64,000 nt of DNA, taken from assembly GCF_001465595.2 (NCBI RefSeq), contig NZ_CP013481.2, forward strand, positions 2,976,001 to 3,040,000, in the 5' to 3' direction. A program made the position numbers and the translations under genes. This DNA comes from Pandoraea apista (GTDB lineage Bacteria; Pseudomonadota; Gammaproteobacteria; Burkholderiales; Burkholderiaceae). This document shows positions 1 through 64,000 of this stretch, piece by piece. The notes beneath the pieces were generated by a model. The model did no database searches. It worked only from the letters and a program-made list of their open reading frames with translations, and was not told where the DNA came from. Numbering within the stretch: position 1 is the stretch's first letter; each line of letters begins with the position of its first letter.

Positions 1-1
1 G

Positions 2-64
2 GAGGCGTTTCCGGAACTGCGCCGCATCATGCCCTGGCTCGGCGAACGTCTGTCACTTTGCTAA
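2..64 (+). CDS. 3' end of an unidentified gene
   Basis: The window opens inside a rightward reading frame that ends at the TAA at 62-64. The visible 20 residues end PWLGERLSLC. They contain no recognisable motif, so the product cannot be named. The next gene starts about 107 bp downstream in the same direction, so it may be the last gene of an upstream unit or the first part of the transporter operon. Coding is inferred only from the open frame reaching the window edge. Confidence 0.4.
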   Translation, partial: EAFPELRRIMPWLGERLSLC

Positions 65-171
65 TACCCAACGAATTCACGCCACCGCCCCGGGCGCCGG
101 GCCAGATGGATCTCACCTGAAGCGCGCCCAACGTTCAACGCGAATAACACACTACCTACATGGAGACACGC

Positions 172-1176
172 ATGAACCTTTCCCGACGCAAGTTCCTTCA
201 CACAAGCGCGACCCTTTCCGCCGCAGCCGCCGCCGGCGGTCTGTCTCTGCCGGGGATCGCCCGCGCCGCAGATGCCGTGACGGTGCAATACGGCGGTTCT
301 GCCTGGCTGGGACACTACCCGGCCTATCTGGCAATGAAGTCCGGCGCTCTGGCAAGCGCAGGTATCGACCAGCAATGGCAGTCGTTCGGCACGTCGTCTG
401 CGCGCATGAGCGCCGTACTCTCGGGCGGTATCGATATCGCCTGTACGGGCATCGTATCGGCGCTCGCGCTGATGGCTCGCGGCGCCAAGCATTTCTCGAT
501 TGTGGCGGTGCCGGAGAGCTTCGGCCGCGTGGAAGGTCTGTTCGTGCGCGATGGCGTGAATTCGCTGCAAGACCTCAAGGGCAAGAAGCTGGGGGTAACG
601 TTCGCGTCGAGTGCGCATCTGCTGGTGCTGGATTTGCTCGGCAACGCCGGTCTGTCGAACGATGTGACGGTGCTCAATGTGCCCGCCCCTGAGTTGCCGG
701 GCGCAATTCAGTCGGGGCAGATCGACGCCGCCGCCGCCTGGACGCCCCAGTTCAATCGAATCCGCGCCATGTCGGGCATGAAGCTGCTGGCCGACGACAC
801 GCAGTTCTCGCTCTACAAGAAGTACAACGTGACGCCGGGCCCGGACGTTCTGATCGTGCGCAATGCATGGGCGGAGAAGAATGCGGACGCAGTTCGCAAG
901 TACCTGAAGGTGTATTTCGATGCCTGTCAGACGCTGCGCGACAAGCCGGACGAAGCGGCACGTACGCTGATCGCACTCACCGGCATGTCGGCACTCGACC
1001 AGATTGAGACGATCAAGGGCGCGGAGTGGTACAGCATCGCCCAGCAAACGCAGTTGATGAAGTCGCCCGGCAGTTATGTCGATGGTCTGCAACGCCTCGC
1101 GGAAATGCTGGTGACGTACAAGCAAATCGACAAGGCACCCGCCGTACGCCAGTGGATCAACACGTCGTATCTGTAA
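172..1176 (+). CDS. ABC transporter solute-binding protein (TauA/SsuA/NMT1 type)
   Basis: Periplasmic binding protein of a Tau/Ssu/nitrate-type importer, 334 residues. The N-terminus carries a twin-arginine-like signal (SRRKFL at residues 4-9, then a small hydrophobic stretch and an Ala-rich cleavage region near residue 32). The mature protein begins with the family pattern QYGGSAWLGHYPAYLAMKSG. I chose the ATG at 172 because GGAGA lies 5-9 bases upstream; an in-frame ATG at 160 would place that ribosome site inside the gene. It is followed by the matching permease and ATPase. The ligand is unknown: the family takes alkanesulfonates, nitrate, pyrimidines and aromatic acids, and no sulfonate dioxygenase or monooxygenase lies nearby. 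Confidence 0.88.
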   Translation: MNLSRRKFLHTSATLSAAAAAGGLSLPGIARAADAVTVQYGGSAWLGHYPAYLAMKSGALASAGIDQQWQSFGTSSARMSAVLSGGIDIACTGIVSALALMARGAKHFSIVAVPESFGRVEGLFVRDGVNSLQDLKGKKLGVTFASSAHLLVLDLLGNAGLSNDVTVLNVPAPELPGAIQSGQIDAAAAWTPQFNRIRAMSGMKLLADDTQFSLYKKYNVTPGPDVLIVRNAWAEKNADAVRKYLKVYFDACQTLRDKPDEAARTLIALTGMSALDQIETIKGAEWYSIAQQTQLMKSPGSYVDGLQRLAEMLVTYKQIDKAPAVRQWINTSYL

Positions 1177-1246
1177 TTCCCGCAGATGGATCAGTGCGCC
1201 GATATCCGTCGGTAGACGTGCCGGCGCACGCTCGAGGAGTCTGATT

Positions 1247-2014
1247 GTGAATCATCGTCAACCGTCCCGCGCCACGTTGCTGGGCGTGGGGTTTGCGTCC
1301 GTGGTCGTGTTCCTGCTCGCCTGGGAAGCGGCCTGCCGCACCGGGATCGTCGATCCCCTGTTCCTGCCGCCACCGTCGGCTGTCGGAGAACGCATCGCGT
1401 CGATGCTGGCCGACGGCTCGCTGCTCTCGAATGTGCTCGCTTCCACGCGCCGCGTGATGACGGGCTTCATCGCCGCAACGGTCGTGGCCATTCCGCTCGG
1501 CATTTTGCTCGGCACGTCGAGCTATGCCCGTGCCGCGTTCGATCCGATTCTGTCGTTCCTGCGTCCGCTGCCGTCGATGAGCTGGATTCCGCTCTCGCTG
1601 CTTTGGTTCGGTATCTCAGAGACGCAGAAGTACAGCATCGTGTTCATGGGCACGTTCGCCCCGGCGCTGGTGTACGTGATCGAAGCCACCCGCAACGTCG
1701 ACCCGCTGCTGATTCGCGCCGCCAAGAATCTCGGCGCGAGCAACGCACAGGTCATGCGCGAGGTCATTCTGCCCGCGAGTCTGCCGCAGATTCTCTCGGG
1801 CATGAAGATCATCCTTGGCCTGTCGTGGACGTGCGTAATCTCGGCCGAACTCGTCGCCGCACGCGAAGGTCTGGGCTTTCTCATCATGAACGGCAAGGAG
1901 TTTTTCCAGACGGAAGTCGTGGTGCTCGGCATGGTGATGATCAGTGTCACTGTGCTGGTGACGGATATCGTTTTTCGCGCCATCGAGCGCAAGGTATTGA
2001 GGTGGCAAGCATGA
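1247..2014 (+). CDS. ABC transporter permease (TauC/SsuC type)
   Basis: Inner-membrane permease of 255 residues with about six hydrophobic segments and the binding-protein-dependent transport loop near RAAKNLGASNAQVMREVILPASLPQILSGMK (read here as the EAA motif, residues about 162-190). It pairs with the binding protein upstream and the ATPase downstream. The start is a GTG at 1247 preceded by GAGGAG. The stop codon overlaps the ATPase start (ATGA), indicating translational coupling. Family knowledge gives transport across the inner membrane; the substrate is not known. Confidence 0.9.
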   Translation: MNHRQPSRATLLGVGFASVVVFLLAWEAACRTGIVDPLFLPPPSAVGERIASMLADGSLLSNVLASTRRVMTGFIAATVVAIPLGILLGTSSYARAAFDPILSFLRPLPSMSWIPLSLLWFGISETQKYSIVFMGTFAPALVYVIEATRNVDPLLIRAAKNLGASNAQVMREVILPASLPQILSGMKIILGLSWTCVISAELVAAREGLGFLIMNGKEFFQTEVVVLGMVMISVTVLVTDIVFRAIERKVLRWQA

Positions 2015-2853
2015 ACGATCGCATCGATTCCCCCGTTGACGCGCAACGCCTCCCCGTAGGTGACTCCACACGCAACGCCGAAACCATGATCGCCATCGAC
2101 GGCGTGTCGAAGCGCTATGGCGACTTTCAGGCGCTTGAGCGTGTGGATATGAATATTGCACGCGGCGAGTTCGTGGTGTTACTCGGGGCGTCCGGCTGCG
2201 GCAAGTCGACGCTGCTCAATCTGATTACCGGCTTCGACGCGCCGACGACCGGCCGGATTCGCGTGAATGGCCGTGAGGTGAAAGGCATCGATCCTCATTG
2301 CGGCATGGTGTTTCAGCAATACGCGCTGTTTCCCTGGCTCAATGTGCTGGATAACGTGGCCTTCGGTCTGAAGATGAAGGGCATCGACAAGGCCACCCGC
2401 TACGCCACGGCGCGCCGCTACATCGAGATGGTCGGTCTCAAGGGCTTCGAGGATCGCTTTCCGAAGGCGCTCTCGGGCGGTATGCGACAGCGCGTGTCGA
2501 TCGCCCGCGTGCTTGCCAACGACCCTGACGTGATTCTGCTCGACGAACCCTTCGCCGCGCTCGATGCGATGACGCGCCAGGTGTTGCAGGAAGAATTACT
2601 CCAGATTTATCAGAAGAGCGGCAAAACGATTGTCTTCATCACGCACTCGATCGACGAAGCCCTGATGCTCTCGACTCGCATGGTGATCATGAGCGCACGC
2701 CCGGGACGCGTGGCCTGTGACTTGCCGAACGACTTGCCGATGCCGCGCGACGCGCAAGTCCAACTCTCGCCACGCTACAACGAACTCAAGTCGCAAATCT
2801 GGAACACCGTACAGACCGAAGTCATGCGCAGTCTGGAAAGTCAGGCCGCGTAA
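2011..2853 (+). CDS. ABC transporter ATP-binding protein (TauB/SsuB type)
   Basis: Cytoplasmic ATPase of 280 residues energising the importer encoded just upstream. Walker A is GASGCGKST near residues 59-67, the Q-loop is in MVFQQYALFPW, the signature is LSGGMRQR, Walker B is VILLDEPFAALD and the H-loop is THSIDEA. The ATG at 2011 overlaps the permease stop by four bases. The first 25 residues are a variable extension before the ABC domain. An open frame continues upstream from 2011 but lies inside the permease gene and is not used. Confidence 0.93.
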   Translation: MNDRIDSPVDAQRLPVGDSTRNAETMIAIDGVSKRYGDFQALERVDMNIARGEFVVLLGASGCGKSTLLNLITGFDAPTTGRIRVNGREVKGIDPHCGMVFQQYALFPWLNVLDNVAFGLKMKGIDKATRYATARRYIEMVGLKGFEDRFPKALSGGMRQRVSIARVLANDPDVILLDEPFAALDAMTRQVLQEELLQIYQKSGKTIVFITHSIDEALMLSTRMVIMSARPGRVACDLPNDLPMPRDAQVQLSPRYNELKSQIWNTVQTEVMRSLESQAA

Positions 2854-2883
2854 CCTCCGGCAAGCCCCCGCATTTCTATCGTC

Positions 2884-4212
2884 ATGTCCAATCAAGTCAC
2901 TTCCTCTCGCCCCGCGCGGGATACGTTTCCCGCCTATCAGGCGGGCGCCGGCTGGAACGCGCTGCTGCCGTCGCGCAGCCCGCACACGAAGCCACCTCTG
3001 GCGCGCAGTTTCGACGTTATCGTGATCGGCGCAGGCTTCACCGGTCTGGCCGCCGCGCGTCGTGTGGCGGAACTTCGCCCGGACGCCACGGTACTCGTGA
3101 TCGACGCCACGACCGTCGGCAACGGTTCGGCAGGACGCAACTCGGGCTTTCTCATCAACCTGCCGCATAACACGGGTATGGGCGGCCACGGCAGTCCGGT
3201 GGAGGTTGCGCGCAAGCAGATCCGTCTCTACGACATCGGTCTGAAGTGGCTGCATGAACTCGTCACGACGCATGGCATCGACTGTGGCTGGAATCCCGTC
3301 GGCAAGTATCACGCCGCCGCAACGCCCGACGGCGAGCAGCGATTGCGCGACACGCTCGCCCAATACCGCGAGTGGGGCGTAACGTATCGGGAACTGTCGC
3401 GCGACGCACTGCAAAGCGAAATCGGCACGGACTATTACGGCTACGGCTATCACTCGGACAATAATGTCTTCGTGCAACCCGCAGCGCTCGTGCGCGGTCT
3501 GGCCGATAGCCTGCCTGCGAATGTCCGGCTGTGGGAGACCGAACCCGTGGTATCGCTTGATGGCAACGGCCCCTTCACGGTGACGACCGCCACAACAACA
3601 CTAAGTGCCACGCAGGTGATCGTCGCGAACAACGGCTTCGCTCGCAAGCTGGGACTCGCGCGCGATCGCGTATTCACGATTTACACGTACGCGGCCATGA
3701 CCCCTGCGCTCTCTACCGACGAGCTTGCCAAGCTGGGGCCGGCCCCTGAGTGGGGGGTGATTCCGGCGAACCGGCTCGGCACAACGCTACGCAAAACCCT
3801 CGGCGGTCGCTTTGTGGTGCGCAGTGCGTATTCTTACGAGAAGGAGCGCCCGATGAGCGACGTCAGCGCCATGCTCACCGACGCGTATCGCCGCCGCTAT
3901 CCACAAATGGCTTCGCACAAGTTCGAGCATGTCTGGGGCGGCGTGACGGCGCTGACCCGCAACGGCGCGCTGTATTTCGGCGAAATTCGCAAGAACCTGT
4001 TCGCCTCGCTTGGCTGTAATGGCGCAGGCGTGCTCAAGGGCAGCATGTTCGGCAAACTGCTCGGCGAGATGGCCTGCGGGCAACAATCGCCGGAGTTGTC
4101 CGACGCGCTGGGCTTCGAGCGGCCAACCTGGCTGCCGCCCGAGCCGATCCGCCGCGTGGCAATCGTCTCTGCAATTCAATATCAGAAGCATCGCGCCGGG
4201 CTCGAGCGCTAG
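2884..4212 (+). CDS. FAD-dependent oxidoreductase (DAO family)
   Basis: Flavoprotein of 442 residues in the glycine/D-amino-acid oxidase (DAO) superfamily. A Rossmann FAD-binding motif (GAGFTG, residues 49-54) follows a 42-residue leader, then an acidic residue at the end of the second strand (VLVID) and the GNGSAGRNSG segment typical of FAD amine oxidases such as the PuuB group. It lies 30 bp after the ABC ATPase, so the imported compound is probably an amine or amino acid oxidised by this enzyme. That link is inference from the operon. No signal peptide is visible; the enzyme should be cytoplasmic. Confidence 0.85.
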   Translation: MSNQVTSSRPARDTFPAYQAGAGWNALLPSRSPHTKPPLARSFDVIVIGAGFTGLAAARRVAELRPDATVLVIDATTVGNGSAGRNSGFLINLPHNTGMGGHGSPVEVARKQIRLYDIGLKWLHELVTTHGIDCGWNPVGKYHAAATPDGEQRLRDTLAQYREWGVTYRELSRDALQSEIGTDYYGYGYHSDNNVFVQPAALVRGLADSLPANVRLWETEPVVSLDGNGPFTVTTATTTLSATQVIVANNGFARKLGLARDRVFTIYTYAAMTPALSTDELAKLGPAPEWGVIPANRLGTTLRKTLGGRFVVRSAYSYEKERPMSDVSAMLTDAYRRRYPQMASHKFEHVWGGVTALTRNGALYFGEIRKNLFASLGCNGAGVLKGSMFGKLLGEMACGQQSPELSDALGFERPTWLPPEPIRRVAIVSAIQYQKHRAGLER

Positions 4213-4335
4213 GCGAGACCGTCCGCCAGGCACACCGCGCCGCCGGCGGGGCGACATCAGCCCTGCGAAGTCACGGCAGCCGGTGAGCGCGGCGCGATGC
4301 GCATGCCGGCAAACGAATTGCTACACTTCCCTGAT

Positions 4336-4355
4336 GCGGCAGATGCCGCTTTTTT
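4336..4355 (+). terminator. Rho-independent terminator before the YciI gene
   Basis: GCGGC-AGAT-GCCGC hairpin followed by six T residues, 120 bases after the oxidoreductase stop and 15 bases before the next ATG. It most likely ends the transporter/oxidase operon. Its closeness to the YciI start also allows an attenuator role. Confidence 0.75.
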
Positions 4356-4370
4356 AATAGGGTCCCTCAG

Positions 4371-4658
4371 ATGTACATCGTCGAACTGACTTACGTGCAA
4401 TCCGCCAGCGCCATCGACGCGCAACTCGAAGCCCACCGCCAATTCCTCGACACGCAGTACGCGCGCGGATTGTTCATTGCGTCCGGGCCGAAGCAGCCGC
4501 GCAATGGCGGCGTCATCATTGTGTCCGGCAAGGTCTCGCGCGACGAACTCGACGCAATCCTTGCACAGGACCCGTTCCAGATTCACGCGTTGGCCGACTA
4601 TCGTGTCGTGACGTTCGACCCGGTCAAGTTCCATCCGCAAATCGCCGATCTGCGCTGA
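4371..4658 (+). CDS. YciI family protein
   Basis: Small cytoplasmic protein of 95 residues with the YCII ferredoxin-like fold pattern: MYIVELTYV at the start, HRQFLDTQYARGLFIASGPKQPRNGG with the conserved His near residue 22, and DPFQIHALADYRVVTFDPVKF near the end. The conserved His and Asp suggest a catalytic pocket, but the reaction of this family is mostly unknown. It is separated from the upstream operon by a terminator and from the next genes by opposite orientation, so it is probably a single-gene unit. Confidence 0.85.
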   Translation: MYIVELTYVQSASAIDAQLEAHRQFLDTQYARGLFIASGPKQPRNGGVIIVSGKVSRDELDAILAQDPFQIHALADYRVVTFDPVKFHPQIADLR

Positions 4659-4759
4659 TCGGGGCGCGCGGCCCGCCGTCTCCGGTTCTCGACGTTTCCG
4701 CAGGCCGCGCCTGTACCTCGTGACTCTCGTCTGACGCGGGGGCATCCGTGGCAGACGTC

Positions 4760-5131
4760 TCACGCGTCTTCCACCACGGAAAGCGTCTGGCCATCGGCCA
4801 CGGTCGCGTCAAGTGCGTAGGGATCGACACCCTCCAGACAACCGATGTTCGCCCGCCACATGCCGGGCGACGTACGCGATGCATGAAACGGGTAGATACC
4901 GCAATGCTTGCAGAAGTAATGACGGGCGACGCGGGTGTTGAACTGATAGCACGTCAGGTCTTCCTCGCCCGACAGGATATGCAGATTGGCCTCGGGAAAG
5001 GCCGGCGTCATCAATGCCCCCTTGCGCCGGCAGAGGCTGCAATTGCAGCGCGAGGCCGGCTCGACCGGCGTCTGGACCTCGAAGCGAACCGCCCCGCAGT
5101 GACAGGACCCTTGCAACCATTCAGATGACAT
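4760..5131 (-). CDS. GFA-family zinc protein (Gfa/CENP-V-like)
   Basis: Cytoplasmic protein of 123 residues with the zinc-binding pattern of the glutathione-dependent formaldehyde-activating (GFA/CENP-V) family: GSCHCGAVRFE, then RCNCSLCRRKG, then YFCKHCGIYPFH. The ATG at 5131 is preceded by GGAGGG about seven bases upstream; a longer frame exists but lacks a ribosome site. Most GFA proteins have no proven substrate. It is the last gene of a leftward methyltransferase / Rrf2 / GFA run, 90 bp after the regulator. Confidence 0.87.
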   Translation of the reverse strand: MSSEWLQGSCHCGAVRFEVQTPVEPASRCNCSLCRRKGALMTPAFPEANLHILSGEEDLTCYQFNTRVARHYFCKHCGIYPFHASRTSPGMWRANIGCLEGVDPYALDATVADGQTLSVVEDA

Positions 5132-5221
5132 AGTGTGACCCTCCTGTAAGCCCGCGGCGTTGGCGCGGTCACTGACTGCATTTGTATCACTGCGCGTCGC
5201 CTTCCGGTGTTTCGGTATCAC

Positions 5222-5683
5222 CTAGCCCGTCGCACCGGACAAGTGACGCGACAACTCGTGCTGCCGACAGAGCACATCGAAGTTCTGCGCGAGGTCGGCC
5301 AGCGAGATCGCTCCCAGCCGCGCGATGAGGATCGACTCCGCCTCGCGCAACGCCCCGTCGAGCGCCGCATTTACTGCCCGCTCGACGGCGCATTCCGGGG
5401 CGTCGCTCTCCACACCAATGGCGAAGATGTGCGGCCCGCCCACGGCGCGGTGAATGTCGAGCAGTGTGACATCGCGCAGGTCGCAGGCGATGGACCATCC
5501 TCCGCCGTGCCCCTTGCCGGAGCGCACATAGCCTGCGTCGCGAAGGCCTGCCATGGTGCGTCTGACCACCACAGGGTTCGTGCGCAGCATCTGCGCGAGC
5601 TGCTCGGAAGTGAACGGAGCGTCGTGCCGCGCCATATGGAGCAAGACGTGCAACATGCGTGAAAGACGGCTATCGCTCCTCAT
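5222..5683 (-). CDS. Rrf2 family transcriptional regulator
   Basis: DNA-binding regulator of 153 residues. The N-terminal winged helix reads RLSRMLHVLLHMAR, then the recognition segment EQLAQMLRTNPVVVRRTMAGLRDAGYVRSGKGHGGGW, typical of Rrf2. The three closely spaced cysteines that ligate Fe-S in IscR/NsrR are absent: its cysteines are isolated. It is therefore probably not an Fe-S sensor and is closer to YwnA-type Rrf2 proteins. The ATG at 5683 has TTGAGG six bases upstream. It starts 8 bp after the methyltransferase stop and probably controls that operon. Confidence 0.87.
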   Translation of the reverse strand: MRSDSRLSRMLHVLLHMARHDAPFTSEQLAQMLRTNPVVVRRTMAGLRDAGYVRSGKGHGGGWSIACDLRDVTLLDIHRAVGGPHIFAIGVESDAPECAVERAVNAALDGALREAESILIARLGAISLADLAQNFDVLCRQHELSRHLSGATG

Positions 5684-5690
5684 CGTAACC

Positions 5691-6383
5691 TCAACGATCC
5701 AGTGCCTGACGCGCGAACCACGCATGAATGAGGCCGCTCTGGAAAAAGCGCACCGGTGCGTCGAAGCCGCCCTCCCGGATTAGCTCGCTCACTGCCTCGG
5801 GTGGGACCACGGCAACCTGCGAGCCATAGATCCCTTTCGCTCGCTCACGCGCCTCCGGGTTCACCGACATCATCTCGAACCAGACGTCGAGCAAACGCCG
5901 GCCTTCGTCCGACGTCATCTCGCATGCCAGGTCGGCGCTCGCGAGGGGGGCGCCCCGGCGCAACCGTTCCGCAATGCCGCGGAAGAACCCCCGACGCTCG
6001 ACCGGATCGGTCACGAACTGGGAGACAAGGATCGACGTCGCAGCGTCGAACGGCGCCATCGCCGGCAACGAATCGAGATACCCCTGATGAAACTCGCAGC
6101 GCGATGCGATACCTTGCACCTCGGCCTTACGGCGAAATACCTCGAGCATCGGCCCGGACGGCTCCACGGCAGTGAAGCGCCAGCCGGGGTGGCGTTCGGC
6201 GAGATACAGAACCTCCGCCCCGGTGCCCGCACCGACGCATAGCACACGGGCCGCTTCCGGCAACGTTGCAAAGACATTATCCAGCACCAGTTGCATGGCC
6301 TCGCGCAAGGGCGCCATGGCCTGCCAGGTCTGATCGTACGTTGCTGCGTGCTGGTCGAACATCGCTAGCGTGTCTGGTTGCAT
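5691..6383 (-). CDS. Class I SAM-dependent methyltransferase
   Basis: Cytoplasmic protein of 230 residues with the Rossmann methyltransferase motifs: VLCVGAGTGAEVLYLAERHPGWRFTAVEPS (motif I to post-I, residues about 45-75), then FDAATSILVSQFV (motif II). The N-terminal MFDQHAATYDQTW is typical of methyltransferase family 12/25 members. The acceptor is unknown. It is the first gene of a three-gene leftward unit with an Rrf2 regulator and a GFA protein, which might serve detoxification of a small electrophile; that is speculation. Confidence 0.85.
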   Translation of the reverse strand: MQPDTLAMFDQHAATYDQTWQAMAPLREAMQLVLDNVFATLPEAARVLCVGAGTGAEVLYLAERHPGWRFTAVEPSGPMLEVFRRKAEVQGIASRCEFHQGYLDSLPAMAPFDAATSILVSQFVTDPVERRGFFRGIAERLRRGAPLASADLACEMTSDEGRRLLDVWFEMMSVNPEARERAKGIYGSQVAVVPPEAVSELIREGGFDAPVRFFQSGLIHAWFARQALDR

Positions 6384-6571
6384 GGCCCGACTCCCGCCTT
6401 AATGTAACTTTTGGTGTTTCATAATGCCATGAAGCAGAGATGCCGTGCAAGCACGGGCCCGATCAGCGTCTCCGGCAGGGATCGACTGCAAGCCGCTTGC
6501 GCAACACTGCGCCCCCGCGGAAATTGACAGGCGAGGCTAAACACTGGCAGGTGCCGAAAGCGCCCAACCCC

Positions 6572-7090
6572 ATGCGCGTGTCGGAGTTCGATGCTTTCGA
6601 TTACCAGATCTCGCAGCGCACGCAGATCGGTGGCCAGGACACCCTCAATCGCACCATTACCCAGCAAACGCAAGCCACGCTTTCCGCGAGCTACCACCGC
6701 TCGCTCTGGGCCGGCGTGCCGCTCAATCTGACGACCGACCCGAAGTCGCAAAACTACGAGTATGTGAAGGTTCAGGACTCGGCAAGCAGCGAGATCGATA
6801 TCGGCTATCGCGACGGACTGCTGGCTCGTGCGCAGGCACGCCGCACCGCCAGCCAGTCGACGCAAGTCATGCGCTATGAATTGGCCAGGCTCGTAAGCGA
6901 CGTGACGACGCCGCTTTCGGGGGCGAGCAACATCGACCTGACGCCGCTGCTCCAAACTCTACTCAGGAACGACGCGGCTCACTCCGAGACATCGGCCACG
7001 AATGCCCCGGACGACGATGCCAACGCGACGCAAAGCGAAATCCGCAAGCGCACACGGCTCGAAATCGACCCGTCGCGTCTGAACGTCTAA
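6572..7090 (+). CDS. Hypothetical protein
   Basis: Unrecognised protein of about 172 residues from the ATG at 6572. The frame stays open upstream to 6440, but the translated upstream part looks non-coding (APPRKLTG) and no strong ribosome site decides the start; a GTG at 6551 is also possible. The protein is polar, rich in Gln, Thr and Ser, with SQRTQIGGQDTLNRTITQQT near the start and an acidic/polar tail. No signal peptide or membrane segment is visible. The antisense frame is Arg-rich and looks like a shadow. Function unknown. Confidence 0.5.
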   Translation: MRVSEFDAFDYQISQRTQIGGQDTLNRTITQQTQATLSASYHRSLWAGVPLNLTTDPKSQNYEYVKVQDSASSEIDIGYRDGLLARAQARRTASQSTQVMRYELARLVSDVTTPLSGASNIDLTPLLQTLLRNDAAHSETSATNAPDDDANATQSEIRKRTRLEIDPSRLNV

Positions 7091-7112
7091 ACGGCCACTA
7101 AGCGGTGTCTTC

Positions 7113-7141
7113 GGCCGCGACAGCACAATGTCGTCGCGGCC
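7113..7141. terminator. Hairpin between convergent genes
   Basis: Perfect 9-bp inverted repeat GGCCGCGAC / GTCGCGGCC with an 11-base spacer, lying between the end of the rightward hypothetical gene and the end of the leftward amino-acid permease gene. There is no clear T-tract, so termination is a guess from position. Confidence 0.35.
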
Positions 7142-7158
7142 ACGGTCCACCCAACGGC

Positions 7159-8568
7159 TTACCCCTCCTGTCCCTGCGCATTCGATGCAGGCACTTCCGC
7201 CCGTTGGCGATACCACACGGCATAGATCGCCGACAGCGCCACGATAAACGGCACGCCGTACACCAGCGTCATGCGGAACTCGTCGGTGAAATACGTCGTG
7301 ACGAGTGTTGCCAGCATGAGCAGCGCCCCGGCAAGACTTGCGTACGGATAGCCCCACATGCGGAACGTGAGCGACTTCGCATCGTGCGCACGGCGGAAGT
7401 ACAAGTGGGTCACGAAGATCATCAGCCAAGTGAACATCGCCCCGAACATCGAGACGGACATCATCAGCGTGAACGACGCCTGCGGTGCGAGCACGTTCAG
7501 CGCCACGGCCAACGCAATGCCGATGGTCGACAGCATGAGCGCCGCGACCGGCACACCATTGCGGCTGACCTCGCCGAAGCGTCGCGGCGCGTAGCCGGCG
7601 CGAGACAGGCTGAACATCATGCGCGTCGTGATGTAAAGCTGGCTGTTCATCGCGGAGAGTGCCGCCACGAGAATCACCAGATTGATGACGCCTGCCGCAC
7701 CCGGGATGTGCGTGGCGGCCATTACCTTGACGAACGGGCTGCCGTCTTCGCCCGCCGAACTCCACGGCACGACGGCAAGCGTGAGCGCCAGCGTGAGCAG
7801 ATAGAAGAACACCAGCCGGAACATCGTCGCGCGGAAGGCACGCGTAATCGCGCGCTGCGGGTCCTGCGCCTCGCCCGCCGCCACCGCGATCATTTCGATG
7901 CTCAGATAGCTGAAGATCGACACGATGACCGCCACCCACATGCCCCACGCGCCCTTCGGGAAAAATCCGCCATGCGAGGTGTAGTTGGCGAGCCCGATGC
8001 CGCTGGCTTGCGGCGCACGGAAAACGACATACGCCCCAAGGATCAGGAACACGACGATGGCCACGATCTTGAGCATCGAGAACGCGTATTCCACCGCGCC
8101 GAACACCTTGACGCTAGCCGCATTGATGCCGATCAGTCCGGCCGAGAAGCCAACGATCCAATACCAGCCCGGCACCGCCGGGAACCAGTACTTCATGTAC
8201 ACAGCGATGGCCGTGACCTCAGTGCCGACGGCGAACACGATCGACGACCAGTACCCATAGCGCACCAGAAACCCCGCCAGCGGCCCGATGTAATGTTCGG
8301 CATAGGCACCGAACGATCCCGACGTCGGATGCGCGACCGTCATCTCCGCCAGACACCCCATCAGCAACAGCGCGATGGCGCCACCGATGGCGTAACTCAG
8401 CAACACGCTCGGTCCGGCAAAGCCGATGGCGAACGCACTGCCCAGAAAGAGGCCCGTGCCGATCGCCCCGCCAATGGCAATCATCGACAATTGCCCGCTG
8501 CTCAGGCCGCGATGCAGCCCTTTTTCTCGCTCGACAATGCTGTCGAAGCCCGGTTGTGTCGTACTCAA
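7159..8568 (-). CDS. Amino acid permease (APC superfamily, AAT type)
   Basis: Inner-membrane transporter of 469 residues with about 12 hydrophobic helices. The N-terminal RGLSSGQLSMIAIGGAIGTGLFLG is the substrate-binding first helix of the GabP/AnsP/ProY group, followed by a PTSGSFGAYAEHYIGPLAGF loop. The start codon appears to be TTG at 8566-8568, preceded by AGGAGA at a good distance. It is the last gene of the long leftward catabolic operon, 30 bp after the porin. The substrate may be an amino acid or amine released by, or co-transported with, the pathway; not proven. Confidence 0.9.
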   Translation of the reverse strand: MSTTQPGFDSIVEREKGLHRGLSSGQLSMIAIGGAIGTGLFLGSAFAIGFAGPSVLLSYAIGGAIALLLMGCLAEMTVAHPTSGSFGAYAEHYIGPLAGFLVRYGYWSSIVFAVGTEVTAIAVYMKYWFPAVPGWYWIVGFSAGLIGINAASVKVFGAVEYAFSMLKIVAIVVFLILGAYVVFRAPQASGIGLANYTSHGGFFPKGAWGMWVAVIVSIFSYLSIEMIAVAAGEAQDPQRAITRAFRATMFRLVFFYLLTLALTLAVVPWSSAGEDGSPFVKVMAATHIPGAAGVINLVILVAALSAMNSQLYITTRMMFSLSRAGYAPRRFGEVSRNGVPVAALMLSTIGIALAVALNVLAPQASFTLMMSVSMFGAMFTWLMIFVTHLYFRRAHDAKSLTFRMWGYPYASLAGALLMLATLVTTYFTDEFRMTLVYGVPFIVALSAIYAVWYRQRAEVPASNAQGQEG

Positions 8569-8598
8569 GGTTGTCTCCTGTAATGCCGAAAGTCGTGT

Positions 8599-9933
8599 TT
8601 AGAAACTGTGTTCGATGCCGAAGCCGATGCCCCGGTAGTGCGCGCCCGGCGGCGCATTGACGCCGTTGCCTATCGTCGGGCGCGGCGAAAAGCCGTAGCT
8701 GCCCCACACGCGGTTGATGACCTGGTAGTAGGCGAGATAGACGTCGGTGCGGCGCGAGAAGTCGTAGCGATAGCCAAGGTTGAGCTGCGTCGCGCCGAGG
8801 CCATCGGTGTTGCACACCGCGCCCCCCGTACGCGAGCACGCACCGTTCATCGCATAGCCGCCACCGAGCCAGACGGAATGCTGACCGCCGCCGAACCAGT
8901 GCTGGACCATCGCGTAAAACGCGTCGCGCTGGTATCGGTTCAGGTTGCCCGTGGTGCCGTCGTCGGTGCGGTAGGTCAGCCGATCCCACCCCGCGACCCA
9001 TTTGGTATGCGCATAAGTGAAGACAATCAGCACTTTGTGCGCGTCGTCGCGCGAGCCCGTGGCACGCGAGCCGGGATTGGACGGATTAGCCGAGGGCGGC
9101 GCGCCGAGCCACGCCAGCCCGAAGTAGTCCTTATGCATTTCGTACGCATAGCGCACGCGCAGCGGGCCGTTCAGATACTCCAGCCCGGCACCGAACACTT
9201 GCGGCGAAATGCTGCCTGCGGGCGTGGTCATGCCGCCCTGCGAGAGCGAATACGAGAGCCGCATGTGGAACCCCGCCCAGTCCGGTGACCAGTACTGAAG
9301 GCTGTTGCCCTGACGGCGGTTGAACGTGGCGTCGGCCGCGTTACCCACACGCCCCGACTGTGTCGTTGTGTTCGGCACATTGAAGCCGGGATTGCTCAGG
9401 ATCGTGCTCAGATCGCCGGTGTACGGATTTCTCACCGGCGAGCCGACCGAGAGCGTCGACCATTGATACGGCGTATCCCAGTTGCCGAGAAACGCCGTCC
9501 CGAACGGTCCGCTCAGCCCCACGTTCGAGTTGCGCCCTGCGATGGAACCGGTCGACTTGCCGTCGATCGACACGGGCGTCTCGATCTGCCAGATCGCCGC
9601 ATATCCGTCGCCAAGGTCCTCCTTGCCGCGCATGCCGAAGTACGAAATGCCCGACATCATGCGCGTGCCGCTCGCCGTCGGCGCGTTGATGGCGCCCGCC
9701 GGCGCCTGAGTCGGACGCGGCGCAGACGCCGGTACCTGTTGTGCGCTCACGCTGACCCAGTCTGTCATCGGCGTGAGGTGTCCATAGATTTGCACCTGCG
9801 CCTGCGATACCTCGCAAGCGCCCATGCCCAAGGCCATCGCCAGCAGGGTGCCGTGCATGCCGGCGCGAGGCCGCGTCGAACCGTGACGCAGGAAACCACG
9901 ACATGCCCCTCGATCCCGCAACGCGCCGCGCAT
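8599..9933 (-). CDS. Outer-membrane porin (Gram-negative OmpC-like, Porin_4)
   Basis: Beta-barrel porin of up to 444 residues. The mature part begins QVQIYGHLTP after a signal ending VSQAQ, and ends HYRGIGFGIEHSF with the usual C-terminal Phe. Internal patterns FGMRGKEDLGDGYAAIWQIE and GRNSNVGLSGPFGTAFLGNWDTPY are typical of Burkholderiales porins. The start is uncertain: the ATG at 9933 gives a long Arg-rich n-region, while an ATG at 9858 (419 residues) gives a more normal signal peptide; neither has a good ribosome site. It starts 6 bp after the DapA-family gene, so it belongs to the operon and probably admits the substrate. Confidence 0.88.
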   Translation of the reverse strand: MRGALRDRGACRGFLRHGSTRPRAGMHGTLLAMALGMGACEVSQAQVQIYGHLTPMTDWVSVSAQQVPASAPRPTQAPAGAINAPTASGTRMMSGISYFGMRGKEDLGDGYAAIWQIETPVSIDGKSTGSIAGRNSNVGLSGPFGTAFLGNWDTPYQWSTLSVGSPVRNPYTGDLSTILSNPGFNVPNTTTQSGRVGNAADATFNRRQGNSLQYWSPDWAGFHMRLSYSLSQGGMTTPAGSISPQVFGAGLEYLNGPLRVRYAYEMHKDYFGLAWLGAPPSANPSNPGSRATGSRDDAHKVLIVFTYAHTKWVAGWDRLTYRTDDGTTGNLNRYQRDAFYAMVQHWFGGGQHSVWLGGGYAMNGACSRTGGAVCNTDGLGATQLNLGYRYDFSRRTDVYLAYYQVINRVWGSYGFSPRPTIGNGVNAPPGAHYRGIGFGIEHSF

Positions 9934-9939
9934 GGTCGC

Positions 9940-10845
9940 TTAACCCGGTAACGCGAAACCGCAAGCGGCCAACGCCGCGTGCAGCCGCGCGTGTTGCTCG
10001 CTCGTCAGCGCACTGAGCGGCGGACGCAACTGCGCCCAAGCCCGGTCGTCGCGATGCGATGCCAGCACCGCCTTGAGCGCCGGAATCATGGGGAAGGATT
10101 GCACAATGGTGCGAACGGCATCGGCCTGTGCCTGAAGTGCGGCGCCGTCTGCGGACGACCACTCGCGGCACAACCGTCCGATCAACTGCGGATTGATGTT
10201 GACCGTCGCCGAAATACAGCCCTTCGCCCCCCTGGCGGACGCGCGCGACACGAGCGACTCCGATGCCGGGAAGATGCCGAAACCGGGGAAAGCATCGAGC
10301 ATCGCACTCAGGTTGTTCCAGTCGCCCGAACTATCCTTGATGCCGACGACCGTTTGCGGGAAGTCTCGAATCAAGCGCTCGATCACCGGCAATGTGATCG
10401 GCACGCCCGAGAGTGCGGGGATGTGATAGAGGTACAGCCGCAAACGGGTGTCACCGACCTGCTCGATCACCCGAGCGTAGTAGTCGTACAAACCGTCGTC
10501 GGCGATGCCTTTGTAGAAGAACGGCGGGAGCATGAGTACGCCGGCGCAGCCGCGTGCCACGGCGTGACGCGTGAGTGCGACTGTCTCGGTTAGCGAGCAG
10601 CAACCCGTGCCCGGCAGCATGCGGCGCACGTCGAGCCCATGCTCGACCAGATGATCGAGCAGTGCCATGCGTTCGCCGGCACCCAGCGAGTTTGCTTCGC
10701 TATTGGTCCCGAACGGGGCCAGGCCCACGCCGTGAGAGAGCAACCATTCGCAATGCGCGAGAAAACGGGGGGCATCCGGCGTCAGATCCGCGTGAAACGG
10801 CGTGACGACGGGCGCAAACGCCCCGGTCAATTCGTGATCGACCAT
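9940..10845 (-). CDS. DapA/NAL family aldolase or lyase
   Basis: TIM-barrel class I aldolase of 301 residues in the dihydrodipicolinate synthase / N-acetylneuraminate lyase family. The N-terminus has GAFAPVVTPFHADL. The catalytic Tyr is in LYLYHIPALSG and the Schiff-base Lys in VVGIKDSSGDW. The usual GTTGE loop is replaced by FGTNSEANSL, so it is not a housekeeping DapA. In this catabolic operon it more likely cleaves or forms a 2-oxo acid. Placement between an alpha/beta hydrolase and a porin supports a degradative role; the substrate is unknown. Confidence 0.88.
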   Translation of the reverse strand: MVDHELTGAFAPVVTPFHADLTPDAPRFLAHCEWLLSHGVGLAPFGTNSEANSLGAGERMALLDHLVEHGLDVRRMLPGTGCCSLTETVALTRHAVARGCAGVLMLPPFFYKGIADDGLYDYYARVIEQVGDTRLRLYLYHIPALSGVPITLPVIERLIRDFPQTVVGIKDSSGDWNNLSAMLDAFPGFGIFPASESLVSRASARGAKGCISATVNINPQLIGRLCREWSSADGAALQAQADAVRTIVQSFPMIPALKAVLASHRDDRAWAQLRPPLSALTSEQHARLHAALAACGFALPG

Positions 10846-10931
10846 GACAGTTCCTAAGAGGGAGAGAGAGATGAACGGCGCTGCCGGTGCCGAGCCTTGC
10901 GGCTCAGCGGCTCAGGCAGACGCGCACCGCA

Positions 10932-11876
10932 TCAGGGCGATGGGTTGATTTCGTGCAGGAATTGCAGGATTTCGCGGCCGAGCGAGTCGTCGCCCGAATC
11001 GATGTGCGCCACAACCGACGTATGGTTGTGGTCACGCACCTGACAGAAGCGCGGCGCGTGGCCGTCTCGTTGCGACAGCCGGTGACAGAACTCGAGCGCG
11101 TAGGTATCGAGATGGGGATTCTCGAACTCCGCAACCACGATCATGACGGGCACGGGCATGGCGTCGGCATGTGCCATTGGGGCGTCCGACGCGTGCCGCT
11201 CAGGGTTCTCGCCGTAGTACGCCACAACACCCGGTGCGTTCGGATTGTCGGGCAGCACATCTGCGCGCAAACGCGCACTGATCAGCACGGTGCCGGCCAC
11301 CTCTGGCTGCGCAGGCCGCACGCGTGGGTCGCAAAGATAGCTCGCAACGTGCGAGCCGCCCGCCGAATGACCGATCAGCAAAATGCGCGTCAGATCGGCG
11401 CCGCCCTCACCCGCGTATTCGCCGATATGCTCGCGCACCCATCGCATGGCAGCCCCCACATCTTGCGCGCCGCCCGGAAACGGGGCTTCGGGCGCCAGCC
11501 GATACTCCACGTTCACTGCCACACAGCCGTGACGCGCGAAGTATCGCGGCAAGTTGCCGTAAATCTGCGCGTTGGCGTTCATGTCGCCCCGCACGAACCC
11601 GCCGCCGTGCACGAACACGACGACCGGCGCCGGGGCGTGCCGCGTCGAATCGGGACGATAGACGTCAAGCCGATGCCGCGCGTGAGGTCCATAGGCCAGA
11701 TCGCGCACAACGGTATAGCCATCGCCCGGCATCTCGGCCAGCAGCGGCGTGTAGGTCTCGAGCACAACACGCCGGCCGGCGGCAATGTCGTCGGCCCAGC
11801 GCGGGCCGAGCGTGCGCATTTGCGCTCGTGCCGCCTGCCAGCCCGCCGTACTCGTCCGAAGGGTCTGCCCGCCCAT
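10932..11876 (-). CDS. Alpha/beta hydrolase (HSL / arylformamidase-like esterase)
   Basis: Serine hydrolase of 314 residues. The oxyanion-hole motif is HGGGF, the nucleophile elbow is GHSAGG and a C-terminal His lies in DHNHTSVV; an acidic residue near FENPHLD may complete the triad. The layout resembles hormone-sensitive-lipase and kynurenine-formamidase-like enzymes that open esters or amides of small aromatic compounds. Its ATG overlaps the ABC ATPase stop by one base within ATGA, so the two are co-translated. The context suggests hydrolysis of the imported compound or an intermediate. Confidence 0.87.
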   Translation of the reverse strand: MGGQTLRTSTAGWQAARAQMRTLGPRWADDIAAGRRVVLETYTPLLAEMPGDGYTVVRDLAYGPHARHRLDVYRPDSTRHAPAPVVVFVHGGGFVRGDMNANAQIYGNLPRYFARHGCVAVNVEYRLAPEAPFPGGAQDVGAAMRWVREHIGEYAGEGGADLTRILLIGHSAGGSHVASYLCDPRVRPAQPEVAGTVLISARLRADVLPDNPNAPGVVAYYGENPERHASDAPMAHADAMPVPVMIVVAEFENPHLDTYALEFCHRLSQRDGHAPRFCQVRDHNHTSVVAHIDSGDDSLGREILQFLHEINPSP

Positions 11877-12745
11877 CAGTAGACCCCCATCAACTGCGAG
11901 AGCTGCGCAATGTACCCGGCGTAACGCGGATGCTGCTTGATCGTCTGTGGCGAACGCGGTCTCGGCAGGTCGATGACGACTTCTTGCTGAATTTTCCCCG
12001 GCCGCGCCGACATCACGATCACCCTGTCGGAGAGGAACACGGCTTCCTCGATACTGTGCGTCACCAGCAACACTGTCTGCCGGTGCTCCTGCCAGATGCG
12101 CAGCAGTTCGACGTTCAGGTTGTCGCGCGTGAGCGCATCGAGCGCACCGAAGGGCTCGTCCATGAGCAGTACCTTCGGCTCGAGCGCCAGAATCTGACCG
12201 ATCGACGCGCGCTGGCGCATGCCGCCCGATAACTCATGCGGGTGATGATCGGCAAACTGTGCAAGTCCCAGCATGTCGAGCAGCGCCTGTACACGAGGCT
12301 CGCTCTTTTCCTTCGGAATCTTGCGCAGACGAGTGCCCAGCAGCAGGTTTTGCCGAACGGTGAGCCAGGGCAGCATATTGCTCGTCTGGAACACCACACC
12401 GATCTCGGGCACGGGACGCGCCACGCGCTGTCCGGCCACGCGCACCTCGCCGCCGTCGTGCGGCACCAGTCCCGCCACAATGCGCAGCAGTGTGCTCTTG
12501 CCGCAACCGCTCGCCCCGAGAATCGACACGAACTCGCGATCTGCGATCGAGAGCGACACGTCGTCCAGAATTCTCACGGGCGAGGCCTTGCGCTGCTTGG
12601 CGGCGAACGTCTTGTCGACGTGACGCACTTCGATCATGGCGCTTTGCGGCAGCACTGCCGTGGCCGGCGTCGCGGGCATTTCGTCGGTCTGCCCGGCGTG
12701 CCGCGCCGCGTGGAGTTGCGTTACGGTTTTCGTCACGGTACTCAT
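11876..12745 (-). CDS. ABC transporter ATP-binding protein (nitrate/sulfonate/taurine type)
   Basis: ATPase of 289 residues. Motifs in order: Walker A GASGCGKST, Q-loop VFQTSNMLPW, signature LSGGMRQR, Walker B VLLMDEPFGALD, and VTHSIEEA. The start at 12745 overlaps the permease stop by four bases, and its own TGA overlaps the hydrolase ATG. A roughly 35-residue leader precedes the ABC domain. It energises the second NMT1-type importer of this window, whose binding protein lies two genes upstream. A longer open frame upstream lies over the permease gene and is not used. Confidence 0.92.
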   Translation of the reverse strand: MSTVTKTVTQLHAARHAGQTDEMPATPATAVLPQSAMIEVRHVDKTFAAKQRKASPVRILDDVSLSIADREFVSILGASGCGKSTLLRIVAGLVPHDGGEVRVAGQRVARPVPEIGVVFQTSNMLPWLTVRQNLLLGTRLRKIPKEKSEPRVQALLDMLGLAQFADHHPHELSGGMRQRASIGQILALEPKVLLMDEPFGALDALTRDNLNVELLRIWQEHRQTVLLVTHSIEEAVFLSDRVIVMSARPGKIQQEVVIDLPRPRSPQTIKQHPRYAGYIAQLSQLMGVY

Positions 12746-13485
12746 ACGTTGATCCCTCGCCACCAGACAAAGCGCGCCAAACGTTCGATGACCCAGTAGA
12801 GCACCACGGCCAGGAGCGTCACCATGAGAATGGCGGCGAACATCACGTCGGTCCGTGCAGCCGCCGACGCGAACACGATCAGGTGCCCCAGCCCTTCTTC
12901 CGATCCAATGAACTCGCCAACGATGGCGCCGATCACTGCGAGCGGCATGGCAATCTTGAGTCCGTCGGCAAACGCCGGCAGCGCCGCCGGCAGGTACAGA
13001 CGCCAGAAGGTGTCCCACGGACTCGCGCCGAGCGCACGGAAGTGCTCGTCGAGATTGCGGGCAACGGAGGCGAGACCGCCCATCGTTGCCACCACCACCG
13101 GGAAAAACGCGAACAGGAAGGTCGAGGCCAGCTTCGAAGCAAAGCCGTACCCGAACCACACGATCATCAGCGGCGCAAGTGCGATCTTCGGCATGCTTTG
13201 CAATGCCGTGACAAGCGGATAAAGCGTGCGGCGGGCAAATGCGCTGTAGCTGATGACCACACCGATCACCAGACCACCCGCGACCGCCGCCACGAAGCCC
13301 GTCAGCACTTCGACCGTGGTGACCCAGGTGTCGGCGAGCATCTGAGGATGCACCTCCCACGCGGCGCGAAAGATCGCCGATGGCGGCGGCATCAGGTACG
13401 ACTGCACTTTGAAGTACGTGACGGCCATCTCCCACAGGGCGAGCAATACGCCCCAAAATACGATCGTCTGTGCGATGCGTTTCAT
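12742..13485 (-). CDS. ABC transporter permease (SsuC/TauC type)
   Basis: Inner-membrane permease of 247 residues with about six hydrophobic helices and the coupling-loop pattern FRALGASPWDTFWRLYLPAALPAFADGLK. The ATG at 13485 has GGAGGAG just upstream. It starts 27 bp after the VOC gene and overlaps the ATPase start, so the catabolic enzyme genes and transporter genes are interleaved in one transcript. Confidence 0.91.
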   Translation of the reverse strand: MKRIAQTIVFWGVLLALWEMAVTYFKVQSYLMPPPSAIFRAAWEVHPQMLADTWVTTVEVLTGFVAAVAGGLVIGVVISYSAFARRTLYPLVTALQSMPKIALAPLMIVWFGYGFASKLASTFLFAFFPVVVATMGGLASVARNLDEHFRALGASPWDTFWRLYLPAALPAFADGLKIAMPLAVIGAIVGEFIGSEEGLGHLIVFASAAARTDVMFAAILMVTLLAVVLYWVIERLARFVWWRGINV

Positions 13486-13512
13486 TCGATGTCTCCTCCG
13501 GAATATCGGGCG

Positions 13513-14070
13513 CTACGCGCGGCCGCCCGACTTGTCCTTGACCATTCCCGGCGGGGGCGGCACGACGAAGCGCTCAAAACGGAAGCGGTCGAAGCTCTCG
13601 ATGGAGCGCTCCCACACCTTCGCTTCGTAGGGGTGTTCGTCGTCGATCTGTGTCATCTCGCAATACAGTTCGACGTTGTTGCCGTCCGGGTCCTTGAACA
13701 CCAGGAAATAGTTAGCACCCGGCCCGTGACGCCCGATACCGCGCACGATCTCGACGTTGTGAGCGCGCAGCACGTCGACCGCCTGCTCCATCTCCTCGAC
13801 GCTGTCGACGAGATAGGAAAAGTGCTCCATGCCGGGACGGCCGTAGCGTGGCAGATCGTCGATGTCCGGCGAGTCCTTCGGAATCTGCGAAAGCGCCAGA
13901 TCGTGGTGATCGGAACCGGCGCGCAGGAACACCATCTGGTCGCCAATCCAGTCGGAAACCGTCAGGCCGAGCACTTCGGTATAGAACTTCGCCGACTTCT
14001 GGATATCGCGCACGACCAGTACCAGATGGCCGAGTCGCTTCGGGTTGAGCTTGGGTTTGGGGCTTGTCAT
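13513..14070 (-). CDS. VOC family protein, probable extradiol ring-cleavage dioxygenase
   Basis: Protein of 185 residues with paired beta-alpha-beta-beta-beta modules. Candidate metal ligands are His in RLGHLVLVV, His in GMEHFSYLV and Glu in NNVELYCEM, the 2-His-1-Glu pattern of catechol 2,3-dioxygenases. SDHHDLALSQ and HGPGANYFLVFKDPDGN also match small type I extradiol dioxygenases. The ATG at 14070 has AAGGAG seven bases upstream. It lies between the binding-protein and permease genes. With the FAH hydrolase of the same operon it suggests ring cleavage followed by hydrolysis; the substrate is not known. Confidence 0.85.
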   Translation of the reverse strand: MTSPKPKLNPKRLGHLVLVVRDIQKSAKFYTEVLGLTVSDWIGDQMVFLRAGSDHHDLALSQIPKDSPDIDDLPRYGRPGMEHFSYLVDSVEEMEQAVDVLRAHNVEIVRGIGRHGPGANYFLVFKDPDGNNVELYCEMTQIDDEHPYEAKVWERSIESFDRFRFERFVVPPPPGMVKDKSGGRA

Positions 14071-14104
14071 CTCGACTCCTTGCATTGCAGCTATTCGGGG
14101 ACCG

Positions 14105-15130
14105 TCACTCGACGAACTGATTGGTGTAGATATCGGTAGCCTTGAGCGTGGGCGCAAGATTGAAGGCATCGCGCACGAACTTCGCGGTGGACTCCATGCG
14201 CGGCACCGGCAACCAGCCCGGCTTATGCCCTTGCGTCTCCCGATCGGTCTCCAGCACCCCGATCTGACGGATCTGTTCGACCATGACCTGCTTGTCGAGC
14301 ATGGGGTACTGCGAGGCGATTACACCGGCCGATTCCTCCGGATGCTCGCGCATCCACGCATAGCCCCGATACGTCGCCTGCACGAAGCGGCGCACGACGT
14401 CGGGCTTTTGCTCGATCATCTTCTCGGTCGTGACGATGCCGTTGCCAACCATGTCCAGCCCGAAGTCGCGATAGCGCAGCGAACCGATCTCGCGGCCCTG
14501 CTTGGCGGCAAGTGACTTGAGCACCGGCAGGTTCGCGCCTTCCCAGCACTCAGTCAGGTCCACGCGGCCTTGCAGGAACGACGGATTGATGGTCGACGGA
14601 TCGAGTCGCAGCAGCTTGACCGACGTTGGCGGCAAACCATTGGCCTTGAGCCAGGCGGGCACGATGTTCTGCAACGGCGACGCCCCGCCGCCGCCCATCG
14701 ACAGGCCCTTGAGATCGGCGGGTTTCGCGATGGTCCTGCCCGGCTTGGCGAGATAGCAGATAGCGCCCGGCCAGACCGCGTTGATCGATCCGACCATTTT
14801 CGTCTTGCCGCCTTGCGCCCGATTGAGCATGACGCTGATCGGATCGCCGTAGCCGAATTCGAACAGGCCCTGATCGACTTCATTGACGGTGCGCTGCCCG
14901 CCGTGGCCGACGATGGCCGAGACCTCCAGTCCGGCATCGCGGTAATAGCCCTTGTTGATGGCGACGAGTACGCCGCCGGTACTGCCCTGCGGCAGCCATG
15001 AGAGGTTGAACTTCACTTTCTCCTGCGCGGCGACAGGCGTCGCCCACAGGGCACTCGCGCCCACAGCTCCGATCGCCCCGGCACATGCGAGCGCTTTCCA
15101 CCAGCGCGTTGCCCACTGCCACTGCTGCAT
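14105..15130 (-). CDS. ABC transporter solute-binding protein (NMT1/THI5-like)
   Basis: Periplasmic binding protein of 341 residues. The signal peptide runs from an unusual Trp-rich n-region (MQQWQWATRWWK) to a cleavage site near PVAAQE. The mature start VKFNLSWLPQGSTGGVLVAINKGYYRDAGLEV is typical of NMT1-like proteins. AGGAGG precedes the ATG at 15130. It lies 37 bp after the FAH gene and 34 bp before the VOC gene. The ligand is presumably the substrate of the flanking enzymes. Confidence 0.9.
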   Translation of the reverse strand: MQQWQWATRWWKALACAGAIGAVGASALWATPVAAQEKVKFNLSWLPQGSTGGVLVAINKGYYRDAGLEVSAIVGHGGQRTVNEVDQGLFEFGYGDPISVMLNRAQGGKTKMVGSINAVWPGAICYLAKPGRTIAKPADLKGLSMGGGGASPLQNIVPAWLKANGLPPTSVKLLRLDPSTINPSFLQGRVDLTECWEGANLPVLKSLAAKQGREIGSLRYRDFGLDMVGNGIVTTEKMIEQKPDVVRRFVQATYRGYAWMREHPEESAGVIASQYPMLDKQVMVEQIRQIGVLETDRETQGHKPGWLPVPRMESTAKFVRDAFNLAPTLKATDIYTNQFVE

Positions 15131-15167
15131 TGCTGCCTCCTCCTGACCGCCCCATGAGCGGCCTTTG

Positions 15168-16118
15168 TTATGTGCGCTGTGCCACGACGCGGTTCTCAAT
15201 GGCGCCAATGCCCTCGATACCCGCCACCATCACGTCACCCGCCTTGAGATACACGCCACGTCCCATGCCCACGCCGGTCGGCGTGCCCGTGGCGATCAGA
15301 TCGCCGGGCTTGAGCGTGAGAATGCCGGACAGGTAGGCGATCTGCTCCGCAATGTTGAAGATCATCCCTGCCGTCGTGTCGTCCTGCATCGTTTCGCCGT
15401 TCACCGACAGCGTCATGCGCAGGTTCTGGGGATCGCGAATGACGTCGCGCGGCACAAACCACGGCCCCAGAGGAGCGAAGGTATCGAAACTCTTGCCGCG
15501 AAACCAGTCGTGCGTGAACGGATAGTCGGTGCGGCGATTCAGGTCGCGCGCACTCACGTCGTTGATGACCGTATAGCCAGCGATCCACTCATGTGCCTGT
15601 TCCACCGGAATATGGCGGCCGGGACGGCCAATCACCACCGCCAGCTCCACCTCCCAATCGACCCGCTCGGCATGCGGGGGCAACACCACATCGGTGCCGG
15701 TCGCGGTCACGCTCGTTTCGGCTTTCATGAACATGTACGGCGAACTCTCGCTGCGCGGCGCGAGCTTGGTGCCCATTTCGGCCGCGTGTTCGTAGTAGTT
15801 CGACGCGGTCGCGAAGATGCGTCCCGGCTGGTATGGCACGCACAGGCGGTAATCGGCGCTTGCCAACGCCCCCACTTTGGCCGGCACACCGGCTTCCAGC
15901 GCCTGATGCACTGCGGCGCTCAAGGCTTCGCCATGGACATACCAGTCCGAGAGCAACGCCGTGAGATCTTGCGCCGCGAGCCAACCTTCATCGGCGCCCA
16001 TGTGGCGCAGCACAGCTTCCATATCGTACAGACGGCCATGTTGCACCAGTGCCGTGCGACGTTGTGCGCCTGCTCCCGGCGCCAGCGATTCATAAGTTGC
16101 GATACCAAACCAGGCCAC
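15168..16118 (-). CDS. Fumarylacetoacetate hydrolase family protein
   Basis: Hydrolase or decarboxylase of 316 residues. The catalytic domain has YEHAAEMGTK, the metal-binding Glu pair in DWEVELAVVIG and Asp in NDVSARDLNRR, then GDLIATGTPTGVGMG. FAH relatives split acylpyruvates or decarboxylate ring-fission products. I prefer the GTG at 16116-16118, which has AAGGAGG five bases upstream and gives the family-like start MAWFGIATYES. An ATG at 16166 adds 16 lysine/glutamate-rich residues but has no ribosome site. It is the first gene of the nine-gene leftward operon. Confidence 0.88.
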   Translation of the reverse strand: MAWFGIATYESLAPGAGAQRRTALVQHGRLYDMEAVLRHMGADEGWLAAQDLTALLSDWYVHGEALSAAVHQALEAGVPAKVGALASADYRLCVPYQPGRIFATASNYYEHAAEMGTKLAPRSESSPYMFMKAETSVTATGTDVVLPPHAERVDWEVELAVVIGRPGRHIPVEQAHEWIAGYTVINDVSARDLNRRTDYPFTHDWFRGKSFDTFAPLGPWFVPRDVIRDPQNLRMTLSVNGETMQDDTTAGMIFNIAEQIAYLSGILTLKPGDLIATGTPTGVGMGRGVYLKAGDVMVAGIEGIGAIENRVVAQRT

Positions 16119-16183
16119 ACCTTCCTCCTTGTCTTCCTTCGGGAAACCGACGGCGATCTCACGCATCGGTTGTCTTTTTGATT

Positions 16184-16223
16184 GCTATGTGAAGATACAA
16201 TACATAGCATATGTATACATAGC
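16184..16223. promoter_or_regulatory. Operator region, probable GntR binding site
   Basis: AT-rich divergent promoter between the FAH operon and the dehydrogenase gene. It contains the perfect palindrome TATGTATACATA at 16210-16221. GCTATGT at 16184-16190 is matched by inverted copies ACATAGC at 16202-16208 and 16217-16223. The same ATGTATAC core recurs before the second porin, the second VOC gene and the GntR gene, so it is a likely operator for that regulator. Confidence 0.7.
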
Positions 16224-16277
16224 AACTGGTTTGTATTTTATTTTTCAATCCTATCCATCGACACGATTAAGGCCCTC

Positions 16278-17270
16278 ATGAACGACGCTCCGTTGCTTCT
16301 CAACCTGATTCCGCTAGAACCGATAGCCCGCGCCCAACTGCTCGCGGCAGGCCTTCGTCTGCACGATGTCGACGCGCGTCATTCACGCCTCGACGACCTC
16401 GGCAACGCCGACATAGCCTCTGCCGTGCGGGTCGTACTGACCAACGGCACCACCGGTTTGAGCGCGGTTCAAATGGACGCGCTACCGCAACTCGAACTCG
16501 TCTGCGCTTTTGGCGCGGGCTACGAGAACATTGACGTCGCGGCCGCCACGGCACGCGGCATCGCTGTCGCGCACGCACCGAACACCAATGGCGAGACCGT
16601 GGCCGATCACGCGCTTGCGCTCATGCTTGCGAGCGCGCGCGGGCTCGTCGTGCTCGACCGCGCCGTGAAGGCTGGCGGCTGGGCCAAGTACCGTGCACCG
16701 CGCCCAACGCTGCATGGCGCGCAGCTCGGTATCGTCGGCCTGGGCAACATCGGGCGGGCCATCGCAACACGGGCCGAAGGCTTCGGCATGGCGATCGGCT
16801 ATCACACGCGCACGGCGCGCAGCGACTGCCGCTGGCGCCATTTCAACGACGTGCTCGCATTGGCCGACGCCAGCGACTTCCTCGTACTCGCCTGCCCCGG
16901 CGGCCCGGCGACGCATCATCTCGTGAACGCCGACGTGCTGGCGCGGCTCGGCGCTAACGGCTTCCTCGTCAACGTCGCGCGGGGCAGTGTCGTGGATACG
17001 ACGGCATTGATCGAGGCGCTGTGCGACGGCGTGATTGCAGGGGCTGCGCTCGACGTCTTCGAACACGAACCGGAAGTGCCGTCGGCGCTGCGCATGCTCG
17101 AGAACGTAGTGCTCACGCCGCATGTCTCCGGCCGCTCGCCTGCCGCTCTGCAAGCGCAAATCGATCTGCTGCTCGCCAATATCCGCGCGCATCTGTCGGG
17201 CGTGGCCTTGCCCGCTGCCGTCAATACCATCGCCGCCCCCGGTGCCACCGAGCCGCGTAGCGAGCGCTAA
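16278..17270 (+). CDS. D-isomer-specific 2-hydroxyacid dehydrogenase
   Basis: NAD(P)-dependent dehydrogenase of 330 residues, similar to glyoxylate/hydroxypyruvate reductases. The cofactor motif is GIVGLGNIGRA. The catalytic Arg is in NVARGSVVD, Glu in FEHEPEVPS and His in LTPHVSG. The ATG at 16278 follows AAGG; an open frame further upstream runs through the AT-rich operator and is not used. It is divergent from the FAH operon with the shared operator between them. It may reduce a 2-oxo acid made by the pathway, such as glyoxylate or a pyruvate derivative. Confidence 0.9.
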   Translation: MNDAPLLLNLIPLEPIARAQLLAAGLRLHDVDARHSRLDDLGNADIASAVRVVLTNGTTGLSAVQMDALPQLELVCAFGAGYENIDVAAATARGIAVAHAPNTNGETVADHALALMLASARGLVVLDRAVKAGGWAKYRAPRPTLHGAQLGIVGLGNIGRAIATRAEGFGMAIGYHTRTARSDCRWRHFNDVLALADASDFLVLACPGGPATHHLVNADVLARLGANGFLVNVARGSVVDTTALIEALCDGVIAGAALDVFEHEPEVPSALRMLENVVLTPHVSGRSPAALQAQIDLLLANIRAHLSGVALPAAVNTIAAPGATEPRSER

Positions 17271-17278
17271 AGCGTTTG

Positions 17279-17325
17279 GAAAAAAAGAAGCGGGCAACCG
17301 GGAGACCATCGGAGGTTGCCCGCTT
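17279..17325 (-). terminator. Rho-independent terminator of the LVIVD-repeat gene
   Basis: Perfect 12-bp stem AAGCGGGCAACC / GGTTGCCCGCTT at 17288-17299 and 17314-17325 with a 14-base loop. On the minus strand it is followed by a T-rich tract (17279-17287). It lies about 90 bases after the stop of the leftward gene ending at 17413, and just after the end of the rightward dehydrogenase gene. Confidence 0.8.
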
Positions 17326-17412
17326 CGAACACTTCACGCTTTGGAGGCCCTGTGAAGTCGTCGGCGGCGACGGCACGACGTGTCGCGCCGCCCTGTCGCA
17401 ATGCCGCGAGGC

Positions 17413-19215
17413 TTACCGTGCCGGCCAGGGTTTCGCCGGGGCGCCCATCACCGGCTCACCGAGCAGCGGGCTCGACAGCGCGTAGGCGCCGTTCTCGGTG
17501 AAGGCCCACATGATGTTGCGGTCGTACTCGGTGTACATCGCGAACACGCCCTTGCCCAGCGTGTAGACGGGCAGTTCGGTCTCATCGGCCAGCCCCGGCA
17601 CGAAGTAGCCCGCAATACGCGGCTTGGCCGGGTCCTTCACGTCGAAAATCTGCACACCGGCGTTGTAGAACGAATACGGCACAATGCCCTGACGCCACGT
17701 GCCCGGTTGACCGATGGAATTCGAGCGCTTCGGCCCGTAGTTACCGCCACGCTGGCAGAAGCTCGTGAACGGCGCGCCTTCGGGAATTTCGGGCTCGGGG
17801 AACTTCGCTGCCACCTTCATCTTCGCGGGGTTGCGCGCGTCGACGACGAAGATGTCTTTATACGGCTCATAGCAGTCGCGGTTCATCGGATAACCGCTGG
17901 TGAGCACGTAACCCGTGCGCTCGTACTGGCTCACATCGGCGTTGTCGTACTCGGTCCCCGCGAAACTCGGTGCGGTGTTCACATTGCCCAACACCTTCGG
18001 ATGCACCGGATCGGACAAGTCGAACGACCACAGGCCCAGACCGCCCATCGCGCCGAAGCCCACTTTGCCGCCCTGCTCCAGCGGCTTGGGCAGGAAGATC
18101 GGCATGCGCGAGCCCATCCACGACGTACGGTTGCCCGCGCGCGGGTTCTGCAAATAGGCCTGCTCATGCTCCGCGTTGCCGAGAATCTGCCCCGGTACCG
18201 CAATCTGCGAGAGGAATTTCGGATTGGCCGGGTCCGACATGTCCCACACCTGATAGCCTGGCGAGTAGAGATAGTTCGGGTATTCGGTGAGTGCGTAGCT
18301 GTCGTCCGGCGCGGCAGAGAGAATCATGTACTTGCCGCCGTAGAACTCCGGCGAATCGAGCGAACCCGAGCCCTGTTGCTGGCCCACCGGGGCGCTCGGG
18401 TGCTTGTAGTCGGTCGTGCGCGTGGCGATCAGCTTCCAGTCGGAGGGCAGCGGTCCATCCATCTCGAAGACCTTGAAACCCTTGAGCGCGTTGTAGTTTC
18501 GCTGCGCCGCCACCTTGTCGGGTTGCTTCGACTTATCCGTCATGAGCCCATAGCGGCCGATTTCGAACGACGCCACCAGAATCGGCTTGCCCAGCTTCTT
18601 GTTCCACACGATGGTGGCGCCACCCAGATAATCCTGCACGTTGTTCGGGTCGAACTTCTCGCTCGATCCTTTCGGCCCCCAGACGCCCCCCTTCGAATAC
18701 ACAACCTTGCCGTTGGCCGGATCGGTCACGTCCATGATGCGCAGGTAGTCACGGTCATGAATGTAGAGATAACGCCGGCCATTGAAGTCTGCGATGTTGT
18801 TCCAGGCGTGGAACGGCGAATCGACACCGGGGTAGAACGCCAGCACCTTCACGTTCTTCGTATAGCTCTTCTTGTCCCACGACGTCATCTCGCCGGGGAA
18901 GCGCTGACCGGTGTGCACCTCTGGCGTGGCTTTCGGCCAGATGAATTTACCTGTCGCCGGGTCCATGCCGTAGTCGACACCGGGCTTGAGCGGCTTGGGT
19001 TCCCGGTCCGGCGTGAGGCGCAGCCAGCCGGCCAAATAAGGGTCCTTGACGTTTGGCGTGCCGGGCGTGCCTGCGGGCTGCGCGTCGGACGGTGCCGCAG
19101 CGGGCGCGGCCGGTGCGCTTTCCGGCGCCGACGCGTGAGCCGCGAGCGTCATCGTGAGCGCCGCGAGTACTGCCGTGGCAGTCAACGAAACGCCGAGTGT
19201 CTGCTTGCGAAACAT
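17413..19215 (-). CDS. Secreted LVIVD-repeat (beta-propeller-like) protein
   Basis: Exported protein of 600 residues. The N-terminal signal MFRKQTLGVSLTATAVLAALTMTLAAHA is followed by an Ala/Pro-rich linker. The rest holds repeated blocks of the type LRIMDVTDPANGKVV, QVWDMSDPANPKFLSQI, LWSFDLSDPVHPKVLG and QIFDVKDPAKPRIAG, which are LVIVD repeats expected to form a propeller. AAGGAGG precedes the ATG. No catalytic residues can be named. The porin upstream carries the pathway operator, so this protein may act on or bind the growth substrate in the periplasm; that is inference. Confidence 0.8.
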   Translation of the reverse strand: MFRKQTLGVSLTATAVLAALTMTLAAHASAPESAPAAPAAAPSDAQPAGTPGTPNVKDPYLAGWLRLTPDREPKPLKPGVDYGMDPATGKFIWPKATPEVHTGQRFPGEMTSWDKKSYTKNVKVLAFYPGVDSPFHAWNNIADFNGRRYLYIHDRDYLRIMDVTDPANGKVVYSKGGVWGPKGSSEKFDPNNVQDYLGGATIVWNKKLGKPILVASFEIGRYGLMTDKSKQPDKVAAQRNYNALKGFKVFEMDGPLPSDWKLIATRTTDYKHPSAPVGQQQGSGSLDSPEFYGGKYMILSAAPDDSYALTEYPNYLYSPGYQVWDMSDPANPKFLSQIAVPGQILGNAEHEQAYLQNPRAGNRTSWMGSRMPIFLPKPLEQGGKVGFGAMGGLGLWSFDLSDPVHPKVLGNVNTAPSFAGTEYDNADVSQYERTGYVLTSGYPMNRDCYEPYKDIFVVDARNPAKMKVAAKFPEPEIPEGAPFTSFCQRGGNYGPKRSNSIGQPGTWRQGIVPYSFYNAGVQIFDVKDPAKPRIAGYFVPGLADETELPVYTLGKGVFAMYTEYDRNIMWAFTENGAYALSSPLLGEPVMGAPAKPWPAR

Positions 19216-19319
19216 GTCTTCCTCCTTCGTCTCAAAAGTTCTCTCGCCAGCGCCTCTCCGACTTCCGGCAGTGCTGGCGACGTAATGTGTGGATTCAGTA
19301 CGGATTCAGATGGCGCCGA

Positions 19320-20369
19320 TCAGAACGCGTGACGAATGCCAAGCTGCACACCCGAGGGGTTCTGCGTTCCCGTCGGGGTGACCTGGAACGTCACCGGGTA
19401 ATGCACCGTGGTGTCGTTGCTGTGTTGAACACGGGCATACGTTGCGTACAGGGTGGTGCGCTTGGACAAGCCGTACATGTAGCCGACGACGAAGCCGTTG
19501 GCATTCGACAGCGCCTTGTTGTCGTCGTCCTGACGGTGAACGAAGCTGGCGTAGAAGCGGTGGCGGTCGGTCAGTGCGTAGCGCACGCCCGCCTGAACGT
19601 CCCACCCGCGCACGTTGAACGCGACATAGGGGGGATAAGCGTAATAGCCGTTGTACGTGTGGTAGATCAGGGTCGGCTCAACATCGCCGAATTTGTAGGT
19701 CGCCGCGAAGTAGTTGTCACGCGAGGACCGGATCTGGCTCGACGAGAAGATGTCGCGCGTATATTGCAACTCGCTTACGGCCCCCAGGAAGATGCCGCCA
19801 TTGCGATATTCGAGGCCGGCAGAGTAGAAGCGCCCGGAGCGGGTGCCGTCGCCCACGCCGGTGGTCGCCATGAAGCGCCCCATCAGCCCGTTCCAGCGCG
19901 GCGTGTTGTACTGAATCGAGTTATCGACGCGATACGAGGCGTAGAAGAACTCCATGTTGTTGACCATACTGAAGTCGGCCGCCCAGCTCGGGTCGGCGTA
20001 CCCTGCGATCCAGTACGATGGCGTGAACTGTCGGCCCAGCGAGAACTCGCCCCACGGTCCTTTCAATCCCACGAACGATTGACGCGCCTGCGTCGACTGC
20101 GTGCCGTTATTCGCCGAGAACATCGGCTCATAGGTGAAGAACGCGCGGTTGCCGCCACCCAGTTCTTCGAAACCGCTCAGATTGAAGCGAGAGTTGTTCA
20201 GGCCGCCGCTCGACATTCTCGTCACTTTGCCGCCGTTCGCCCCCGATCCCCACAACTGCTCCATGTTCAGGTCCACGAACCCCGAGAGCGTTACGCCCCC
20301 GGACGATTGCGCGTAAGCACCGCCTTGCATTGCGCCCAGTAGCAATGCACACACCACTCGCTTCTTCAT
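19320..20369 (-). CDS. Outer-membrane porin (Gram-negative OmpC-like)
   Basis: Trimeric-type porin of 349 residues. The signal MKKRVVCALLLGAMQGGAYAQ is followed by SSGGVTLSGFVDLNMEQ, and the internal pattern SRFNLSGFEELGGGNRAFFTYEPMF and QSFVGLKGPWGEFSLGRQF is family-typical. It ends GVQLGIRHAF with the C-terminal Phe. AGGAGA precedes the ATG at 20369. Two copies of the ATGTATAC/TACATAGC-type operator lie 70-105 bases upstream. The gene stands about 100 bases upstream of the LVIVD-repeat gene and is probably transcribed with it. Confidence 0.92.
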   Translation of the reverse strand: MKKRVVCALLLGAMQGGAYAQSSGGVTLSGFVDLNMEQLWGSGANGGKVTRMSSGGLNNSRFNLSGFEELGGGNRAFFTYEPMFSANNGTQSTQARQSFVGLKGPWGEFSLGRQFTPSYWIAGYADPSWAADFSMVNNMEFFYASYRVDNSIQYNTPRWNGLMGRFMATTGVGDGTRSGRFYSAGLEYRNGGIFLGAVSELQYTRDIFSSSQIRSSRDNYFAATYKFGDVEPTLIYHTYNGYYAYPPYVAFNVRGWDVQAGVRYALTDRHRFYASFVHRQDDDNKALSNANGFVVGYMYGLSKRTTLYATYARVQHSNDTTVHYPVTFQVTPTGTQNPSGVQLGIRHAF

Positions 20370-20439
20370 GCTGTCTCCTGAGATTTCTCGTTTTTTATTT
20401 GCGGCGCTCCCGACCGGATGTCTGCCGCTCGCCCGTTGT

Positions 20440-20474
20440 ATGTATACAATCTTTACAATGATTATACATAGCAA
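20440..20474 (-). promoter_or_regulatory. Operator sites upstream of the second porin
   Basis: ATGTATACAAT at 20440-20450 and ATTATACATAGCAA at 20461-20474. The first matches the site before the GntR gene exactly over 11 bases. The second shares TACATAGCAA with the dehydrogenase/FAH promoter. Probable GntR operators. Confidence 0.65.
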
Positions 20475-20624
20475 AGAAATTGAATTTCTACCGCTATTTG
20501 CTTATACAAACGGGCGATTTTTTTATAGCGGGTAACCCCTGATACGCGATGGCCGCCGCCGGTTGGCATGACCGGCGGGGTAAAAAGGCTGACGGACAAT
20601 CGCGGCGATCGCCGCGACGCGAGA

Positions 20625-21092
20625 TCAAAGTCCTGTGCGATCGGCCTGCAATCCCTCATGGCGCAGCTTCGGAGCGTTGTCCGTGCCGGAACCGTCCTTC
20701 GATGCACCGCCCCAGCCGTGGGCCGTCACGTCGAAGATCACACCGTTCGGGTCGAAGAACTTCACTTCGTAAAAGATGTTGCTCTTCACCGGCACTTCGC
20801 CCATGTAGTAGCGGCCGCCCGCGGCTTCGATCTTTTCGCGCGTGGCTTGAACGTCCTCGACCCAGATGCCGATGTGATGCAATCCCACGTACTCGCGGCC
20901 ACGATCCCCCGCCGCTTCGTCGTTCTTGTAGTTGAGCAACGCCAGATTGATGACGCCATCCGAGAGATAGACGCCCCGGGCGAGCGACGAATCCGTTTCC
21001 CCCACTTTCTTGAAGTCGAACGCCTGCATGTAGAACTCGGCCGCTTTCCAGGGATCGGGTACGGAAAGCGCAATGTGACGCAGTTTGGCCAT
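20625..21092 (-). CDS. VOC family protein (glyoxalase/dioxygenase-like)
   Basis: Protein of 155 residues with the VOC fold: MAKLRHIALSVPDPWKAAEFYMQAFDF at the start, GLHHIGIWVEDVQATREKIEAAGG in the second half and FYEVKFFDPNGVIFDV near the end. Candidate metal ligands are His6, the His in GLHHIG and Glu in FYEVKF. AAGGAG lies ten bases before the ATG at 21092. It is divergent from the GntR gene and probably part of its regulon. It could be a second ring-cleavage enzyme, an isomerase or a lyase. Confidence 0.85.
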   Translation of the reverse strand: MAKLRHIALSVPDPWKAAEFYMQAFDFKKVGETDSSLARGVYLSDGVINLALLNYKNDEAAGDRGREYVGLHHIGIWVEDVQATREKIEAAGGRYYMGEVPVKSNIFYEVKFFDPNGVIFDVTAHGWGGASKDGSGTDNAPKLRHEGLQADRTGL

Positions 21093-21153
21093 GATGAAAT
21101 GTCTCCTTCGGATTGAGATATCAGCTCGTGCCGGAACCTCCGGCAGAGGCTTT

Positions 21154-21164
21154 ATGTATACTAT
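21154..21164 (-). promoter_or_regulatory. Operator upstream of the VOC gene
   Basis: ATGTATACTAT, one mismatch to the ATGTATACAAT site repeated in this regulon, 62 bases before the VOC start codon. Confidence 0.55.
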
Positions 21165-21174
21165 CTCAGCATAT

Positions 21175-21203
21175 TGCATTCAAAAACGTATTTTTTGAAT
21201 GCA
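21175..21203. repeat. Perfect 12-bp inverted repeat in a divergent promoter
   Basis: TGCATTCAAAAA at 21175-21186 is inverted at 21192-21203 with a 5-base spacer. It lies between the VOC and GntR genes, next to but distinct from the ATGTATAC operators. It may bind a second regulator or form a hairpin in a transcript. Confidence 0.6.
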
Positions 21204-21295
21204 TGCAACAACACCGAAGGCCATTTCCGTCAGATGCATGGCGCCGAATGCACCGTCCAGCCACAAGTCTCTGAAAAAATACCCGTATAATCCCC

Positions 21296-21306
21296 ATGTA
21301 TACAAT
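21296..21306 (+). promoter_or_regulatory. Operator upstream of the GntR gene
   Basis: ATGTATACAAT located 40 bases before the GntR start codon, identical to the site before the second porin. Suggests autoregulation. Confidence 0.6.
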
Positions 21307-21345
21307 CCAATCAAAAGACGCATCCACGGAGCGAGATAGATAAGC

Positions 21346-21999
21346 ATGGCTGAAACCATTGCCGCACGAATCTGCCGGGTGTTGACGGGCGAGATCATCG
21401 ACGGACGCCTGCCGCCGGGGCAGAAGCTGGAAGAAGTCGCACTGGCCGAGCGCTTCAAGGCCTCGCGCACGCCGATTCGCGAGGCGCTGCGCGAACTCAA
21501 CGCACGCGGACTCATTGAACTCACGCCGCACAAAGGGGGTGTTGTCGCGAGCATCAGCGTCGACGATCTCTCCGACATGCTTGAAGCCATGTGCGAACTC
21601 GACGCCCTGTGTTGTCGCCTGAGTGCCCAACGTATGAGCGCGATGCAGAAGAAGCAGCTCGAGATGATTCACATCCAGAGCAAGCAATGCATGGATGCAG
21701 GCGACGAAGCAGGCTATCTTGCGCTGAACCGCGAGTTCCATCAGTTGCTCAGCGCAGGAACGCAAAACAAAACGCTGATGGCGCTCATCGACAGTCATCG
21801 CGACCGTCTGGCGCCCTTCCGCGCGGCGCAGTCCGACGTTGAAGAACGCTTCTCCGTATCGTTCGACGAGCATGAGCGCGTTGTCGAGGCCGTGCTGGCG
21901 GCCGACGCCGAAGCTGCCTACAACGCCATGCGCAGTCACACGGCGCGCCTGAGTATCCACGTACTCGAACGCCTGCAACACAGCCGCAAGCTCGGCTGA
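21346..21999 (+). CDS. GntR family regulator with FCD ligand domain
   Basis: Transcription factor of 217 residues. The N-terminal winged helix reads GEIIDGRLPPGQKLEEVALAERFKASRTPIREALRELNARGLIEL (residues about 13-57). The C-terminal FCD domain carries metal or ligand His residues in EFHQLLSAG, DSHRDRL and RSHTARL, as in FadR/VanR relatives. ATGTATAC operators before its own gene and before the catabolic genes suggest that it represses the 7-21 kb regulon and is released by a pathway acid. The ATG has only a distant GGAGCGAG upstream. Confidence 0.92.
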   Translation: MAETIAARICRVLTGEIIDGRLPPGQKLEEVALAERFKASRTPIREALRELNARGLIELTPHKGGVVASISVDDLSDMLEAMCELDALCCRLSAQRMSAMQKKQLEMIHIQSKQCMDAGDEAGYLALNREFHQLLSAGTQNKTLMALIDSHRDRLAPFRAAQSDVEERFSVSFDEHERVVEAVLAADAEAAYNAMRSHTARLSIHVLERLQHSRKLG

Positions 22000-22347
22000 C
22001 CCTCCCCGGCCGGGTCGCCTTACCTCTTCCCCCCGGCCGACACCTCGAAAACGGTGACGCAGCCCATGCCCGCAACGCGCGCATGGGCTGTTTTGGTTAC
22101 CGGGCTCCAATTCCCCGATTGGTGACCGCCCGAGCGCGCCCGGCAATCCCTGTCGCCGCGGGGGTTTGCGCGCAGATGTTACTTATCTCGCGCAATCCCC
22201 GAGTGGTTGAACATCGTCTGCCCGCTCCCTACGCTCCATCGGTGGAACGCGCTCCGGCGTTTCGCACACGGCCAGCAAGCCGCTGTCTTCGACGCCGTCG
22301 TGGCACCAGATCGACGGCAATCAACTCAGTCTTTCGTGGAGAAACAC
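22000..22347 (+). other. Intergenic region between GntR and aidA-like genes
   Basis: This 348-base gap holds the GntR terminator at 22060-22094 and then the upstream region of the first AidA-like gene. I looked for a LuxR-type palindrome, because AidA is quorum-controlled in Burkholderia, and saw none. Confidence 0.5.
22060..22094 (+). terminator. Rho-independent terminator after GntR
   Basis: Perfect 10-bp stem CAGCCCATGC / GCATGGGCTG with an 11-base loop, followed by TTTT, 60 bases after the GntR stop. Confidence 0.85.
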
Positions 22348-22851
22348 ATGTCAGAAATTACCGATGTTCTGGTCAGCATCGACACCAAGACGATTGTCGA
22401 CCGTTACGGCAAGAACTCCAGCATGGCGAATCCACCGGTCATCGACTTCAAGCATGTCTTCATGATCGTGACGCAAAACAATGTAGTAAGCGGGCAGGCC
22501 GGCGGTGAGCTGGATGTTGCAGCCACGGTCGGAGACGTCATCCGGTGGCGCGAGAGTTCGCTCTCCCTGGGCTTCGAGCAATCCTGCATCTTCTACAAGT
22601 TCGTCGGCAATCAGGGCAATGAACTGATCTCTCCGCCCTCGCCGCGCGAAGCCGAGGTCACGGTGCCTGTGCCGAACCCGCCGGACCCGACCAAGCCCAA
22701 GAAGCAAAAGTGCTCGAACTACTTCTGGTCTTGCGAAACGCTCAAGACCGGTCGCGTGACGTATCACTTCCAATTCATGATTCTCGACCGCAGCGGCAAT
22801 CTGTGCGGTTGCTACCAGTGGGACCCGTTCATCACCATCCGCAATCACTGA
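22348..22851 (+). CDS. AidA/PixA-family inclusion body protein
   Basis: Protein of 167 residues matching the PixA/AidA family pattern: DVLVSIDTKTIVDRYGKNSS, VIDFKHVFMIVTQ, GGELDVAATVGDVIRWRESSLS and, near the end, YHFQFMILDRSGNLCGCYQWDPFITI. Relatives form cytoplasmic inclusions (PixA of Xenorhabdus) or are quorum-regulated virulence factors (AidA of Burkholderia). No signal peptide is visible. GGAGA precedes the ATG at 22348. A paralogue follows after 107 bases. Confidence 0.88.
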   Translation: MSEITDVLVSIDTKTIVDRYGKNSSMANPPVIDFKHVFMIVTQNNVVSGQAGGELDVAATVGDVIRWRESSLSLGFEQSCIFYKFVGNQGNELISPPSPREAEVTVPVPNPPDPTKPKKQKCSNYFWSCETLKTGRVTYHFQFMILDRSGNLCGCYQWDPFITIRNH

Positions 22852-22958
22852 TCCACGCCGGGCTGCGATCCGTCTCCTGCGCAACGCTGCAATGCAGGGT
22901 GCCGGATCGCAGCAACGGTTCGCAGCGATATTACGACGACCCACGGCAAGGAACGCCC

Positions 22959-23483
22959 ATGTCCGACGCACGAACTGACTGTGCTAGCAACGACTCTCGC
23001 GCCATCGCCGATGTTTTGCTTGTGATCGATACGATGACGCTGCTCGATCGGCACCCCGATGCGGCGGACGCCCCCGTCGCCATCGAAGGTGAAGGCTGCT
23101 ACGGGCTCGCGTCCGGCAAGCAGGCGCTCGAAGGCGTAAGTGCGGCGCCGTGGCCGGTCGACGTTCGCCCCGGCGACGGCCTCCGGTTCCGGTGGACGCC
23201 GCTTGCCATGCGCGGCGAGCACGCCGTGCTGCTCCAACTCGCAGTGGACGACGAATCGACACTGGCCGACCTGAAAATGCATGTGCACGAGCACGCCATG
23301 CGCTACGCGCCTCAAGCCGCCGCACCGCAGGAGCCCATTGCCCGCGAAGCGCCCGACGCCTTCTGGCAAGCCGATGTTGTGGCAAGCGGCGCGGCTCATC
23401 TGAGCGTCGAAGCCATTGTCACGGATCGCGATGCCAATGTACTCGCCCGTTTCCGATGGTCACTGCCGGTAGTTGTGCCATGA
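22959..23483 (+). CDS. Second, divergent AidA/PixA-like protein
   Basis: Protein of 174 residues. Its start IADVLLVIDTMTLLDRHPDA and end LSVEAIVTDRDANVLARFRWSLPVVV follow the layout of the AidA-like protein just upstream, but most of the middle differs. It is rich in Ala, Asp and Glu, so the pair are old paralogues. AAGGA precedes the ATG at 22959. It is probably in the same transcript as its neighbour and ends before a weak hairpin terminator. The molecular role is not established. Confidence 0.8.
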   Translation: MSDARTDCASNDSRAIADVLLVIDTMTLLDRHPDAADAPVAIEGEGCYGLASGKQALEGVSAAPWPVDVRPGDGLRFRWTPLAMRGEHAVLLQLAVDDESTLADLKMHVHEHAMRYAPQAAAPQEPIAREAPDAFWQADVVASGAAHLSVEAIVTDRDANVLARFRWSLPVVVP

Positions 23484-23526
23484 CATGCACGACATGCACC
23501 GGCATCAACCTGCCTCGAACTCCCGA

Positions 23527-23549
23527 AAAGCGCCGCATGCCGGCGCTTT
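23527..23549 (+). terminator. Hairpin after the AidA-like pair
   Basis: 9-bp stem AAAGCGCCG / CGGCGCTTT with a 5-base loop, 44 bases after the stop codon. The T-tract is short (TTTCT), so strength is uncertain. Confidence 0.6.
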
Positions 23550-23763
23550 CTCACATCGGAACCGCCAAGACAAACTCACTGTCGCAAACTATTTGGAAAT
23601 CGAATGCTATGCATTCTGATATTTAATTTGTCGATGTGTGACCGGTTCGCTATCTTGTTAGTCTTTCCCCGCAGTTTCACCCCCCACGAGACCCCGCGGC
23701 GCGGCTGCGCCAACCCGTGAAATGCAGCGCCAGCGAGGCCCCGGGCAGTACAGAGGCCGGTCC

Positions 23764-24990
23764 ATGACTCACCGTGTTTTCGTGGGCGCCGTCGGTGCCG
23801 ACGGCAGCCCCCTCACCCTCGCCGTCCGCGACGGCCGCTTGACATACGTTGGCGCGCAAACGCCCGACACCGCTGGCGCACAAGTCATCGACTTGCAAGG
23901 CAAGCTGGTGCTGCCGGGCTTTGTCGATGGTCACATCCACCTGGACAAGAGTTTCGTCGGCGACCGATGGCGCGCGCACCGTCCCGCGACTACGCTGCGT
24001 GAGCGTCTCGCTGCCGAGAAGCAGGAACTCGCCGCCGCCGCGCCAATGGAACAACGTGCCGACGCCCTCATGCGGCAAACCGTGTCGTTTGGCACCGTTG
24101 CCATGCGCTGCCACGTCGATATCGACGCCAGCACCGGTCTCACGCACCTGCACGCCGTCATGGCCATGCGCGAGAAGTGGCGCGAGTTGCTGGATATCGA
24201 ACTCGTCGCCTTCCCGCAGGCGGGGGTGATGACTTGCCCCGGCACGGCCAACGTACTCGAAGCGGCCGTGCGCGAGGGCGTACAGGTGGTGGGCGGTATC
24301 GACCCCACAACGCTCGACGGCGACCCTCATGGGCAACTGAACGTGATTTTCGGCATCGCCGAGAAGCATGGCACGAAGATCGACATCCATCTGCACGAGC
24401 CCGGCGATATCGGTCTGGCGCAATTGCACCGCATAGCCGCGCGCACCCAGGCCGCCGGTTTGCAGGGCCGTGTCTCGGTGAGCCACGCCTACGGTCTGGG
24501 CGACATCGGGCTTGCAGAACTCGACACCGTCGCACGCGCGTTGGCCGACGCCGGTGTGTCCATCATGACCAACGCGCCCGGCGATCGCGCGTTCCCGCCT
24601 ATTCTTCGCTTGCGCGAGGCAGGGGTGCGGGTCTTCACGGGCAACGACAATATTCAGGACAGTTGGTGGCCGTATGGCAACGGCGACATGCTGCAACGTG
24701 CAATGCTCATCGGCTATCGCTCCGGCTTCTATACCGACGACGACCTGCGCGTCGCGCTGGACATGGCCACCGACGCCGCCGCTGCCGTGATCGGCAAGGC
24801 GGACTACGGCCTGCGCGCCGGCAACGAAGCAAGCTTCGTTGTGTTCGATGCGCCGAACGCCGCCGCAGCGGTGGCCGCCGCACCCGCTGCGCGCGCCGTC
24901 ATTCGTCACGGACGTTACTGGGGCGGCCCGGCGCAACTTGCGCTGGACCCCGCCCTGCTTCAGGACACAGCAGGGTCCGCCCCGACCTGA
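23764..24990 (+). CDS. Amidohydrolase family protein, cytosine deaminase-like
   Basis: Metal-dependent hydrolase of 408 residues with the cytosine-deaminase/N-isopropylammelide-hydrolase layout. HIHLDKSF provides the HxH metal ligands after LPGFVDG, then RCHVDID, KIDIHLHEPGD, SVSHAYGLG and the aspartate in VFTGNDNIQDSWWPYGNGDM. The substrate is likely a nitrogen heterocycle or cyclic amide. AGAGG lies seven bases before the ATG at 23764. An AllE-like bicupin gene follows 163 bases downstream, so both may serve purine or pyrimidine-derived nitrogen use. Confidence 0.87.
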   Translation: MTHRVFVGAVGADGSPLTLAVRDGRLTYVGAQTPDTAGAQVIDLQGKLVLPGFVDGHIHLDKSFVGDRWRAHRPATTLRERLAAEKQELAAAAPMEQRADALMRQTVSFGTVAMRCHVDIDASTGLTHLHAVMAMREKWRELLDIELVAFPQAGVMTCPGTANVLEAAVREGVQVVGGIDPTTLDGDPHGQLNVIFGIAEKHGTKIDIHLHEPGDIGLAQLHRIAARTQAAGLQGRVSVSHAYGLGDIGLAELDTVARALADAGVSIMTNAPGDRAFPPILRLREAGVRVFTGNDNIQDSWWPYGNGDMLQRAMLIGYRSGFYTDDDLRVALDMATDAAAAVIGKADYGLRAGNEASFVVFDAPNAAAAVAAAPAARAVIRHGRYWGGPAQLALDPALLQDTAGSAPT

Positions 24991-25153
24991 CTGTCATGCG
25001 CGATGCCGCCGCCTGTGCAAGGCGACGGCATCGCTCGCGTTTGTCGCGCCAAGGCGAAACTGTCTGTGCGTGCCCCCAGGTACAGGCGGTAGCCAAAGCG
25101 CCCGGCGGCAAACGATGGGGAGAAAAACCAGAATGACTCAGGAGCAATCAGTT

Positions 25154-25993
25154 ATGTCGAAGACCACGTATTACGCGCCGCATGGCGGGCATCCGGGCCA
25201 AACGGAACTGCTCACCGACCGCGCGATGTTCACCGAAGCCTACGCTGTCATTCCGAAGGGGGTGATGCGCGACATCGTCACGAGCCATCTCCCGTTCTGG
25301 GACAACACGCGCCTGTGGGTGCTCGCGCGTCCGCTTTCCGGCTTCGCCGAAACGTTTGCGCAGTACATCATGGAAGTCGGTGCCGGTGGCGGCAGCGACA
25401 AGCCGGAGCAGGACGAGAAGGCGGAAGGCGTGCTGTTCGTCGTCGAAGGCGAAATCACGGTGACGATCCAGGGGAAAGCCAACAAGCTCACGCCGGGCGG
25501 CTACGCCTTCATTCCGCCAGCGACCGACTGGCAACTGCGCAATCAGAGCCAGAGCACCGCGCGCTTCCACTGGATTCGCAAGCATTACCAGGCCGTAGAG
25601 GGTCTGCCGTATCCCGAGCCGTTCGTGAAGAACGAGCAGGACGTCGAGCCGATCGCGATGCCCGGCACCGAGGGCCGCTGGGTGACCACGCGCTTTGTCG
25701 ACATTCAGGACATGCGCCACGACATGCATGTGAATATCGTGACATTCCAGCCCGGCGGCGTGATTCCGTTTGCGGAAACGCATGTGATGGAACACGGCCT
25801 GTACGTGCTCGAAGGCAAGGCCGTCTATCGCCTGAATCAGGACTGGGTAGAAGTCGAAGCCGGTGACTTCATGTGGCTGCGCGCTTTCTGCCCGCAAGCC
25901 TGCTACGCTGGCGGCCCCGGCCCCTTCCGCTACCTGCTGTACAAAGACGTCAACCGTCACATGAACCTGACGCTGGGCGCACAACCGAAGTAA
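25154..25993 (+). CDS. Bicupin protein, (S)-ureidoglycine aminohydrolase-like
   Basis: Two-cupin protein of 279 residues resembling AllE, the Mn-dependent enzyme that releases ammonia from (S)-ureidoglycine in purine breakdown. The first cupin has GVLFVVEGEITVTIQGKANKLTPGGYAFIPP and the second has ETHVMEHGLYVLEGKAVYRLNQDWVEVEAGDFMWL, with the metal-binding EXHXXXH-type set in the second domain. AGGAG precedes the ATG at 25154. No other allantoin genes are visible here, so the true substrate may be a related ureido compound made by the amidohydrolase upstream. Confidence 0.85.
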   Translation: MSKTTYYAPHGGHPGQTELLTDRAMFTEAYAVIPKGVMRDIVTSHLPFWDNTRLWVLARPLSGFAETFAQYIMEVGAGGGSDKPEQDEKAEGVLFVVEGEITVTIQGKANKLTPGGYAFIPPATDWQLRNQSQSTARFHWIRKHYQAVEGLPYPEPFVKNEQDVEPIAMPGTEGRWVTTRFVDIQDMRHDMHVNIVTFQPGGVIPFAETHVMEHGLYVLEGKAVYRLNQDWVEVEAGDFMWLRAFCPQACYAGGPGPFRYLLYKDVNRHMNLTLGAQPK

Positions 25994-26008
25994 TCTCGGT
26001 CGGCGCTG

Positions 26009-26923
26009 TCATCTCTTAATCGCGCGTGTCGATGACTTCGATGCGCGCGGTTTCGATTCCAGCATTGTCACCAGCACCTTGGCGAGCGCGCTCACCATCG
26101 GGTCGGCTGTCGGCCGGTGAAAGATCGCCAGTTCGAATGTGTCGATGACCGGCAGCCCTTGCGCACGCCCCAACACCACGTGCCCCGGCAGCACCGCGCG
26201 GGGCGGCACCAGACTGATACCCATCCCGTCGGCCACCGCGCCCTGAATACCGCTCAGACTCGAGCTGGTGAAGCTGATGCGCCAGTTGCGCCCCATCGCC
26301 TCGAGCGCGTTAATCATGTCGTCGCGATACAGCCCGCGCGTGGGAAAGGTCACGAGCGGCACCGGATCGCGCCCAAACGACGGGTGCTTCGCACTATCGA
26401 TCCATGCGAGCTTTTCGGGGCGACTCGCCACCGATTCACGACTGTTGCGATGTTGCTTGACCAGCACGAGATCGAGTTCGCCATGATCGTAGCTGCCGAG
26501 CAAATCGCGGCTCAGGCCGCTCGTCACTTCGAGTTTGACCTGCGGATACTGCCGGTTGAAACGTGCGAGCACCTGCGTGGTAGTCCCTGTGGCGAAGTCC
26601 TCCGGCACACCGAGGCGTACCGTCACGGCCACGACCGCGCCCGAAAGCGCCTCGAACATCTGGTCGTTGAGCGCAAGCATTTGCCGCGCGTAGCCGAGCA
26701 GCATTTCGCCAGCATCGGTGGCGTGCACTTCGCGATTGCCACGGTCGAGCAACTGGTGTCCGACCATGTCTTCGAGGCGCCTCACCTTCTGGCTCACGGT
26801 GGACTGCGTGGAATGCAAGCGCGCCGCCGCCGTCGTGAAGCCGCCGCAGTCGGCGACCATGATGATCGAGCGCAACAGATCCAGATCGAAGAGCGGTCGA
26901 TTCGATTTTGCACTGCCAGCCAT
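26009..26923 (-). CDS. LysR family transcriptional regulator
   Basis: Regulator of 304 residues. The N-terminal helix-turn-helix reads LLRSIIMVADCGGFTTAAARLHSTQSTVSQKVRRLEDMVGHQLLDRG, followed by a substrate-binding domain from about residue 95. It is convergent with the bicupin gene and lies downstream, in the same direction, of the gamma-glutamyltransferase gene. Which neighbour it controls is not clear from position. The C-terminus is Lys/Arg-rich. Confidence 0.92.
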   Translation of the reverse strand: MAGSAKSNRPLFDLDLLRSIIMVADCGGFTTAAARLHSTQSTVSQKVRRLEDMVGHQLLDRGNREVHATDAGEMLLGYARQMLALNDQMFEALSGAVVAVTVRLGVPEDFATGTTTQVLARFNRQYPQVKLEVTSGLSRDLLGSYDHGELDLVLVKQHRNSRESVASRPEKLAWIDSAKHPSFGRDPVPLVTFPTRGLYRDDMINALEAMGRNWRISFTSSSLSGIQGAVADGMGISLVPPRAVLPGHVVLGRAQGLPVIDTFELAIFHRPTADPMVSALAKVLVTMLESKPRASKSSTRAIKR

Positions 26924-26977
26924 GTGAAGTATTTACATTGTCGATGGATGGCTGCACTTGTATCACGTGCGACGAAC

Positions 26978-27010
26978 CCCCGGCAACTGGGGTTTCCGGC
27001 GTTGCCGGGG
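26978..27010. repeat. 10-bp inverted repeat between GGT and LysR genes
   Basis: CCCCGGCAAC at 26978-26987 is inverted at 27001-27010 with a 13-base loop. It lies after the gamma-glutamyltransferase stop but lacks a T-tract; it may be a Rho-dependent end or an mRNA-stabilising hairpin. Confidence 0.45.
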
Positions 27011-27061
27011 ACGCGTCTCGCGCGACACCAAAATCATCGTCACCTGCTCGACTGCCACCGC

Positions 27062-28849
27062 TCAAAGTCCCAGCGCCCGGCCGTCGCTGCGAGGATCGTG
27101 CGCGCCGCTCATCTGCCCCTGCGGGCCAATGCGAATCGCGCCGGGATGTCCCGCCAACTGGCTTTGCGGCGGCAACGCACTCATTTCGTGTCCCCGCGCG
27201 CTCAATGCTGCGAACACACCCGCACCGGCGTCCTGTTCGAGCTTGAGACTGTCGCGGCTGTCGGAGAATGTCTTGCCCAGCAAGAACCGCGGGCGGCCCA
27301 GGGCCGTCAGCGGGTCCATGCCGTAGTCGATCAGACGGGTCAGAACGGCGGCCAATGTCTGCGGCTGCCCATCGGCGCCCTGCGTGCCGTAAAGCAGTTG
27401 CGGACGCCCCTGCTTCAGATACATCCCCGGATTGAGCGTGTGGAACGGCCGCTTGCCGCCACGCAATACGTTCGGGCTGTTGGCATTGAGACTGAACGCC
27501 GCGCCCCGGTTGTGCCACAACACGCCCGTGTCGCTCAGCACCACACCGCTGCCCCAGTCGAAGTAGACCGTCTGCAACATGCTCACACAGTTGCCCTGCG
27601 CGTCAGCGGCGCCGATGTACACGGTGTCGCCCGGTTTGAACACATGCGGCCACGGCATGGCGCGATCCATGCGAATGCTGTGAGCGTGCGCGTCGAGATT
27701 CGCGCTCGCCAGAAGACGATCCACCGGCACATCGACAAAATCGGGATCGGCCACATAGCGATTGCGATCGATGAACGCCAGCTTCACCGCTTCGACCAGC
27801 ACGTGATAGTAGTCGGCGCTGCCCTCAGGCATTGACTTGAGATCGAAGCGATCGAGAATGCCCATGATCTCGAGTGTCGTCACCCCTTGCGTGGGCGGGC
27901 GCAGTCCGAGCAGTTCGCCGTCGCGATAGGCCACGCGCAATGGCACCTCCTCTCGCGCCTGCGCCCGGGACAGATCGCTGGCACGCAGCGGCGAACCGAC
28001 CTGTTTGAGGCCGGCGGCAATGCGCCCTGCCAGATCGCCTTCGTAGAACTCGCGCCCGCCATAAGTCGCGATGCGATCGAGACTCCGGGCGAGCGCCGGC
28101 TGGTAGAAGCGCTCACCGGCCTGTGGAATGCGCCCGTTCGGCATGAATACCGAGGCGAAGCCTTCCCAACCCGCCAGTTCACCTGTGCGAAACGTCTGCC
28201 AGAAGTGTTGTGACGGCGTCACCGGGAAGCCGTTCGCGGCATATTCGGTCGCCCGCGAAAACAACGACGACCACGCCTGCTGACCGCCCCACTGCGTGCG
28301 ACTGATATCGAAAGCCTTGTCCCAGATGGCGACCGTTGCCGCCGTGGTCAGTGTTGCGCCGGGGCCCCGCACCGGGATGGCGTTGCCGTAGTCCGGCACT
28401 TGTGCCGCCGCCTGCCCGATGCCGGAGAGCGTGCGTACCTTGCCGTCCCGGTCGCTGATGACCATGAAGGCGTCGCCCCCCAGACCGGTGAAATGCGGAT
28501 AGGTCACGCTCAACACCGCGCCGATGGCAATCGCCGCTTCGATGGCGTTTCCTCCATTGCGCAGCACCTCCAGCCCAGCCTCGCTCGCCAACTCGTGCGG
28601 GCTGGTCACCATGCCGCGGCTCGACTGTGCGAGACGCGGGCCGTCGTTCGTGGGGGTGCCGGGTTTGGTCCTGGCCACCGGCGCCGCCGGCGCCATCACT
28701 TCTGCCGCCGACGCAGGTAGTACGGCGCTGCCGGCCAAGGCGGCCGTGCCCATCAGAAAATTGCGCCGCGCAGTGCTGCTTGCGGCGTCGTCGGTGGCGA
28801 CCGGTGGTGTCGTCTTCAGCCCATCGGCCGCTTCTTGTGTGAACGTCAT
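27062..28849 (-). CDS. Gamma-glutamyltransferase family protein
   Basis: Ntn-hydrolase of 595 residues, made as a precursor that cleaves itself. The N-terminus carries a twin-arginine-type signal (STARRNFLMGTAALAGSA). The small-subunit start aligns at GDTVYIGAADAQGNCVSM, with Thr409 as the expected nucleophile. The second residue after cleavage is Val where E. coli Ggt has Thr. Downstream elements are NVLRGGKRPFHTLNPGM and LAGHPGAIRIG. It is the last gene of an amidohydrolase / DUF1097 / GGT operon, so it may act on a gamma-glutamyl or other amide intermediate rather than glutathione. Confidence 0.9.
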   Translation of the reverse strand: MTFTQEAADGLKTTPPVATDDAASSTARRNFLMGTAALAGSAVLPASAAEVMAPAAPVARTKPGTPTNDGPRLAQSSRGMVTSPHELASEAGLEVLRNGGNAIEAAIAIGAVLSVTYPHFTGLGGDAFMVISDRDGKVRTLSGIGQAAAQVPDYGNAIPVRGPGATLTTAATVAIWDKAFDISRTQWGGQQAWSSLFSRATEYAANGFPVTPSQHFWQTFRTGELAGWEGFASVFMPNGRIPQAGERFYQPALARSLDRIATYGGREFYEGDLAGRIAAGLKQVGSPLRASDLSRAQAREEVPLRVAYRDGELLGLRPPTQGVTTLEIMGILDRFDLKSMPEGSADYYHVLVEAVKLAFIDRNRYVADPDFVDVPVDRLLASANLDAHAHSIRMDRAMPWPHVFKPGDTVYIGAADAQGNCVSMLQTVYFDWGSGVVLSDTGVLWHNRGAAFSLNANSPNVLRGGKRPFHTLNPGMYLKQGRPQLLYGTQGADGQPQTLAAVLTRLIDYGMDPLTALGRPRFLLGKTFSDSRDSLKLEQDAGAGVFAALSARGHEMSALPPQSQLAGHPGAIRIGPQGQMSGAHDPRSDGRALGL

Positions 28850-28997
28850 GCCGTCTCCCCTCGGGATGTCATCAGTGGTCGAAGCGCGCCCGACACTGAC
28901 AAACGCTTCGTCGTTACCTCGTCAAATCGTTGTGCCGGAAACCGGTTGCATCGTTCGCCGCCGCCACGTTGTGCCAGTGCGAGGCGGCGGTCCGGCG

Positions 28998-29534
28998 TCA
29001 GACTTCTGCCTTCCAGCCCTTCCAGTGGCGTTGATGCGTGACCTCGGGTGCCGAATAGCGCTCCTTCACCCACGCGTAGACCGGACCGAGCGCGTTCATC
29101 GCCACCGCCGCGCCCAAGGCAGCGAGAGGGTCTTGTGCCACCGGGCCGAAGCCGCCGAACAACGTGGCGAAGTACGTTGCGAAACCGAAAAACATGCCCG
29201 GAATGAAGTTCAGCCCTGGGAAGACGCGAGCGAGCGCCATCATCGTGCCGTTGCCGGCGAAGAGAATCACCATCTCGGCGAGCACGAGCCCATTCCCGCT
29301 GAACTGCGTTGCCGCCTGCTTGAATCCGAGCACGATAAGGAACGCGAAGCACGACCCCACGGGCAGCGTTGCCCAGATGCGTTTGAGGTTCACCAGCGTT
29401 GGCCCGCCCATTGCGAAGGTGGCAGCCCAACTGATGAAGATCGCCCATGGCGGCAAATGCAGCGGCAGCATCGCGATCGGAATCGTGGTAACGGCCAGTA
29501 GTGAGGCAACGACTTCCGCAGGCAGCTTTTTCAT
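28998..29534 (-). CDS. DUF1097 family membrane protein
   Basis: Membrane protein of 178 residues with about five hydrophobic helices (for example VVASLLAVTTIPIAML, AIFISWAATFAMGG and FAFLIVLGFKQAA), matching DUF1097. AAGGAG precedes the ATG at 29534. It sits between an amidohydrolase and a gamma-glutamyltransferase gene in one leftward unit and may be a transporter or channel for their substrate. No experimental function is known to me for the family. Confidence 0.8.
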   Translation of the reverse strand: MKKLPAEVVASLLAVTTIPIAMLPLHLPPWAIFISWAATFAMGGPTLVNLKRIWATLPVGSCFAFLIVLGFKQAATQFSGNGLVLAEMVILFAGNGTMMALARVFPGLNFIPGMFFGFATYFATLFGGFGPVAQDPLAALGAAVAMNALGPVYAWVKERYSAPEVTHQRHWKGWKAEV

Positions 29535-29562
29535 GATTGTCTCCTTGAGTTTTATGAGAACT

Positions 29563-30834
29563 TCATTGCGCACAACAACATGAATGCCGGTGGATCTCGC
29601 AGTGATGCTGCGTCACGACCGTGATCCGGCCGCGTTTGATCACCCACAGGCGTGGCGGGATGTCGAGCAGCGCATCGGCCACTTTGAACGTATCGAGAAT
29701 AATGAGATCGGCCTGCTTGCCCACGGCGATGCCGTAGTCGTGCGAGAGTCCGATAGCGCGCGCGGCGTTGTGCGTGCCCATGTCGAGAATCGCCTGCTGA
29801 TGCTCGGGCACACCGAACTGCGCCACGTGCGCCAGAAGATTGCCGATCTGCAACATGTCCGCCTTGCCGAACGGCGTGAAGGCGTTGCGCACGTTATTGG
29901 ACGAGTACGCAACATTCACCCCCGCGTTGTGCAGCGCCTTGACGGGGGTGAGGCCGCGACGCTGGTTTTGCGTGTCCTTTCGTCCGCCGAGATAGAGGTC
30001 GGTGGCAGGCAGCGTGACGATACTGATGCCTGCCAGCCGGATCTGCTCGATCACCGGTGCGAGCTGGTCGTTATCGAGCGCACCGAGACTCGTCACGTGC
30101 CCCAGCGAGACACGTCCCTGATAGCCGGTGTCGATCGTGCGCTGCGCGATGTAGGAGATGGCTGCGAAGCGTTGGTCGCTGGTGTCGTCGGCGAAGTCGG
30201 CGTGCATGTCGATGGGCGCGTCGAAGCGCTGCGCCAACTCGAACACGATGTCGATATGCCGCTTGGTGTCTTCCCAGTTCAGTTCGTTGTATGGGCATCC
30301 GCCGACCACGTCTGCGCCCATGCGCAGCGCGTCGATCATCAACTCGTACGTGCCTTTCGACTTGAGAATGCCTTCCTGCGGAAACGCCACGATCTGCAGA
30401 TCGAGCAGGTTCTGGTATTCGTCCTTGAGCGAGAGCAGCGTCTCGACACCGATCAGTCCCTGAATCAGATCGACATCGGGATGGGCGCGAATAGCGACCG
30501 TGCCGTTTCTGATCGCCATATCGAGCACCTGACGCGAGCGATCGAGTACGTCCTCACGCTCTTGCTTGCTCTTGAGAATGCCGGTGACACGAATCGCTTC
30601 GTCGAGCGTGCCGAAACGTGCAGGCAAGCGGCGATGCAATAACGCCTTGTCCAGGTGCAAATGCGCTTCGACAAGTCCGGGAATCGCCGCCCGCCCTTGC
30701 GCGTCGATCTGCTCGTCTGCGCTGGCATCGATGCCGGGCTCCATCGCCGCGATACGTCCACCTTTGATGGCGATATCCACAAGCGGCGCATCGTCGCGGA
30801 CACATACGTTATTGATCAGCAGGTCCACATGCAT
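29563..30834 (-). CDS. Amidohydrolase family protein, cytosine deaminase-like
   Basis: Metal-dependent hydrolase of 423 residues. Key elements: PGLVEAHLHLDKALL (HxH ligands), RAHPDVD, PIDMHADFADD, SLGHVTSLGAL and VAYSSNNVRNAFTPFGKADML with the region where the catalytic Asp normally lies; here it reads Asn (SSNN), so this should be checked. The C-terminus ends with an odd Cys/His-rich tail (HHCEIHRHSCCCAQ). It heads the DUF1097/GGT operon and is a distant paralogue of the amidohydrolase at 23.8 kb. Confidence 0.86.
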   Translation of the reverse strand: MHVDLLINNVCVRDDAPLVDIAIKGGRIAAMEPGIDASADEQIDAQGRAAIPGLVEAHLHLDKALLHRRLPARFGTLDEAIRVTGILKSKQEREDVLDRSRQVLDMAIRNGTVAIRAHPDVDLIQGLIGVETLLSLKDEYQNLLDLQIVAFPQEGILKSKGTYELMIDALRMGADVVGGCPYNELNWEDTKRHIDIVFELAQRFDAPIDMHADFADDTSDQRFAAISYIAQRTIDTGYQGRVSLGHVTSLGALDNDQLAPVIEQIRLAGISIVTLPATDLYLGGRKDTQNQRRGLTPVKALHNAGVNVAYSSNNVRNAFTPFGKADMLQIGNLLAHVAQFGVPEHQQAILDMGTHNAARAIGLSHDYGIAVGKQADLIILDTFKVADALLDIPPRLWVIKRGRITVVTQHHCEIHRHSCCCAQ

Positions 30835-31059
30835 GGTGCGGTCTCCTCACGTCACAGAGTTGGGTTGAAGTGCTGGCAAGCGCCGGCCGGGTAGCGATAA
30901 ACTCGTGCCCCGTCTTCAGGGCCTGAGAGCAAGATTAGGGGCGCGCCCGCGAATGGGGCATCGGGATTTGCTGGTTTTCGTCTAAGAATTTCCCTAGACG
31001 CGGTGCAGCAATCAAAACGGGAGGAAAAGCGGCGGCCGGAGGGGATCCGGTATGCCGAT

Positions 31060-31704
31060 TCAGGCGTCAGTGCCCGCGACGATCAGGCCGTGTTCGATGG
31101 CGTAGTGCACCAGGCCCGCGGTCGACGCAATGTCCATCTTGGCGAGGATGTTGGCCTTGTGCGTGCTGACGGTCTTGGCCGAGAGCGAGAGGCAATGTGC
31201 GATTTCGTTGATACCGTTGCCCTCGACCAGCATCTGGAAAATCTGGAATTCGCGAGCGGTCAGCCGGGTGTGCGGCAACGCCTCGGCCGGTTGCTGCAAC
31301 TGACGCACGAGCTTGTCGGCGACCAGCGGCGAGACCACCGTGCCGCCACGTGCCACCCGCCGTATCGCACTCATCAACTGCTCCGACTCGGCGTTCTTGG
31401 TGAGATAACCGGCGGCGCCGGCGCGGATGGCCTGCACCGCGTATTGCGACTCGCGATACATGCTGAGCACCAGTATAGGCAGCGCCGGATAGGTTGCCTT
31501 GATCTGTGCGATGAGTGCGATGCCGCTCTTGCCCGGCATGGACATATCGAGCAGCAGCACGTCTACCGAAGCCAGGCGAAGGCGATTGAGTACATCGGCA
31601 CCGTCTACGGCTTCCGACACCACGCACATGTCGGGCGACGTGGAGATGATTTTTTTCAGGCCGTCGCGAATGATCGCGTGGTCATCGGCAATCATCACGC
31701 GCAT
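31060..31704 (-). CDS. LuxR/NarL-type response regulator
   Basis: Two-component regulator of 214 residues. The receiver domain has the acidic pair Asp7/Asp8 and the phospho-acceptor Asp53 in LLLDMSMPGKSG, with the Lys in GYLTKNAES. The C-terminal LuxR helix-turn-helix reads LTAREFQIFQMLVEGNGINEIAHCLSLSAKTVSTHKANILAKM. Its ATG at 31704 overlaps the kinase stop (ATGA), so the two are translated together. It probably controls the adjacent amidohydrolase operon; a CGTCTA...TAGACG inverted repeat lies between them. Confidence 0.93.
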   Translation of the reverse strand: MRVMIADDHAIIRDGLKKIISTSPDMCVVSEAVDGADVLNRLRLASVDVLLLDMSMPGKSGIALIAQIKATYPALPILVLSMYRESQYAVQAIRAGAAGYLTKNAESEQLMSAIRRVARGGTVVSPLVADKLVRQLQQPAEALPHTRLTAREFQIFQMLVEGNGINEIAHCLSLSAKTVSTHKANILAKMDIASTAGLVHYAIEHGLIVAGTDA

Positions 31705-32792
31705 CACCACGTCTCCCCATGCGTCACGGCGGCGGCGCGCCCCGTCGGCGAGCGCGCCGGAATGCGCACGATCACCCGTGTTCCCTGTCCCGGTGCACTC
31801 TCGATCTCGAAGGCACCGCCGAGCATCAACGCACGCTCGCGCATGCCCATCAGCCCGAGGCGCTGGCCATGTTCCGCGCGAGCCGTGTCCATGCCCCTGC
31901 CATCGTCGGTGATGCTCACGTGACAGTGACCGTCGCGCAGATCCAGCGCGACACGCACCTGCGAGGGCTGTCCGTGGCGGCTGGCATTAGTGAGCGACTC
32001 TTGCACGATGCGGAAGATAGCGGTGCTGCATTCGCTGTCGAGGCAAGCCGTGACCGACTCCGGCATCACCAGCTCGCAGGGCAGACCGTGGCGCTGTGTG
32101 AACGATTCAGTGAGCCATTCCAACGCTGCGTGCAGGCCCAACTCATCGAGGACTGCCGGTCGCAAGTCCGCCGCAATACGATGCACCGCGTCGATTGTCT
32201 CGTCGACCAGTTCCTTGAGCATCTGGATGTGTGCAGACTGATCGGCCGGCGCCGCGCCGGGTTGCGTCTCCAGATAGTTGAGCCCGAGACGCAGGCCGCC
32301 CAACCATTGCCCGAGTTCGTCGTGAAGCTCGCGCGAGAGGCGCGTGCGCTCCGCTTCGCGAACGGTTTGCAGATAGGCGGAGAGTTGACGCAATTGCGCG
32401 CGCGAGTCGAGCAATGCCATTTCGGAGCGTTTTCGGTCGCTGATGTCGCGCGAGATGCCGACGGTGCCTACGATGCGGCCCGCCGCGTCGCGAATAGGCA
32501 TCTTGACGGTATCGAACCAGCGTGGCGCACCGTCTGGGCCGGGACGGCTCTCTTCGTACCGGCGCCGCACGCCGCTCGCCACGACCGCCCGATCGGTGGC
32601 GAGATAAACTCGCCCCCATTCGGAGGACCAGACCTTGTCGGGCGTACTGCCGATGATTTCGGCTTCGGTGCGGCCGCACGCGGCCATGAAGGCGTCGTTG
32701 ACGAGGATGTAGCGCGACTCGGTGTCCTTGAGCCATGCCTGGTCCGGGATGTTGTTCAGTATCGCCCGGTGCAGTTCGCCATGCGTCTCCAC
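31704..32792 (-). CDS. PAS-domain sensor histidine kinase (HisKA_3 type)
   Basis: Soluble kinase of 362 residues with no membrane segment. A PAS domain covers about residues 6-120 (ILNNIPDQAWLKDTESRYILVNDAFMAACGRTE), followed by a coiled region and the HisKA_3 dimerisation motif RELHDELGQW with the phospho-acceptor His157. The ATPase domain has IVQESLTNASRHGQPSQV, TDDGRGMD and GLMGMRERA. The start is a GTG preceded by AAGGAG. It pairs with the overlapping response regulator; the signal is presumably a cytoplasmic metabolite or redox state. Confidence 0.93.
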   Translation of the reverse strand: METHGELHRAILNNIPDQAWLKDTESRYILVNDAFMAACGRTEAEIIGSTPDKVWSSEWGRVYLATDRAVVASGVRRRYEESRPGPDGAPRWFDTVKMPIRDAAGRIVGTVGISRDISDRKRSEMALLDSRAQLRQLSAYLQTVREAERTRLSRELHDELGQWLGGLRLGLNYLETQPGAAPADQSAHIQMLKELVDETIDAVHRIAADLRPAVLDELGLHAALEWLTESFTQRHGLPCELVMPESVTACLDSECSTAIFRIVQESLTNASRHGQPSQVRVALDLRDGHCHVSITDDGRGMDTARAEHGQRLGLMGMRERALMLGGAFEIESAPGQGTRVIVRIPARSPTGRAAAVTHGETW

Positions 32793-33207
32793 TACATCTC
32801 CTTACCTGAGCACCGGTATGCGGGACTGCCGGGACGACGCTCGCCTCACCGGGGCAATGGCGCGACGCAACAGCGTTGCAGGCTCTCCGCCGGGACATTC
32901 CCCCGATGGGAGGCACACTGTGACGTCAGCACCGTTCCGAGTTCAATATAGCCAGACCGGCGCTCGCGCGCGCCTCTAGTTTTCCCGCATATCGGATTGC
33001 TGCGGCGTTTCATGATTTTGTCTAATGACTGCGGCGCGGGGAGCCATCTTGACCCCGGCGTCTTCGCTTGCAGCGCATAAGCCCTGCTATGATCCCGGAA
33101 ATCGCATTCCCCACAGCACGCGTCGAGCCGGCCGGCGGAGGGGTTCCGACGCACCGTCTCTCGCGCGCGCAGACGCGCACACACATTCGCTACGCTGAGA
33201 CTCATAG
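32793..33207. other. Intergenic region between kinase and PAP2 genes
   Basis: This 415-base gap lies between two divergent genes. A GTCTAA element at 33020-33025 resembles one arm of the inverted repeat near 30.98 kb and could be a site for the response regulator. I see no convincing gene, RNA or terminator in it. Confidence 0.4.
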
Positions 33208-34227
33208 ATGAATGAGATCGACGCAGTCACGACATCAGGCACAACGGGGACAACGGGGACATCGGGGACAGCGACAGTCTCCGGCACGGCGGCTGGCAAT
33301 GCCCGGCCCCTTCTCACCGGCCTTTTCCTTCAGCCGAGCTTTCGCGTCGTGCTGGCGTTGCTGGCAGGCCTGGTATTGTTCGACGCGATTGCCACGCGCG
33401 CGATGGGCCTGACGCTCACCGGGCTTGGTCGCATTCTCTGGCTGACGCCAATCGCCACGATGGCGGTTCTCGCCCATTTGCTGTCGCTGCAACCGGCCTC
33501 TCGGATCAAAGGGCTCTGGGCGAAAGCCAGTGTTGTGCTTTTCTGTCTTTGTCTGCTGACGGTGTTTTCCCTCGCCGCCATAGTGCTTCAAGACACCGTC
33601 ATTTCAGCACGCTTCGATCTCGTGGACGAACAGCTCGCGGGCATCGACGCGGCATTGGGCTTTCATTGGCGTCACGCCTATCGCTGGCTCACGCGTCACT
33701 CGCAGATCTTCGAACTACTCAGGCATTGGTACCAGTTGCACGGGTGGCAGGTCACCTTGATACCGCTTCTGCTCGCGTGTAAGCAGCGCATGGACGATCT
33801 CGCCGACTATTTGCTGCTGTTTTCCGCGACGGTTGTTCTCGCCATCCTTATCTCTGCAACGATCCCTGCGTCCAACCCATACATCTATTTCGGGCAAATT
33901 GGCGCGTACGATCCCTCCGAGTGGTCTCAATTCGCCGCCCTGCACGACGGGGTGCTGCGCGTCATCGACCTTAACGATAATCAAGGCCTTATTTCCCTGC
34001 CGTCTTTACATGCGGCTCACGCCGTAGTGTTCGTCTACGTCACGCGGCATCTGCGGGGATGGAATGTCGGTTTTGGTGTCGTCAATTTCGTGATGACGAT
34101 CGCTGCCCTGCCCTTCGGCGGCCACTACCTCATCGACATTCTGGCCGGCATCGCACTGGCACTCGTAGTGATCTGGACATCACGACGCGTGAGTCCGCGC
34201 CGCACCCCGTCCCTTCATCCCTCGTAA
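33208..34227 (+). CDS. PAP2-superfamily membrane phosphatase / phosphotransferase
   Basis: Inner-membrane protein of 339 residues with about six helices. The PAP2 signature appears late: SLPSLHAAHAVVF (motif 2) and GGHYLIDILAG (motif 3, HxxxD). The layout resembles the AUR1/PAP2_3 lipid phosphotransferase-like group. The first 30 residues are a low-complexity Thr/Ser/Gly stretch encoded by 9-bp tandem repeats. The classic KxxxxxxRP motif 1 is not evident. The 3' end overlaps the convergent AAA ATPase gene by 13 bases. Confidence 0.85.
   Translation: MNEIDAVTTSGTTGTTGTSGTATVSGTAAGNARPLLTGLFLQPSFRVVLALLAGLVLFDAIATRAMGLTLTGLGRILWLTPIATMAVLAHLLSLQPASRIKGLWAKASVVLFCLCLLTVFSLAAIVLQDTVISARFDLVDEQLAGIDAALGFHWRHAYRWLTRHSQIFELLRHWYQLHGWQVTLIPLLLACKQRMDDLADYLLLFSATVVLAILISATIPASNPYIYFGQIGAYDPSEWSQFAALHDGVLRVIDLNDNQGLISLPSLHAAHAVVFVYVTRHLRGWNVGFGVVNFVMTIAALPFGGHYLIDILAGIALALVVIWTSRRVSPRRTPSLHPS
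33241..33276 (+). repeat. 9-bp tandem repeat inside the PAP2 gene
   Basis: Three to four copies of a 9-base unit (ACAACGGGG, ACAACGGGG, ACATCGGGG, ACAGCGACA) encode Thr-Thr/Ser-Gly repeats near the N-terminus. Copy-number change would keep the frame. Confidence 0.75.
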
Positions 34228-35840
34228 CCACGGAACAGTCCGCAAAGCTTGAATACATCTTCCGTGTAGGGCATATCCTTCACCTTGCAGTAGCGGCTCG
34301 CCAGCTTCATCAGTTCCTTGATGTCGCGCCCGCTGGCGTGCGAATAGCAGGTAGCGAGCCATTCGATCAGCGCATCGTCCAGATCGGCGCCCACCTGCTC
34401 GGCCTGCATGCGCCAGAGTCGCCGGGCATCTGCCTCACAAGGTATCTCGTAGTGGATCGTGGCGATGCAGCGCGACAAAATGGCGTCGTCCACGTCGCCG
34501 ATCCGGTTCGTGGTCATGAACAACAAGCCGTGGAAATACTCCAGTGAGCGCAGGAACTCGGCGACGATGGCGTTATGTTCCAGATCGTTGTCGCGCCGGC
34601 GGATATATACGTCCGCCTCATCGAGTAGCAGAATCGCGTTCCAACGCATGGCGCGACGCAGAATGCTCATCAGCGTAGCGCCCACAGACGCTGCCGTGGT
34701 ACCCAGTTGTCCCGAATGCACGCGGTACAGCGGCTTGCCTACGACTTCCGAGTAGATCTCTGCCGTGAGCGTCTTGCCCAGTCCCGGCGCGCCCTGACAG
34801 AGAATCGTCGCGCCCCCAGACTTGCCGGGAACGAAGTCCGGCATCATCACGTCCATGTTCGACGTCAGGATGTCGATCAGATCGTGGTGATGCGCCGGCA
34901 GCACCAGCTTGTCGCGTAACGCGGGCTGGTACTCGTACTCGGTCATATTCTGCACATGCACCCAGAGATTGCGATGCCAGTCCAGATGAAATACGTGGAC
35001 ATAGCAGTGCAACGGAATGGTCTCGAAGCCACGATCGATTTGCGCCTTTCGCCAGAAGTCGGCGTCGCACACCATCTCGAAATTGCGCTCGAGACGCTCT
35101 TCGTCGTTCACACACTTCGCCGTCACGCCCTCCACTACGCGGATCAACTCCGTCGCGCCTTTCGGATCGACCGAGAAGGCCGCGCGGCGAAGCACGAACT
35201 GTGCGCCGAACGCGCGCTGCACCCGCAGGAAACGCTGCGCATGCTGTTCGTACTCGTGCTTGAACTCCGCGCACTCCTTGTAGAAGCCGAACTCGGCGAG
35301 CAATTCGGGAATGGTGCGGTTGGCGATGTCCTCGCGTGTGAAGACGAGCGACGTGGTCATGCCCGAACGACGCAAACGCTGCTCCGTCAGGTTCGAGTTG
35401 GCCGACTGCATCGTGTTTGCCAGCATGTCCATCACAACATAAGGCGAGCCCTGCTCCGGTTCCACATAGCGCAGACGGCGCACCAGCCACGGCAGCAAGG
35501 CGCCGTCGCGATGGCGCTGGTACACCCAGCCGTCGATAACGTCGCGCGAGAGGTACGCCACGAGTCCCGGCACCAGCTTGTCCAGATCGGGAATCTGGCG
35601 TGCCTGCGGTGCGTTATAGACATTGTCGAGGGCGAGCATCTGGAACATCAGCGCGCGTTCGTTCTGCGTCTTGCTCAGGACATAAAGCGTGTTGAGCGAC
35701 TTGGCGTCGAACCATTCGCTCGACACCATCATGTTGCCGCGACACACACCGTAGGCCGTCAACTGTTTGCCCAACGGCGAATCGGCGCCGATTAGTTGCA
35801 TCAGCGGATGAATCAGTGATTCTGGAATTTCGAAATCCAT
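34215..35840 (-). CDS. AAA family ATPase of unknown role
   Basis: Protein of 541 residues. The C-terminal third is an AAA module: Walker A GAPGLGKT at about residues 350-357, Walker B AILLLDEADVYI, sensor 1 in FMTTNRI and an arginine in DDAILSRC. The first roughly 300 residues, beginning MDFEIPESLIHPLMQLIGAD, match no family I recognise and are not membrane-spanning. The ATG at 35840 follows GGGAG. The last gene in its direction is not evident, so it looks like a single-gene unit, convergent with PAP2. Possible roles are a remodelling chaperone or a stress or defence ATPase. Confidence 0.82.
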   Translation of the reverse strand: MDFEIPESLIHPLMQLIGADSPLGKQLTAYGVCRGNMMVSSEWFDAKSLNTLYVLSKTQNERALMFQMLALDNVYNAPQARQIPDLDKLVPGLVAYLSRDVIDGWVYQRHRDGALLPWLVRRLRYVEPEQGSPYVVMDMLANTMQSANSNLTEQRLRRSGMTTSLVFTREDIANRTIPELLAEFGFYKECAEFKHEYEQHAQRFLRVQRAFGAQFVLRRAAFSVDPKGATELIRVVEGVTAKCVNDEERLERNFEMVCDADFWRKAQIDRGFETIPLHCYVHVFHLDWHRNLWVHVQNMTEYEYQPALRDKLVLPAHHHDLIDILTSNMDVMMPDFVPGKSGGATILCQGAPGLGKTLTAEIYSEVVGKPLYRVHSGQLGTTAASVGATLMSILRRAMRWNAILLLDEADVYIRRRDNDLEHNAIVAEFLRSLEYFHGLLFMTTNRIGDVDDAILSRCIATIHYEIPCEADARRLWRMQAEQVGADLDDALIEWLATCYSHASGRDIKELMKLASRYCKVKDMPYTEDVFKLCGLFRGYEG

Positions 35841-35866
35841 GAACGGCACTCCCGGTATCGCGATAT

Positions 35867-35896
35867 GGCGGTGGTGGGCGGTGGTGGGCGGTGGCC
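35867..35896. repeat. GC-rich tandem repeat 5' of the AAA gene
   Basis: GGCGGTGGTG is repeated two and a half times in the short gap upstream of the AAA ATPase gene. The G-rich strand (runs of GG and GGG) could form a quadruplex. Confidence 0.6.
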
Positions 35897-35930
35897 CGTG
35901 CGGGCGCCGCCTCGCCCGACGGCGCGTGTT

Positions 35931-36632
35931 TCAGGCGAGAAAGAAGTCGACGGCGCGCGCCACGACACCCGGCTCGATGATGTGCAGGCCGTCGAACTCA
36001 ACGTACTGCACGTCGTACCCGGCTGCCTTGAGCTTGTTGGCGTTCTGACGGCCGCTCGTCGCGATAGGCAATTGCTCGTCGATAAGCCCATGGGCAATGA
36101 ATATCTGAGGCTGCCCCTCTTGCACGAAGACCGACATGAAGCCGCCCGATAACGCGATGACATGACTTGCGATGTCTCCGTTGGTCACACCGATCGATAA
36201 GGCATAGCTCGCCCCGTCGGAGAAGCCTGCGAACGCCACACGTCCCGTGTCGATGCGATAACGGGCCGCAACATTGCCCAGCGCAAGCTGCAATCGCTCC
36301 AGATCAGGGCCATTGCCCCCAATCACGATGTCCCACGTCGGGAAGGTCGAATGCGGCGCGAGCACCAGAAACTTGTGCTGCTCCGCGTGCGGCTCGATGA
36401 ACGGCAACACCTTTTCGGGAAACCCGCCTGCACCGTGGAACATCACGAACAGCGGAACGGGCTTGTTCGTCGGCAGATCGGCCGGCACGTACAGTACTGC
36501 GTCGCGGGTGTCGCTCAACCCCAGCGGATGACGGCCGGGACTCAGCGGAGGTGGCGTGGTGGCAGAGGTAGCAGCCGACGCGGACGCGATGACGTCCGGT
36601 GGCATCCGTCCGAACAATGAAGGGGCGAACAT
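35931..36632 (-). CDS. Alpha/beta hydrolase, esterase/PHB-depolymerase-like
   Basis: Serine hydrolase of 233 residues. FVMFHGAGGFPE is the oxyanion region, GFSDGASYAL holds the nucleophile, and the remaining triad residues are probably Asp in HGLIDEQLP and His in FDGLHIIEPG. It resembles predicted esterases of the dienelactone hydrolase / phospholipase-carboxylesterase type. A short Ala/Ser-rich N-terminus is present without a clear signal peptide. It lies 90 bp upstream of the AAA gene in the same direction; a functional link is not evident. Confidence 0.83.
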   Translation of the reverse strand: MFAPSLFGRMPPDVIASASAATSATTPPPLSPGRHPLGLSDTRDAVLYVPADLPTNKPVPLFVMFHGAGGFPEKVLPFIEPHAEQHKFLVLAPHSTFPTWDIVIGGNGPDLERLQLALGNVAARYRIDTGRVAFAGFSDGASYALSIGVTNGDIASHVIALSGGFMSVFVQEGQPQIFIAHGLIDEQLPIATSGRQNANKLKAAGYDVQYVEFDGLHIIEPGVVARAVDFFLA

Positions 36633-36736
36633 GGCGCGATGATTGTCTCGTGATCGTTGATATTATTGATATATTGTATATCACTAAATTTCATCGCAGA
36701 CACCCGCTATTTGAGTGAGCGCAATCCCATGCAGTC

Positions 36737-37627
36737 CTATTCGGCCATGTAGGTGGACAATCCGGCCACGAGCGCGTCGAACACCGCCTTGCACCGGGCG
36801 CTCTGTCGCAGGTCTTCGTGCATCGTGACCCAGGTCGGCAACCTGAACCGGAAGGCGCCCGGCAACACCCGCACCAGCCGGGCGTCGCGCCGGGCCAGCG
36901 GCACCTGACATCCACCGATACCGTAGCCCGCGCGAATCATGGCCAGTTGCGCCAGATCGCTGTCTGCGCGAAACGCGAAGGCTTCGCGCGACCATAGCGA
37001 CACATTGCGCGTGGCTTCGCGCAGGAATGGCGTCATCTGGTCGAAACCGATCAGCGCATGCCTCGCCAGATCGGCCATCGACGTCGGTGCGCCGTAGCGC
37101 GCCAGATAGTCGTCGCGGGCATGCAAACCGACATCGATACTGCCGATGCGACGCGCGATCAGCGCGCCCTGCTGCGGGGGCGCCATGCGCACGGCAATGT
37201 CGACCTCGCGATGCAGCAGATCCTGAATGCGGTTCGTCGGCACCAGTTCGAGCGTCAGTTGCGGATGCGCGCGTCGCAGCGCGCTCAGGATCGGCGGCAA
37301 CACTTCCACACCGACGACCTCACTCGCCGAAATGCGGACGACACCGCTCACCCCGTCGCCATGACTCGCCGCCGCACGCTCGAAAGCCAGCGCCGTATGC
37401 TGCATTGCCAGCGCGTGGGCACGCAGCGACTGCGCCGCGTCGGTTGGCAGCAGGCCTGTCTGTGAGCGCGTGAAGAGCGTTTGTCCCAGTGCGGCCTCCA
37501 GTGTCGCAATGTGACGCCCCGCTGTGGGCTGCGTAATACCCAGCGCCCGTGCAGCGCCCGACAACGACCCCTCGGTCAGCACCGAGAGAAACGTTCGGTA
37601 AAGATCCCAGCTCAGATTTTTCGTCAT
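36737..37627 (-). CDS. LysR family transcriptional regulator
   Basis: Regulator of 296 residues. The N-terminus reads LYRTFLSVLTEGSLSGAARALGITQPTAGRHIATLEAALGQTLFTRSQTGL, followed by a substrate-binding domain. The ATG at 37627 has no ribosome site: it lies directly on ATACA-AAAA-TGTAT, a palindromic stretch that may be an autoregulatory site. It is divergent from an epimerase gene, the classic LysR arrangement, so that gene is its likely target. Confidence 0.9.
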   Translation of the reverse strand: MTKNLSWDLYRTFLSVLTEGSLSGAARALGITQPTAGRHIATLEAALGQTLFTRSQTGLLPTDAAQSLRAHALAMQHTALAFERAAASHGDGVSGVVRISASEVVGVEVLPPILSALRRAHPQLTLELVPTNRIQDLLHREVDIAVRMAPPQQGALIARRIGSIDVGLHARDDYLARYGAPTSMADLARHALIGFDQMTPFLREATRNVSLWSREAFAFRADSDLAQLAMIRAGYGIGGCQVPLARRDARLVRVLPGAFRFRLPTWVTMHEDLRQSARCKAVFDALVAGLSTYMAE

Positions 37628-37723
37628 ACAAAAATGTATAGCCGATAGATGGTTTTGAGCAATTTTATTTGAATCGTCTCGCATGGAGAATGGTGCCACC
37701 GACAACGATCAAGGAGCCACACC

Positions 37724-38740
37724 ATGACCCTCAAACCCCGCAACCACGAGTCTCGCGCATTGGTGCTCGGCGCGACGGGCGGCATCGGCGGCGAAGTCGC
37801 GCGACAACTGCTCACCGCGGGATGGCGCGTGCGCGCTCTGCGTCGTGGCGGTACGCCGCACGCCGGCACCGCAGACGTCGGGGTCGAGTGGATCGCCGGG
37901 GACGCCATGTGTGCGAGTGATGTGCTGGCTGCGGCGCGCGATTGCGAGGTCATCGTGCATGCCGTCAATCCCCCCGGCTATCACCACTGGGACACGCAAG
38001 TGCTGCCCATGCTCGAAAACACGATCGCTGCGGCCACCGTGCACGGCGCCACCGTCGTGCTGCCCGGCACGGTCTATAACTATGGCCCCGAAACCTTCCC
38101 GGTCTTGCGCGAAGACGCACCGCAACGGCCGCTCACCCGCAAGGGCCGAATCCGCGCCACGATGGAGGGCCGGCTGCGCGACGCCAGCCGCAGTGGCGTG
38201 CAGACGATCATCGTGCGGGCGGGCGACTTCTTCGGCCCCTCGACTCGCAATAGCTGGTTCGCTCAAGGACTGGTCAAGCCGGGTCACCTGACGCGCGTGG
38301 TTCAGGTGCCGAATGCGCCCGGCGCCGGACACGAATGGTCGTACCTGCCCGACGTTGCGAAGGCGATGGTCGAACTCATCGAACACCGTGCCATGCTTGG
38401 CCCCTTTTCTAATTTCCACATGGCCGGCCATTGGGATGCCGACGGCACCGAGATGGCGGCCGCGATCACGCGAGTGATGGGCCGCTACGGCGTGGCGGTC
38501 AAGACGCGTCGCTTTCCCTGGTGGCTCGTGTGGGTGGCGTCGCCTTTCGTCACGACGCTGCGTGAACTGCGCGAGATGCGGTACCTGTGGCGGCAACCGG
38601 TGCGCATGGATAACACGCGGCTCGTCGAGGCACTCGGACAAGAGCCGCACACCCCGTTAGACGTTGCCGTGCGTGCCACGCTCGAAGGCCTCGGTTGCCT
38701 GCCGGGCAAACCGTCCAGGAACGGTCTCGCTAACGCCTGA
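37724..38740 (+). CDS. NAD(P)-dependent epimerase/dehydratase (extended SDR)
   Basis: Rossmann-fold protein of 338 residues. The cofactor motif is GATGGIGGEVARQLL near residue 17 and the active-site region VLPGTVYNYGP carries the Tyr. The Lys expected three to four residues later is not in the standard YxxxK position, so it may be an atypical SDR of the NmrA/epimerase type. It is divergent from and probably controlled by the LysR gene. The substrate is unknown. Confidence 0.85.
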   Translation: MTLKPRNHESRALVLGATGGIGGEVARQLLTAGWRVRALRRGGTPHAGTADVGVEWIAGDAMCASDVLAAARDCEVIVHAVNPPGYHHWDTQVLPMLENTIAAATVHGATVVLPGTVYNYGPETFPVLREDAPQRPLTRKGRIRATMEGRLRDASRSGVQTIIVRAGDFFGPSTRNSWFAQGLVKPGHLTRVVQVPNAPGAGHEWSYLPDVAKAMVELIEHRAMLGPFSNFHMAGHWDADGTEMAAAITRVMGRYGVAVKTRRFPWWLVWVASPFVTTLRELREMRYLWRQPVRMDNTRLVEALGQEPHTPLDVAVRATLEGLGCLPGKPSRNGLANA

Positions 38741-38769
38741 CTGCCTGACTGCCGCTATGGCCCGTTACG

Positions 38770-39618
38770 TCAGTCGGCGCGCCCACCGCCCAGCAACCGG
38801 GAAATGCGACGAGCGGCATCGGTAAGTGCGGCTACCGTTTGCGGATTCGGATGCGCCGGCAGATAGTGAATCGAGCCGACGATGGCGAGCGTGCCGAACA
38901 GGGTCCCGTCGTCTTGCACGATGGGCGCGGCGAGCGCATTCACACCGAGGAACACCTCTTCGGGGGCGTCGGCCCAGCCCCGCTCGCGCACCAGCGCGAG
39001 CTCGTGCGAGAGCCGCATGGTGTCGGTAATCGTATGCGGCGTGCAGGCGTCGAGCGGCCCCGCAAGCACCGCCTCCCGGCGCTCCGGCGCGCCGAAAGCC
39101 AGCGCGATCTTGCCCTGCGCTACGCTATGCAGCTTGAACTGCGTGCCGGGGTGCAGCAGGATTTCCAGCGGACTGCGCCCGCGCATGACATCGAGCACGA
39201 CCACATCGGTTTCGGTAAACGAGCTGATGACGATGGTCTGACCGACGGCGTCGCGCAACTCCTCCATCACGGGCCGCGCCAGACTTACCACGTCAAACTG
39301 CTTGACCAGCTTCTGTCCCAGCAGGAAGAGACGCCAGCCGATGCGATATCGGCTCGTGCGCGGGTTCTGCACCACGTAGCCTTCCTGTCGCAGCGCCGTC
39401 AGGTGACGATGCACACGCGCCTTCGGCACGCCGAGCGCCTCGGCCAGATGCGTCACGCCACACTCGGCATTGCGCTCGGCCAGTAGCTCGAGAATGCGCA
39501 GCGAAATGACCGAAGTCGACGACGTGTTGAGTTCGTCGCCGCCCTGCTCGCCTCGTTCGCCAGCCGCGATGTGCGGGCTGCGGATGACGTCGTTCGAGGT
39601 GTCCTTCGATCGTTTCAC
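38770..39618 (-). CDS. IclR family transcriptional regulator
   Basis: Regulator of 282 residues. A winged helix covers about residues 38-90 (SLRILELLAERNAECGVTHLAEALGVPKARVHRHLTALRQEGYV), followed by the IclR effector domain (FTETDVVVLDVMRG, LHSVAQGKIALAF, GVNALAAPIV). The start is a GTG at 39618 with AAGGA upstream. A polar 30-residue leader precedes the helix-turn-helix. Two GTATCGAT-type palindromes in the nearby cupin/MFS promoter are its likely operators. Confidence 0.92.
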   Translation of the reverse strand: MKRSKDTSNDVIRSPHIAAGERGEQGGDELNTSSTSVISLRILELLAERNAECGVTHLAEALGVPKARVHRHLTALRQEGYVVQNPRTSRYRIGWRLFLLGQKLVKQFDVVSLARPVMEELRDAVGQTIVISSFTETDVVVLDVMRGRSPLEILLHPGTQFKLHSVAQGKIALAFGAPERREAVLAGPLDACTPHTITDTMRLSHELALVRERGWADAPEEVFLGVNALAAPIVQDDGTLFGTLAIVGSIHYLPAHPNPQTVAALTDAARRISRLLGGGRAD

Positions 39619-39650
39619 TGCGTGTCCTTTTTCGCTATCGCAGCGGCTGA

Positions 39651-40328
39651 CTATTGAGCGTCGAGCGAGATGAAACGCTCGCCGAACACGTGGTAGCGCT
39701 GCGGCTTGTTCTTGTTCGCATCCTCGGGATGCACGTACCGGATCGAGCTTCGATTGCGACACGCCCGCGGCAGGATAAAGCAGCGGATGAATGTCGTGTC
39801 GCGCGCCTCGGTCGTCGGTGCAAGCACCGGGGCGTAGCCGAGTTCGAGCCAGGCCTGTCCCGGCCCGTGGGTATGCGAGGCGCCAAGCGTCTCGATCGTG
39901 ATCTCGCCCTCAAGCGTGCACCGCACGCCGGGACCTTGATGCACGTGCGTATGCGCCACGCCGCCGGGGGGGAATTGTACCTTGTCGCAACGCATGAGCC
40001 AGCGTTGGCGCGGGTCCAGTTCAATTGGCGCCGCGAGCTTGAGCGTCGACGACGCGCCCGGTGCCGACGCGATCTCGCCCGCCGTCGGCGCATCGCCCGA
40101 CATTAGTTCCCAGCGCCACAACGTCGCGCCCTCGCTGCCGGCGATCAACGCCACGTCGTCCTCGCCCAGCCACGCGCTCTGCGCTGGGTGATGCTGCGCG
40201 CCCGTCTCGAACTCGATGGCCACGTCGCCACGCACGACATAGATTGCCCGGCGCGCGGCAGCCAGATAAATGGGCGCATGGTTCGGCGCGATGACATCTT
40301 CGTACAAACGCAATTGGAACGGCTTCAC
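39651..40328 (-). CDS. Cupin-domain protein of unknown substrate
   Basis: Protein of 225 residues starting at a GTG at 40328 with AGGAG eight bases upstream. It has a first cupin-like half (ARRAIYVVRGDVAIEFETG) and a second half with a conserved metal-binding set: PPGGVAHTHVHQGPGVRCTLEGEITIE, then HTHGPGQAWLELGYAPV. It resembles small cupins of dioxygenase or lyase type. It is divergent from the MFS gene, and the IclR gene lies 32 bp downstream. The likely role is modification of the compound imported by the MFS protein. Confidence 0.78.
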   Translation of the reverse strand: MKPFQLRLYEDVIAPNHAPIYLAAARRAIYVVRGDVAIEFETGAQHHPAQSAWLGEDDVALIAGSEGATLWRWELMSGDAPTAGEIASAPGASSTLKLAAPIELDPRQRWLMRCDKVQFPPGGVAHTHVHQGPGVRCTLEGEITIETLGASHTHGPGQAWLELGYAPVLAPTTEARDTTFIRCFILPRACRNRSSIRYVHPEDANKNKPQRYHVFGERFISLDAQ

Positions 40329-40386
40329 TTCTCGATCTCCTGTTACCCATCGATTGCCCCGACCGTCGAGACAACACTGGAAACAA

Positions 40387-40403
40387 GTATCGATCATCGA
40401 TAC
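40387..40403. promoter_or_regulatory. Palindromic operator, probable IclR site 1
   Basis: GTATCGATCATCGATAC is an 8-bp inverted repeat around one central base, 58 bases upstream of the cupin start. Confidence 0.7.
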
Positions 40404-40482
40404 GCAAAGCACCATTTATGGTTTACCACGACACACTGATTCGAAAGGTGCTGTTACCATTCAAACGAAATCATTCCCATGC

Positions 40483-40499
40483 GTATCGATGGTCGATAC
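40483..40499. promoter_or_regulatory. Palindromic operator, probable IclR site 2
   Basis: GTATCGATGGTCGATAC differs from site 1 at two central bases and lies 96 bases from it, 42 bases before the MFS start. Confidence 0.7.
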
Positions 40500-40541
40500 G
40501 CGAGGCATGACACTAGGATGAGTTCCATGAAGGAGACAAGA

Positions 40542-41804
40542 ATGGACACTGGCAGCACCGCCCTGAGCGCGGCGGGCGCGGCACGTCGGCCGTGGTATCG
40601 CGGCGCGAGCCCCGCACAATGGCGGGCGTTTGGCTCGGCTTACATCGGCTGGATGCTCGACATCATGGATCTGATGTTGTTCGCGATGGTGATTCGCTAC
40701 ATCAGCGTCGATCTGCATTTCGACAAGGGTGTGGCAGGCATGATCGCCTCGCTCACGTTGCTGGCCACCGCGTTCGGTGGACTGTTCTTCGGTTTTCTGG
40801 CCGACCGAATCGGCCGCACCCGGTCGATGATCCTCTCGATCCTCTGCTACTCCATCGGCACGGCACTCTGTGGCTTTGCCGATTCGGTCACGCAGCTTCT
40901 CGTCTTCCGCTTTTTGCTGGGTCTGGGCATTGGCGGCGAGTGGTCCGCAGGCGCCGCGCTCATCACCGAAACGTGGCCTGCCGAGCATCGCGCGAAAGTC
41001 ATGGCCTGGGTACAAAGCGCCTTTGCGGTGGGCTATGCGGTTGCCGCCATCGTGGCGGCCGTTATCCTGCCGCACTTCGGCTGGCGCTGGGTGTTTGCCT
41101 TCGGGTTACTGCCGACAGTGCTCGCGTTCTGGGTGCGGCGTCACGTCGAAGAGCCTGCGATCTGGCGCGAGCAACGTGTGCGCCTGACCCTCGGCGAGAC
41201 TCTGGCCATGCTCTTCGGGCCGTATGCGCGCAGCACGACCGTCGGCCTCGCCTTCACCGCAGCGGCAATGTGTGGCTATTGGGGACTGTTCACCTGGATT
41301 CCGGCATACCTCGCAACACCGGTCGATCAGGGCGGCCCGGGGTTCGATCTGCTGCGATCCACCACCTGGATCGTCATCATGCAGATCGGCGCAGCCGCCG
41401 GTTTCGTGTGCTTCGGCTACATCGCCGATCGCATCGGCTGCCGCAAATCGTTCCTGCTCTTCTTCATCATATCTGCCGTGACGGTGCCGCTTTACGTCGC
41501 CATTCGGGAACCGATGCTGCTGCTGGTGTTCGGCCCTGTCGTAGCGTTCTTCGGCACAGGTTTCTATAGCGGCTTCGCCCCGACGTTCGCCGAGATGTTC
41601 CCCACGCAAGTGCGCGCTACCGCGCAGGGTTTCATCTACAACACGGGACGCGCCGCCAGCGCCCTCGCGCCAGCGGCCGTCGGGTTGCTCTCGCGCGGCG
41701 AAAACGTGAGTGCCGCACTGGGGGCGACCGCCGGCTTCTTCCTGCTCGCTGCGATCATCGTCTACTTCTTCCTGCCGGAAAGTCACGGCAAAGCACTCGC
41801 CTGA
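40542..41804 (+). CDS. MFS transporter, metabolite/H+ symporter
   Basis: Inner-membrane transporter of 420 residues with 12 predicted helices. The MFS motif GGLFFGFLADRIGRTRSM lies between helices 2 and 3, and WMLDIMDLMLFAMV in helix 1 is typical of the aromatic-acid/sialate symporter group. The ATG at 40542 has AAGGAG six bases upstream. An upstream ATG at 40479 runs straight through an operator palindrome and is rejected. It is controlled with the divergent cupin gene. Confidence 0.92.
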   Translation: MDTGSTALSAAGAARRPWYRGASPAQWRAFGSAYIGWMLDIMDLMLFAMVIRYISVDLHFDKGVAGMIASLTLLATAFGGLFFGFLADRIGRTRSMILSILCYSIGTALCGFADSVTQLLVFRFLLGLGIGGEWSAGAALITETWPAEHRAKVMAWVQSAFAVGYAVAAIVAAVILPHFGWRWVFAFGLLPTVLAFWVRRHVEEPAIWREQRVRLTLGETLAMLFGPYARSTTVGLAFTAAAMCGYWGLFTWIPAYLATPVDQGGPGFDLLRSTTWIVIMQIGAAAGFVCFGYIADRIGCRKSFLLFFIISAVTVPLYVAIREPMLLLVFGPVVAFFGTGFYSGFAPTFAEMFPTQVRATAQGFIYNTGRAASALAPAAVGLLSRGENVSAALGATAGFFLLAAIIVYFFLPESHGKALA

Positions 41805-41826
41805 TCTGCGCCCTCCGCACGACTTC

Positions 41827-41858
41827 GCGCGCCAGCGGCACTCAAGCCGCTGGCGCGC
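41827..41858. terminator. Bidirectional hairpin terminator
   Basis: Perfect 13-bp stem GCGCGCCAGCGGC / GCCGCTGGCGCGC with a 6-base loop, between the convergent MFS and ligase genes. There is no long T-tract, but position and strength fit a terminator. Confidence 0.7.
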
Positions 41859-41909
41859 CGTCGCTTTCACTTCCCCCCAAACCCTCGACCTCTGCGGTTC
41901 CGCTCACGG

Positions 41910-43772
41910 TTACGGCAGGCGGATGACCGACGCACAATCCGAATAGAGCCGCGCGACGTCGTCCGCGCGCAACGTGAGCACGGCGCGTTGATTGACGTAG
42001 CCCTTGTCGGTGATCTCCCCCTGCTCAAGCGAGGGTGGCGACGCGAGAACAACGGCACGCGCAGCCCGTTGCGAACTCCCGGCGTCTTGCGCCAACCGGG
42101 CGAGCGCTTGCGCGATCAATTCACGCACCTCGTCATGCATCGCCATGGCCTTGCCCGCATGAGGCGCATCGGCGGCGTGCTGCGCCTTCGCCCGCATGGC
42201 GGGACTCGGGAAGATCAGCAGCCCGATTTCGTCGCGATCATGGCCTGCGATCACGACATCCGAGGCCAGCGGCGCCAGCGCGGACACGGCACGCAAGCGC
42301 AAGGCGCCGACCGACACCCATGTCCCGCTCGTGAGCTTGAAGTCCTCCGACACGCGGCCATCGAAGATCACCCCTGCGCTGGGGTCCTCCGGATCGGCCA
42401 ATCGACCGGCATCGCCAGTCCGGTAAAAGCCTTCTTCGTCGAACGCGTCGGCCGTAGCCTCCGGGTCGCCCGCGTAGCGATGAAACACCGACGGCCCCCG
42501 CACGCGCATTTCCAGCTTGTTGCCGTTGGGCACGAACTTGAGTTCGTTACCCGGCGCCGGCACGCCGATATTGCCCGCGCCCTGAATCGGGAAATGCACG
42601 CTGGTAATGAGCGGCGATGTCTCTGTCGCCCCCCACGCGGAAGTGAAGAACGGCAACGTGTCGCAATGCCGGGATGCCAACCGCTCGAAGCGCCGCCAGA
42701 CGGCGGGCGGCAAGCTCGCCGCCGCATAGAACAGCACCTGAAGCCGGCCGAAGAAGCGCCCGGCGAACGCTTCGTCCTCTTCCAGAAACGGGGCGAGCGC
42801 CTCGAACCCCTTGGGCACATTGAAATGCAGCGTCGGGGAAACGTCGCGCAGATTCTCGACCGACCGGCCGATCAACTCCGGCACGGGACGGCCATCGTCC
42901 ACGTAGAACGCACCGCCATTGCGCAGCACCATATGGAAGTTGTGATTCGCCCCGAACGTATGGCTCCACGGCAGCCAGTCCACGACGACCGGCGCCGCCT
43001 CGTCGATGAAGTGCCAACACTGCGCAATCATCTGCTGGTTCGCCGCCAGCATCCGGTGCGTATTGACGACAATCTTCGGCTTGCCGGTGGAGCCGGACGT
43101 CAGCAACAGCTTCGCCGTATCTTCCGCACGCACCTGCGCAAACGCGCCGTCGAGCGCGGGCGATGCGGACGTGGCGGCTAACGCATCGAAGCGCAGCCAG
43201 TCCGGGTGCGCGTGGCGGGTCGCCACGATCGGGCATCGGATCGGTGCGTTGGCGAGCGCCCTCGCGTAGTGCTCACCGTCCTCCACATACACCATTGCCG
43301 GGTCGAGCCGCGAGAGAATGCCGTGCAGCTTGGTCATATCCTTCGCGACGCGCGAGTATGCAGACGACACAATCGCCGTCTGGCGGCCCGCCATCATCGC
43401 GCCGAGCACGAGCAACGCGTGGTTCACGCTATTGTCCGAGAGGATCACCACAGGCCGTTCACGCGGCACGTCGAGGTCAAGCAACGCCTGACCGACGCCG
43501 CGCGCGATGCTCAGCGCCTCACGGTATGTCACCTGCCGCCAGAGGCCGGCCCCCGACGCGCGATCACCCGGCGGCCAGCGCTCGGCGACGAACACCGCTT
43601 CGGGCGTGCGCGCCGCCCACTGCACGAGCCAGTCCGCCGGACTGCGTGCGAATTCGCCGAGCCTGGTGCGCGAGCGAATCACGAAGCTGCCGTCGGCACG
43701 GGTCTCGCGTTCGATATCCGGTCTGGCCAGGCGGCGCGCGCCCGCCGCCGCTGCGTTCAGTCGATCGTCCAC
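41910..43772 (-). CDS. Feruloyl-CoA synthase-like AMP-dependent ligase
   Basis: Acyl-CoA ligase of 620 residues. The AMP-binding motif is LLLTSGSTGKPK. The long family block DWLPWSHTFGANHNFHMVLRNGG with the following FNVPKGFEALAPFL is characteristic of feruloyl-CoA synthases. Other motifs are FYRTGDAGRL, VSEDFKLTSGTWV and the catalytic Lys in GEITDKGYVNQRAVL. It activates a hydroxycinnamic or similar aromatic acid to its CoA thioester. It overlaps the binding-protein gene upstream by 16 bases and is the last gene of the operon. Confidence 0.87.
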   Translation of the reverse strand: MDDRLNAAAAGARRLARPDIERETRADGSFVIRSRTRLGEFARSPADWLVQWAARTPEAVFVAERWPPGDRASGAGLWRQVTYREALSIARGVGQALLDLDVPRERPVVILSDNSVNHALLVLGAMMAGRQTAIVSSAYSRVAKDMTKLHGILSRLDPAMVYVEDGEHYARALANAPIRCPIVATRHAHPDWLRFDALAATSASPALDGAFAQVRAEDTAKLLLTSGSTGKPKIVVNTHRMLAANQQMIAQCWHFIDEAAPVVVDWLPWSHTFGANHNFHMVLRNGGAFYVDDGRPVPELIGRSVENLRDVSPTLHFNVPKGFEALAPFLEEDEAFAGRFFGRLQVLFYAAASLPPAVWRRFERLASRHCDTLPFFTSAWGATETSPLITSVHFPIQGAGNIGVPAPGNELKFVPNGNKLEMRVRGPSVFHRYAGDPEATADAFDEEGFYRTGDAGRLADPEDPSAGVIFDGRVSEDFKLTSGTWVSVGALRLRAVSALAPLASDVVIAGHDRDEIGLLIFPSPAMRAKAQHAADAPHAGKAMAMHDEVRELIAQALARLAQDAGSSQRAARAVVLASPPSLEQGEITDKGYVNQRAVLTLRADDVARLYSDCASVIRLP

Positions 43773-44938
43773 TTGCCGCCCTTCACCGTGACGAGCACGC
43801 GACCGTCTTCGCCATAAGCCGAATGGTCTTGTGTGCTGACATTGATCATGCCGTGCGTTGCCGCAAGGCCGCGGGTCTGCTCGATGGCGCTGACCAGAGC
43901 ATCGCGAAATGCCTGCGTGCCGGGTTGCGCCTGCTTCGCTGCCACCGCGACAGCGCGGTCGAGCACCAGATAGGCGTCGTACGCGTAGCCGGCGAACAGA
44001 TTGCGCGACCCGGCACCGTACTGCGCCTCGTAGCGCTTGACGAAGTCGGTGGCAACCGCCTTGCCCGGGTGATTCGCACTCAGTTGCTCGGCCACGAGAA
44101 TGTTACCGACCGGCAGAATCGCCCCCTCGGCGCTCTTGCCCGCAACACGCAGGAAGTCGTTGTTCGCCACACCGTGCGTCTGATAGATACGCCCCTTGTA
44201 GCCACGCTCGCGCAACGTACTCATCGGTAACGCACCCGGCGTGCCGCTGGCCGCGATGATGACGGCGTCCACGTTGGCCGACATCATCTTGAGAACCTGC
44301 GCTGTCACGGACTGATCGTTACGGGCGTAACGCTCGACCGGCGCCACCTGAATCTGCCGGGCGGCCGCACGCGTCTGAATGTCCTTGAGCCACGCCTCGC
44401 CGTACGAATCGGAAAAGCCGATGAAGCCCAGCGTCTTCACCTTGTGCGCTTTCATGTCGTCGAGCACCGCGTCGGCCATGACGGCAACCGACTGCGGCAG
44501 CGAGAACACGTAGCGCATCTGCGCAGCACTCGGCACGAACGGGCACAGGCCCAACTGCGGCGTACGGGTATCGGCCGCGACCGCCGCGACCGCCAGACAC
44601 GCCGGCGTGGTCGACGATCCGATAATGGCGTCGACCTTGTCTTCCGTGGCCAACCGGCGTGCATTCTTGGTGGCGGTGGTCGGGTCGGTAGCGTCGTCGA
44701 GCAGGATGTAGCGTGCGGGCAGGCCGCCGAGCGTCGGCGGAAGCATACCGACAGCCTGCTTCTCGGGTATGCCGAGCGACGCGCCCGGCCCCGTGGTCGA
44801 GAGCGTCACGCCAATGGTGACGCCCGCCGGTTGTGCGCTCGCCTGCGTCGCCGCGCACAGCGCCGCCACGCACAGGGACAGCGCAAGACGTGTCGCGCCA
44901 AAGAATGCAGAACCGCGTGTGAACCTGTTTGCCGCCAT
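43757..44938 (-). CDS. LivJ-type ABC substrate-binding protein
   Basis: Periplasmic binding protein of 393 residues. The signal ends near ATQASAQ and the mature start VTIGVTLSTTGPGASLGIPEKQ fits the branched-chain amino acid/aromatic acid binding group (Peripla_BP_6). No cognate LivHMGF permease or ATPase genes lie in this cluster, so it must use components from elsewhere. AGGAGA precedes the ATG. Several LivJ-like proteins bind aromatic acids, consistent with the following aryl-CoA ligase. Confidence 0.88.
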   Translation of the reverse strand: MAANRFTRGSAFFGATRLALSLCVAALCAATQASAQPAGVTIGVTLSTTGPGASLGIPEKQAVGMLPPTLGGLPARYILLDDATDPTTATKNARRLATEDKVDAIIGSSTTPACLAVAAVAADTRTPQLGLCPFVPSAAQMRYVFSLPQSVAVMADAVLDDMKAHKVKTLGFIGFSDSYGEAWLKDIQTRAAARQIQVAPVERYARNDQSVTAQVLKMMSANVDAVIIAASGTPGALPMSTLRERGYKGRIYQTHGVANNDFLRVAGKSAEGAILPVGNILVAEQLSANHPGKAVATDFVKRYEAQYGAGSRNLFAGYAYDAYLVLDRAVAVAAKQAQPGTQAFRDALVSAIEQTRGLAATHGMINVSTQDHSAYGEDGRVLVTVKGGKWTID

Positions 44939-45001
44939 GTGACATGTCTCCTTGTCTTCTCATTTGTTGTGGCCGGACAGCTTGCAACGCACTCCCTCGG
45001 G

Positions 45002-45919
45002 TCAACGCACGGCGAACTCCGGCAGCACTTCGCGGTTGCGGGGCAAGCCCATGATTTCGCGAGCTTCGGTCGGGGTGGCCGGCTCATAGCCCATCTCGCG
45101 CACGAGGCGCACCACGCGCTCCGTCAGTTGCTGGTTCGTGGCCAGCACGCCCTGCTCGTAATACAAGTTGTCTTCGAGACCGACCCGCACGTGACCGCCC
45201 AGCAGCAGCGAGTTCATGGCCGATGGGAGCTGCGCCGGGCCGATGCCGCTCACGCAGAAAATGCTCCCCTTGGGCAGCAGATCGACCATCGACTGCAACA
45301 CACGCGGCGTGTACGGCATGGCGTTCTGAAACCCGCGATGCACGCCGAGCACGAGGTTCACGAAAAACGGCTCGTCGTCGAAACCGGCGGCGGTCAGCGT
45401 TGCGAGGTCCTGCACGATGTGCGTGGGACTGAAGACTTCCCACTCCGGCTTGATGCCGCGCTTCTTCATCTCGATGGCGAGATGCCTGGAGCGCTCCGGC
45501 GACGTATGCATGAGGATTTCCTTGCCGCCGAAGCTCGCGATGATCGTCGTGGCATCGAGCGTGCACATCTCGGCGCCGGCATCCATGCCCTTCAGACGCT
45601 CTTCCCAGAGAATTTCCCAGTAGCCGTTCTCGGCCTGACCGATCATCTCGCCGTGTACGCCACCGCCCGTGGAGTTGTTGATGACGATGTCGCACTTGTC
45701 ACGGATACGGCGGTTGATATCGCGGTAAATCGCCGGGTCGCATGTGGCGCCATCGTCGGGGCGACGCGCATGGATCGCCACCACGCTCGCGCCCGCGTTG
45801 TAGCAGTCGTAGACATCGCGTGCGATTTCGTCGGGCTGGGTGGGCAGATGGGGGTTCTGCGATTTGTACGCCATGCCGCCTGTCGGCGCGATGGTCACGA
45901 TGACTTTTGGTTTGCTCAT
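45002..45919 (-). CDS. BKACE-family (3-keto-5-aminohexanoate cleavage enzyme-like) protein
   Basis: TIM-barrel protein of 305 residues in the beta-keto acid cleavage (BKACE) family, which converts a beta-keto acid and acetyl-CoA to acetoacetate and a new acyl-CoA. The start is [35 protein letters not shown] carries the Glu ligand. The usual HxH zinc pair reads A48-I-H50 here, so one zinc ligand is absent. AAGGAG precedes the ATG at 45919. It works beside a carnitine-dehydrogenase-like gene, as in known dehydrocarnitine cleavage pairs. Confidence 0.85.
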
Positions 45920-46068
45920 GCCTGTCTCCTTCAGTCCTGGAATGCGAAGCCCCGGTCGCCAATTCGACATGTATGGCGTGTACGGCATGTGCGGCCGTTA
46001 CGGCAGTACGCTGACGCCACGAGCCGGGGTGTTGATAACAATGCTGCCGCCGATCTTGTCGATGTCGG

Positions 46069-46995
46069 TTACGGCCTGCTCGCGAGAATGCCGAGGATGA
46101 CGGCATCGCGTTGCGCTTCGAGCCGGGCGTTGCCCCGACCGGCGAGTTCGGCCTCGACGCCGGCCGTGATGCGCGCCTTCAGGTCGTCCGTCAGTACGGG
46201 TTCGCCGAGGTCTGCCCACCACGACTCGATAGGCGGGCCAAGGTGTTCGAGCAGATGCGCAATGCCGCCGGCGCCACCCGACAAATGCAGATTGAGAAAT
46301 GGCCCCAGCGCCGCCCAGCGCAAACCCGGACCGTAGGCAATCGCGTCGTCGATATCGGCCACGGACGCCACACCGGTGTCGACCAGATGCATTGCCTCAC
46401 GCCAGAGCGCAGCTTGCAGCCGGTTCGCAATGTGCCCCTTGACCTCTTTCTTCACATGGATCGGGCGCTTGCCGATGGCGCGGTAGAACTGCATCGCTGT
46501 GTGGATAGCCTCGGACGACGACTGCTCGCCGCCAATTACTTCGACCAGCGGAATCAGATGCGGCGGATTGAACGGATGCCCGAGCACCACGCGCTCGGGA
46601 TGTGCACACACCGATTGCACACGACTCATCAGCAGGCCCGACGAACTTGACGCGATCACCACATGCGGTGGCAATACGCCATCCATCTTGCGAAAGAGAT
46701 CCTGCTTCAGGTCTTCGCGTTCGGGACCGCTCTCCTGCACAAACTCGGCACCTGCGAGCGCGCCGTCGAGCGTGTCGTGGAAGGTCAGCGCATCGCGCGA
46801 GGCGTCTGCCGACAGCCCGATGCGGATCAGCGTCGGCCAGTGCGCATCGACCGCTTCGCGCAACCGTTCGCGCGCGCCCGGCGCGGGGTCCCACGCGCTG
46901 ACGCGCAGACCACGCGCAAGAAAGTAAGCGGCCCAGCTGGCACCGATGACACCCGTGCCGATAACGGCGACCTGCTCGATGTTGTCGTATTTCAC
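46069..46995 (-). CDS. 3-hydroxyacyl-CoA dehydrogenase / carnitine 3-dehydrogenase-like
   Basis: NAD-dependent dehydrogenase of 308 residues. The cofactor motif is VAVIGTGVIGASWAAYFLARG near residue 9. The catalytic His is in VVLGHPFNPPHLIPLVEVIGG and the Glu appears in the same segment. NRLQAALWREAMHLVDTGVAS is typical of L-carnitine dehydrogenase/lambda-crystallin-like members, which use free hydroxy acids. The start is a GTG at 46995 with GGAGA upstream. It probably makes the beta-keto acid cleaved by the neighbouring BKACE protein. Confidence 0.86.
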   Translation of the reverse strand: MKYDNIEQVAVIGTGVIGASWAAYFLARGLRVSAWDPAPGARERLREAVDAHWPTLIRIGLSADASRDALTFHDTLDGALAGAEFVQESGPEREDLKQDLFRKMDGVLPPHVVIASSSSGLLMSRVQSVCAHPERVVLGHPFNPPHLIPLVEVIGGEQSSSEAIHTAMQFYRAIGKRPIHVKKEVKGHIANRLQAALWREAMHLVDTGVASVADIDDAIAYGPGLRWAALGPFLNLHLSGGAGGIAHLLEHLGPPIESWWADLGEPVLTDDLKARITAGVEAELAGRGNARLEAQRDAVILGILASRP

Positions 46996-47024
46996 ATTCG
47001 TCTCCGTGGGGACAGGCAGGACGG

Positions 47025-47792
47025 CTATCGTGCCGCGCGGCCCAGAAAGCGTTCCATGCGCTCGCGCGCCTCGGGGGTGGCCAGCATGAGGGCACTCGTC
47101 ACCGATTCGGTGAACAGGCCGTCGGCCATCGACATGTCGTGGATGCGCGACAGTGCGTGAATCGTCGCCCAATTCGACAAGGGACTATTCTCCGCCGTGT
47201 CGCGGGCCAGTCGTGTCGCCAGCGCCAACCCCTCACCCGCGTCCGTCAGATAGTGGCCAAGGCCGAGGCGCTCACCGTCGACAGCGTCATAGCGCCGGCC
47301 GGTGAGCATCATCTCCGTCATGCGGTCCGGCCCAAGAATACGTGCCACGCGCACCGATGCCCCGCCGCCGACAAAGATGCCGCGCTTGCCTTCGGGCAAC
47401 TGAAAGAATGCGCTGCGCTCGATGACTCGCACATGTGCGGCCAATGCCAGTTCCAGCCCGCCGCCGATCACGGCGCCATGCAACACGGCAACCACCGGAC
47501 GTCCACCGAACTGAATTTCATGGAACACCTTGTGCCAGCGTTGCGACACACGCAGTACGTCAATGGGATCGCGTGTGCTGTTTTCGGATAAATCCAGCCC
47601 GGCACAGAAATGCTCGCCTGCCCCGCGCAGGACGACGGCACGTATGTTGTCGTCGAAATCGCGAAAGGCGGCTTCGAGCGAATCGATGGCGGCGTCGCAA
47701 AGGGCGTTACGCTTGTCGGCCCGGTCGAGGGTAACGAAAGCGATGGCGTCCTCGACGCACACACGCAAGTGGGGATAGGTCATTGTCTGCAT
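47025..47792 (-). CDS. Crotonase-family enoyl-CoA hydratase/isomerase
   Basis: Protein of 255 residues with the crotonase fold. AIAFVTLDRADKRNALCDAAI opens the domain, the oxyanion-hole blocks are GEHFCAGLDLSE and HGAVIGGGLELALAA, and the catalytic-Glu region reads LPEGKRGIFVGGGASVRV. It does not match the sequence of feruloyl-CoA hydratase/lyase closely. The start at 47792 is preceded by GGAG at only three bases; an ATG at 47783 is the alternative. It is the first gene of the leftward operon, divergent from the BoxR-like regulator. Confidence 0.87.
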   Translation of the reverse strand: MQTMTYPHLRVCVEDAIAFVTLDRADKRNALCDAAIDSLEAAFRDFDDNIRAVVLRGAGEHFCAGLDLSENSTRDPIDVLRVSQRWHKVFHEIQFGGRPVVAVLHGAVIGGGLELALAAHVRVIERSAFFQLPEGKRGIFVGGGASVRVARILGPDRMTEMMLTGRRYDAVDGERLGLGHYLTDAGEGLALATRLARDTAENSPLSNWATIHALSRIHDMSMADGLFTESVTSALMLATPEARERMERFLGRAAR

Positions 47793-48003
47793 TCGCTCCA
47801 AATCGTGAAAAGTATCTTATAAAATATTTTCGTCGCTGCGTGATTTGTGCAATGCAGTTCAGGGTTAACAGGGATAATTTCCCAATAAAAGCAATTTAAT
47901 TCATATTTTGACCGACCGAGGCGGAAGGAATGTAAGGCGCTTGTCGCATCACCGGTATCTCATAGTATATTTATCAGCATCTCCGTCTCCCCCCGTTGCA
48001 CTG

Positions 48004-48921
48004 ATGAGCCAACTGCCTGCCGATGCCCCGCCACTCGATTCGGCCGATCATGCTGAAGCCGGCGTGTCCTCACGTCTGGCGTCTCTGGCACGGCAGGTGC
48101 GCACGCTGCGCGCGCAACGGGGCATGACGCGCAAGCAGCTCGCCGCGCAGTCGGGTGTCTCGCTGCCCTATCTCGCCCGGGTGGAAGCCGGTACCGGCAA
48201 CGTTTCGCTGGCCGTTCTCCATAAACTCGCGCAAGCCTTGAACGTCGGCGTGGAAACGCTCGTCGCGGAACGTACGGCGTATGACGGCGATTTACTGATC
48301 CTCGTTGAATATCTACGGCAACAACCGCCGGAAGTCCTCTCTCGCCTGCGTCGCCAGATTGTCGTGCCGGGGGGGACGGAGGCACGCCGTACGGGGCAGC
48401 GCATTGCCCTCATCGGCCTTCGGGGCGCGGGTAAGTCGACGCTCGGGCCGCAGTTGGCGCAGGCTATCGGTGCACCCTTCATCGAACTGGACAAGGAAGT
48501 CGAGCGCGAAGCCGGCATTGCCATTGGCGAAGTCATTACGCTGTATGGACAAGCCGCCATGCGGCGCATCGAACGACAGTGCATCGAACGCATCATTGCC
48601 GAGCATGAGCATGTCGTACTCGCAACGGGCGGCGGCATCGTCTCTGAGGCACCGACCTACGAGCGCGTACTCCGCGCATTTCGTACGGTCTGGCTGCGCG
48701 CCCGGCCAGAGATCCACTTCCAGCGCGTGATGCAGCAAAACGATGCCCGCATCGCCACCGAAGCCTTGCGCAACGAAGCGCTCGAACACATCCACCGCAT
48801 GCTCGACGCCCGCGAATCGCTTTACCGGTTGGCCGACATCACGCTCGACACCTCGGACATCACGGCGGACGCCGCCCTCGCCGCACTCAAACACGATCTG
48901 TTCCCCGCACAAGCCGCCTGA
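48004..48921 (+). CDS. XRE-shikimate-kinase regulator, BoxR/BzdR-like
   Basis: Fused regulator of 305 residues. An XRE helix-turn-helix lies near residues 29-85 (VRTLRAQRGMTRKQLAAQSGVSLPYLARVEAGTGNVSL). A shikimate-kinase-like domain follows, with Walker A GLRGAGKS at residues 138-145 and LATGGGIVSEAP. This is the layout of BzdR/BoxR, which repress benzoate genes and respond to benzoyl-CoA. The ATG at 48004 has a weak ribosome site. It is divergent from the ligase/crotonase operon and likely senses an aryl-CoA made by it. Confidence 0.9.
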   Translation: MSQLPADAPPLDSADHAEAGVSSRLASLARQVRTLRAQRGMTRKQLAAQSGVSLPYLARVEAGTGNVSLAVLHKLAQALNVGVETLVAERTAYDGDLLILVEYLRQQPPEVLSRLRRQIVVPGGTEARRTGQRIALIGLRGAGKSTLGPQLAQAIGAPFIELDKEVEREAGIAIGEVITLYGQAAMRRIERQCIERIIAEHEHVVLATGGGIVSEAPTYERVLRAFRTVWLRARPEIHFQRVMQQNDARIATEALRNEALEHIHRMLDARESLYRLADITLDTSDITADAALAALKHDLFPAQAA

Positions 48922-48961
48922 TCGCCACGCCTATTGCGTCGCCCCATCATTCGCGCTTAGA

Positions 48962-48980
48962 ATTAATAAGAATCATTATC
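48962..48980 (+). promoter_or_regulatory. Fur box upstream of the sigma factor gene
   Basis: Matches the 19-base Fur consensus at 15 positions, with an uninterrupted AATCATTATC at its end. It lies about 120 bases before the sigma-factor ATG, so iron repression is likely. Confidence 0.8.
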
Positions 48981-49100
48981 ATTTGCAGAACGGCGCTGTG
49001 GAGTCGCGGATCGCCGGACGTCCGGTGCCTTGTCGATGCACTGCCGGAGGTTCGGCAGGCGGTTGCCCGTGGCGTGCGCGTCATGCGAACACGGGGAATC

Positions 49101-49610
49101 ATGGAAAGTCACTTTCAGCGCGAAGTGGGAGCGCTCTATAGCGATCATCACGGCTGGCTGCGCGGTTGGCTGCGCAAGAAACTGGGCAATGCGTTCGACG
49201 CGGCCGACCTCGCGCACGACACCTACCTTCGTGTGCTTTCAAGCGGCCTTGCACCGCAGGCCGAAGATGCCCGCCGCTATCTGACCCGCATCGCCAACTG
49301 TCTGGTGATCGATCTGTTTCGCCGCCGTCATATCGAGTCGGCCTATCTTGAAGCGCTCGCGGCCCTGCCGGAGCCAGTCGCCCCGTCGCCCGAGACGCGC
49401 GCTCTTGTGCTCGAAGCGCTGATCGAAATCGACACGCTGCTCGCGCGCCTGCCGGCCAAGGCACGAACAGCGTTTTTGCTCTGCAAGCTCGAAGGCCTCG
49501 GCTATCGCGAGATTGCCGGGCGATTGCAGGTATCCGTGTCTTCCGTCGAGAAGTACGTCGCGCAGGCGCTGCGCGAATGCTATGCCGTGCAATACGGGAG
49601 CGATACATGA
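49101..49610 (+). CDS. ECF sigma factor, FecI-like
   Basis: RNA polymerase sigma factor of 169 residues. Region 2 includes ADLAHDTYLRVL and YLTRIANCLVIDLFRR; region 4 reads GLGYREIAGRLQVSVSSVEKYVAQAL. It belongs to the iron-starvation FecI group. The ATG at 49101 follows GGGGA. Its TGA overlaps the FecR start. It should direct transcription of the receptor gene when the receptor is occupied by a ferric siderophore. Confidence 0.92.
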   Translation: MESHFQREVGALYSDHHGWLRGWLRKKLGNAFDAADLAHDTYLRVLSSGLAPQAEDARRYLTRIANCLVIDLFRRRHIESAYLEALAALPEPVAPSPETRALVLEALIEIDTLLARLPAKARTAFLLCKLEGLGYREIAGRLQVSVSSVEKYVAQALRECYAVQYGSDT

Positions 49611-50629
49611 GTGTCTTGCAGACGACCTCGCGTGCCGCACTGCCCGCAGGCGCGCTTTCTCCGGAAGTCGTGGAGCGTGCAAGTCTCTGGCTCGCGCGGC
49701 TGTGGTCAGACACGGCCACCGCCGAGGACTTCGCCGCTTGCGGGCGCTGGCGTGCCGCACATCCCGATCACGAGCGTGCCTGGCAACGGCTAGGCGCCAT
49801 CGGGCAAAAGTTCGACGCGGTGCCTTCGCGTATCGCATTCGACACACTGAACGCACGTGCCGCGCCGCGCGTAAGCACCACCGGACGCCGCCACGTCCTT
49901 CGTGTCTTCGGCGGTGTCGTCACACTGGCCGGCGCTGGCTATACGCTGCGTCGCTCGCCGGTATGGGACACCGTGACCGCCGATTACGCCACGGGCGTCG
50001 GCGAAGTCCGCCGCCTGACATTGGCCGACGGCACACGTCTCTGGCTCGATACCGCCTCGGCCGTCGACGTGCGCTTCACGCCCGGCGAGCGGCGCATTGA
50101 GCTGCGACGCGGCCGGATTTGCATCGAGACAGAACCGGCACCGGCTGCCGGCGCCCGTCCGCTGGCCCCCCTCGTCGTCGCCACCCGTCAAGGGGAAATT
50201 CGCGACATCGGCACGCGCTTCATGGTGCGCGATGGCGGCGATCGCACTCAGGTGGCGGTGTTCGACGGCGTTGTCCTCGTGCACACCACCCAGGGCGCAC
50301 GCACGCATCGGCTCGATGCCGGCCAGGCCGCAAGCTTCTCGTCGACCACCCTCGATACCGTCGATGCACCGGACACCTTTGACGACAACGCCGCGGCCTG
50401 GACCCGCGCCCAACTTATCGTCGAGCGCATGCGTCTCGGCGACCTCGTCGACACACTCTCGCGCTACCGGCGCGGTGTACTGCGATGCGACGCCTCCGTG
50501 GCCGACCTGCGTGTAAGCGGCGTGTTTTCGCTCGCCGACACCGACCGCGCACTTGCCAGTCTGGCGGTCGGGCTGCCTGTCGAGACCATCTACCGTACGC
50601 GTTATTGGGTGACGGTGAAGGCGCGATAG
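49607..50629 (+). CDS. FecR-family anti-sigma / signal-transducing protein
   Basis: Protein of 340 residues. The cytoplasmic N-terminus has the DUF4880 block FAACGRWRAAHPDHERAWQRL. A single membrane segment (FGGVVTLAGAGYTL) near residue 110 leads to the periplasmic FecR domain (TGVGEVRRLTLADGTRLWLDTASAVDVRF) and a C-terminal STN-like end. It relays receptor occupancy to the FecI-like sigma factor, whose gene overlaps its start by four bases. Confidence 0.92.
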   Translation: MSVLQTTSRAALPAGALSPEVVERASLWLARLWSDTATAEDFAACGRWRAAHPDHERAWQRLGAIGQKFDAVPSRIAFDTLNARAAPRVSTTGRRHVLRVFGGVVTLAGAGYTLRRSPVWDTVTADYATGVGEVRRLTLADGTRLWLDTASAVDVRFTPGERRIELRRGRICIETEPAPAAGARPLAPLVVATRQGEIRDIGTRFMVRDGGDRTQVAVFDGVVLVHTTQGARTHRLDAGQAASFSSTTLDTVDAPDTFDDNAAAWTRAQLIVERMRLGDLVDTLSRYRRGVLRCDASVADLRVSGVFSLADTDRALASLAVGLPVETIYRTRYWVTVKAR

Positions 50630-50737
50630 CGGCACGCGCCAGCCGCTTTTTCAGACAAGTCGCCGACGACTTTCGATACTTTTTTGCGATGTCGGTTGAG
50701 GGTTTGCCGATCTCGTTCGGAATACCTGTAGTCACCG

Positions 50738-53257
50738 GTGCGAAACCATGGCGCCGGCACTCTAATTTCCGAACTCTCAGGCATTCCGACCGTGTTGATT
50801 TCCCAAGCTGCTCCGCTGCACCCAACGCCCCTTGCCGCTGCGCTCCGACCTGCTGTTGCCCTCCTGATTGCCCTCGCGGCTACCGGCGTCGCGCATCGCG
50901 CCAACGCGGCACCGGCTTCCGCTTCGTCACAGACGGCTCCCGATGTGCGCCGCGCCTGGCAAATTGCGCCCGGCACGCTCGATGCCGTGCTCAACCGTTT
51001 CGCGAACATGGCGGGCATCGAACTGGTCGTCGACGCTTCGCTGACGCAGGGACGCCAAAGCGCCGGGCTCGACGGCGAATACACGGTGGTGCAGGCGTTG
51101 TACCAGTTGCTCTCGCCGTACCAGTTGCAGGCCATGCGCAGCAGCCACGGGGTCTACACCGTGCGTGCGGCAGCGCAGGACAATGGCGCAGGACCAGCCG
51201 CAGCAGTTGGCGACGGCGTGCTGCTGCCGACCACGCACGTCGTGGCGCAGACGGTCGGCCTGCCCGAAGCGTATGACGGCGGGCAAGTCGCACGCGGTGG
51301 TCATCTCGGTTTGCTTGGCAACCAAGACTTCATGGACGTGCCGTTTAACCTGACGTCCTACACCGCTCAGACTATTCAGGATCAGCAGTCGACAACGCTG
51401 GCCGATGTGCTTGAGAACGACCCGTCGGTGCGATTCACCACGTCGAGCGGGCACATGTACGAGAACTTCAGCATTCGCGGCTTCCCGCTAACGGCCGATG
51501 AGGTTTCGCTCAACGGCATGTTCGGTCTCTCACCTTACGGCCATGTGCCGACCGAGTTCATCGAACGCGTGGAAGTGCTCAAGGGGCCGAATGCGCTGCT
51601 CAACGGCATGTCGCCATCGGGCGCCGTTGGCGGCGCCATCAACGTGGTAACGAAGAAAGCGCAGAGCACACCGCTCGCGCGCCTGACGGCCGATTACCTG
51701 TCCGATTCGCAATTCGGCGTGCAGGCCGACCTCGGCCGACGCTTCGGCGATCGCGAAGAAGTCGGCATCCGCTTCAACGGCGCGCTGCGCGACGGCCGCA
51801 CCACGCTCGACGGCCAGAAAAAACGTCGTCAGTTCGGCTCGGTCGCACTGGATCTGAAGACCGATCGCGTGCGCATCGGACTGGATGCCTACACCGACAC
51901 GGAGAAGTTCACCGGCGGCAGTCCGTGGATGGCGACCTTTGCGTCGAAGGTCGTCACCCCGCCGCCCGCGGGCACCAATGTGCTGCGCGGGGAGTACGGC
52001 AACCTGGAGAGCAACGGCGTGCAGTTGCGCGGCGAGGCCGATATCACCGATGCCGTCACGGCGTACGCGGGCATCGGCGCCCTGAGCTATCGCTACTCGG
52101 GCTACATCACGGGCACGCGCACCGGCCCGATCAAACCGGACGGCAGCTACACCGGCGCTACCTACTTCCAGCGCGGCTGGACGGAGAACCTCTCGCTCGA
52201 TGCCGGCGTGCGCACACGATTTCGCACAGGGCCGGTCAAGCACGAGCTGACCGTATCCGCCACGTCGCTCGAGACGACCAGCGGCAACGTGTTCACAACG
52301 AGCGCGAACTACAACTCGAACATCTACGCCCCGGTCAACCCGACGCTCGCAAAAGATCCGGGCGCCGCACCGAAGACGGCCGAGTCCACGCTGTCGAGTT
52401 TTGCCGTGTCTGACACCCTGTCGATGTGGCAAGACCGCGTCATCGTGATCGCGGGTGTGCGCAGTCAACGTGTGCGTGCGTCGGCATTCGCCGCCGCTAC
52501 CGGGGCACGCACCTCCAGCTACGACGAAAGCGCCATCACCCCGGCATTCGGTCTGGTCCTCAAGCCGTTCGGCCCCAACGTATCGCTGTATGGCAACTAC
52601 ATCGAAGGTCTCACGCAGGGCGGCATGGTCACCGACGTGAGCGCCGCGAACTACGGGCAGGTTTTCGCCCCCTATCGCAGCAAGCAGGCCGAAGTCGGCG
52701 TGAAGTGGGATGCGGGCAGTTTTTCGAACACGTTGTCATTCTTCCAGATCACCAAGCCCGGCATGATCAAGGACGTAGCGACCAACACCTACAACCCCGA
52801 CGGCGAGCAACGCAACCGCGGCGTGGAATGGAACGTGTTCGGCGAGCTCACGCCGCGCTGGCGTGTGCTGGGCGGTGTGGCCTACACGCGCGGCGAGCTG
52901 ACCAAAACCGCCGGCAATCTCTACAACGGCAACACGCCGTACGGTGTGCCGAAATGGACGGCGAACCTTGGCACCGAATGGGATCTGCCCTGGGTGCCCG
53001 GCGTGACGCTCACGGGACGCATGATCAGCACCAGCGCGCAATACGTGAACTCCGCCAACACACAACAGATCGGCGGCTGGACGCGTTACGACATCGGCGC
53101 GCGCTATGCCACGCGCGTCTACGGCAAGGGCGTGGTCTTTCGCGCTGCCGTCGAGAACGTCACCAATCGCATTGCCTGGTCGGGCACGTTCAACGACGGC
53201 TACGTAATCCAGAACGCGCCGCGCACGGTCAAGCTCTCCGCGAGCATCGATTTCTGA
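50738..53257 (+). CDS. TonB-dependent siderophore receptor with STN signalling domain
   Basis: Outer-membrane receptor of up to 839 residues. After the signal (ends near HRANAAPAS) comes an STN domain (PGTLDAVLNRFANMAGIELVVDASLTQGR). The plug (SIRGFPLTADEVSLNGMFGL, VEVLKGPNALLNGMSPSGAVGGAINVVTKK) and a 22-strand-type barrel ending LSASIDF follow. The start codon is unsure: GTG at 50738 or GTG at 50792. It sits after FecI/FecR, so it both imports ferric siderophore and signals transcription. No siderophore biosynthesis genes are in the window. Confidence 0.9.
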   Translation: MRNHGAGTLISELSGIPTVLISQAAPLHPTPLAAALRPAVALLIALAATGVAHRANAAPASASSQTAPDVRRAWQIAPGTLDAVLNRFANMAGIELVVDASLTQGRQSAGLDGEYTVVQALYQLLSPYQLQAMRSSHGVYTVRAAAQDNGAGPAAAVGDGVLLPTTHVVAQTVGLPEAYDGGQVARGGHLGLLGNQDFMDVPFNLTSYTAQTIQDQQSTTLADVLENDPSVRFTTSSGHMYENFSIRGFPLTADEVSLNGMFGLSPYGHVPTEFIERVEVLKGPNALLNGMSPSGAVGGAINVVTKKAQSTPLARLTADYLSDSQFGVQADLGRRFGDREEVGIRFNGALRDGRTTLDGQKKRRQFGSVALDLKTDRVRIGLDAYTDTEKFTGGSPWMATFASKVVTPPPAGTNVLRGEYGNLESNGVQLRGEADITDAVTAYAGIGALSYRYSGYITGTRTGPIKPDGSYTGATYFQRGWTENLSLDAGVRTRFRTGPVKHELTVSATSLETTSGNVFTTSANYNSNIYAPVNPTLAKDPGAAPKTAESTLSSFAVSDTLSMWQDRVIVIAGVRSQRVRASAFAAATGARTSSYDESAITPAFGLVLKPFGPNVSLYGNYIEGLTQGGMVTDVSAANYGQVFAPYRSKQAEVGVKWDAGSFSNTLSFFQITKPGMIKDVATNTYNPDGEQRNRGVEWNVFGELTPRWRVLGGVAYTRGELTKTAGNLYNGNTPYGVPKWTANLGTEWDLPWVPGVTLTGRMISTSAQYVNSANTQQIGGWTRYDIGARYATRVYGKGVVFRAAVENVTNRIAWSGTFNDGYVIQNAPRTVKLSASIDF

Positions 53258-53265
53258 GATTCGTC

Positions 53266-54750
53266 ATGACACCTACCCTCCAACGTCGCATGACCCGCGC
53301 CGGGCTCGCAGCCATCGTCACACTGCTGGGCGTTGCCGTGACCGATGCCCGGGCATCTGCCGCCGTGCCCGATGCGTTGCACGACGCCTGTACCGGCGAT
53401 CTGCACTCGCCGAAATACCGGCTCGGACTCGTCAGTCCGCGTCTGCTGTCATTGAATGCCTCGCTGTGCGCAGGTGGCGATACCGACGCCTTCTGGCAGG
53501 AAGTCGCCGCTTCGGGCACGCCCATAGTCGAAGCCATTCCGCAAGGCACCGTGACGGGCGATGAGTCGGCGTCGCTGCTGGCCCAACCGCCCGGCAAGGT
53601 CTCGCTGCTGACGTTCCTGTGGCGCGGGCATCCGCGCAACGTGCGTATTCTCGGCGCGCCGTCGGGCGACCACGACGATATGCGTCAACTGGGCACCAGC
53701 GATGTCTGGTACCGCAGCTATGTCGTGCCCGATACGGCGCGTCTGTCGTATCAACTCGCGCCAGACGTCCCCGATATTGAAGGCCCCGCGATGGCGCGTC
53801 GCCGTGCCGTGGTGAAGACCTTGCAGGCCGACCCGCTCAATCGTCACCCGTTCACCGTGGAAGGGTTCGATGGCAGGCGCAGCGTGAAGTCGTCGGTCAC
53901 ACTGCCCGGCGCACCGCCCCAACCGTGGATCGACCGACGCGCAAATGTGCCGGCCGGCACGGTGCAGGCGACACGATTCACCAGTACTGCCCTCGGTAAC
54001 ACGCGCGATATTTATATCTATCGCCCTGCCGGATATCGCGCGGACGATACCTCGCAAGGATTGCTGGTGGTGTTCGACGCGCATGCCTACGTGAATACGG
54101 TGCCCACGCCTGTCATTCTCGACAACCTCATCGCAGAAGGACGAATTCCTCGCACAGCCGCGCTTATCGTGGGCGTGATCGATAGCAGCACGCGGAGCAA
54201 GGAATTGCCGCCGAGTCCCGCGTTCGCACGCTTTCTGTCCAACGAATTAATGCCGTGGGCGAAGTCGCAGGGCATATCCGCCCCGGCTGCACGCACCGTG
54301 GTCGCAGGGTCGAGTTATGGCGGGTTGGCTTCCGCATGGGCGGCACATGAAGCGCCCCAGTGGTTCGGCAACGTGCTATCGCAGTCGGGTTCTTATTGGT
54401 GGTCGCCTTCACACGGTGACGCCGCCGCACGCGAATCGGGCTGGCTGATCCGGCAGTATGCCAGCGGCCCGCGCCTGCCGGTGAAGTTCTACCTCGAGTC
54501 GGGACTATTCGAAGACCGGCGCGGGCCGACCGGCATTGGCACGTCCGGGCGGCACATGCGCGACGTATTGCGTGCCAAGGGCTACGACGTGACGTATGCA
54601 TCGACGGCGACCGGACACGACTACCTCCACTGGCGCGGATCGCTCGCCTGCGGGTTGATGGCGCTCATTGGCACGCCCGGCACACTTCGTGACTTACATG
54701 CGGCACCAACAACGCCGCAGAGCCTCGCCAGCGTTTGCCCGATGCAGTAA
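53266..54750 (+). CDS. Enterochelin-esterase-like hydrolase, exported
   Basis: Serine esterase of 494 residues. A signal-like N-terminus (TRAGLAAIVTLLGVAVTDARASA) is followed by an N-terminal Fes-like domain and a catalytic domain with GSSYGGLASAWAA (nucleophile) and a terminal His in TGHDYLHWRG. Fes/IroE-type enzymes cleave the ester backbone of enterobactin or salmochelin to release iron. It starts 8 bp after the receptor stop, so it is co-transcribed and probably hydrolyses the siderophore in the periplasm. Confidence 0.88.
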   Translation: MTPTLQRRMTRAGLAAIVTLLGVAVTDARASAAVPDALHDACTGDLHSPKYRLGLVSPRLLSLNASLCAGGDTDAFWQEVAASGTPIVEAIPQGTVTGDESASLLAQPPGKVSLLTFLWRGHPRNVRILGAPSGDHDDMRQLGTSDVWYRSYVVPDTARLSYQLAPDVPDIEGPAMARRRAVVKTLQADPLNRHPFTVEGFDGRRSVKSSVTLPGAPPQPWIDRRANVPAGTVQATRFTSTALGNTRDIYIYRPAGYRADDTSQGLLVVFDAHAYVNTVPTPVILDNLIAEGRIPRTAALIVGVIDSSTRSKELPPSPAFARFLSNELMPWAKSQGISAPAARTVVAGSSYGGLASAWAAHEAPQWFGNVLSQSGSYWWSPSHGDAAARESGWLIRQYASGPRLPVKFYLESGLFEDRRGPTGIGTSGRHMRDVLRAKGYDVTYASTATGHDYLHWRGSLACGLMALIGTPGTLRDLHAAPTTPQSLASVCPMQ

Positions 54751-54754
54751 ACGC

Positions 54755-54783
54755 CGGGCGCCCCCCTTTGGGGTGGTCGCCCG
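54755..54783 (+). terminator. Hairpin terminator after the iron-uptake operon
   Basis: GC-rich stem CGGGCG-CC-CCCC paired with GGGG-GG-CGCCCG (two single T bulges) around a TTT loop, starting 5 bases after the esterase stop, with a short TCTT after it. Confidence 0.55.
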
Positions 54784-54835
54784 TCTTCCCAGATACGTTA
54801 CGTTTTCAAGCACGCTACCGTATCGCCATCTCCTT

Positions 54836-55285
54836 TTAACGCGCTGGCGGCAATGTGCCCTTCACCGTTTTTCTCGCCGCCTTCGCTTCCCTCACCCCTT
54901 TTACACTCGCGAGCCGCATGAGCCGCTGAAATTGCGGGCACGCCAAGTGCTCCGGCGCCGGGCAGACTGCGGCGTGTCGCAGCCCGTCGCGCAATGCGCT
55001 CAGTTGCCGGATGGTTCTGTCGATGTCGTCCGCTTTCGCCGTCAACCGCGACCGGTCGATGCTCGCCTTTCCTTGAGGCAGCAACATGCCGGCAATGTCA
55101 TCCAGCGAAAACCCCGCGGCGCGGCCCAATGCGATCAACGCCAGGGTCTGCAACACCGACGCGTCGTACTGACGCCGTAACCCGCGCCGTCCTGTCGCCG
55201 CAATGAGTCCCTTCTCTTCGTAATAGCGCAATGTGGATGGCGGTACCCCCGCGCGCTGCACGACTTCGCCTATGTCCAATGCCAT
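54836..55285 (-). CDS. MerR family transcriptional regulator
   Basis: Regulator of 149 residues. The start MALDIGEVVQRAGVPPSTLRYYEEKGLI is the MerR winged helix, followed by RRQYDASVLQTLALIALGRAAGFSLDDIAGML. A Cys-containing segment near the end (AAVCPAPEHLACPQF) may bind metal or sense thiol stress. The ATG at 55285 follows GGGAG. It is divergent from a DUF2938 gene whose promoter has the 19-bp spacer typical of MerR activation. Confidence 0.9.
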   Translation of the reverse strand: MALDIGEVVQRAGVPPSTLRYYEEKGLIAATGRRGLRRQYDASVLQTLALIALGRAAGFSLDDIAGMLLPQGKASIDRSRLTAKADDIDRTIRQLSALRDGLRHAAVCPAPEHLACPQFQRLMRLASVKGVREAKAARKTVKGTLPPAR

Positions 55286-55299
55286 ATCGACGCTCCCGC

Positions 55300-55330
55300 T
55301 TGACTTCAAGTTAACTTGAATTCGTATAGT
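55300..55330 (+). promoter_or_regulatory. MerR-type promoter with palindromic operator
   Basis: -35 TTGACT (55300-55305) and -10 TATAGT (55325-55330) are separated by 19 bases, the over-long spacer of MerR-controlled promoters. The perfect palindrome TTCAAGTTAACTTGAA fills 55305-55320. It faces the DUF2938 gene. Confidence 0.85.
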
Positions 55331-55388
55331 GCATCAAACACGGCGGCTGTGCTCGGCCGGCCGTTCCACCGGCATTCAGGAGTTGGAT

Positions 55389-55913
55389 ATGACGACCGCA
55401 CTCGAATCTCTGCTGTTCCTCGCCGCTCGGGCACTCGCGACGGGCGTTTGCGCAACCGCCGCGATGGATCTATGGGCGATCCTGCTGCGTCGTGCATTCG
55501 GGTTGACGTCGCTCGATTACGCGCTGGTCGGCCGATGGCTGGGTCATATGCCGGCAGGCCGTTTCGCACACGCGAGCATCGGGCGGGCGTCGCCCGTTTC
55601 GGGGGAAAAGGCGTTGGGATGGTTCGCGCATTACGCCATCGGCGTGGGATTTGCAGCTTGTTTCGTCGGCCTCGCCGGCCCCGCGTGGTGGCAGGCGCCG
55701 ACGTTCGCACCGGCACTGGCGTTCGGCATCGGCACGATCGTTGTACCGTTCTTCATCATGCAACCGGCATTCGGTGCAGGCATTGCGGCATCGAAGACGC
55801 CCAACCCCACACAGGCACGATTGCGCAGTCTCATGACGCACAGCGTTTTCGGTCTCGGCCTCTATGCGGGAGGCTGGTTAGTGAGCCTGGCGGGCCGGGC
55901 AATCGTGGACTAA
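55389..55913 (+). CDS. DUF2938 family membrane protein
   Basis: Inner-membrane protein of 174 residues with four or five hydrophobic helices (LATGVCATAAMDLWAIL, ALGWFAHYAIGVGFAACFVGL and others), matching DUF2938. AGGAG precedes the ATG at 55389. It is divergent from and very likely switched on by the MerR-type regulator. Its molecular role is unknown to me. Confidence 0.85.
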   Translation: MTTALESLLFLAARALATGVCATAAMDLWAILLRRAFGLTSLDYALVGRWLGHMPAGRFAHASIGRASPVSGEKALGWFAHYAIGVGFAACFVGLAGPAWWQAPTFAPALAFGIGTIVVPFFIMQPAFGAGIAASKTPNPTQARLRSLMTHSVFGLGLYAGGWLVSLAGRAIVD

Positions 55914-56053
55914 GGCGGTTTCGCACGACGCGCGCTTGAGCTGTCACAGACGCCGTACTATAGTGGCCGACGCCATGCATTGCTTGCGGTACCTTGGCGT
56001 CCTCACAACACGGCATGGCGTCGTTGCACGCCTACTCAAGGATTTCGCCCACT

Positions 56054-56839
56054 ATGGACACCACCGTCGTCGAAAGCTGGAAGGATTTCATGGAGTTGTC
56101 CTCCCGCTTCGAAGGTTGGGCCTTTCGCGGGCAGCAGGATGCGCGTTGGCACCTGCAAAGCTCGCTCTCGCGGTATCTGCACGCCTACGTGTCCGACAAG
56201 GAACAGTGGCGAAGCCGCGAAGCGCGTGCCATCCGCATCTTCCGGCGCAAGGCGCATAACCATGTGCCGTGGCCCGAGCTGTTGCACGACGACCTGCGCT
56301 GCCTCGGGCTAATGCAGCACCACGGCGCGCCCACCCGCTTGCTGGACTTCACGAAGTCGCCCTTCGTCGCCGCTTTCTTCGCGCTGGAGCGCGCCACGAG
56401 CGATTCGGCCATCTTCGCGCTGAACACCCCCGCGCTTTACGACGACCGCGCTCGCCCGCGCCATGCACCGTGGCTCACGCGCGATACGATCGATCCGCGC
56501 GTGAAAGGGAACATGGCGAAGTACTTTCTCGGCAACGACAACGAAGTGGTCTGGTTCGGCGAGCCGGAAGAGATGGACGGCCGCCTCATCGCGCAATCGG
56601 GAACCTTTGTGGTGCCGGGCGTGATCGACAAGCCGCTGCACCGCATTCTCGACGGTTACGAGAGCGATGAGCCGTTGCTGCGCAAGATCGTGCTGCCAGT
56701 GGCACTGCGCGCGGACGCAATGAAGTGGCTCTACCGGATGAACGTGACGAACGCGTCGCTGTTCCCCGACCTTGACGGTCTGGCACGCTCGATTGCCGTC
56801 GAAATCGAAATGGTCTGGCCGACGCAGACGCTCGGCTGA
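56054..56839 (+). CDS. FRG-domain protein
   Basis: Protein of 261 residues with the FRG domain, named for its conserved Phe-Arg-Gly: GWAFRGQQDARWHLQSSLSRYL near residues 21-42, then GLMQHHGAPTRLLDFTKSPFVAAFFAL and LIAQSGTFVVPG. FRG domains occur in many bacteria, sometimes in toxin- or phage-related settings, and their chemistry is unknown. The ATG at 56054 is the likely start, though the ribosome site is distant. No partner gene is obvious; the diguanylate cyclase gene converges on it. Confidence 0.85.
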   Translation: MDTTVVESWKDFMELSSRFEGWAFRGQQDARWHLQSSLSRYLHAYVSDKEQWRSREARAIRIFRRKAHNHVPWPELLHDDLRCLGLMQHHGAPTRLLDFTKSPFVAAFFALERATSDSAIFALNTPALYDDRARPRHAPWLTRDTIDPRVKGNMAKYFLGNDNEVVWFGEPEEMDGRLIAQSGTFVVPGVIDKPLHRILDGYESDEPLLRKIVLPVALRADAMKWLYRMNVTNASLFPDLDGLARSIAVEIEMVWPTQTLG

Positions 56840-56882
56840 GCGAGGTTCATGGGGCGGCCCATGGCCGGCTTCCCGTTGCACC

Positions 56883-58283
56883 TTACAACAGGCGCTCCAG
56901 AAAGCTGGCCCCGCCCGAGCGGCGCTCGGACTTGTTCGCGTACATGCGCTGATCGGCAACGCGGATAAGTTCGCTCAACGATTCGCCATCTTCCGGGAAT
57001 ACCGCCACCCCCACGCTCACGCGCACGGTCAGGCTCGCGTCGTTCACCGAGATGGCCTGCTCGATCTCCGAGCGCAAACGTGTCACGGCGAAATCGATCC
57101 TCTCGACAATCTCCGCATCCTGAACGATGGCGACGAACTCGTCGCCAGAGTGACGTGCTACAAAGCCGCACTCCGCCACCCCCGCCTTCATCCGATGGCC
57201 GATCTCCTTGAGCAGCACGTCGCCTGCGGCATGACCAAGGCTGTCGTTCACCCCTTTGAATCCGTCGATATCGGCAAAAAGCAGCGCCAGCTTTCCGTTG
57301 GTGCGCTGCGCTCGACGCACGGCTTCGCGCGCGAACTCACCAAACGTGCGGCGGTTCGGCAGTCCGGTCAGTTCATCGAAACGCGCCGCCTTGTAGAGAT
57401 CGTCGATGAGTTGCTTGCGCTCGATCGCCAGCGCGGTTTGATCGCAGACGAATGCCAGCAGGCGTTGCGCGGTTTCCGCCTGCAACGCGCGGGCCCGGCC
57501 ATAGATCATGAGCGTGCCCACCGCGCGCCGCGCTGTGTACATGGGCAACACGGCTAACGCGTGCTTTCCTGGCGCCGCGCTCTCCTCTGGCGAGAAAGGT
57601 TCGCACCGCCACTGCCCGGGCAACGGGGCCTGCGCCTCATCGGGCACCGCCTCGATCAGCCGCCACTGCGATTGCCGGGCGTTCGTGGCCCGCGTGGAAA
57701 GCGCCTCTGCTTGCGACCAGTCGAGCACCGGGATCTCGGCACTGTCGCGGTACTGATACGCCTTCTCCCACGTCATCAGTTCGGCGTCGCATGTCGCAAC
57801 GACGATGGCGTCGATGGGGAACAACGTGCAGAGCGTGTCGTGAACCGCCTTGCAAAGCGAGCGGACGTCCGCGGCGTCGTGCGCGGCTTCGGAGATCGAA
57901 TAAGTCGCTCGTTGCAGCGCTTCGGCGTGCTTCTTTGCCGACACATCGCGCGCCACACCGATGCGCAAGCCGTACTCGCCGGACCAGCGCGCCGACCACA
58001 TGATGTGGACGTAGTGACCGTCCTTGTGAATGTAGCGGTTCTCGAAGCCAATGCGCGGATGCCCCGACATCACCAGCTTCGACTCCTCAATCGTGCGCTC
58101 GCGGTCTTCCTTTGCCACGAAATCGATCATCGGGCGCCCCATCAATTCCTGCGAGGAGTACCCGAGAATGCGCTCGCAAGCTGGACTCACATACATAAGA
58201 GTGCCGGCTTCATTGACGAGAAATACCGCGTCCAGCAGCAACTCCATGCAGCTCGCCAGAACGTCTTTTGTTACGAATTCCAT
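56883..58283 (-). CDS. PAS-GAF-GGDEF diguanylate cyclase
   Basis: Signalling enzyme of 466 residues, apparently soluble. A PAS domain covers about residues 8-125 (LLLDAVFLVNEAGTLMYVSPACERILGYS). A GAF-like domain spans about 130-300, then a GGDEF domain starts at DELTGLPNRRTF. The active-site motif reads SGDEF instead of GGDEF. The inhibitory RxxD site five residues upstream reads AECG, so product inhibition should be missing. It should make cyclic di-GMP if the Gly-to-Ser change is tolerated. Confidence 0.9.
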   Translation of the reverse strand: MEFVTKDVLASCMELLLDAVFLVNEAGTLMYVSPACERILGYSSQELMGRPMIDFVAKEDRERTIEESKLVMSGHPRIGFENRYIHKDGHYVHIMWSARWSGEYGLRIGVARDVSAKKHAEALQRATYSISEAAHDAADVRSLCKAVHDTLCTLFPIDAIVVATCDAELMTWEKAYQYRDSAEIPVLDWSQAEALSTRATNARQSQWRLIEAVPDEAQAPLPGQWRCEPFSPEESAAPGKHALAVLPMYTARRAVGTLMIYGRARALQAETAQRLLAFVCDQTALAIERKQLIDDLYKAARFDELTGLPNRRTFGEFAREAVRRAQRTNGKLALLFADIDGFKGVNDSLGHAAGDVLLKEIGHRMKAGVAECGFVARHSGDEFVAIVQDAEIVERIDFAVTRLRSEIEQAISVNDASLTVRVSVGVAVFPEDGESLSELIRVADQRMYANKSERRSGGASFLERLL

Positions 58284-58396
58284 TTATTTCGAACGGGCAT
58301 GAATCATCGGCCCTGCATTTACCAATCTCAACATGTGAATATTTCATCACTATGACAACGCAACACTTGCGATTGCTGCTCTACGCTGCGCACAAC

Positions 58397-58645
58397 TCAG
58401 AAGATCAGTTGTTTCACCCACCTCGGAGTGGCAACGTTCGTCGCACATTCCGACCGACATTTCCGGCACGCCGCCTCGTATTCGGTACGAAGCAGCCTGA
58501 TTCTGCCCGCAACGAGATGCCTGAATTCCAACTCTCGTTCGCTAAAACCCACCCGGTCCACGTACTTCGAGCCGTCGGGCAAAGCGCCCCGGATTTCGTA
58601 GTAAGTCACCCCGTCACGCGAATATTTCACCACTTTGGCTGCCAT
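58397..58645 (-). CDS. Small hypothetical protein
   Basis: Possible protein of 82 residues starting MAAKVVKYSRDGVTYYEIRG and ending WVKQLIF, with three cysteines (ACRKCRSEC). Composition looks protein-like but the ribosome site is weak and no family is recognised. It lies at the edge of a gene-poor, AT-richer stretch upstream of the diguanylate cyclase gene. Confidence 0.4.
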   Translation of the reverse strand: MAAKVVKYSRDGVTYYEIRGALPDGSKYVDRVGFSERELEFRHLVAGRIRLLRTEYEAACRKCRSECATNVATPRWVKQLIF

Positions 58646-59285
58646 CTTTGCCCAGTCTTTATGTGTTTTTGCTCTGCCAAAACTTCCCTGTTATTTTCTG
58701 TACTGCCGGAGGGTGACAACGATTGTCACTTGGCAAATTCAAATTGGCAACCACGGCAATACACCCGTGGCAGCCTTACCACGGGCGGCTTTCGGCGATA
58801 GTCGCCGTTGGCAAGCGGCAAATACCACGCTCCTCAATTGCGATAATTTCAACAAAATATATCGGATGACTAATCAAGAGTTTTTTATTAACCATTCCAT
58901 CTTTAAATTTTTTATATCAATAGATCACCGGAAATGACAAAATTTCCGTCATTCACAGAATTAACCAACCTTTCACCTGCGCTCCATCTTGGCGTCGCGA
59001 TTCTGGAATTTATACATTCAAATCAAATCCGGGATATTCAGGACAACGATTTATAGCCAATCGACGCGATTTTTCCCGGATTTCCGGGCATGCTCGCCGG
59101 CAAGTCGTAGCGAGCGCGGACAGCCGTGCCGCCGGCCACATCAGCTTTCGCCCGGATGGCATGGAGACCTACCTGCCTGCGCTGACGTCGACTAGCATAG
59201 GAGGCATGATGACCGACGCCATGTAGCGTGCGGATCAGCAAAGCCGCTACCACGCTCACAACAGCGGCAATGACAGGAGATCGCA
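58646..59285. other. Gene-poor, AT-richer intergenic region
   Basis: This 640-base gap holds no convincing gene. The part from about 58840 to 59070 is markedly richer in A and T than the surroundings. A short ATG-ATG open frame of six codons (59206-59226) follows a strong AGGAGG but encodes only MMTDAM before TAG. It could be a leader or a gene remnant. Confidence 0.5.
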
Positions 59286-59759
59286 ATGACCAAGCTCGTC
59301 ACATGCGTATGGTTCGATCAGGGCCAGGCCCGCGAGGCGGCAGAGTTCTACGCCGCCACATTCCCCGACAGTCATGTCGACGCGCGTCACGCGTCGCCGA
59401 TCCCCGGCGTCGGCCAGGGGGACGACCTGACAGTGGAGTTCACCGTGCTCGGTCAGCGATTCGTCGGTCTGAACGGCGGTCCCGAGTTCAAACCGAACGA
59501 AGCGGTGAGCTTTATGGTGCTCACGCAGAGCCAGGAAGAGACCGACCGCTACTGGAACGCCATCGTCGGCAACGGTGGCAAAGCGTCTGCCTGCGGCTGG
59601 TGCAAAGACCAATGGGGATTCTCGTGGCAGATCACGCCGCAGCGTCTGCTGGATCTCGTGACGAGTCCCGACGTCGCCACTGCACGCCGGGCGATGGAAG
59701 CCATGATGACCATGTCCAAGATCGATATCGCCGCACTCGAGCGCGCTGTCGCGGGTTGA
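59286..59759 (+). CDS. VOC/PhnB-like protein
   Basis: Protein of 157 residues of the PhnB/3-demethylubiquinone methyltransferase-like VOC group. It has [26 protein letters not shown] at the start, [20 protein letters not shown] in the middle, and [16 protein letters not shown] near the end. AGGAG precedes the ATG. The true reaction of this subgroup is mostly unknown. It stands alone next to a gene-poor region. Confidence 0.87.
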
Positions 59760-60280
59760 TGCAGCTCCCAAGGCCGGCCTTCGTCGGCGAATGCTTCGGC
59801 AGCCTCATGCGCTTCCGGCATGGAACGAGACTGCGCACGGCGTGCGCTTGCCGGCGCATGCCAAAACAGGCTATGGATCGCGTCGGGCATAGCGACTTCG
59901 CATACCTACCCCTCACAATGACCGCGCTTGCCGCCAATGCACTTGACGTCATCCGCTCATAGCGTATAGAGTCACCGCATGACGAATTCCAGCACCCGCC
60001 TCTCGCAGCGTTTGCACGGTGTCCCGATGGGACAGCGGGGTGCGTTCGTCAAAAGCAAAAAACAGTCGCTCAACTGACCGGAGCGTGCTGTTCCGTCAGT
60101 TGAGCGACGGAATAGCCACGTGGACCCGGCAGTCCCGCCCCGCACGCAGCGCCGCCTGGCGCCTGGCATTACCCGGCCCGCCTGCCCTGAAGTTCTCCCA
60201 CGCGTCTGACACATTACGTCGCGCAACTGTTCGGTTTCCGTACAGGTCATCACACGTACGTATTGTCCAGGGAGACACTC
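59760..60280. other. Intergenic region before the DapA-family gene
   Basis: This 521-base gap has no convincing protein gene. It contains a minus-strand intrinsic terminator at 60051-60108 for which no leftward gene is evident, and the upstream region of the DapA-family gene. Confidence 0.5.
60051..60108 (-). terminator. Orphan minus-strand terminator
   Basis: Perfect 14-bp stem GTCGCTCAACTGAC / GTCAGTTGAGCGAC at 60065-60078 and 60095-60108. On the minus strand it is followed by TGTTTTTTGCTTTT. No recognised leftward gene precedes it, so it may end a small RNA or short frame read from about 60280. Confidence 0.75.
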
Positions 60281-61270
60281 ATGCAAGTTGCGCAGTCCCA
60301 CACCCCGTCGCCGGCTTCGTCTGACGCGTCCGCCGCATGCCTCAGCGCTGCCTCACCCGGTACCCCGGCGTTTCGCGGAATCTGGCTGCCGCTCGTCACG
60401 CCGTTCCTGCGCAAGGGTGCCGACACGCCGGTCGACCACGCGGCATTGCGCCGGCTCGTCGCCCATTACCGTCACTCGGGCATTGCCGGTTTCGTGATCT
60501 GCGGCACAACAGGCGAAGCGGCAGCGCTCGACGAAGCCGAACAACTCGCCGTATTCGACACGGTGCTGACAGAGGCCGGCGATCTCCCCGTGATTGCGGG
60601 ACTCTCGGGCAATCATCTGGGCCACACTCTCTCCCGTATGGACGCCTTCAATGCGCTGCCTCTCGCGGGCGTGCTGACCCCAGCGCCGTATTACATACGG
60701 CCGTCGCAGGCGGGACTGGCCGGCTGGTTCCAGACGCTCGCCGACCGCTCGCGCGCGCCGCTCGTGCTGTACGACATTCCCTATCGCACCGGCGCTACGC
60801 TGACGCTCGATACGTTGCTCACGCTCGCGGGCCACGGCAACATTAGCGCGATCAAGGATTGCGGCGGCAATGCGCATACCACACAGTCGCTTATCGCCGA
60901 CGGCCGCCTGTCGGTTCTCGCCGGCGAGGATCACCAGTTGCTGTCTACGCTGACGATGGGAGGACACGGCGCGATCATCGCGTCGTCGCATTGCCGGCCG
61001 GCGCATTTCGCGGCACTGTATTGCGCAGTGCAAGCGCAGCAACTTGACGTGGCCCGCGCACTGTTCCATGCGCTCATGCCGGTGGTAAAGCTGCTGTTCG
61101 CCGAGGCCAATCCCGGCCCGGTCAAGGCGTGGCTCGCCCGCGAAGGACTGCTGACGGACGTATTGCGGGCACCGATGACGAGCGCATCGCCCACGGTGGC
61201 GCAACAGTTGGTAGACGCGATTGCCGCCGTCGACGCCGGATTCGGCGCCAAGGCGGTCAACGCTGCATGA
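60281..61270 (+). CDS. DapA/NAL family enzyme
   Basis: Class I aldolase of 329 residues. After a Ser/Ala-rich leader of about 30 residues it reads GIWLPLVTPF, then the intact GFVICGTTGEAAAL loop. The catalytic Tyr is in LYDIPYRTG and the Schiff-base Lys in AIKDCGG. The intact GTTGE and RTG elements make it closer to true dihydrodipicolinate synthases than the gene at 9.9 kb, though the long leader is unusual. GGGAG precedes the ATG. It stands alone upstream of a chemoreceptor gene. Confidence 0.88.
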   Translation: MQVAQSHTPSPASSDASAACLSAASPGTPAFRGIWLPLVTPFLRKGADTPVDHAALRRLVAHYRHSGIAGFVICGTTGEAAALDEAEQLAVFDTVLTEAGDLPVIAGLSGNHLGHTLSRMDAFNALPLAGVLTPAPYYIRPSQAGLAGWFQTLADRSRAPLVLYDIPYRTGATLTLDTLLTLAGHGNISAIKDCGGNAHTTQSLIADGRLSVLAGEDHQLLSTLTMGGHGAIIASSHCRPAHFAALYCAVQAQQLDVARALFHALMPVVKLLFAEANPGPVKAWLAREGLLTDVLRAPMTSASPTVAQQLVDAIAAVDAGFGAKAVNAA

Positions 61271-61315
61271 GGCATGACGGGCGCAACAAGCGGCGCCCGC
61301 GCCTGACGGCCCTCA

Positions 61316-62989
61316 TCAGGCGGCCGCGCGCTGGCCTCCTCGCGCCCCGGTCAGTCCCTCCGGCCCCTTGCCGGCATGCCACGGCGTACCGGCCAGCGCG
61401 GTGAGCGTCGGTGCGTGCCGCGCCTCGCCGTGCGGCAGGCTACTGTCGGCGTCTACCCGGAACTTCGCGGTCTCCCCGACGAGGTCGGCGGCCTGCTGGC
61501 GCATATGTTCGGCCGCAGCCGCCGCTTCTTCCACGAGCGCAGCGTTCTGTTGTGTCACCTCATCCATCTGGGTGACGGCCTGATTCACCTGCTCGATGCC
61601 GCGCGCCTGCTCGTCGCTCGCGGCGGCGATCTCGGCGATCAGTTCGTTCACGCGTCGTACCGACACCACGATCTGATCCATCGTACGGCCGGCAACTTCC
61701 ACGCGCGAAGTCCCGTCCTCGACCTGCTGAATAGACGCCGCAATCAGTTCGCGAATGTCCTTGGCCGTGCCGGCCGAACGCTGGGCAAGCGTGCGCACTT
61801 CGCCCGCCACCACCGCGAACCCGCGCCCCTGCTCGCCCGCGCGCGCAGCTTCCACCGCGGCATTGAGCGCCAGAATATTGGTCTGGAACGCGATACCTTC
61901 GATCGCCTTGATCATGTCGCTCATGCGGGCCGAGGCGCTGGCCATCGCCTGCATCGTTTCGACGACAGCACGCACGCTCTGCGAACCGGCATCTGCAACC
62001 CCTGATGCCTCTTGCGACAGACGCCGCGCCTGCATCGCATGTTCGACGTTCTGGCGCACGGTCGAGGTCAGTTCTTCCATCGATGCCGCCGTCTGCTCCA
62101 GCGACGCTGCCTGCTCCTCGGTGCGCTGCGACAAATCGGTATTGCCCTGCGCGATCTCACGCGCGGCATTATCGATTGCGCCCGACGCTGCCTGAATATT
62201 GCGCACAAGATGCGCCAGTTGTTCGACTGCGGTGTCGAGCGCGTTGGCCATCTGCCCGATCTCGTCGCCGCGCCCGGCGTTCACCCGATGGGTCAGATCG
62301 CCGCTGGCAAGTGCGGCCGCGCCCCGGGCCGCGGCGTGCACCGGACGTGTGACCGACCGGACGATAGCCACCGCCGACACGACCGAGATCGCAACAGACG
62401 CCAGCAGCGCGATAAGCAGCCACAGTCGCGCAGATACGTAGGCGGCATTCGCGTCTGCGGCTTCCTTGGCACTGACGGCCTTGCCAACCCCCATGAGATC
62501 GTCAAGCGGCGAGAAGAAAGCCAGCTGGGCCTTCTGCACCGGCCCCAGCAATTCGGTCTTGGCCTGCGCATAATTGCCGCTGCGGACTAATCCCTTGATG
62601 ACCTCGAGCTGCTTTCCGTACTCGGTGCTGGCCTCGGTCAGCGTTTTGTATAGCGCCTTGCCTTTCTCGGTGTAAAAGATCGTCGCCATGCCGGCGATGC
62701 TCTTGAGATTGGTGGCGTTCAGTTCGTCGATTCTGGCCAGACGCGCGTCGAGTTGCGACGCGTCTTCCGACATCACGATGTCGCGCAGGACTACGGCAAT
62801 GTTCGCCGCCCGATCCTTCAGCCCGTGAAATTCGAGAATTTTGTTGTTAAGGTCGGAAACGATGAGTTGGGTATTCGTATCCATCGTCGCCATCTTCGCG
62901 ACCGCCACCACGGCCACGATCAGCAGCATGACAACATTGATGGAAAACGCGGCCGTAAGCCGTCTGCTGATACTCAGATTCTTGAACAT
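61316..62989 (-). CDS. Methyl-accepting chemotaxis protein
   Basis: Transmembrane chemoreceptor of 557 residues. A first membrane helix (INVVMLLIVAVVAV) near residue 20 is followed by a four-helix-bundle periplasmic sensor and a second helix (LWLLIALLASVAISVVSAVAIV) near residue 190. A HAMP linker comes next, then the signalling hairpin with GIAFQTNILALNAAVEAARAGEQGRGFAVVA. The C-terminus lacks a NWETF-type CheR-binding tail. The ligand is unknown. Confidence 0.95.
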   Translation of the reverse strand: MFKNLSISRRLTAAFSINVVMLLIVAVVAVAKMATMDTNTQLIVSDLNNKILEFHGLKDRAANIAVVLRDIVMSEDASQLDARLARIDELNATNLKSIAGMATIFYTEKGKALYKTLTEASTEYGKQLEVIKGLVRSGNYAQAKTELLGPVQKAQLAFFSPLDDLMGVGKAVSAKEAADANAAYVSARLWLLIALLASVAISVVSAVAIVRSVTRPVHAAARGAAALASGDLTHRVNAGRGDEIGQMANALDTAVEQLAHLVRNIQAASGAIDNAAREIAQGNTDLSQRTEEQAASLEQTAASMEELTSTVRQNVEHAMQARRLSQEASGVADAGSQSVRAVVETMQAMASASARMSDMIKAIEGIAFQTNILALNAAVEAARAGEQGRGFAVVAGEVRTLAQRSAGTAKDIRELIAASIQQVEDGTSRVEVAGRTMDQIVVSVRRVNELIAEIAAASDEQARGIEQVNQAVTQMDEVTQQNAALVEEAAAAAEHMRQQAADLVGETAKFRVDADSSLPHGEARHAPTLTALAGTPWHAGKGPEGLTGARGGQRAAA

Positions 62990-63226
62990 TACCTTGCACG
63001 CCTTGAGCGGTTCGTCCTGCGGATCGTAATTTCAAGCCCGCTGCCGGCACGCGCAGCAGGCCACTGTCTCTCTCGGTACCCCTGACGAGACTTAACGAAT
63101 CCTTTTGACGAAACTTGAGCGTGCGAGCGGCGAAATCGTGTAACCGCCTGAAAACGCCCGCCCAGCATGGTTGTCCACCGGTGGACAATGGCGCCGGATC
63201 AACGCAAATTGCGTATATCGGAAGCG

Positions 63227-63751
63227 TCAGGACCCGACGGCACTCGCGGCGACCGGGTCTGCCGGTGCCGCACGCGTTCCCCATTGCACGACGAGCATGC
63301 CCGCGACGATCAGCATCACGCCCGCTACGCGCGTCAGATTGGCTGGTTTGGCCACAAGTCCCATGAGGCCGAAGTGGTCGATGATGAGCGATGCCACGAC
63401 CTGTCCCGCCACGACACACACGATGAAATTTGCGGCACCCAGGCGCGGTGTCAGCACGAGCGCCGCCGTAATGTAGGCAACGCCCGCGATACCGCCGATC
63501 CACAGCCACCAAGGCCCGCGTGCCGCCGCGCCGATATCCGGGGCGCCCGCGCGCATTGCACTCAGCACCGGCAGCACCACAAAGAGACTGACCAGCAGCG
63601 AGGCGACCGTCGCCCATAGCGGATGGCCCAGTGCGCGACCCAGCGCGGCATTGCTGCCCGCCTGAAACGGTACGACCGCCCCGGCAAGCACGGCGATGGC
63701 CAGCGGCAACACGGCGGCGAACGGGAGCGCAGGGGTAAGGGGGGTATTCAT
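63227..63751 (-). CDS. DMT-superfamily membrane protein (YdcZ/DUF606)
   Basis: Membrane protein of 174 residues with about five helices. VPFQAGSNAALGRALGHPLWATVASLLVSL and WLWIGGIAGVAYITAALVLTPRLGAANFIVCVVAGQVVASLIIDHFGLMG match the YdcZ/DUF606 family of small drug/metabolite transporters. It is divergent from a LysR gene, its probable regulator. Confidence 0.88.
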   Translation of the reverse strand: MNTPLTPALPFAAVLPLAIAVLAGAVVPFQAGSNAALGRALGHPLWATVASLLVSLFVVLPVLSAMRAGAPDIGAAARGPWWLWIGGIAGVAYITAALVLTPRLGAANFIVCVVAGQVVASLIIDHFGLMGLVAKPANLTRVAGVMLIVAGMLVVQWGTRAAPADPVAASAVGS

Positions 63752-63848
63752 GAGGCGTCCTCTCTATATGCAAATATCGCTTGCCATCAGCGTGCACCAT
63801 CCATTTGAATAATGGAAATTCTTAATTTGCACACAAACTATTCGTCAC

Positions 63849-64000
63849 ATGGATGATCTTCGCCGGATTGATCTGAACCTGTTGCTTACGCTGCATGCGC
63901 TGCTGGCCGAGCGGCATGTATCGCGCGCGGCGCTCCGCCTGCATCGCAGCCAGCCGGCAGTGAGTCATGCGCTGGCCCAACTGCGGGGAATCTTCGACGA
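63849..64000 (+). CDS. LysR family regulator, 5' end (cut by window edge)
   Basis: Start of a LysR regulator: the first 50 residues contain the helix-turn-helix LNLLLTLHALLAERHVSRAALRLHRSQPAVSHALAQL. The gene runs off the end of the window. It is divergent from the YdcZ-like gene, and the gap between them has an inverted repeat (CCATT-TGAAT-AATGG, 63801-63815) that may be its binding site. Confidence 0.9.
   Translation, partial: MDDLRRIDLNLLLTLHALLAERHVSRAALRLHRSQPAVSHALAQLRGIFD

Follow-up and report, generated by a model that had tools for sequence, protein, structure and literature searches.

Gene content of the locus

The window analysed here is a stretch of 64,000 nt of Pandoraea apista (assembly GCF_001465595.2, contig NZ_CP013481.2, positions 2,976,001-3,040,000 of the forward strand). 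It contains a group of 14 genes (window positions 7159-21999) together with four copies of a short DNA site:

7159-8568, minus strand: amino acid permease of the APC family (AAperm; Pfam AA_permease, 330.6 bits), final gene of a nine-gene run that starts at the FAH gene
8599-9933, minus strand: porin (porinA; Porin_4 domain family match)
9940-10845, minus strand: aldolase or lyase of the DHDPS family (Pfam DHDPS)
10932-11876, minus strand: alpha/beta hydrolase, esterase-like (BD-FAE and Abhydrolase_3 domain family matches)
11876-12745, minus strand: ABC importer ATPase (domain family match)
12742-13485, minus strand: ABC importer permease (domain family match)
13513-14085, minus strand: VOC1, one-domain enzyme like type I extradiol dioxygenases (family models and residue alignment)
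14105-15130, minus strand: periplasmic binding protein of the NMT1/SsuA family (domain family matches)
15168-16166, minus strand: FAH-family protein (Pfam FAA_hydrolase, 257 bits), which opens the nine-gene run
16212-16219, unstranded: site 1, TGTATACA, between the divergent FAH run and D2HDH gene
16278-17270, plus strand: D-2-hydroxyacid dehydrogenase (D2HDH; domain family match)
17413-19215, minus strand: LVIVD-like protein with a signal-peptide-like N-terminus (by eye) and a predicted beta-propeller
19320-20369, minus strand: second porin (porinB; Porin_4, Pfam), upstream of the LVIVD gene
20441-20448, unstranded: site 2, TGTATACA, before porinB and downstream of a promoter-like TAGAAA-18-TATAAT (20490-20461, minus strand)
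20625-21092, minus strand: VOC2, glyoxalase/dioxygenase superfamily (family models)
21155-21162, unstranded: site 3, TGTATACT, before VOC2
21297-21304, unstranded: site 4, TGTATACA, before gntR and 5 bases past a TATAAT at 21286-21291 (read from the sequence)
21346-21999, plus strand: GntR/FCD regulator (Pfam FCD 85.7 bits, GntR 56.7 bits)

An earlier sequence-only reading had correctly named two porins, an NMT1 importer, two VOC proteins, an FAH protein, an alpha/beta hydrolase, a DHDPS-type enzyme, a 2-hydroxyacid dehydrogenase and the GntR protein, which carries an FCD domain. The range that it gave also includes the amino acid permease gene (7159-8568), which its text did not name. It had also described a secreted LVIVD protein. 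The LVIVD (PF08309) score of 19.3 bits falls just under the Pfam cut-off of 20.2 bits.

The structure model of the LVIVD-like protein has a mean pLDDT of 86.1, with residues 1-50 below 50. Its top Foldseek match was 5hrm, the haloalkylphosphorus hydrolase (phosphotriesterase) of Sphingobium sp. TCM1, at 14% identity, but on a second look 5hrm was not among the 50 matches listed, many of which were WD40 propellers. Searching solved sequences with a profile yielded weak partial matches only. A shared fold shows no function, and the likeness seen in this predicted model gives none to the LVIVD-like protein.

To place the genes in context, we used 97 comparison loci, 18 from Pandoraea and 79 from outside this genus. 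Outside Pandoraea, relatives of porinB and the LVIVD-like protein lie side by side in 40 of the 79 loci.

The palindromic site and the GntR/FCD regulator

The sequence-only reading had noticed that a short core recurs before the FAH/dehydrogenase genes, the second porin gene, the second VOC gene and the GntR gene; TGTATACA was indeed found at all four places, in the variant form TGTATACT before VOC2. The 8-mer ATGTATAC gives five strand matches at these places (16211-16218 on the plus strand, 16213-16220 on the minus strand, 20440-20447, 21154-21161 and 21296-21303), against 0.26 expected in the window (sd 0.50, largest 2; 100 dinucleotide shuffles). The whole genome holds 19 strand matches (17 places) versus 18 for the reversed control, i.e., no excess, and thus the signal is the clustering in the window. 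Chance recurrence of the 8-mer was ruled out by the shuffles together with the conservation across loci described below. Promoter-like matches in the region (2 versus 3.4 in shuffles) were not above the shuffles.

Other targets were sought by an exact 8-mer scan, and the surrounding sequence was read at three of the 13 further places and the neighbours at two. Twelve of these 13 places fall within mechanically predicted ORFs, two of which (C1:19984 and C1:1769780) appear intergenic on reading. About 9.6 kb separates the copy at C1:1769780 from the 3HAO gene, and the one at C1:4019458 falls within a predicted ORF that is related to the NMT1 protein; these two copies were not counted.

A GntR protein of 93-100% identity is present in 18 of the 31 other Pandoraea genomes searched. 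In 19/19 Pandoraea sequences (the window plus 18 loci), the FAH/D2HDH, porinB and GntR promoters all carry the 8-base core TGTATACA without change, and the VOC2 promoter carries TGTATACT; the site precedes gntR itself in 18/18 loci. The module, with shuffled gene order, occurs in at least seven further named genera, and the site is also found ahead of module genes in rearranged clusters of Ralstonia, Paraburkholderia, Burkholderia, Collimonas, Cupriavidus, Achromobacter and Trinickia. Gene order varies by genus and the site remains before FAH, the hydrolase or VOC2, porinB and GntR; additionally, it stands before the permease in one locus and before a porin in three. Among 8-bp palindromes with its base composition, TGTATACA is the most frequent in each of the two GntR-bearing sets, with 54 copies in the 18 Pandoraea loci and 58 in the 27 other loci, and no copy was found within the aligned coding sequence of the compared loci.

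Both the GntR helix-turn-helix and the FCD domain of the regulator exceed their Pfam cut-offs. It shares this combination, and a palindromic site beside its own promoter, with CsiR, NanR and the Burkholderia phnR model of the GntR/FCD type, but differs from them in that no NCBIfam model was matched at cut-off. The spacing of the site is GT-N2-AC, versus GT-N3-AC in the FadR consensus.

The proposal that these genes form one GntR regulon is well supported by the comparison. Conserved sites stand where they would be expected, at the promoters of these genes, and every one of the 45 loci whose GntR protein is at least 56% identical contains the site (18 from Pandoraea and 27 others, not all independent), while it was found in none of the 5 loci whose GntR is 42-47% identical. 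Against this, TGTATACA also occurs in 12 of the 47 loci where no GntR gene was detected in the locus DNA examined, as in L085, where it precedes porinB and no VOC1, FAH or GntR was detected. It could be argued that another regulator binds the site, or that GntR governs only part of the units, given that binding by GntR is deduced from comparative genomics. We consider this highly improbable in view of the position of the site before gntR in Pandoraea and its presence in all loci with a close GntR relative and in none with a distant one; moreover, 7 of the 12 site-bearing loci carry VOC1 or FAH (the other 5 carry neither), and in them GntR may sit beyond the DNA examined. The gene set is probably controlled as a unit by way of one short DNA signal. 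Four sites suffice to cover all 14 genes, presumably arranged as the nine-gene FAH-to-permease run, the porin-LVIVD pair, VOC2, the dehydrogenase and GntR.

The same genome has a paralogous module in which we found no TGTATACA site, no LVIVD gene and no dehydrogenase gene. A de novo site search at the loci of paralogous GntR proteins (L143, L147 and L148) gave nothing, and the positive control was equally blank.

Enzymes of the module and the kynurenine neighbourhood

VOC1 aligns a His, a His and a Glu, as well as a GRHG segment, with homoprotocatechuate 2,3-dioxygenase, where the three residues are presumably the 2-His-1-Glu ligands. VOC1 thus retains the residues of type I extradiol dioxygenases by alignment, and its ring-fission activity is putative. 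Its scores are below the cut-offs of the named models (HpaD, 78.9 against 321.4 bits; catechol 2,3-dioxygenase, 71.8 against 320.2; BphC, 50.2 against 366.45). The FAH protein reaches 186.7 bits with the HpaG model, also below cut-off, and its relatives in the PDB are of the HpaG type and the L-2,4-diketo-3-deoxyrhamnonate hydrolase. The DHDPS-family protein scores 110.2 bits with TIGR00674 and 109.1 bits with TIGR02313 (HpaI-NOT-DapA), both below cut-off, and the alpha/beta hydrolase resembles HSL-type esterases. A sugar-acid diketo pathway (the FAH protein scores 219.1 bits, cut-off 500, with 2,4-didehydro-3-deoxy-L-rhamnonate hydrolase) was discarded, as such a pathway has no step for an extradiol-type dioxygenase.

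VOC1 and the FAH- and DHDPS-family proteins resemble HpaD, HpaG and the TIGR02313 aldolase of the 4-hydroxyphenylacetate/homoprotocatechuate (hpa) pathway. However, all the model scores are below cut-off, no aldehyde dehydrogenase or hydroxylase was seen in the module, and the module adds the LVIVD gene, an ABC importer and GntR control. Since no ring hydroxylase was seen in the module, its substrate would need to arrive hydroxylated. Two annotated relatives of the module also contain genes for a RidA-family protein and a malonic semialdehyde reductase, and one of these two a GST gene.

Relatives of several of these genes are found in clusters for the meta-cleavage of 3-hydroxyanthranilate formed from kynurenine, a pathway that comprises kynU, 3HAO, ACMSD, a semialdehyde dehydrogenase, a RidA-type deaminase, a hydratase and an aldolase, and of which a Burkholderia version reportedly exists. 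Relatives of LVIVD, porinB and AAperm lie inside such clusters in many bacteria, and those of VOC1 and FAH in some. A kynU, 3HAO or ACMSD-like gene is near LVIVD in the locus DNA examined in 35 of 66 non-Pandoraea loci, which were gathered with LVIVD as bait and so favour its own context; the neighbouring genes were identified with NCBIfam and Pfam. VOC1 or FAH is present in 29 of these 66; 11 loci hold kynurenine genes together with VOC1 or FAH (three of them from Bowmanella), 13 hold neither, and in 18 of the 29 none of the three kynurenine core genes was found in the locus DNA examined. The permease shows the same tendency: of the 22 non-Pandoraea loci with a relative of AAperm, 16 have it within 600 bp of kynU and in the same orientation, and relatives of 78-84% identity adjoin kynureninase in nine loci. 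Eight loci outside Pandoraea that were found through VOC1 and not through LVIVD were examined; three contain kynurenine core genes (L129, L134 and L145) and five show none (L050, L130, L135, L136 and L146). In L145, where the DNA examined shows no LVIVD, no more than about 17 kb separates the genes for FAH, VOC1, the binding protein and the ABC components from kynU, 3HAO and the lower pathway.

The window differs from these clusters in that their diagnostic enzymes are absent from it: neither kynureninase nor 3HAO was found there, and ring fission would be carried out by a VOC-fold enzyme instead of 3HAO. In the same genome, kynU (C1:1603147) and 3HAO (C1:1779378) are far from the window, and the tryptophan dioxygenase, arylformamidase and kynureninase genes are all outside it. 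In Ensifer sp. PDNC004, the module and LVIVD plus kynU are about 140-150 kb apart on one plasmid.

Proposed function and alternative substrates

The sequence-only reading had left the substrate as an unidentified acid. The gene neighbourhood narrows the likely candidates toward the kynurenine branch of tryptophan degradation, or toward a compound encountered alongside that branch. The best reading, to which we assign a probability of about 50%, is that the genes form a GntR/FCD-controlled module for uptake and ring fission of a hydroxylated aromatic of the kynurenine branch, or of such a co-met compound. The GntR/FCD protein would bind the TGTATACA sites near the promoters and repress, rather than activate, its own gene along with four further transcription units, until a carboxylated aromatic inducer binds the FCD domain and releases them. 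The two porins, the NMT1-type ABC importer and the amino acid permease would take up the substrate, for which a hydroxylated kynurenine-branch compound, or one met alongside that branch, is most likely. VOC1, as a one-domain extradiol-type dioxygenase, would cleave its ring, and the FAH-family protein, alpha/beta hydrolase, DHDPS-family enzyme, 2-hydroxyacid dehydrogenase and VOC2 might then convert the fission product, in an order yet to be assigned, into central metabolites such as pyruvate.

More tentatively, the module could be a second, undescribed ring-opening route for kynurenine-branch metabolites, where VOC1 would act on a hydroxylated kynurenine or hydroxyquinoline acid (3-hydroxykynurenine, xanthurenate), the FAH-type hydrolase and DapA-type aldolase would finish the pathway, and the propeller protein and porin would handle the substrate outside the cytoplasm. 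If true, this would assign genes to the ring fission of kynurenate-type acids, steps for which, to our knowledge, none have been assigned. Kynurenines are host signalling molecules, and as far as we know the bacterial consumption of kynurenine-branch products is poorly mapped. The 14-gene putative regulon with its clear site is directly testable, as it involves one regulator, one dioxygenase and few substrates. This kind of system is known. The sequence-only reading did not recognise the combination as a pathway, and we found no published description of the cluster in the literature searched (LVIVD, degradation of kynurenine, kynurenate and xanthurenate, 3-hydroxyanthranilate clusters and propeller hydrolases; titles and abstracts, with few subscription papers).

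The regulon could also be real and serve another substrate. Candidates are catecholic phenylpropanoids and phenyl-hydroxy acids (a caffeoyl ester or 3,4-dihydroxyphenyllactate, for example), degraded by a homoprotocatechuate-like meta pathway, in which the alpha/beta hydrolase would cut the ester and the 2-hydroxyacid dehydrogenase would oxidise the hydroxy acid, with VOC1, FAH and the DHDPS-family enzyme taking the places of HpaD, HpaG and HpaI. The likeness of these three proteins to the HpaD (78.9 bits), HpaG (186.7 bits) and HpaI-NOT-DapA (109.1 bits) models, all below cut-off, and of the hydrolase to HSL-type esterases agrees with it, but it leaves unexplained both the LVIVD and permease relatives in kynurenine clusters and the RidA gene of related modules, and we regard it as rather unlikely.

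Also unlikely, in our judgement a little more so, is that the module serves a compound unrelated to kynurenine, with the porin, LVIVD and permease as general aromatic-uptake parts of several pathways. Such a role would fit the lack of kynurenine core genes in the DNA examined at 18 of the 29 LVIVD loci that carry the module and at 5 of the 8 loci outside Pandoraea found through VOC1, the Ensifer module with neither LVIVD nor kynU nearby, and the paralogous module of this genome, which has no LVIVD. It does not account for the position of VOC1 and FAH amid kynurenine genes in L145, L129, L134 and the 11 LVIVD loci.

Gene content of the cluster and its distribution

The window occupies positions C1:2976001-3040000 of the 5.57 Mb P. 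apista genome and contains a 14-gene cluster that encodes importer components, porins and putative catabolic enzymes together with a GntR regulator.

Genes of the cluster (window coordinates; corrected starts)
7159-8568, minus strand, amino acid permease
8599-9933, minus strand, first porin (porinA)
9940-10845, minus strand, DHDPS-family enzyme
10932-11876, minus strand, alpha/beta hydrolase
11876-12745, minus strand, ABC ATPase
12742-13485, minus strand, ABC permease
13513-14085, minus strand, extradiol-dioxygenase-like VOC protein (VOC1)
14105-15130, minus strand, NMT1 binding protein
15168-16166, minus strand, FAH
16278-17270, plus strand, D-2-hydroxyacid dehydrogenase
17413-19215, minus strand, LVIVD-like protein
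19320-20369, minus strand, second porin (porinB)
20625-21092, minus strand, second VOC protein (VOC2)
21346-21999, plus strand, GntR/FCD regulator

The run from the permease gene to the FAH gene lies on one strand, its genes overlapping slightly or standing no more than 86 bases apart, and the cluster probably forms five transcription units. Neither promoter-like (2 vs 3.4 in shuffles) nor terminator-like matches (7 vs 12.0) were in excess, and thus they neither show nor exclude the unit breaks. For the LVIVD protein, structure prediction gives a beta-propeller (mean pLDDT 86.1), and the protein's start resembles a signal peptide. Beyond the cluster, two adjacent genes (22207-23483) resemble those of AidA/PixA inclusion-body family proteins, and 23722-25993 is probably a separate unit encoding an amidohydrolase and a double-cupin protein that we take to resemble ureidoglycine aminohydrolase.

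A GntR orthologue (93-100% identity) is present in 18 of the 31 other genomes of the genus searched, and a further genome (G015) has one at 64%. The Pandoraea gene order was found in 18 of 20 fetched loci, one of which (L033) ends inside the hydrolase gene at a contig end, and the records with LVIVD proteins 94-97% identical to that of the window belong to Pandoraea. Strong VOC1 matches (E of 1e-30 or less) are rare: a sample of 398 genomes from the phylum yielded 2 genomes with one and an order-level sample of 300 yielded 3, and each figure includes the window's own genome. This genome also harbors a second, paralogous module (C1:4000492-4008864; locus L143, G000:C1:4000480-4008864) encoding relatives of GntR (42% identity), VOC1 (57-58%), FAH (49-50%) and the DHDPS-family enzyme (27%), as well as a VOC2, NMT1, ABC permease, ABC ATPase, porin and another alpha/beta hydrolase; no LVIVD or dehydrogenase match was found in the 20 kb taken. 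Its FAH gene is preceded by the palindrome CACATATATGTG. In Pandoraea terrae (L076), two adjacent LVIVD copies (10001-11791 and from about 12140) share 80 and 45% identity with the window's protein, and TGTATACA occurs at 15233, upstream of the permease gene.

The putative GntR site

The sequence-only reading had placed the putative site, whose 8-base palindromic core is TGTATACA, at four positions, all of which proved correct: the divergent gap between the FAH run and the dehydrogenase gene, the region before porinB-LVIVD, and one place each for VOC2 and gntR. These four sites would thus be enough to govern the whole 14-gene set. All 18 additional Pandoraea loci have the sites at the matching promoters, and each locus contains exactly three copies of TGTATACA as well as the variant before VOC2. 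In alignments of the three intergenic regions (19 sequences), whose mean conservation is 0.903, 0.834 and 0.788, none of the eight core bases varies at any of the four sites.

Since the Pandoraea members are closely related, other genera provide a stronger test. All 27 loci with a GntR 56-64% identical carry at least one TGTATACA (58 in total, none in aligned coding sequence, i.e., genes matching the reference set used), although these loci are not independent, L049 and L076 being one P. terrae contig and L090 and L130 two Burkholderia arboris strains. Despite differing gene order, the mapped copies precede FAH, hydrolase or VOC2, porinB or gntR, as well as the permease in one locus and a porin in three. 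No TGTATACA was found in the five loci whose GntR is 42-47% identical. Among 47 loci with no GntR in the stretch examined, 12 carry TGTATACA (25 sites altogether), with VOC1 or FAH in 7 and absent from 5. By genome comparison, the proposal of a single GntR regulon is strongly supported. Elsewhere in the genome, a perfect ATGTATACAT (L153 984; G000:C1:19984) lies near a stretch bearing TTATCCACA-type boxes, which we take to look like a replication origin.

Kynurenine genes as neighbours

Using the LVIVD protein as bait, 78 loci were fetched, and representatives of the grouped recurrent neighbours were named. Kynureninase (KynU; 330.6 bits, cut-off 246.4), 3-hydroxyanthranilate 3,4-dioxygenase (3HAO; 251.8, cut-off 145.95), 2-hydroxymuconic semialdehyde dehydrogenase, 4-hydroxy-2-oxovalerate aldolase and acylating acetaldehyde dehydrogenase exceeded their own cut-offs; relatives of 2-keto-4-pentenoate hydratase and RidA fell below theirs. 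An amidohydrolase was called ACMSD-like from its gene context. In the 66 loci left after excluding 12 Pandoraea rows (author-set identity thresholds, flanks up to 10 kb), kynU, 3HAO or ACMSD-like genes occur in 35, VOC1 or FAH in 29, both sets in 11 and neither in 13, among which L062 has other module parts and L125 a kynU relative slightly below threshold. Outside the 18 Pandoraea loci, permease relatives occur in 22 loci, a figure that takes in L125, where the match is 22%, as well as P. terrae L076; 16 of the relatives lie no more than 600 bases from kynU on the same strand, nine of those being 78-84% identical.

An annotated Diaphorobacter HDW4B plasmid gathers the enzymes of the module, LVIVD, kynU, 3HAO and an amidohydrolase inside about 32 kb, a tripartite-type binding protein replacing the NMT1 importer. 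LVIVD accompanies kynU and 3HAO in a Shinella plasmid record, and kynU in the Ensifer PDNC004 plasmid, where the module lies 140-150 kb off. To reduce the bait bias, eight VOC1-found loci outside Pandoraea were also counted, and three (L129, L134, L145) have kynurenine core genes. In L145, a block of VOC1, FAH, ABC and binding-protein genes separates kynU/ACMSD from 3HAO and the lower pathway. We read this as two modules, kynurenine and VOC1/FAH, that frequently travel together with LVIVD, porin and permease common to both; in Pandoraea, these shared accessories would bear the GntR site.

On a conjugative Phaeobacter inhibens plasmid (L131), an LVIVD relative occurs with aspartate dehydrogenase and a DHDPS-family gene, about 6.5 kb from repABC. 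The 3-hydroxyanthranilate region of the P. apista genome (L151; G000:C1:1772405-1781976) contains ACMSD-like and semialdehyde dehydrogenase genes, ABC importer genes of apparent branched-chain type (by eye) and an alpha/beta hydrolase.

Candidate chemistry and substrate

VOC1 is a one-domain protein that reached no model cut-off and aligned with homoprotocatechuate 2,3-dioxygenase at the RLGH His, the MEHF His, the VELY Glu and the GRHG segment. FAH groups with HpaG-like and diketo-acid hydrolases, and the DHDPS-family enzyme scores under the cut-offs of its models. Two related modules carry extra RidA-family and malonic semialdehyde reductase genes (Ensifer reductase, 269.5 bits, cut-off 152), and the Ensifer module also has a GST with a sub-cut-off maleylacetoacetate isomerase match (62.9 bits, cut-off 171.05). 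In the order that we infer, these parts would be used to open an o-aminophenol- or hydroquinone-type ring, after which an enamine would be lost and an acylpyruvate hydrolysed, and aldol cleavage would come last.

The kynurenine gene neighbourhood narrows the choice for the acid that the sequence-only reading left unnamed. We give a probability of about one half to a kynurenine-branch aromatic as the substrate. Against it count the lack of kynurenine enzymes in the window, their absence from the vicinity of 18 of the 29 LVIVD-found and 5 of the 8 VOC1-found module loci (L050, L130, L135, L136, L146), and the choice of LVIVD as bait; the sites at loci with no GntR in the stretch examined also count against the main reading. 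A catecholic hydroxy acid appears a clearly less probable substrate, and some other compound is slightly less probable still.
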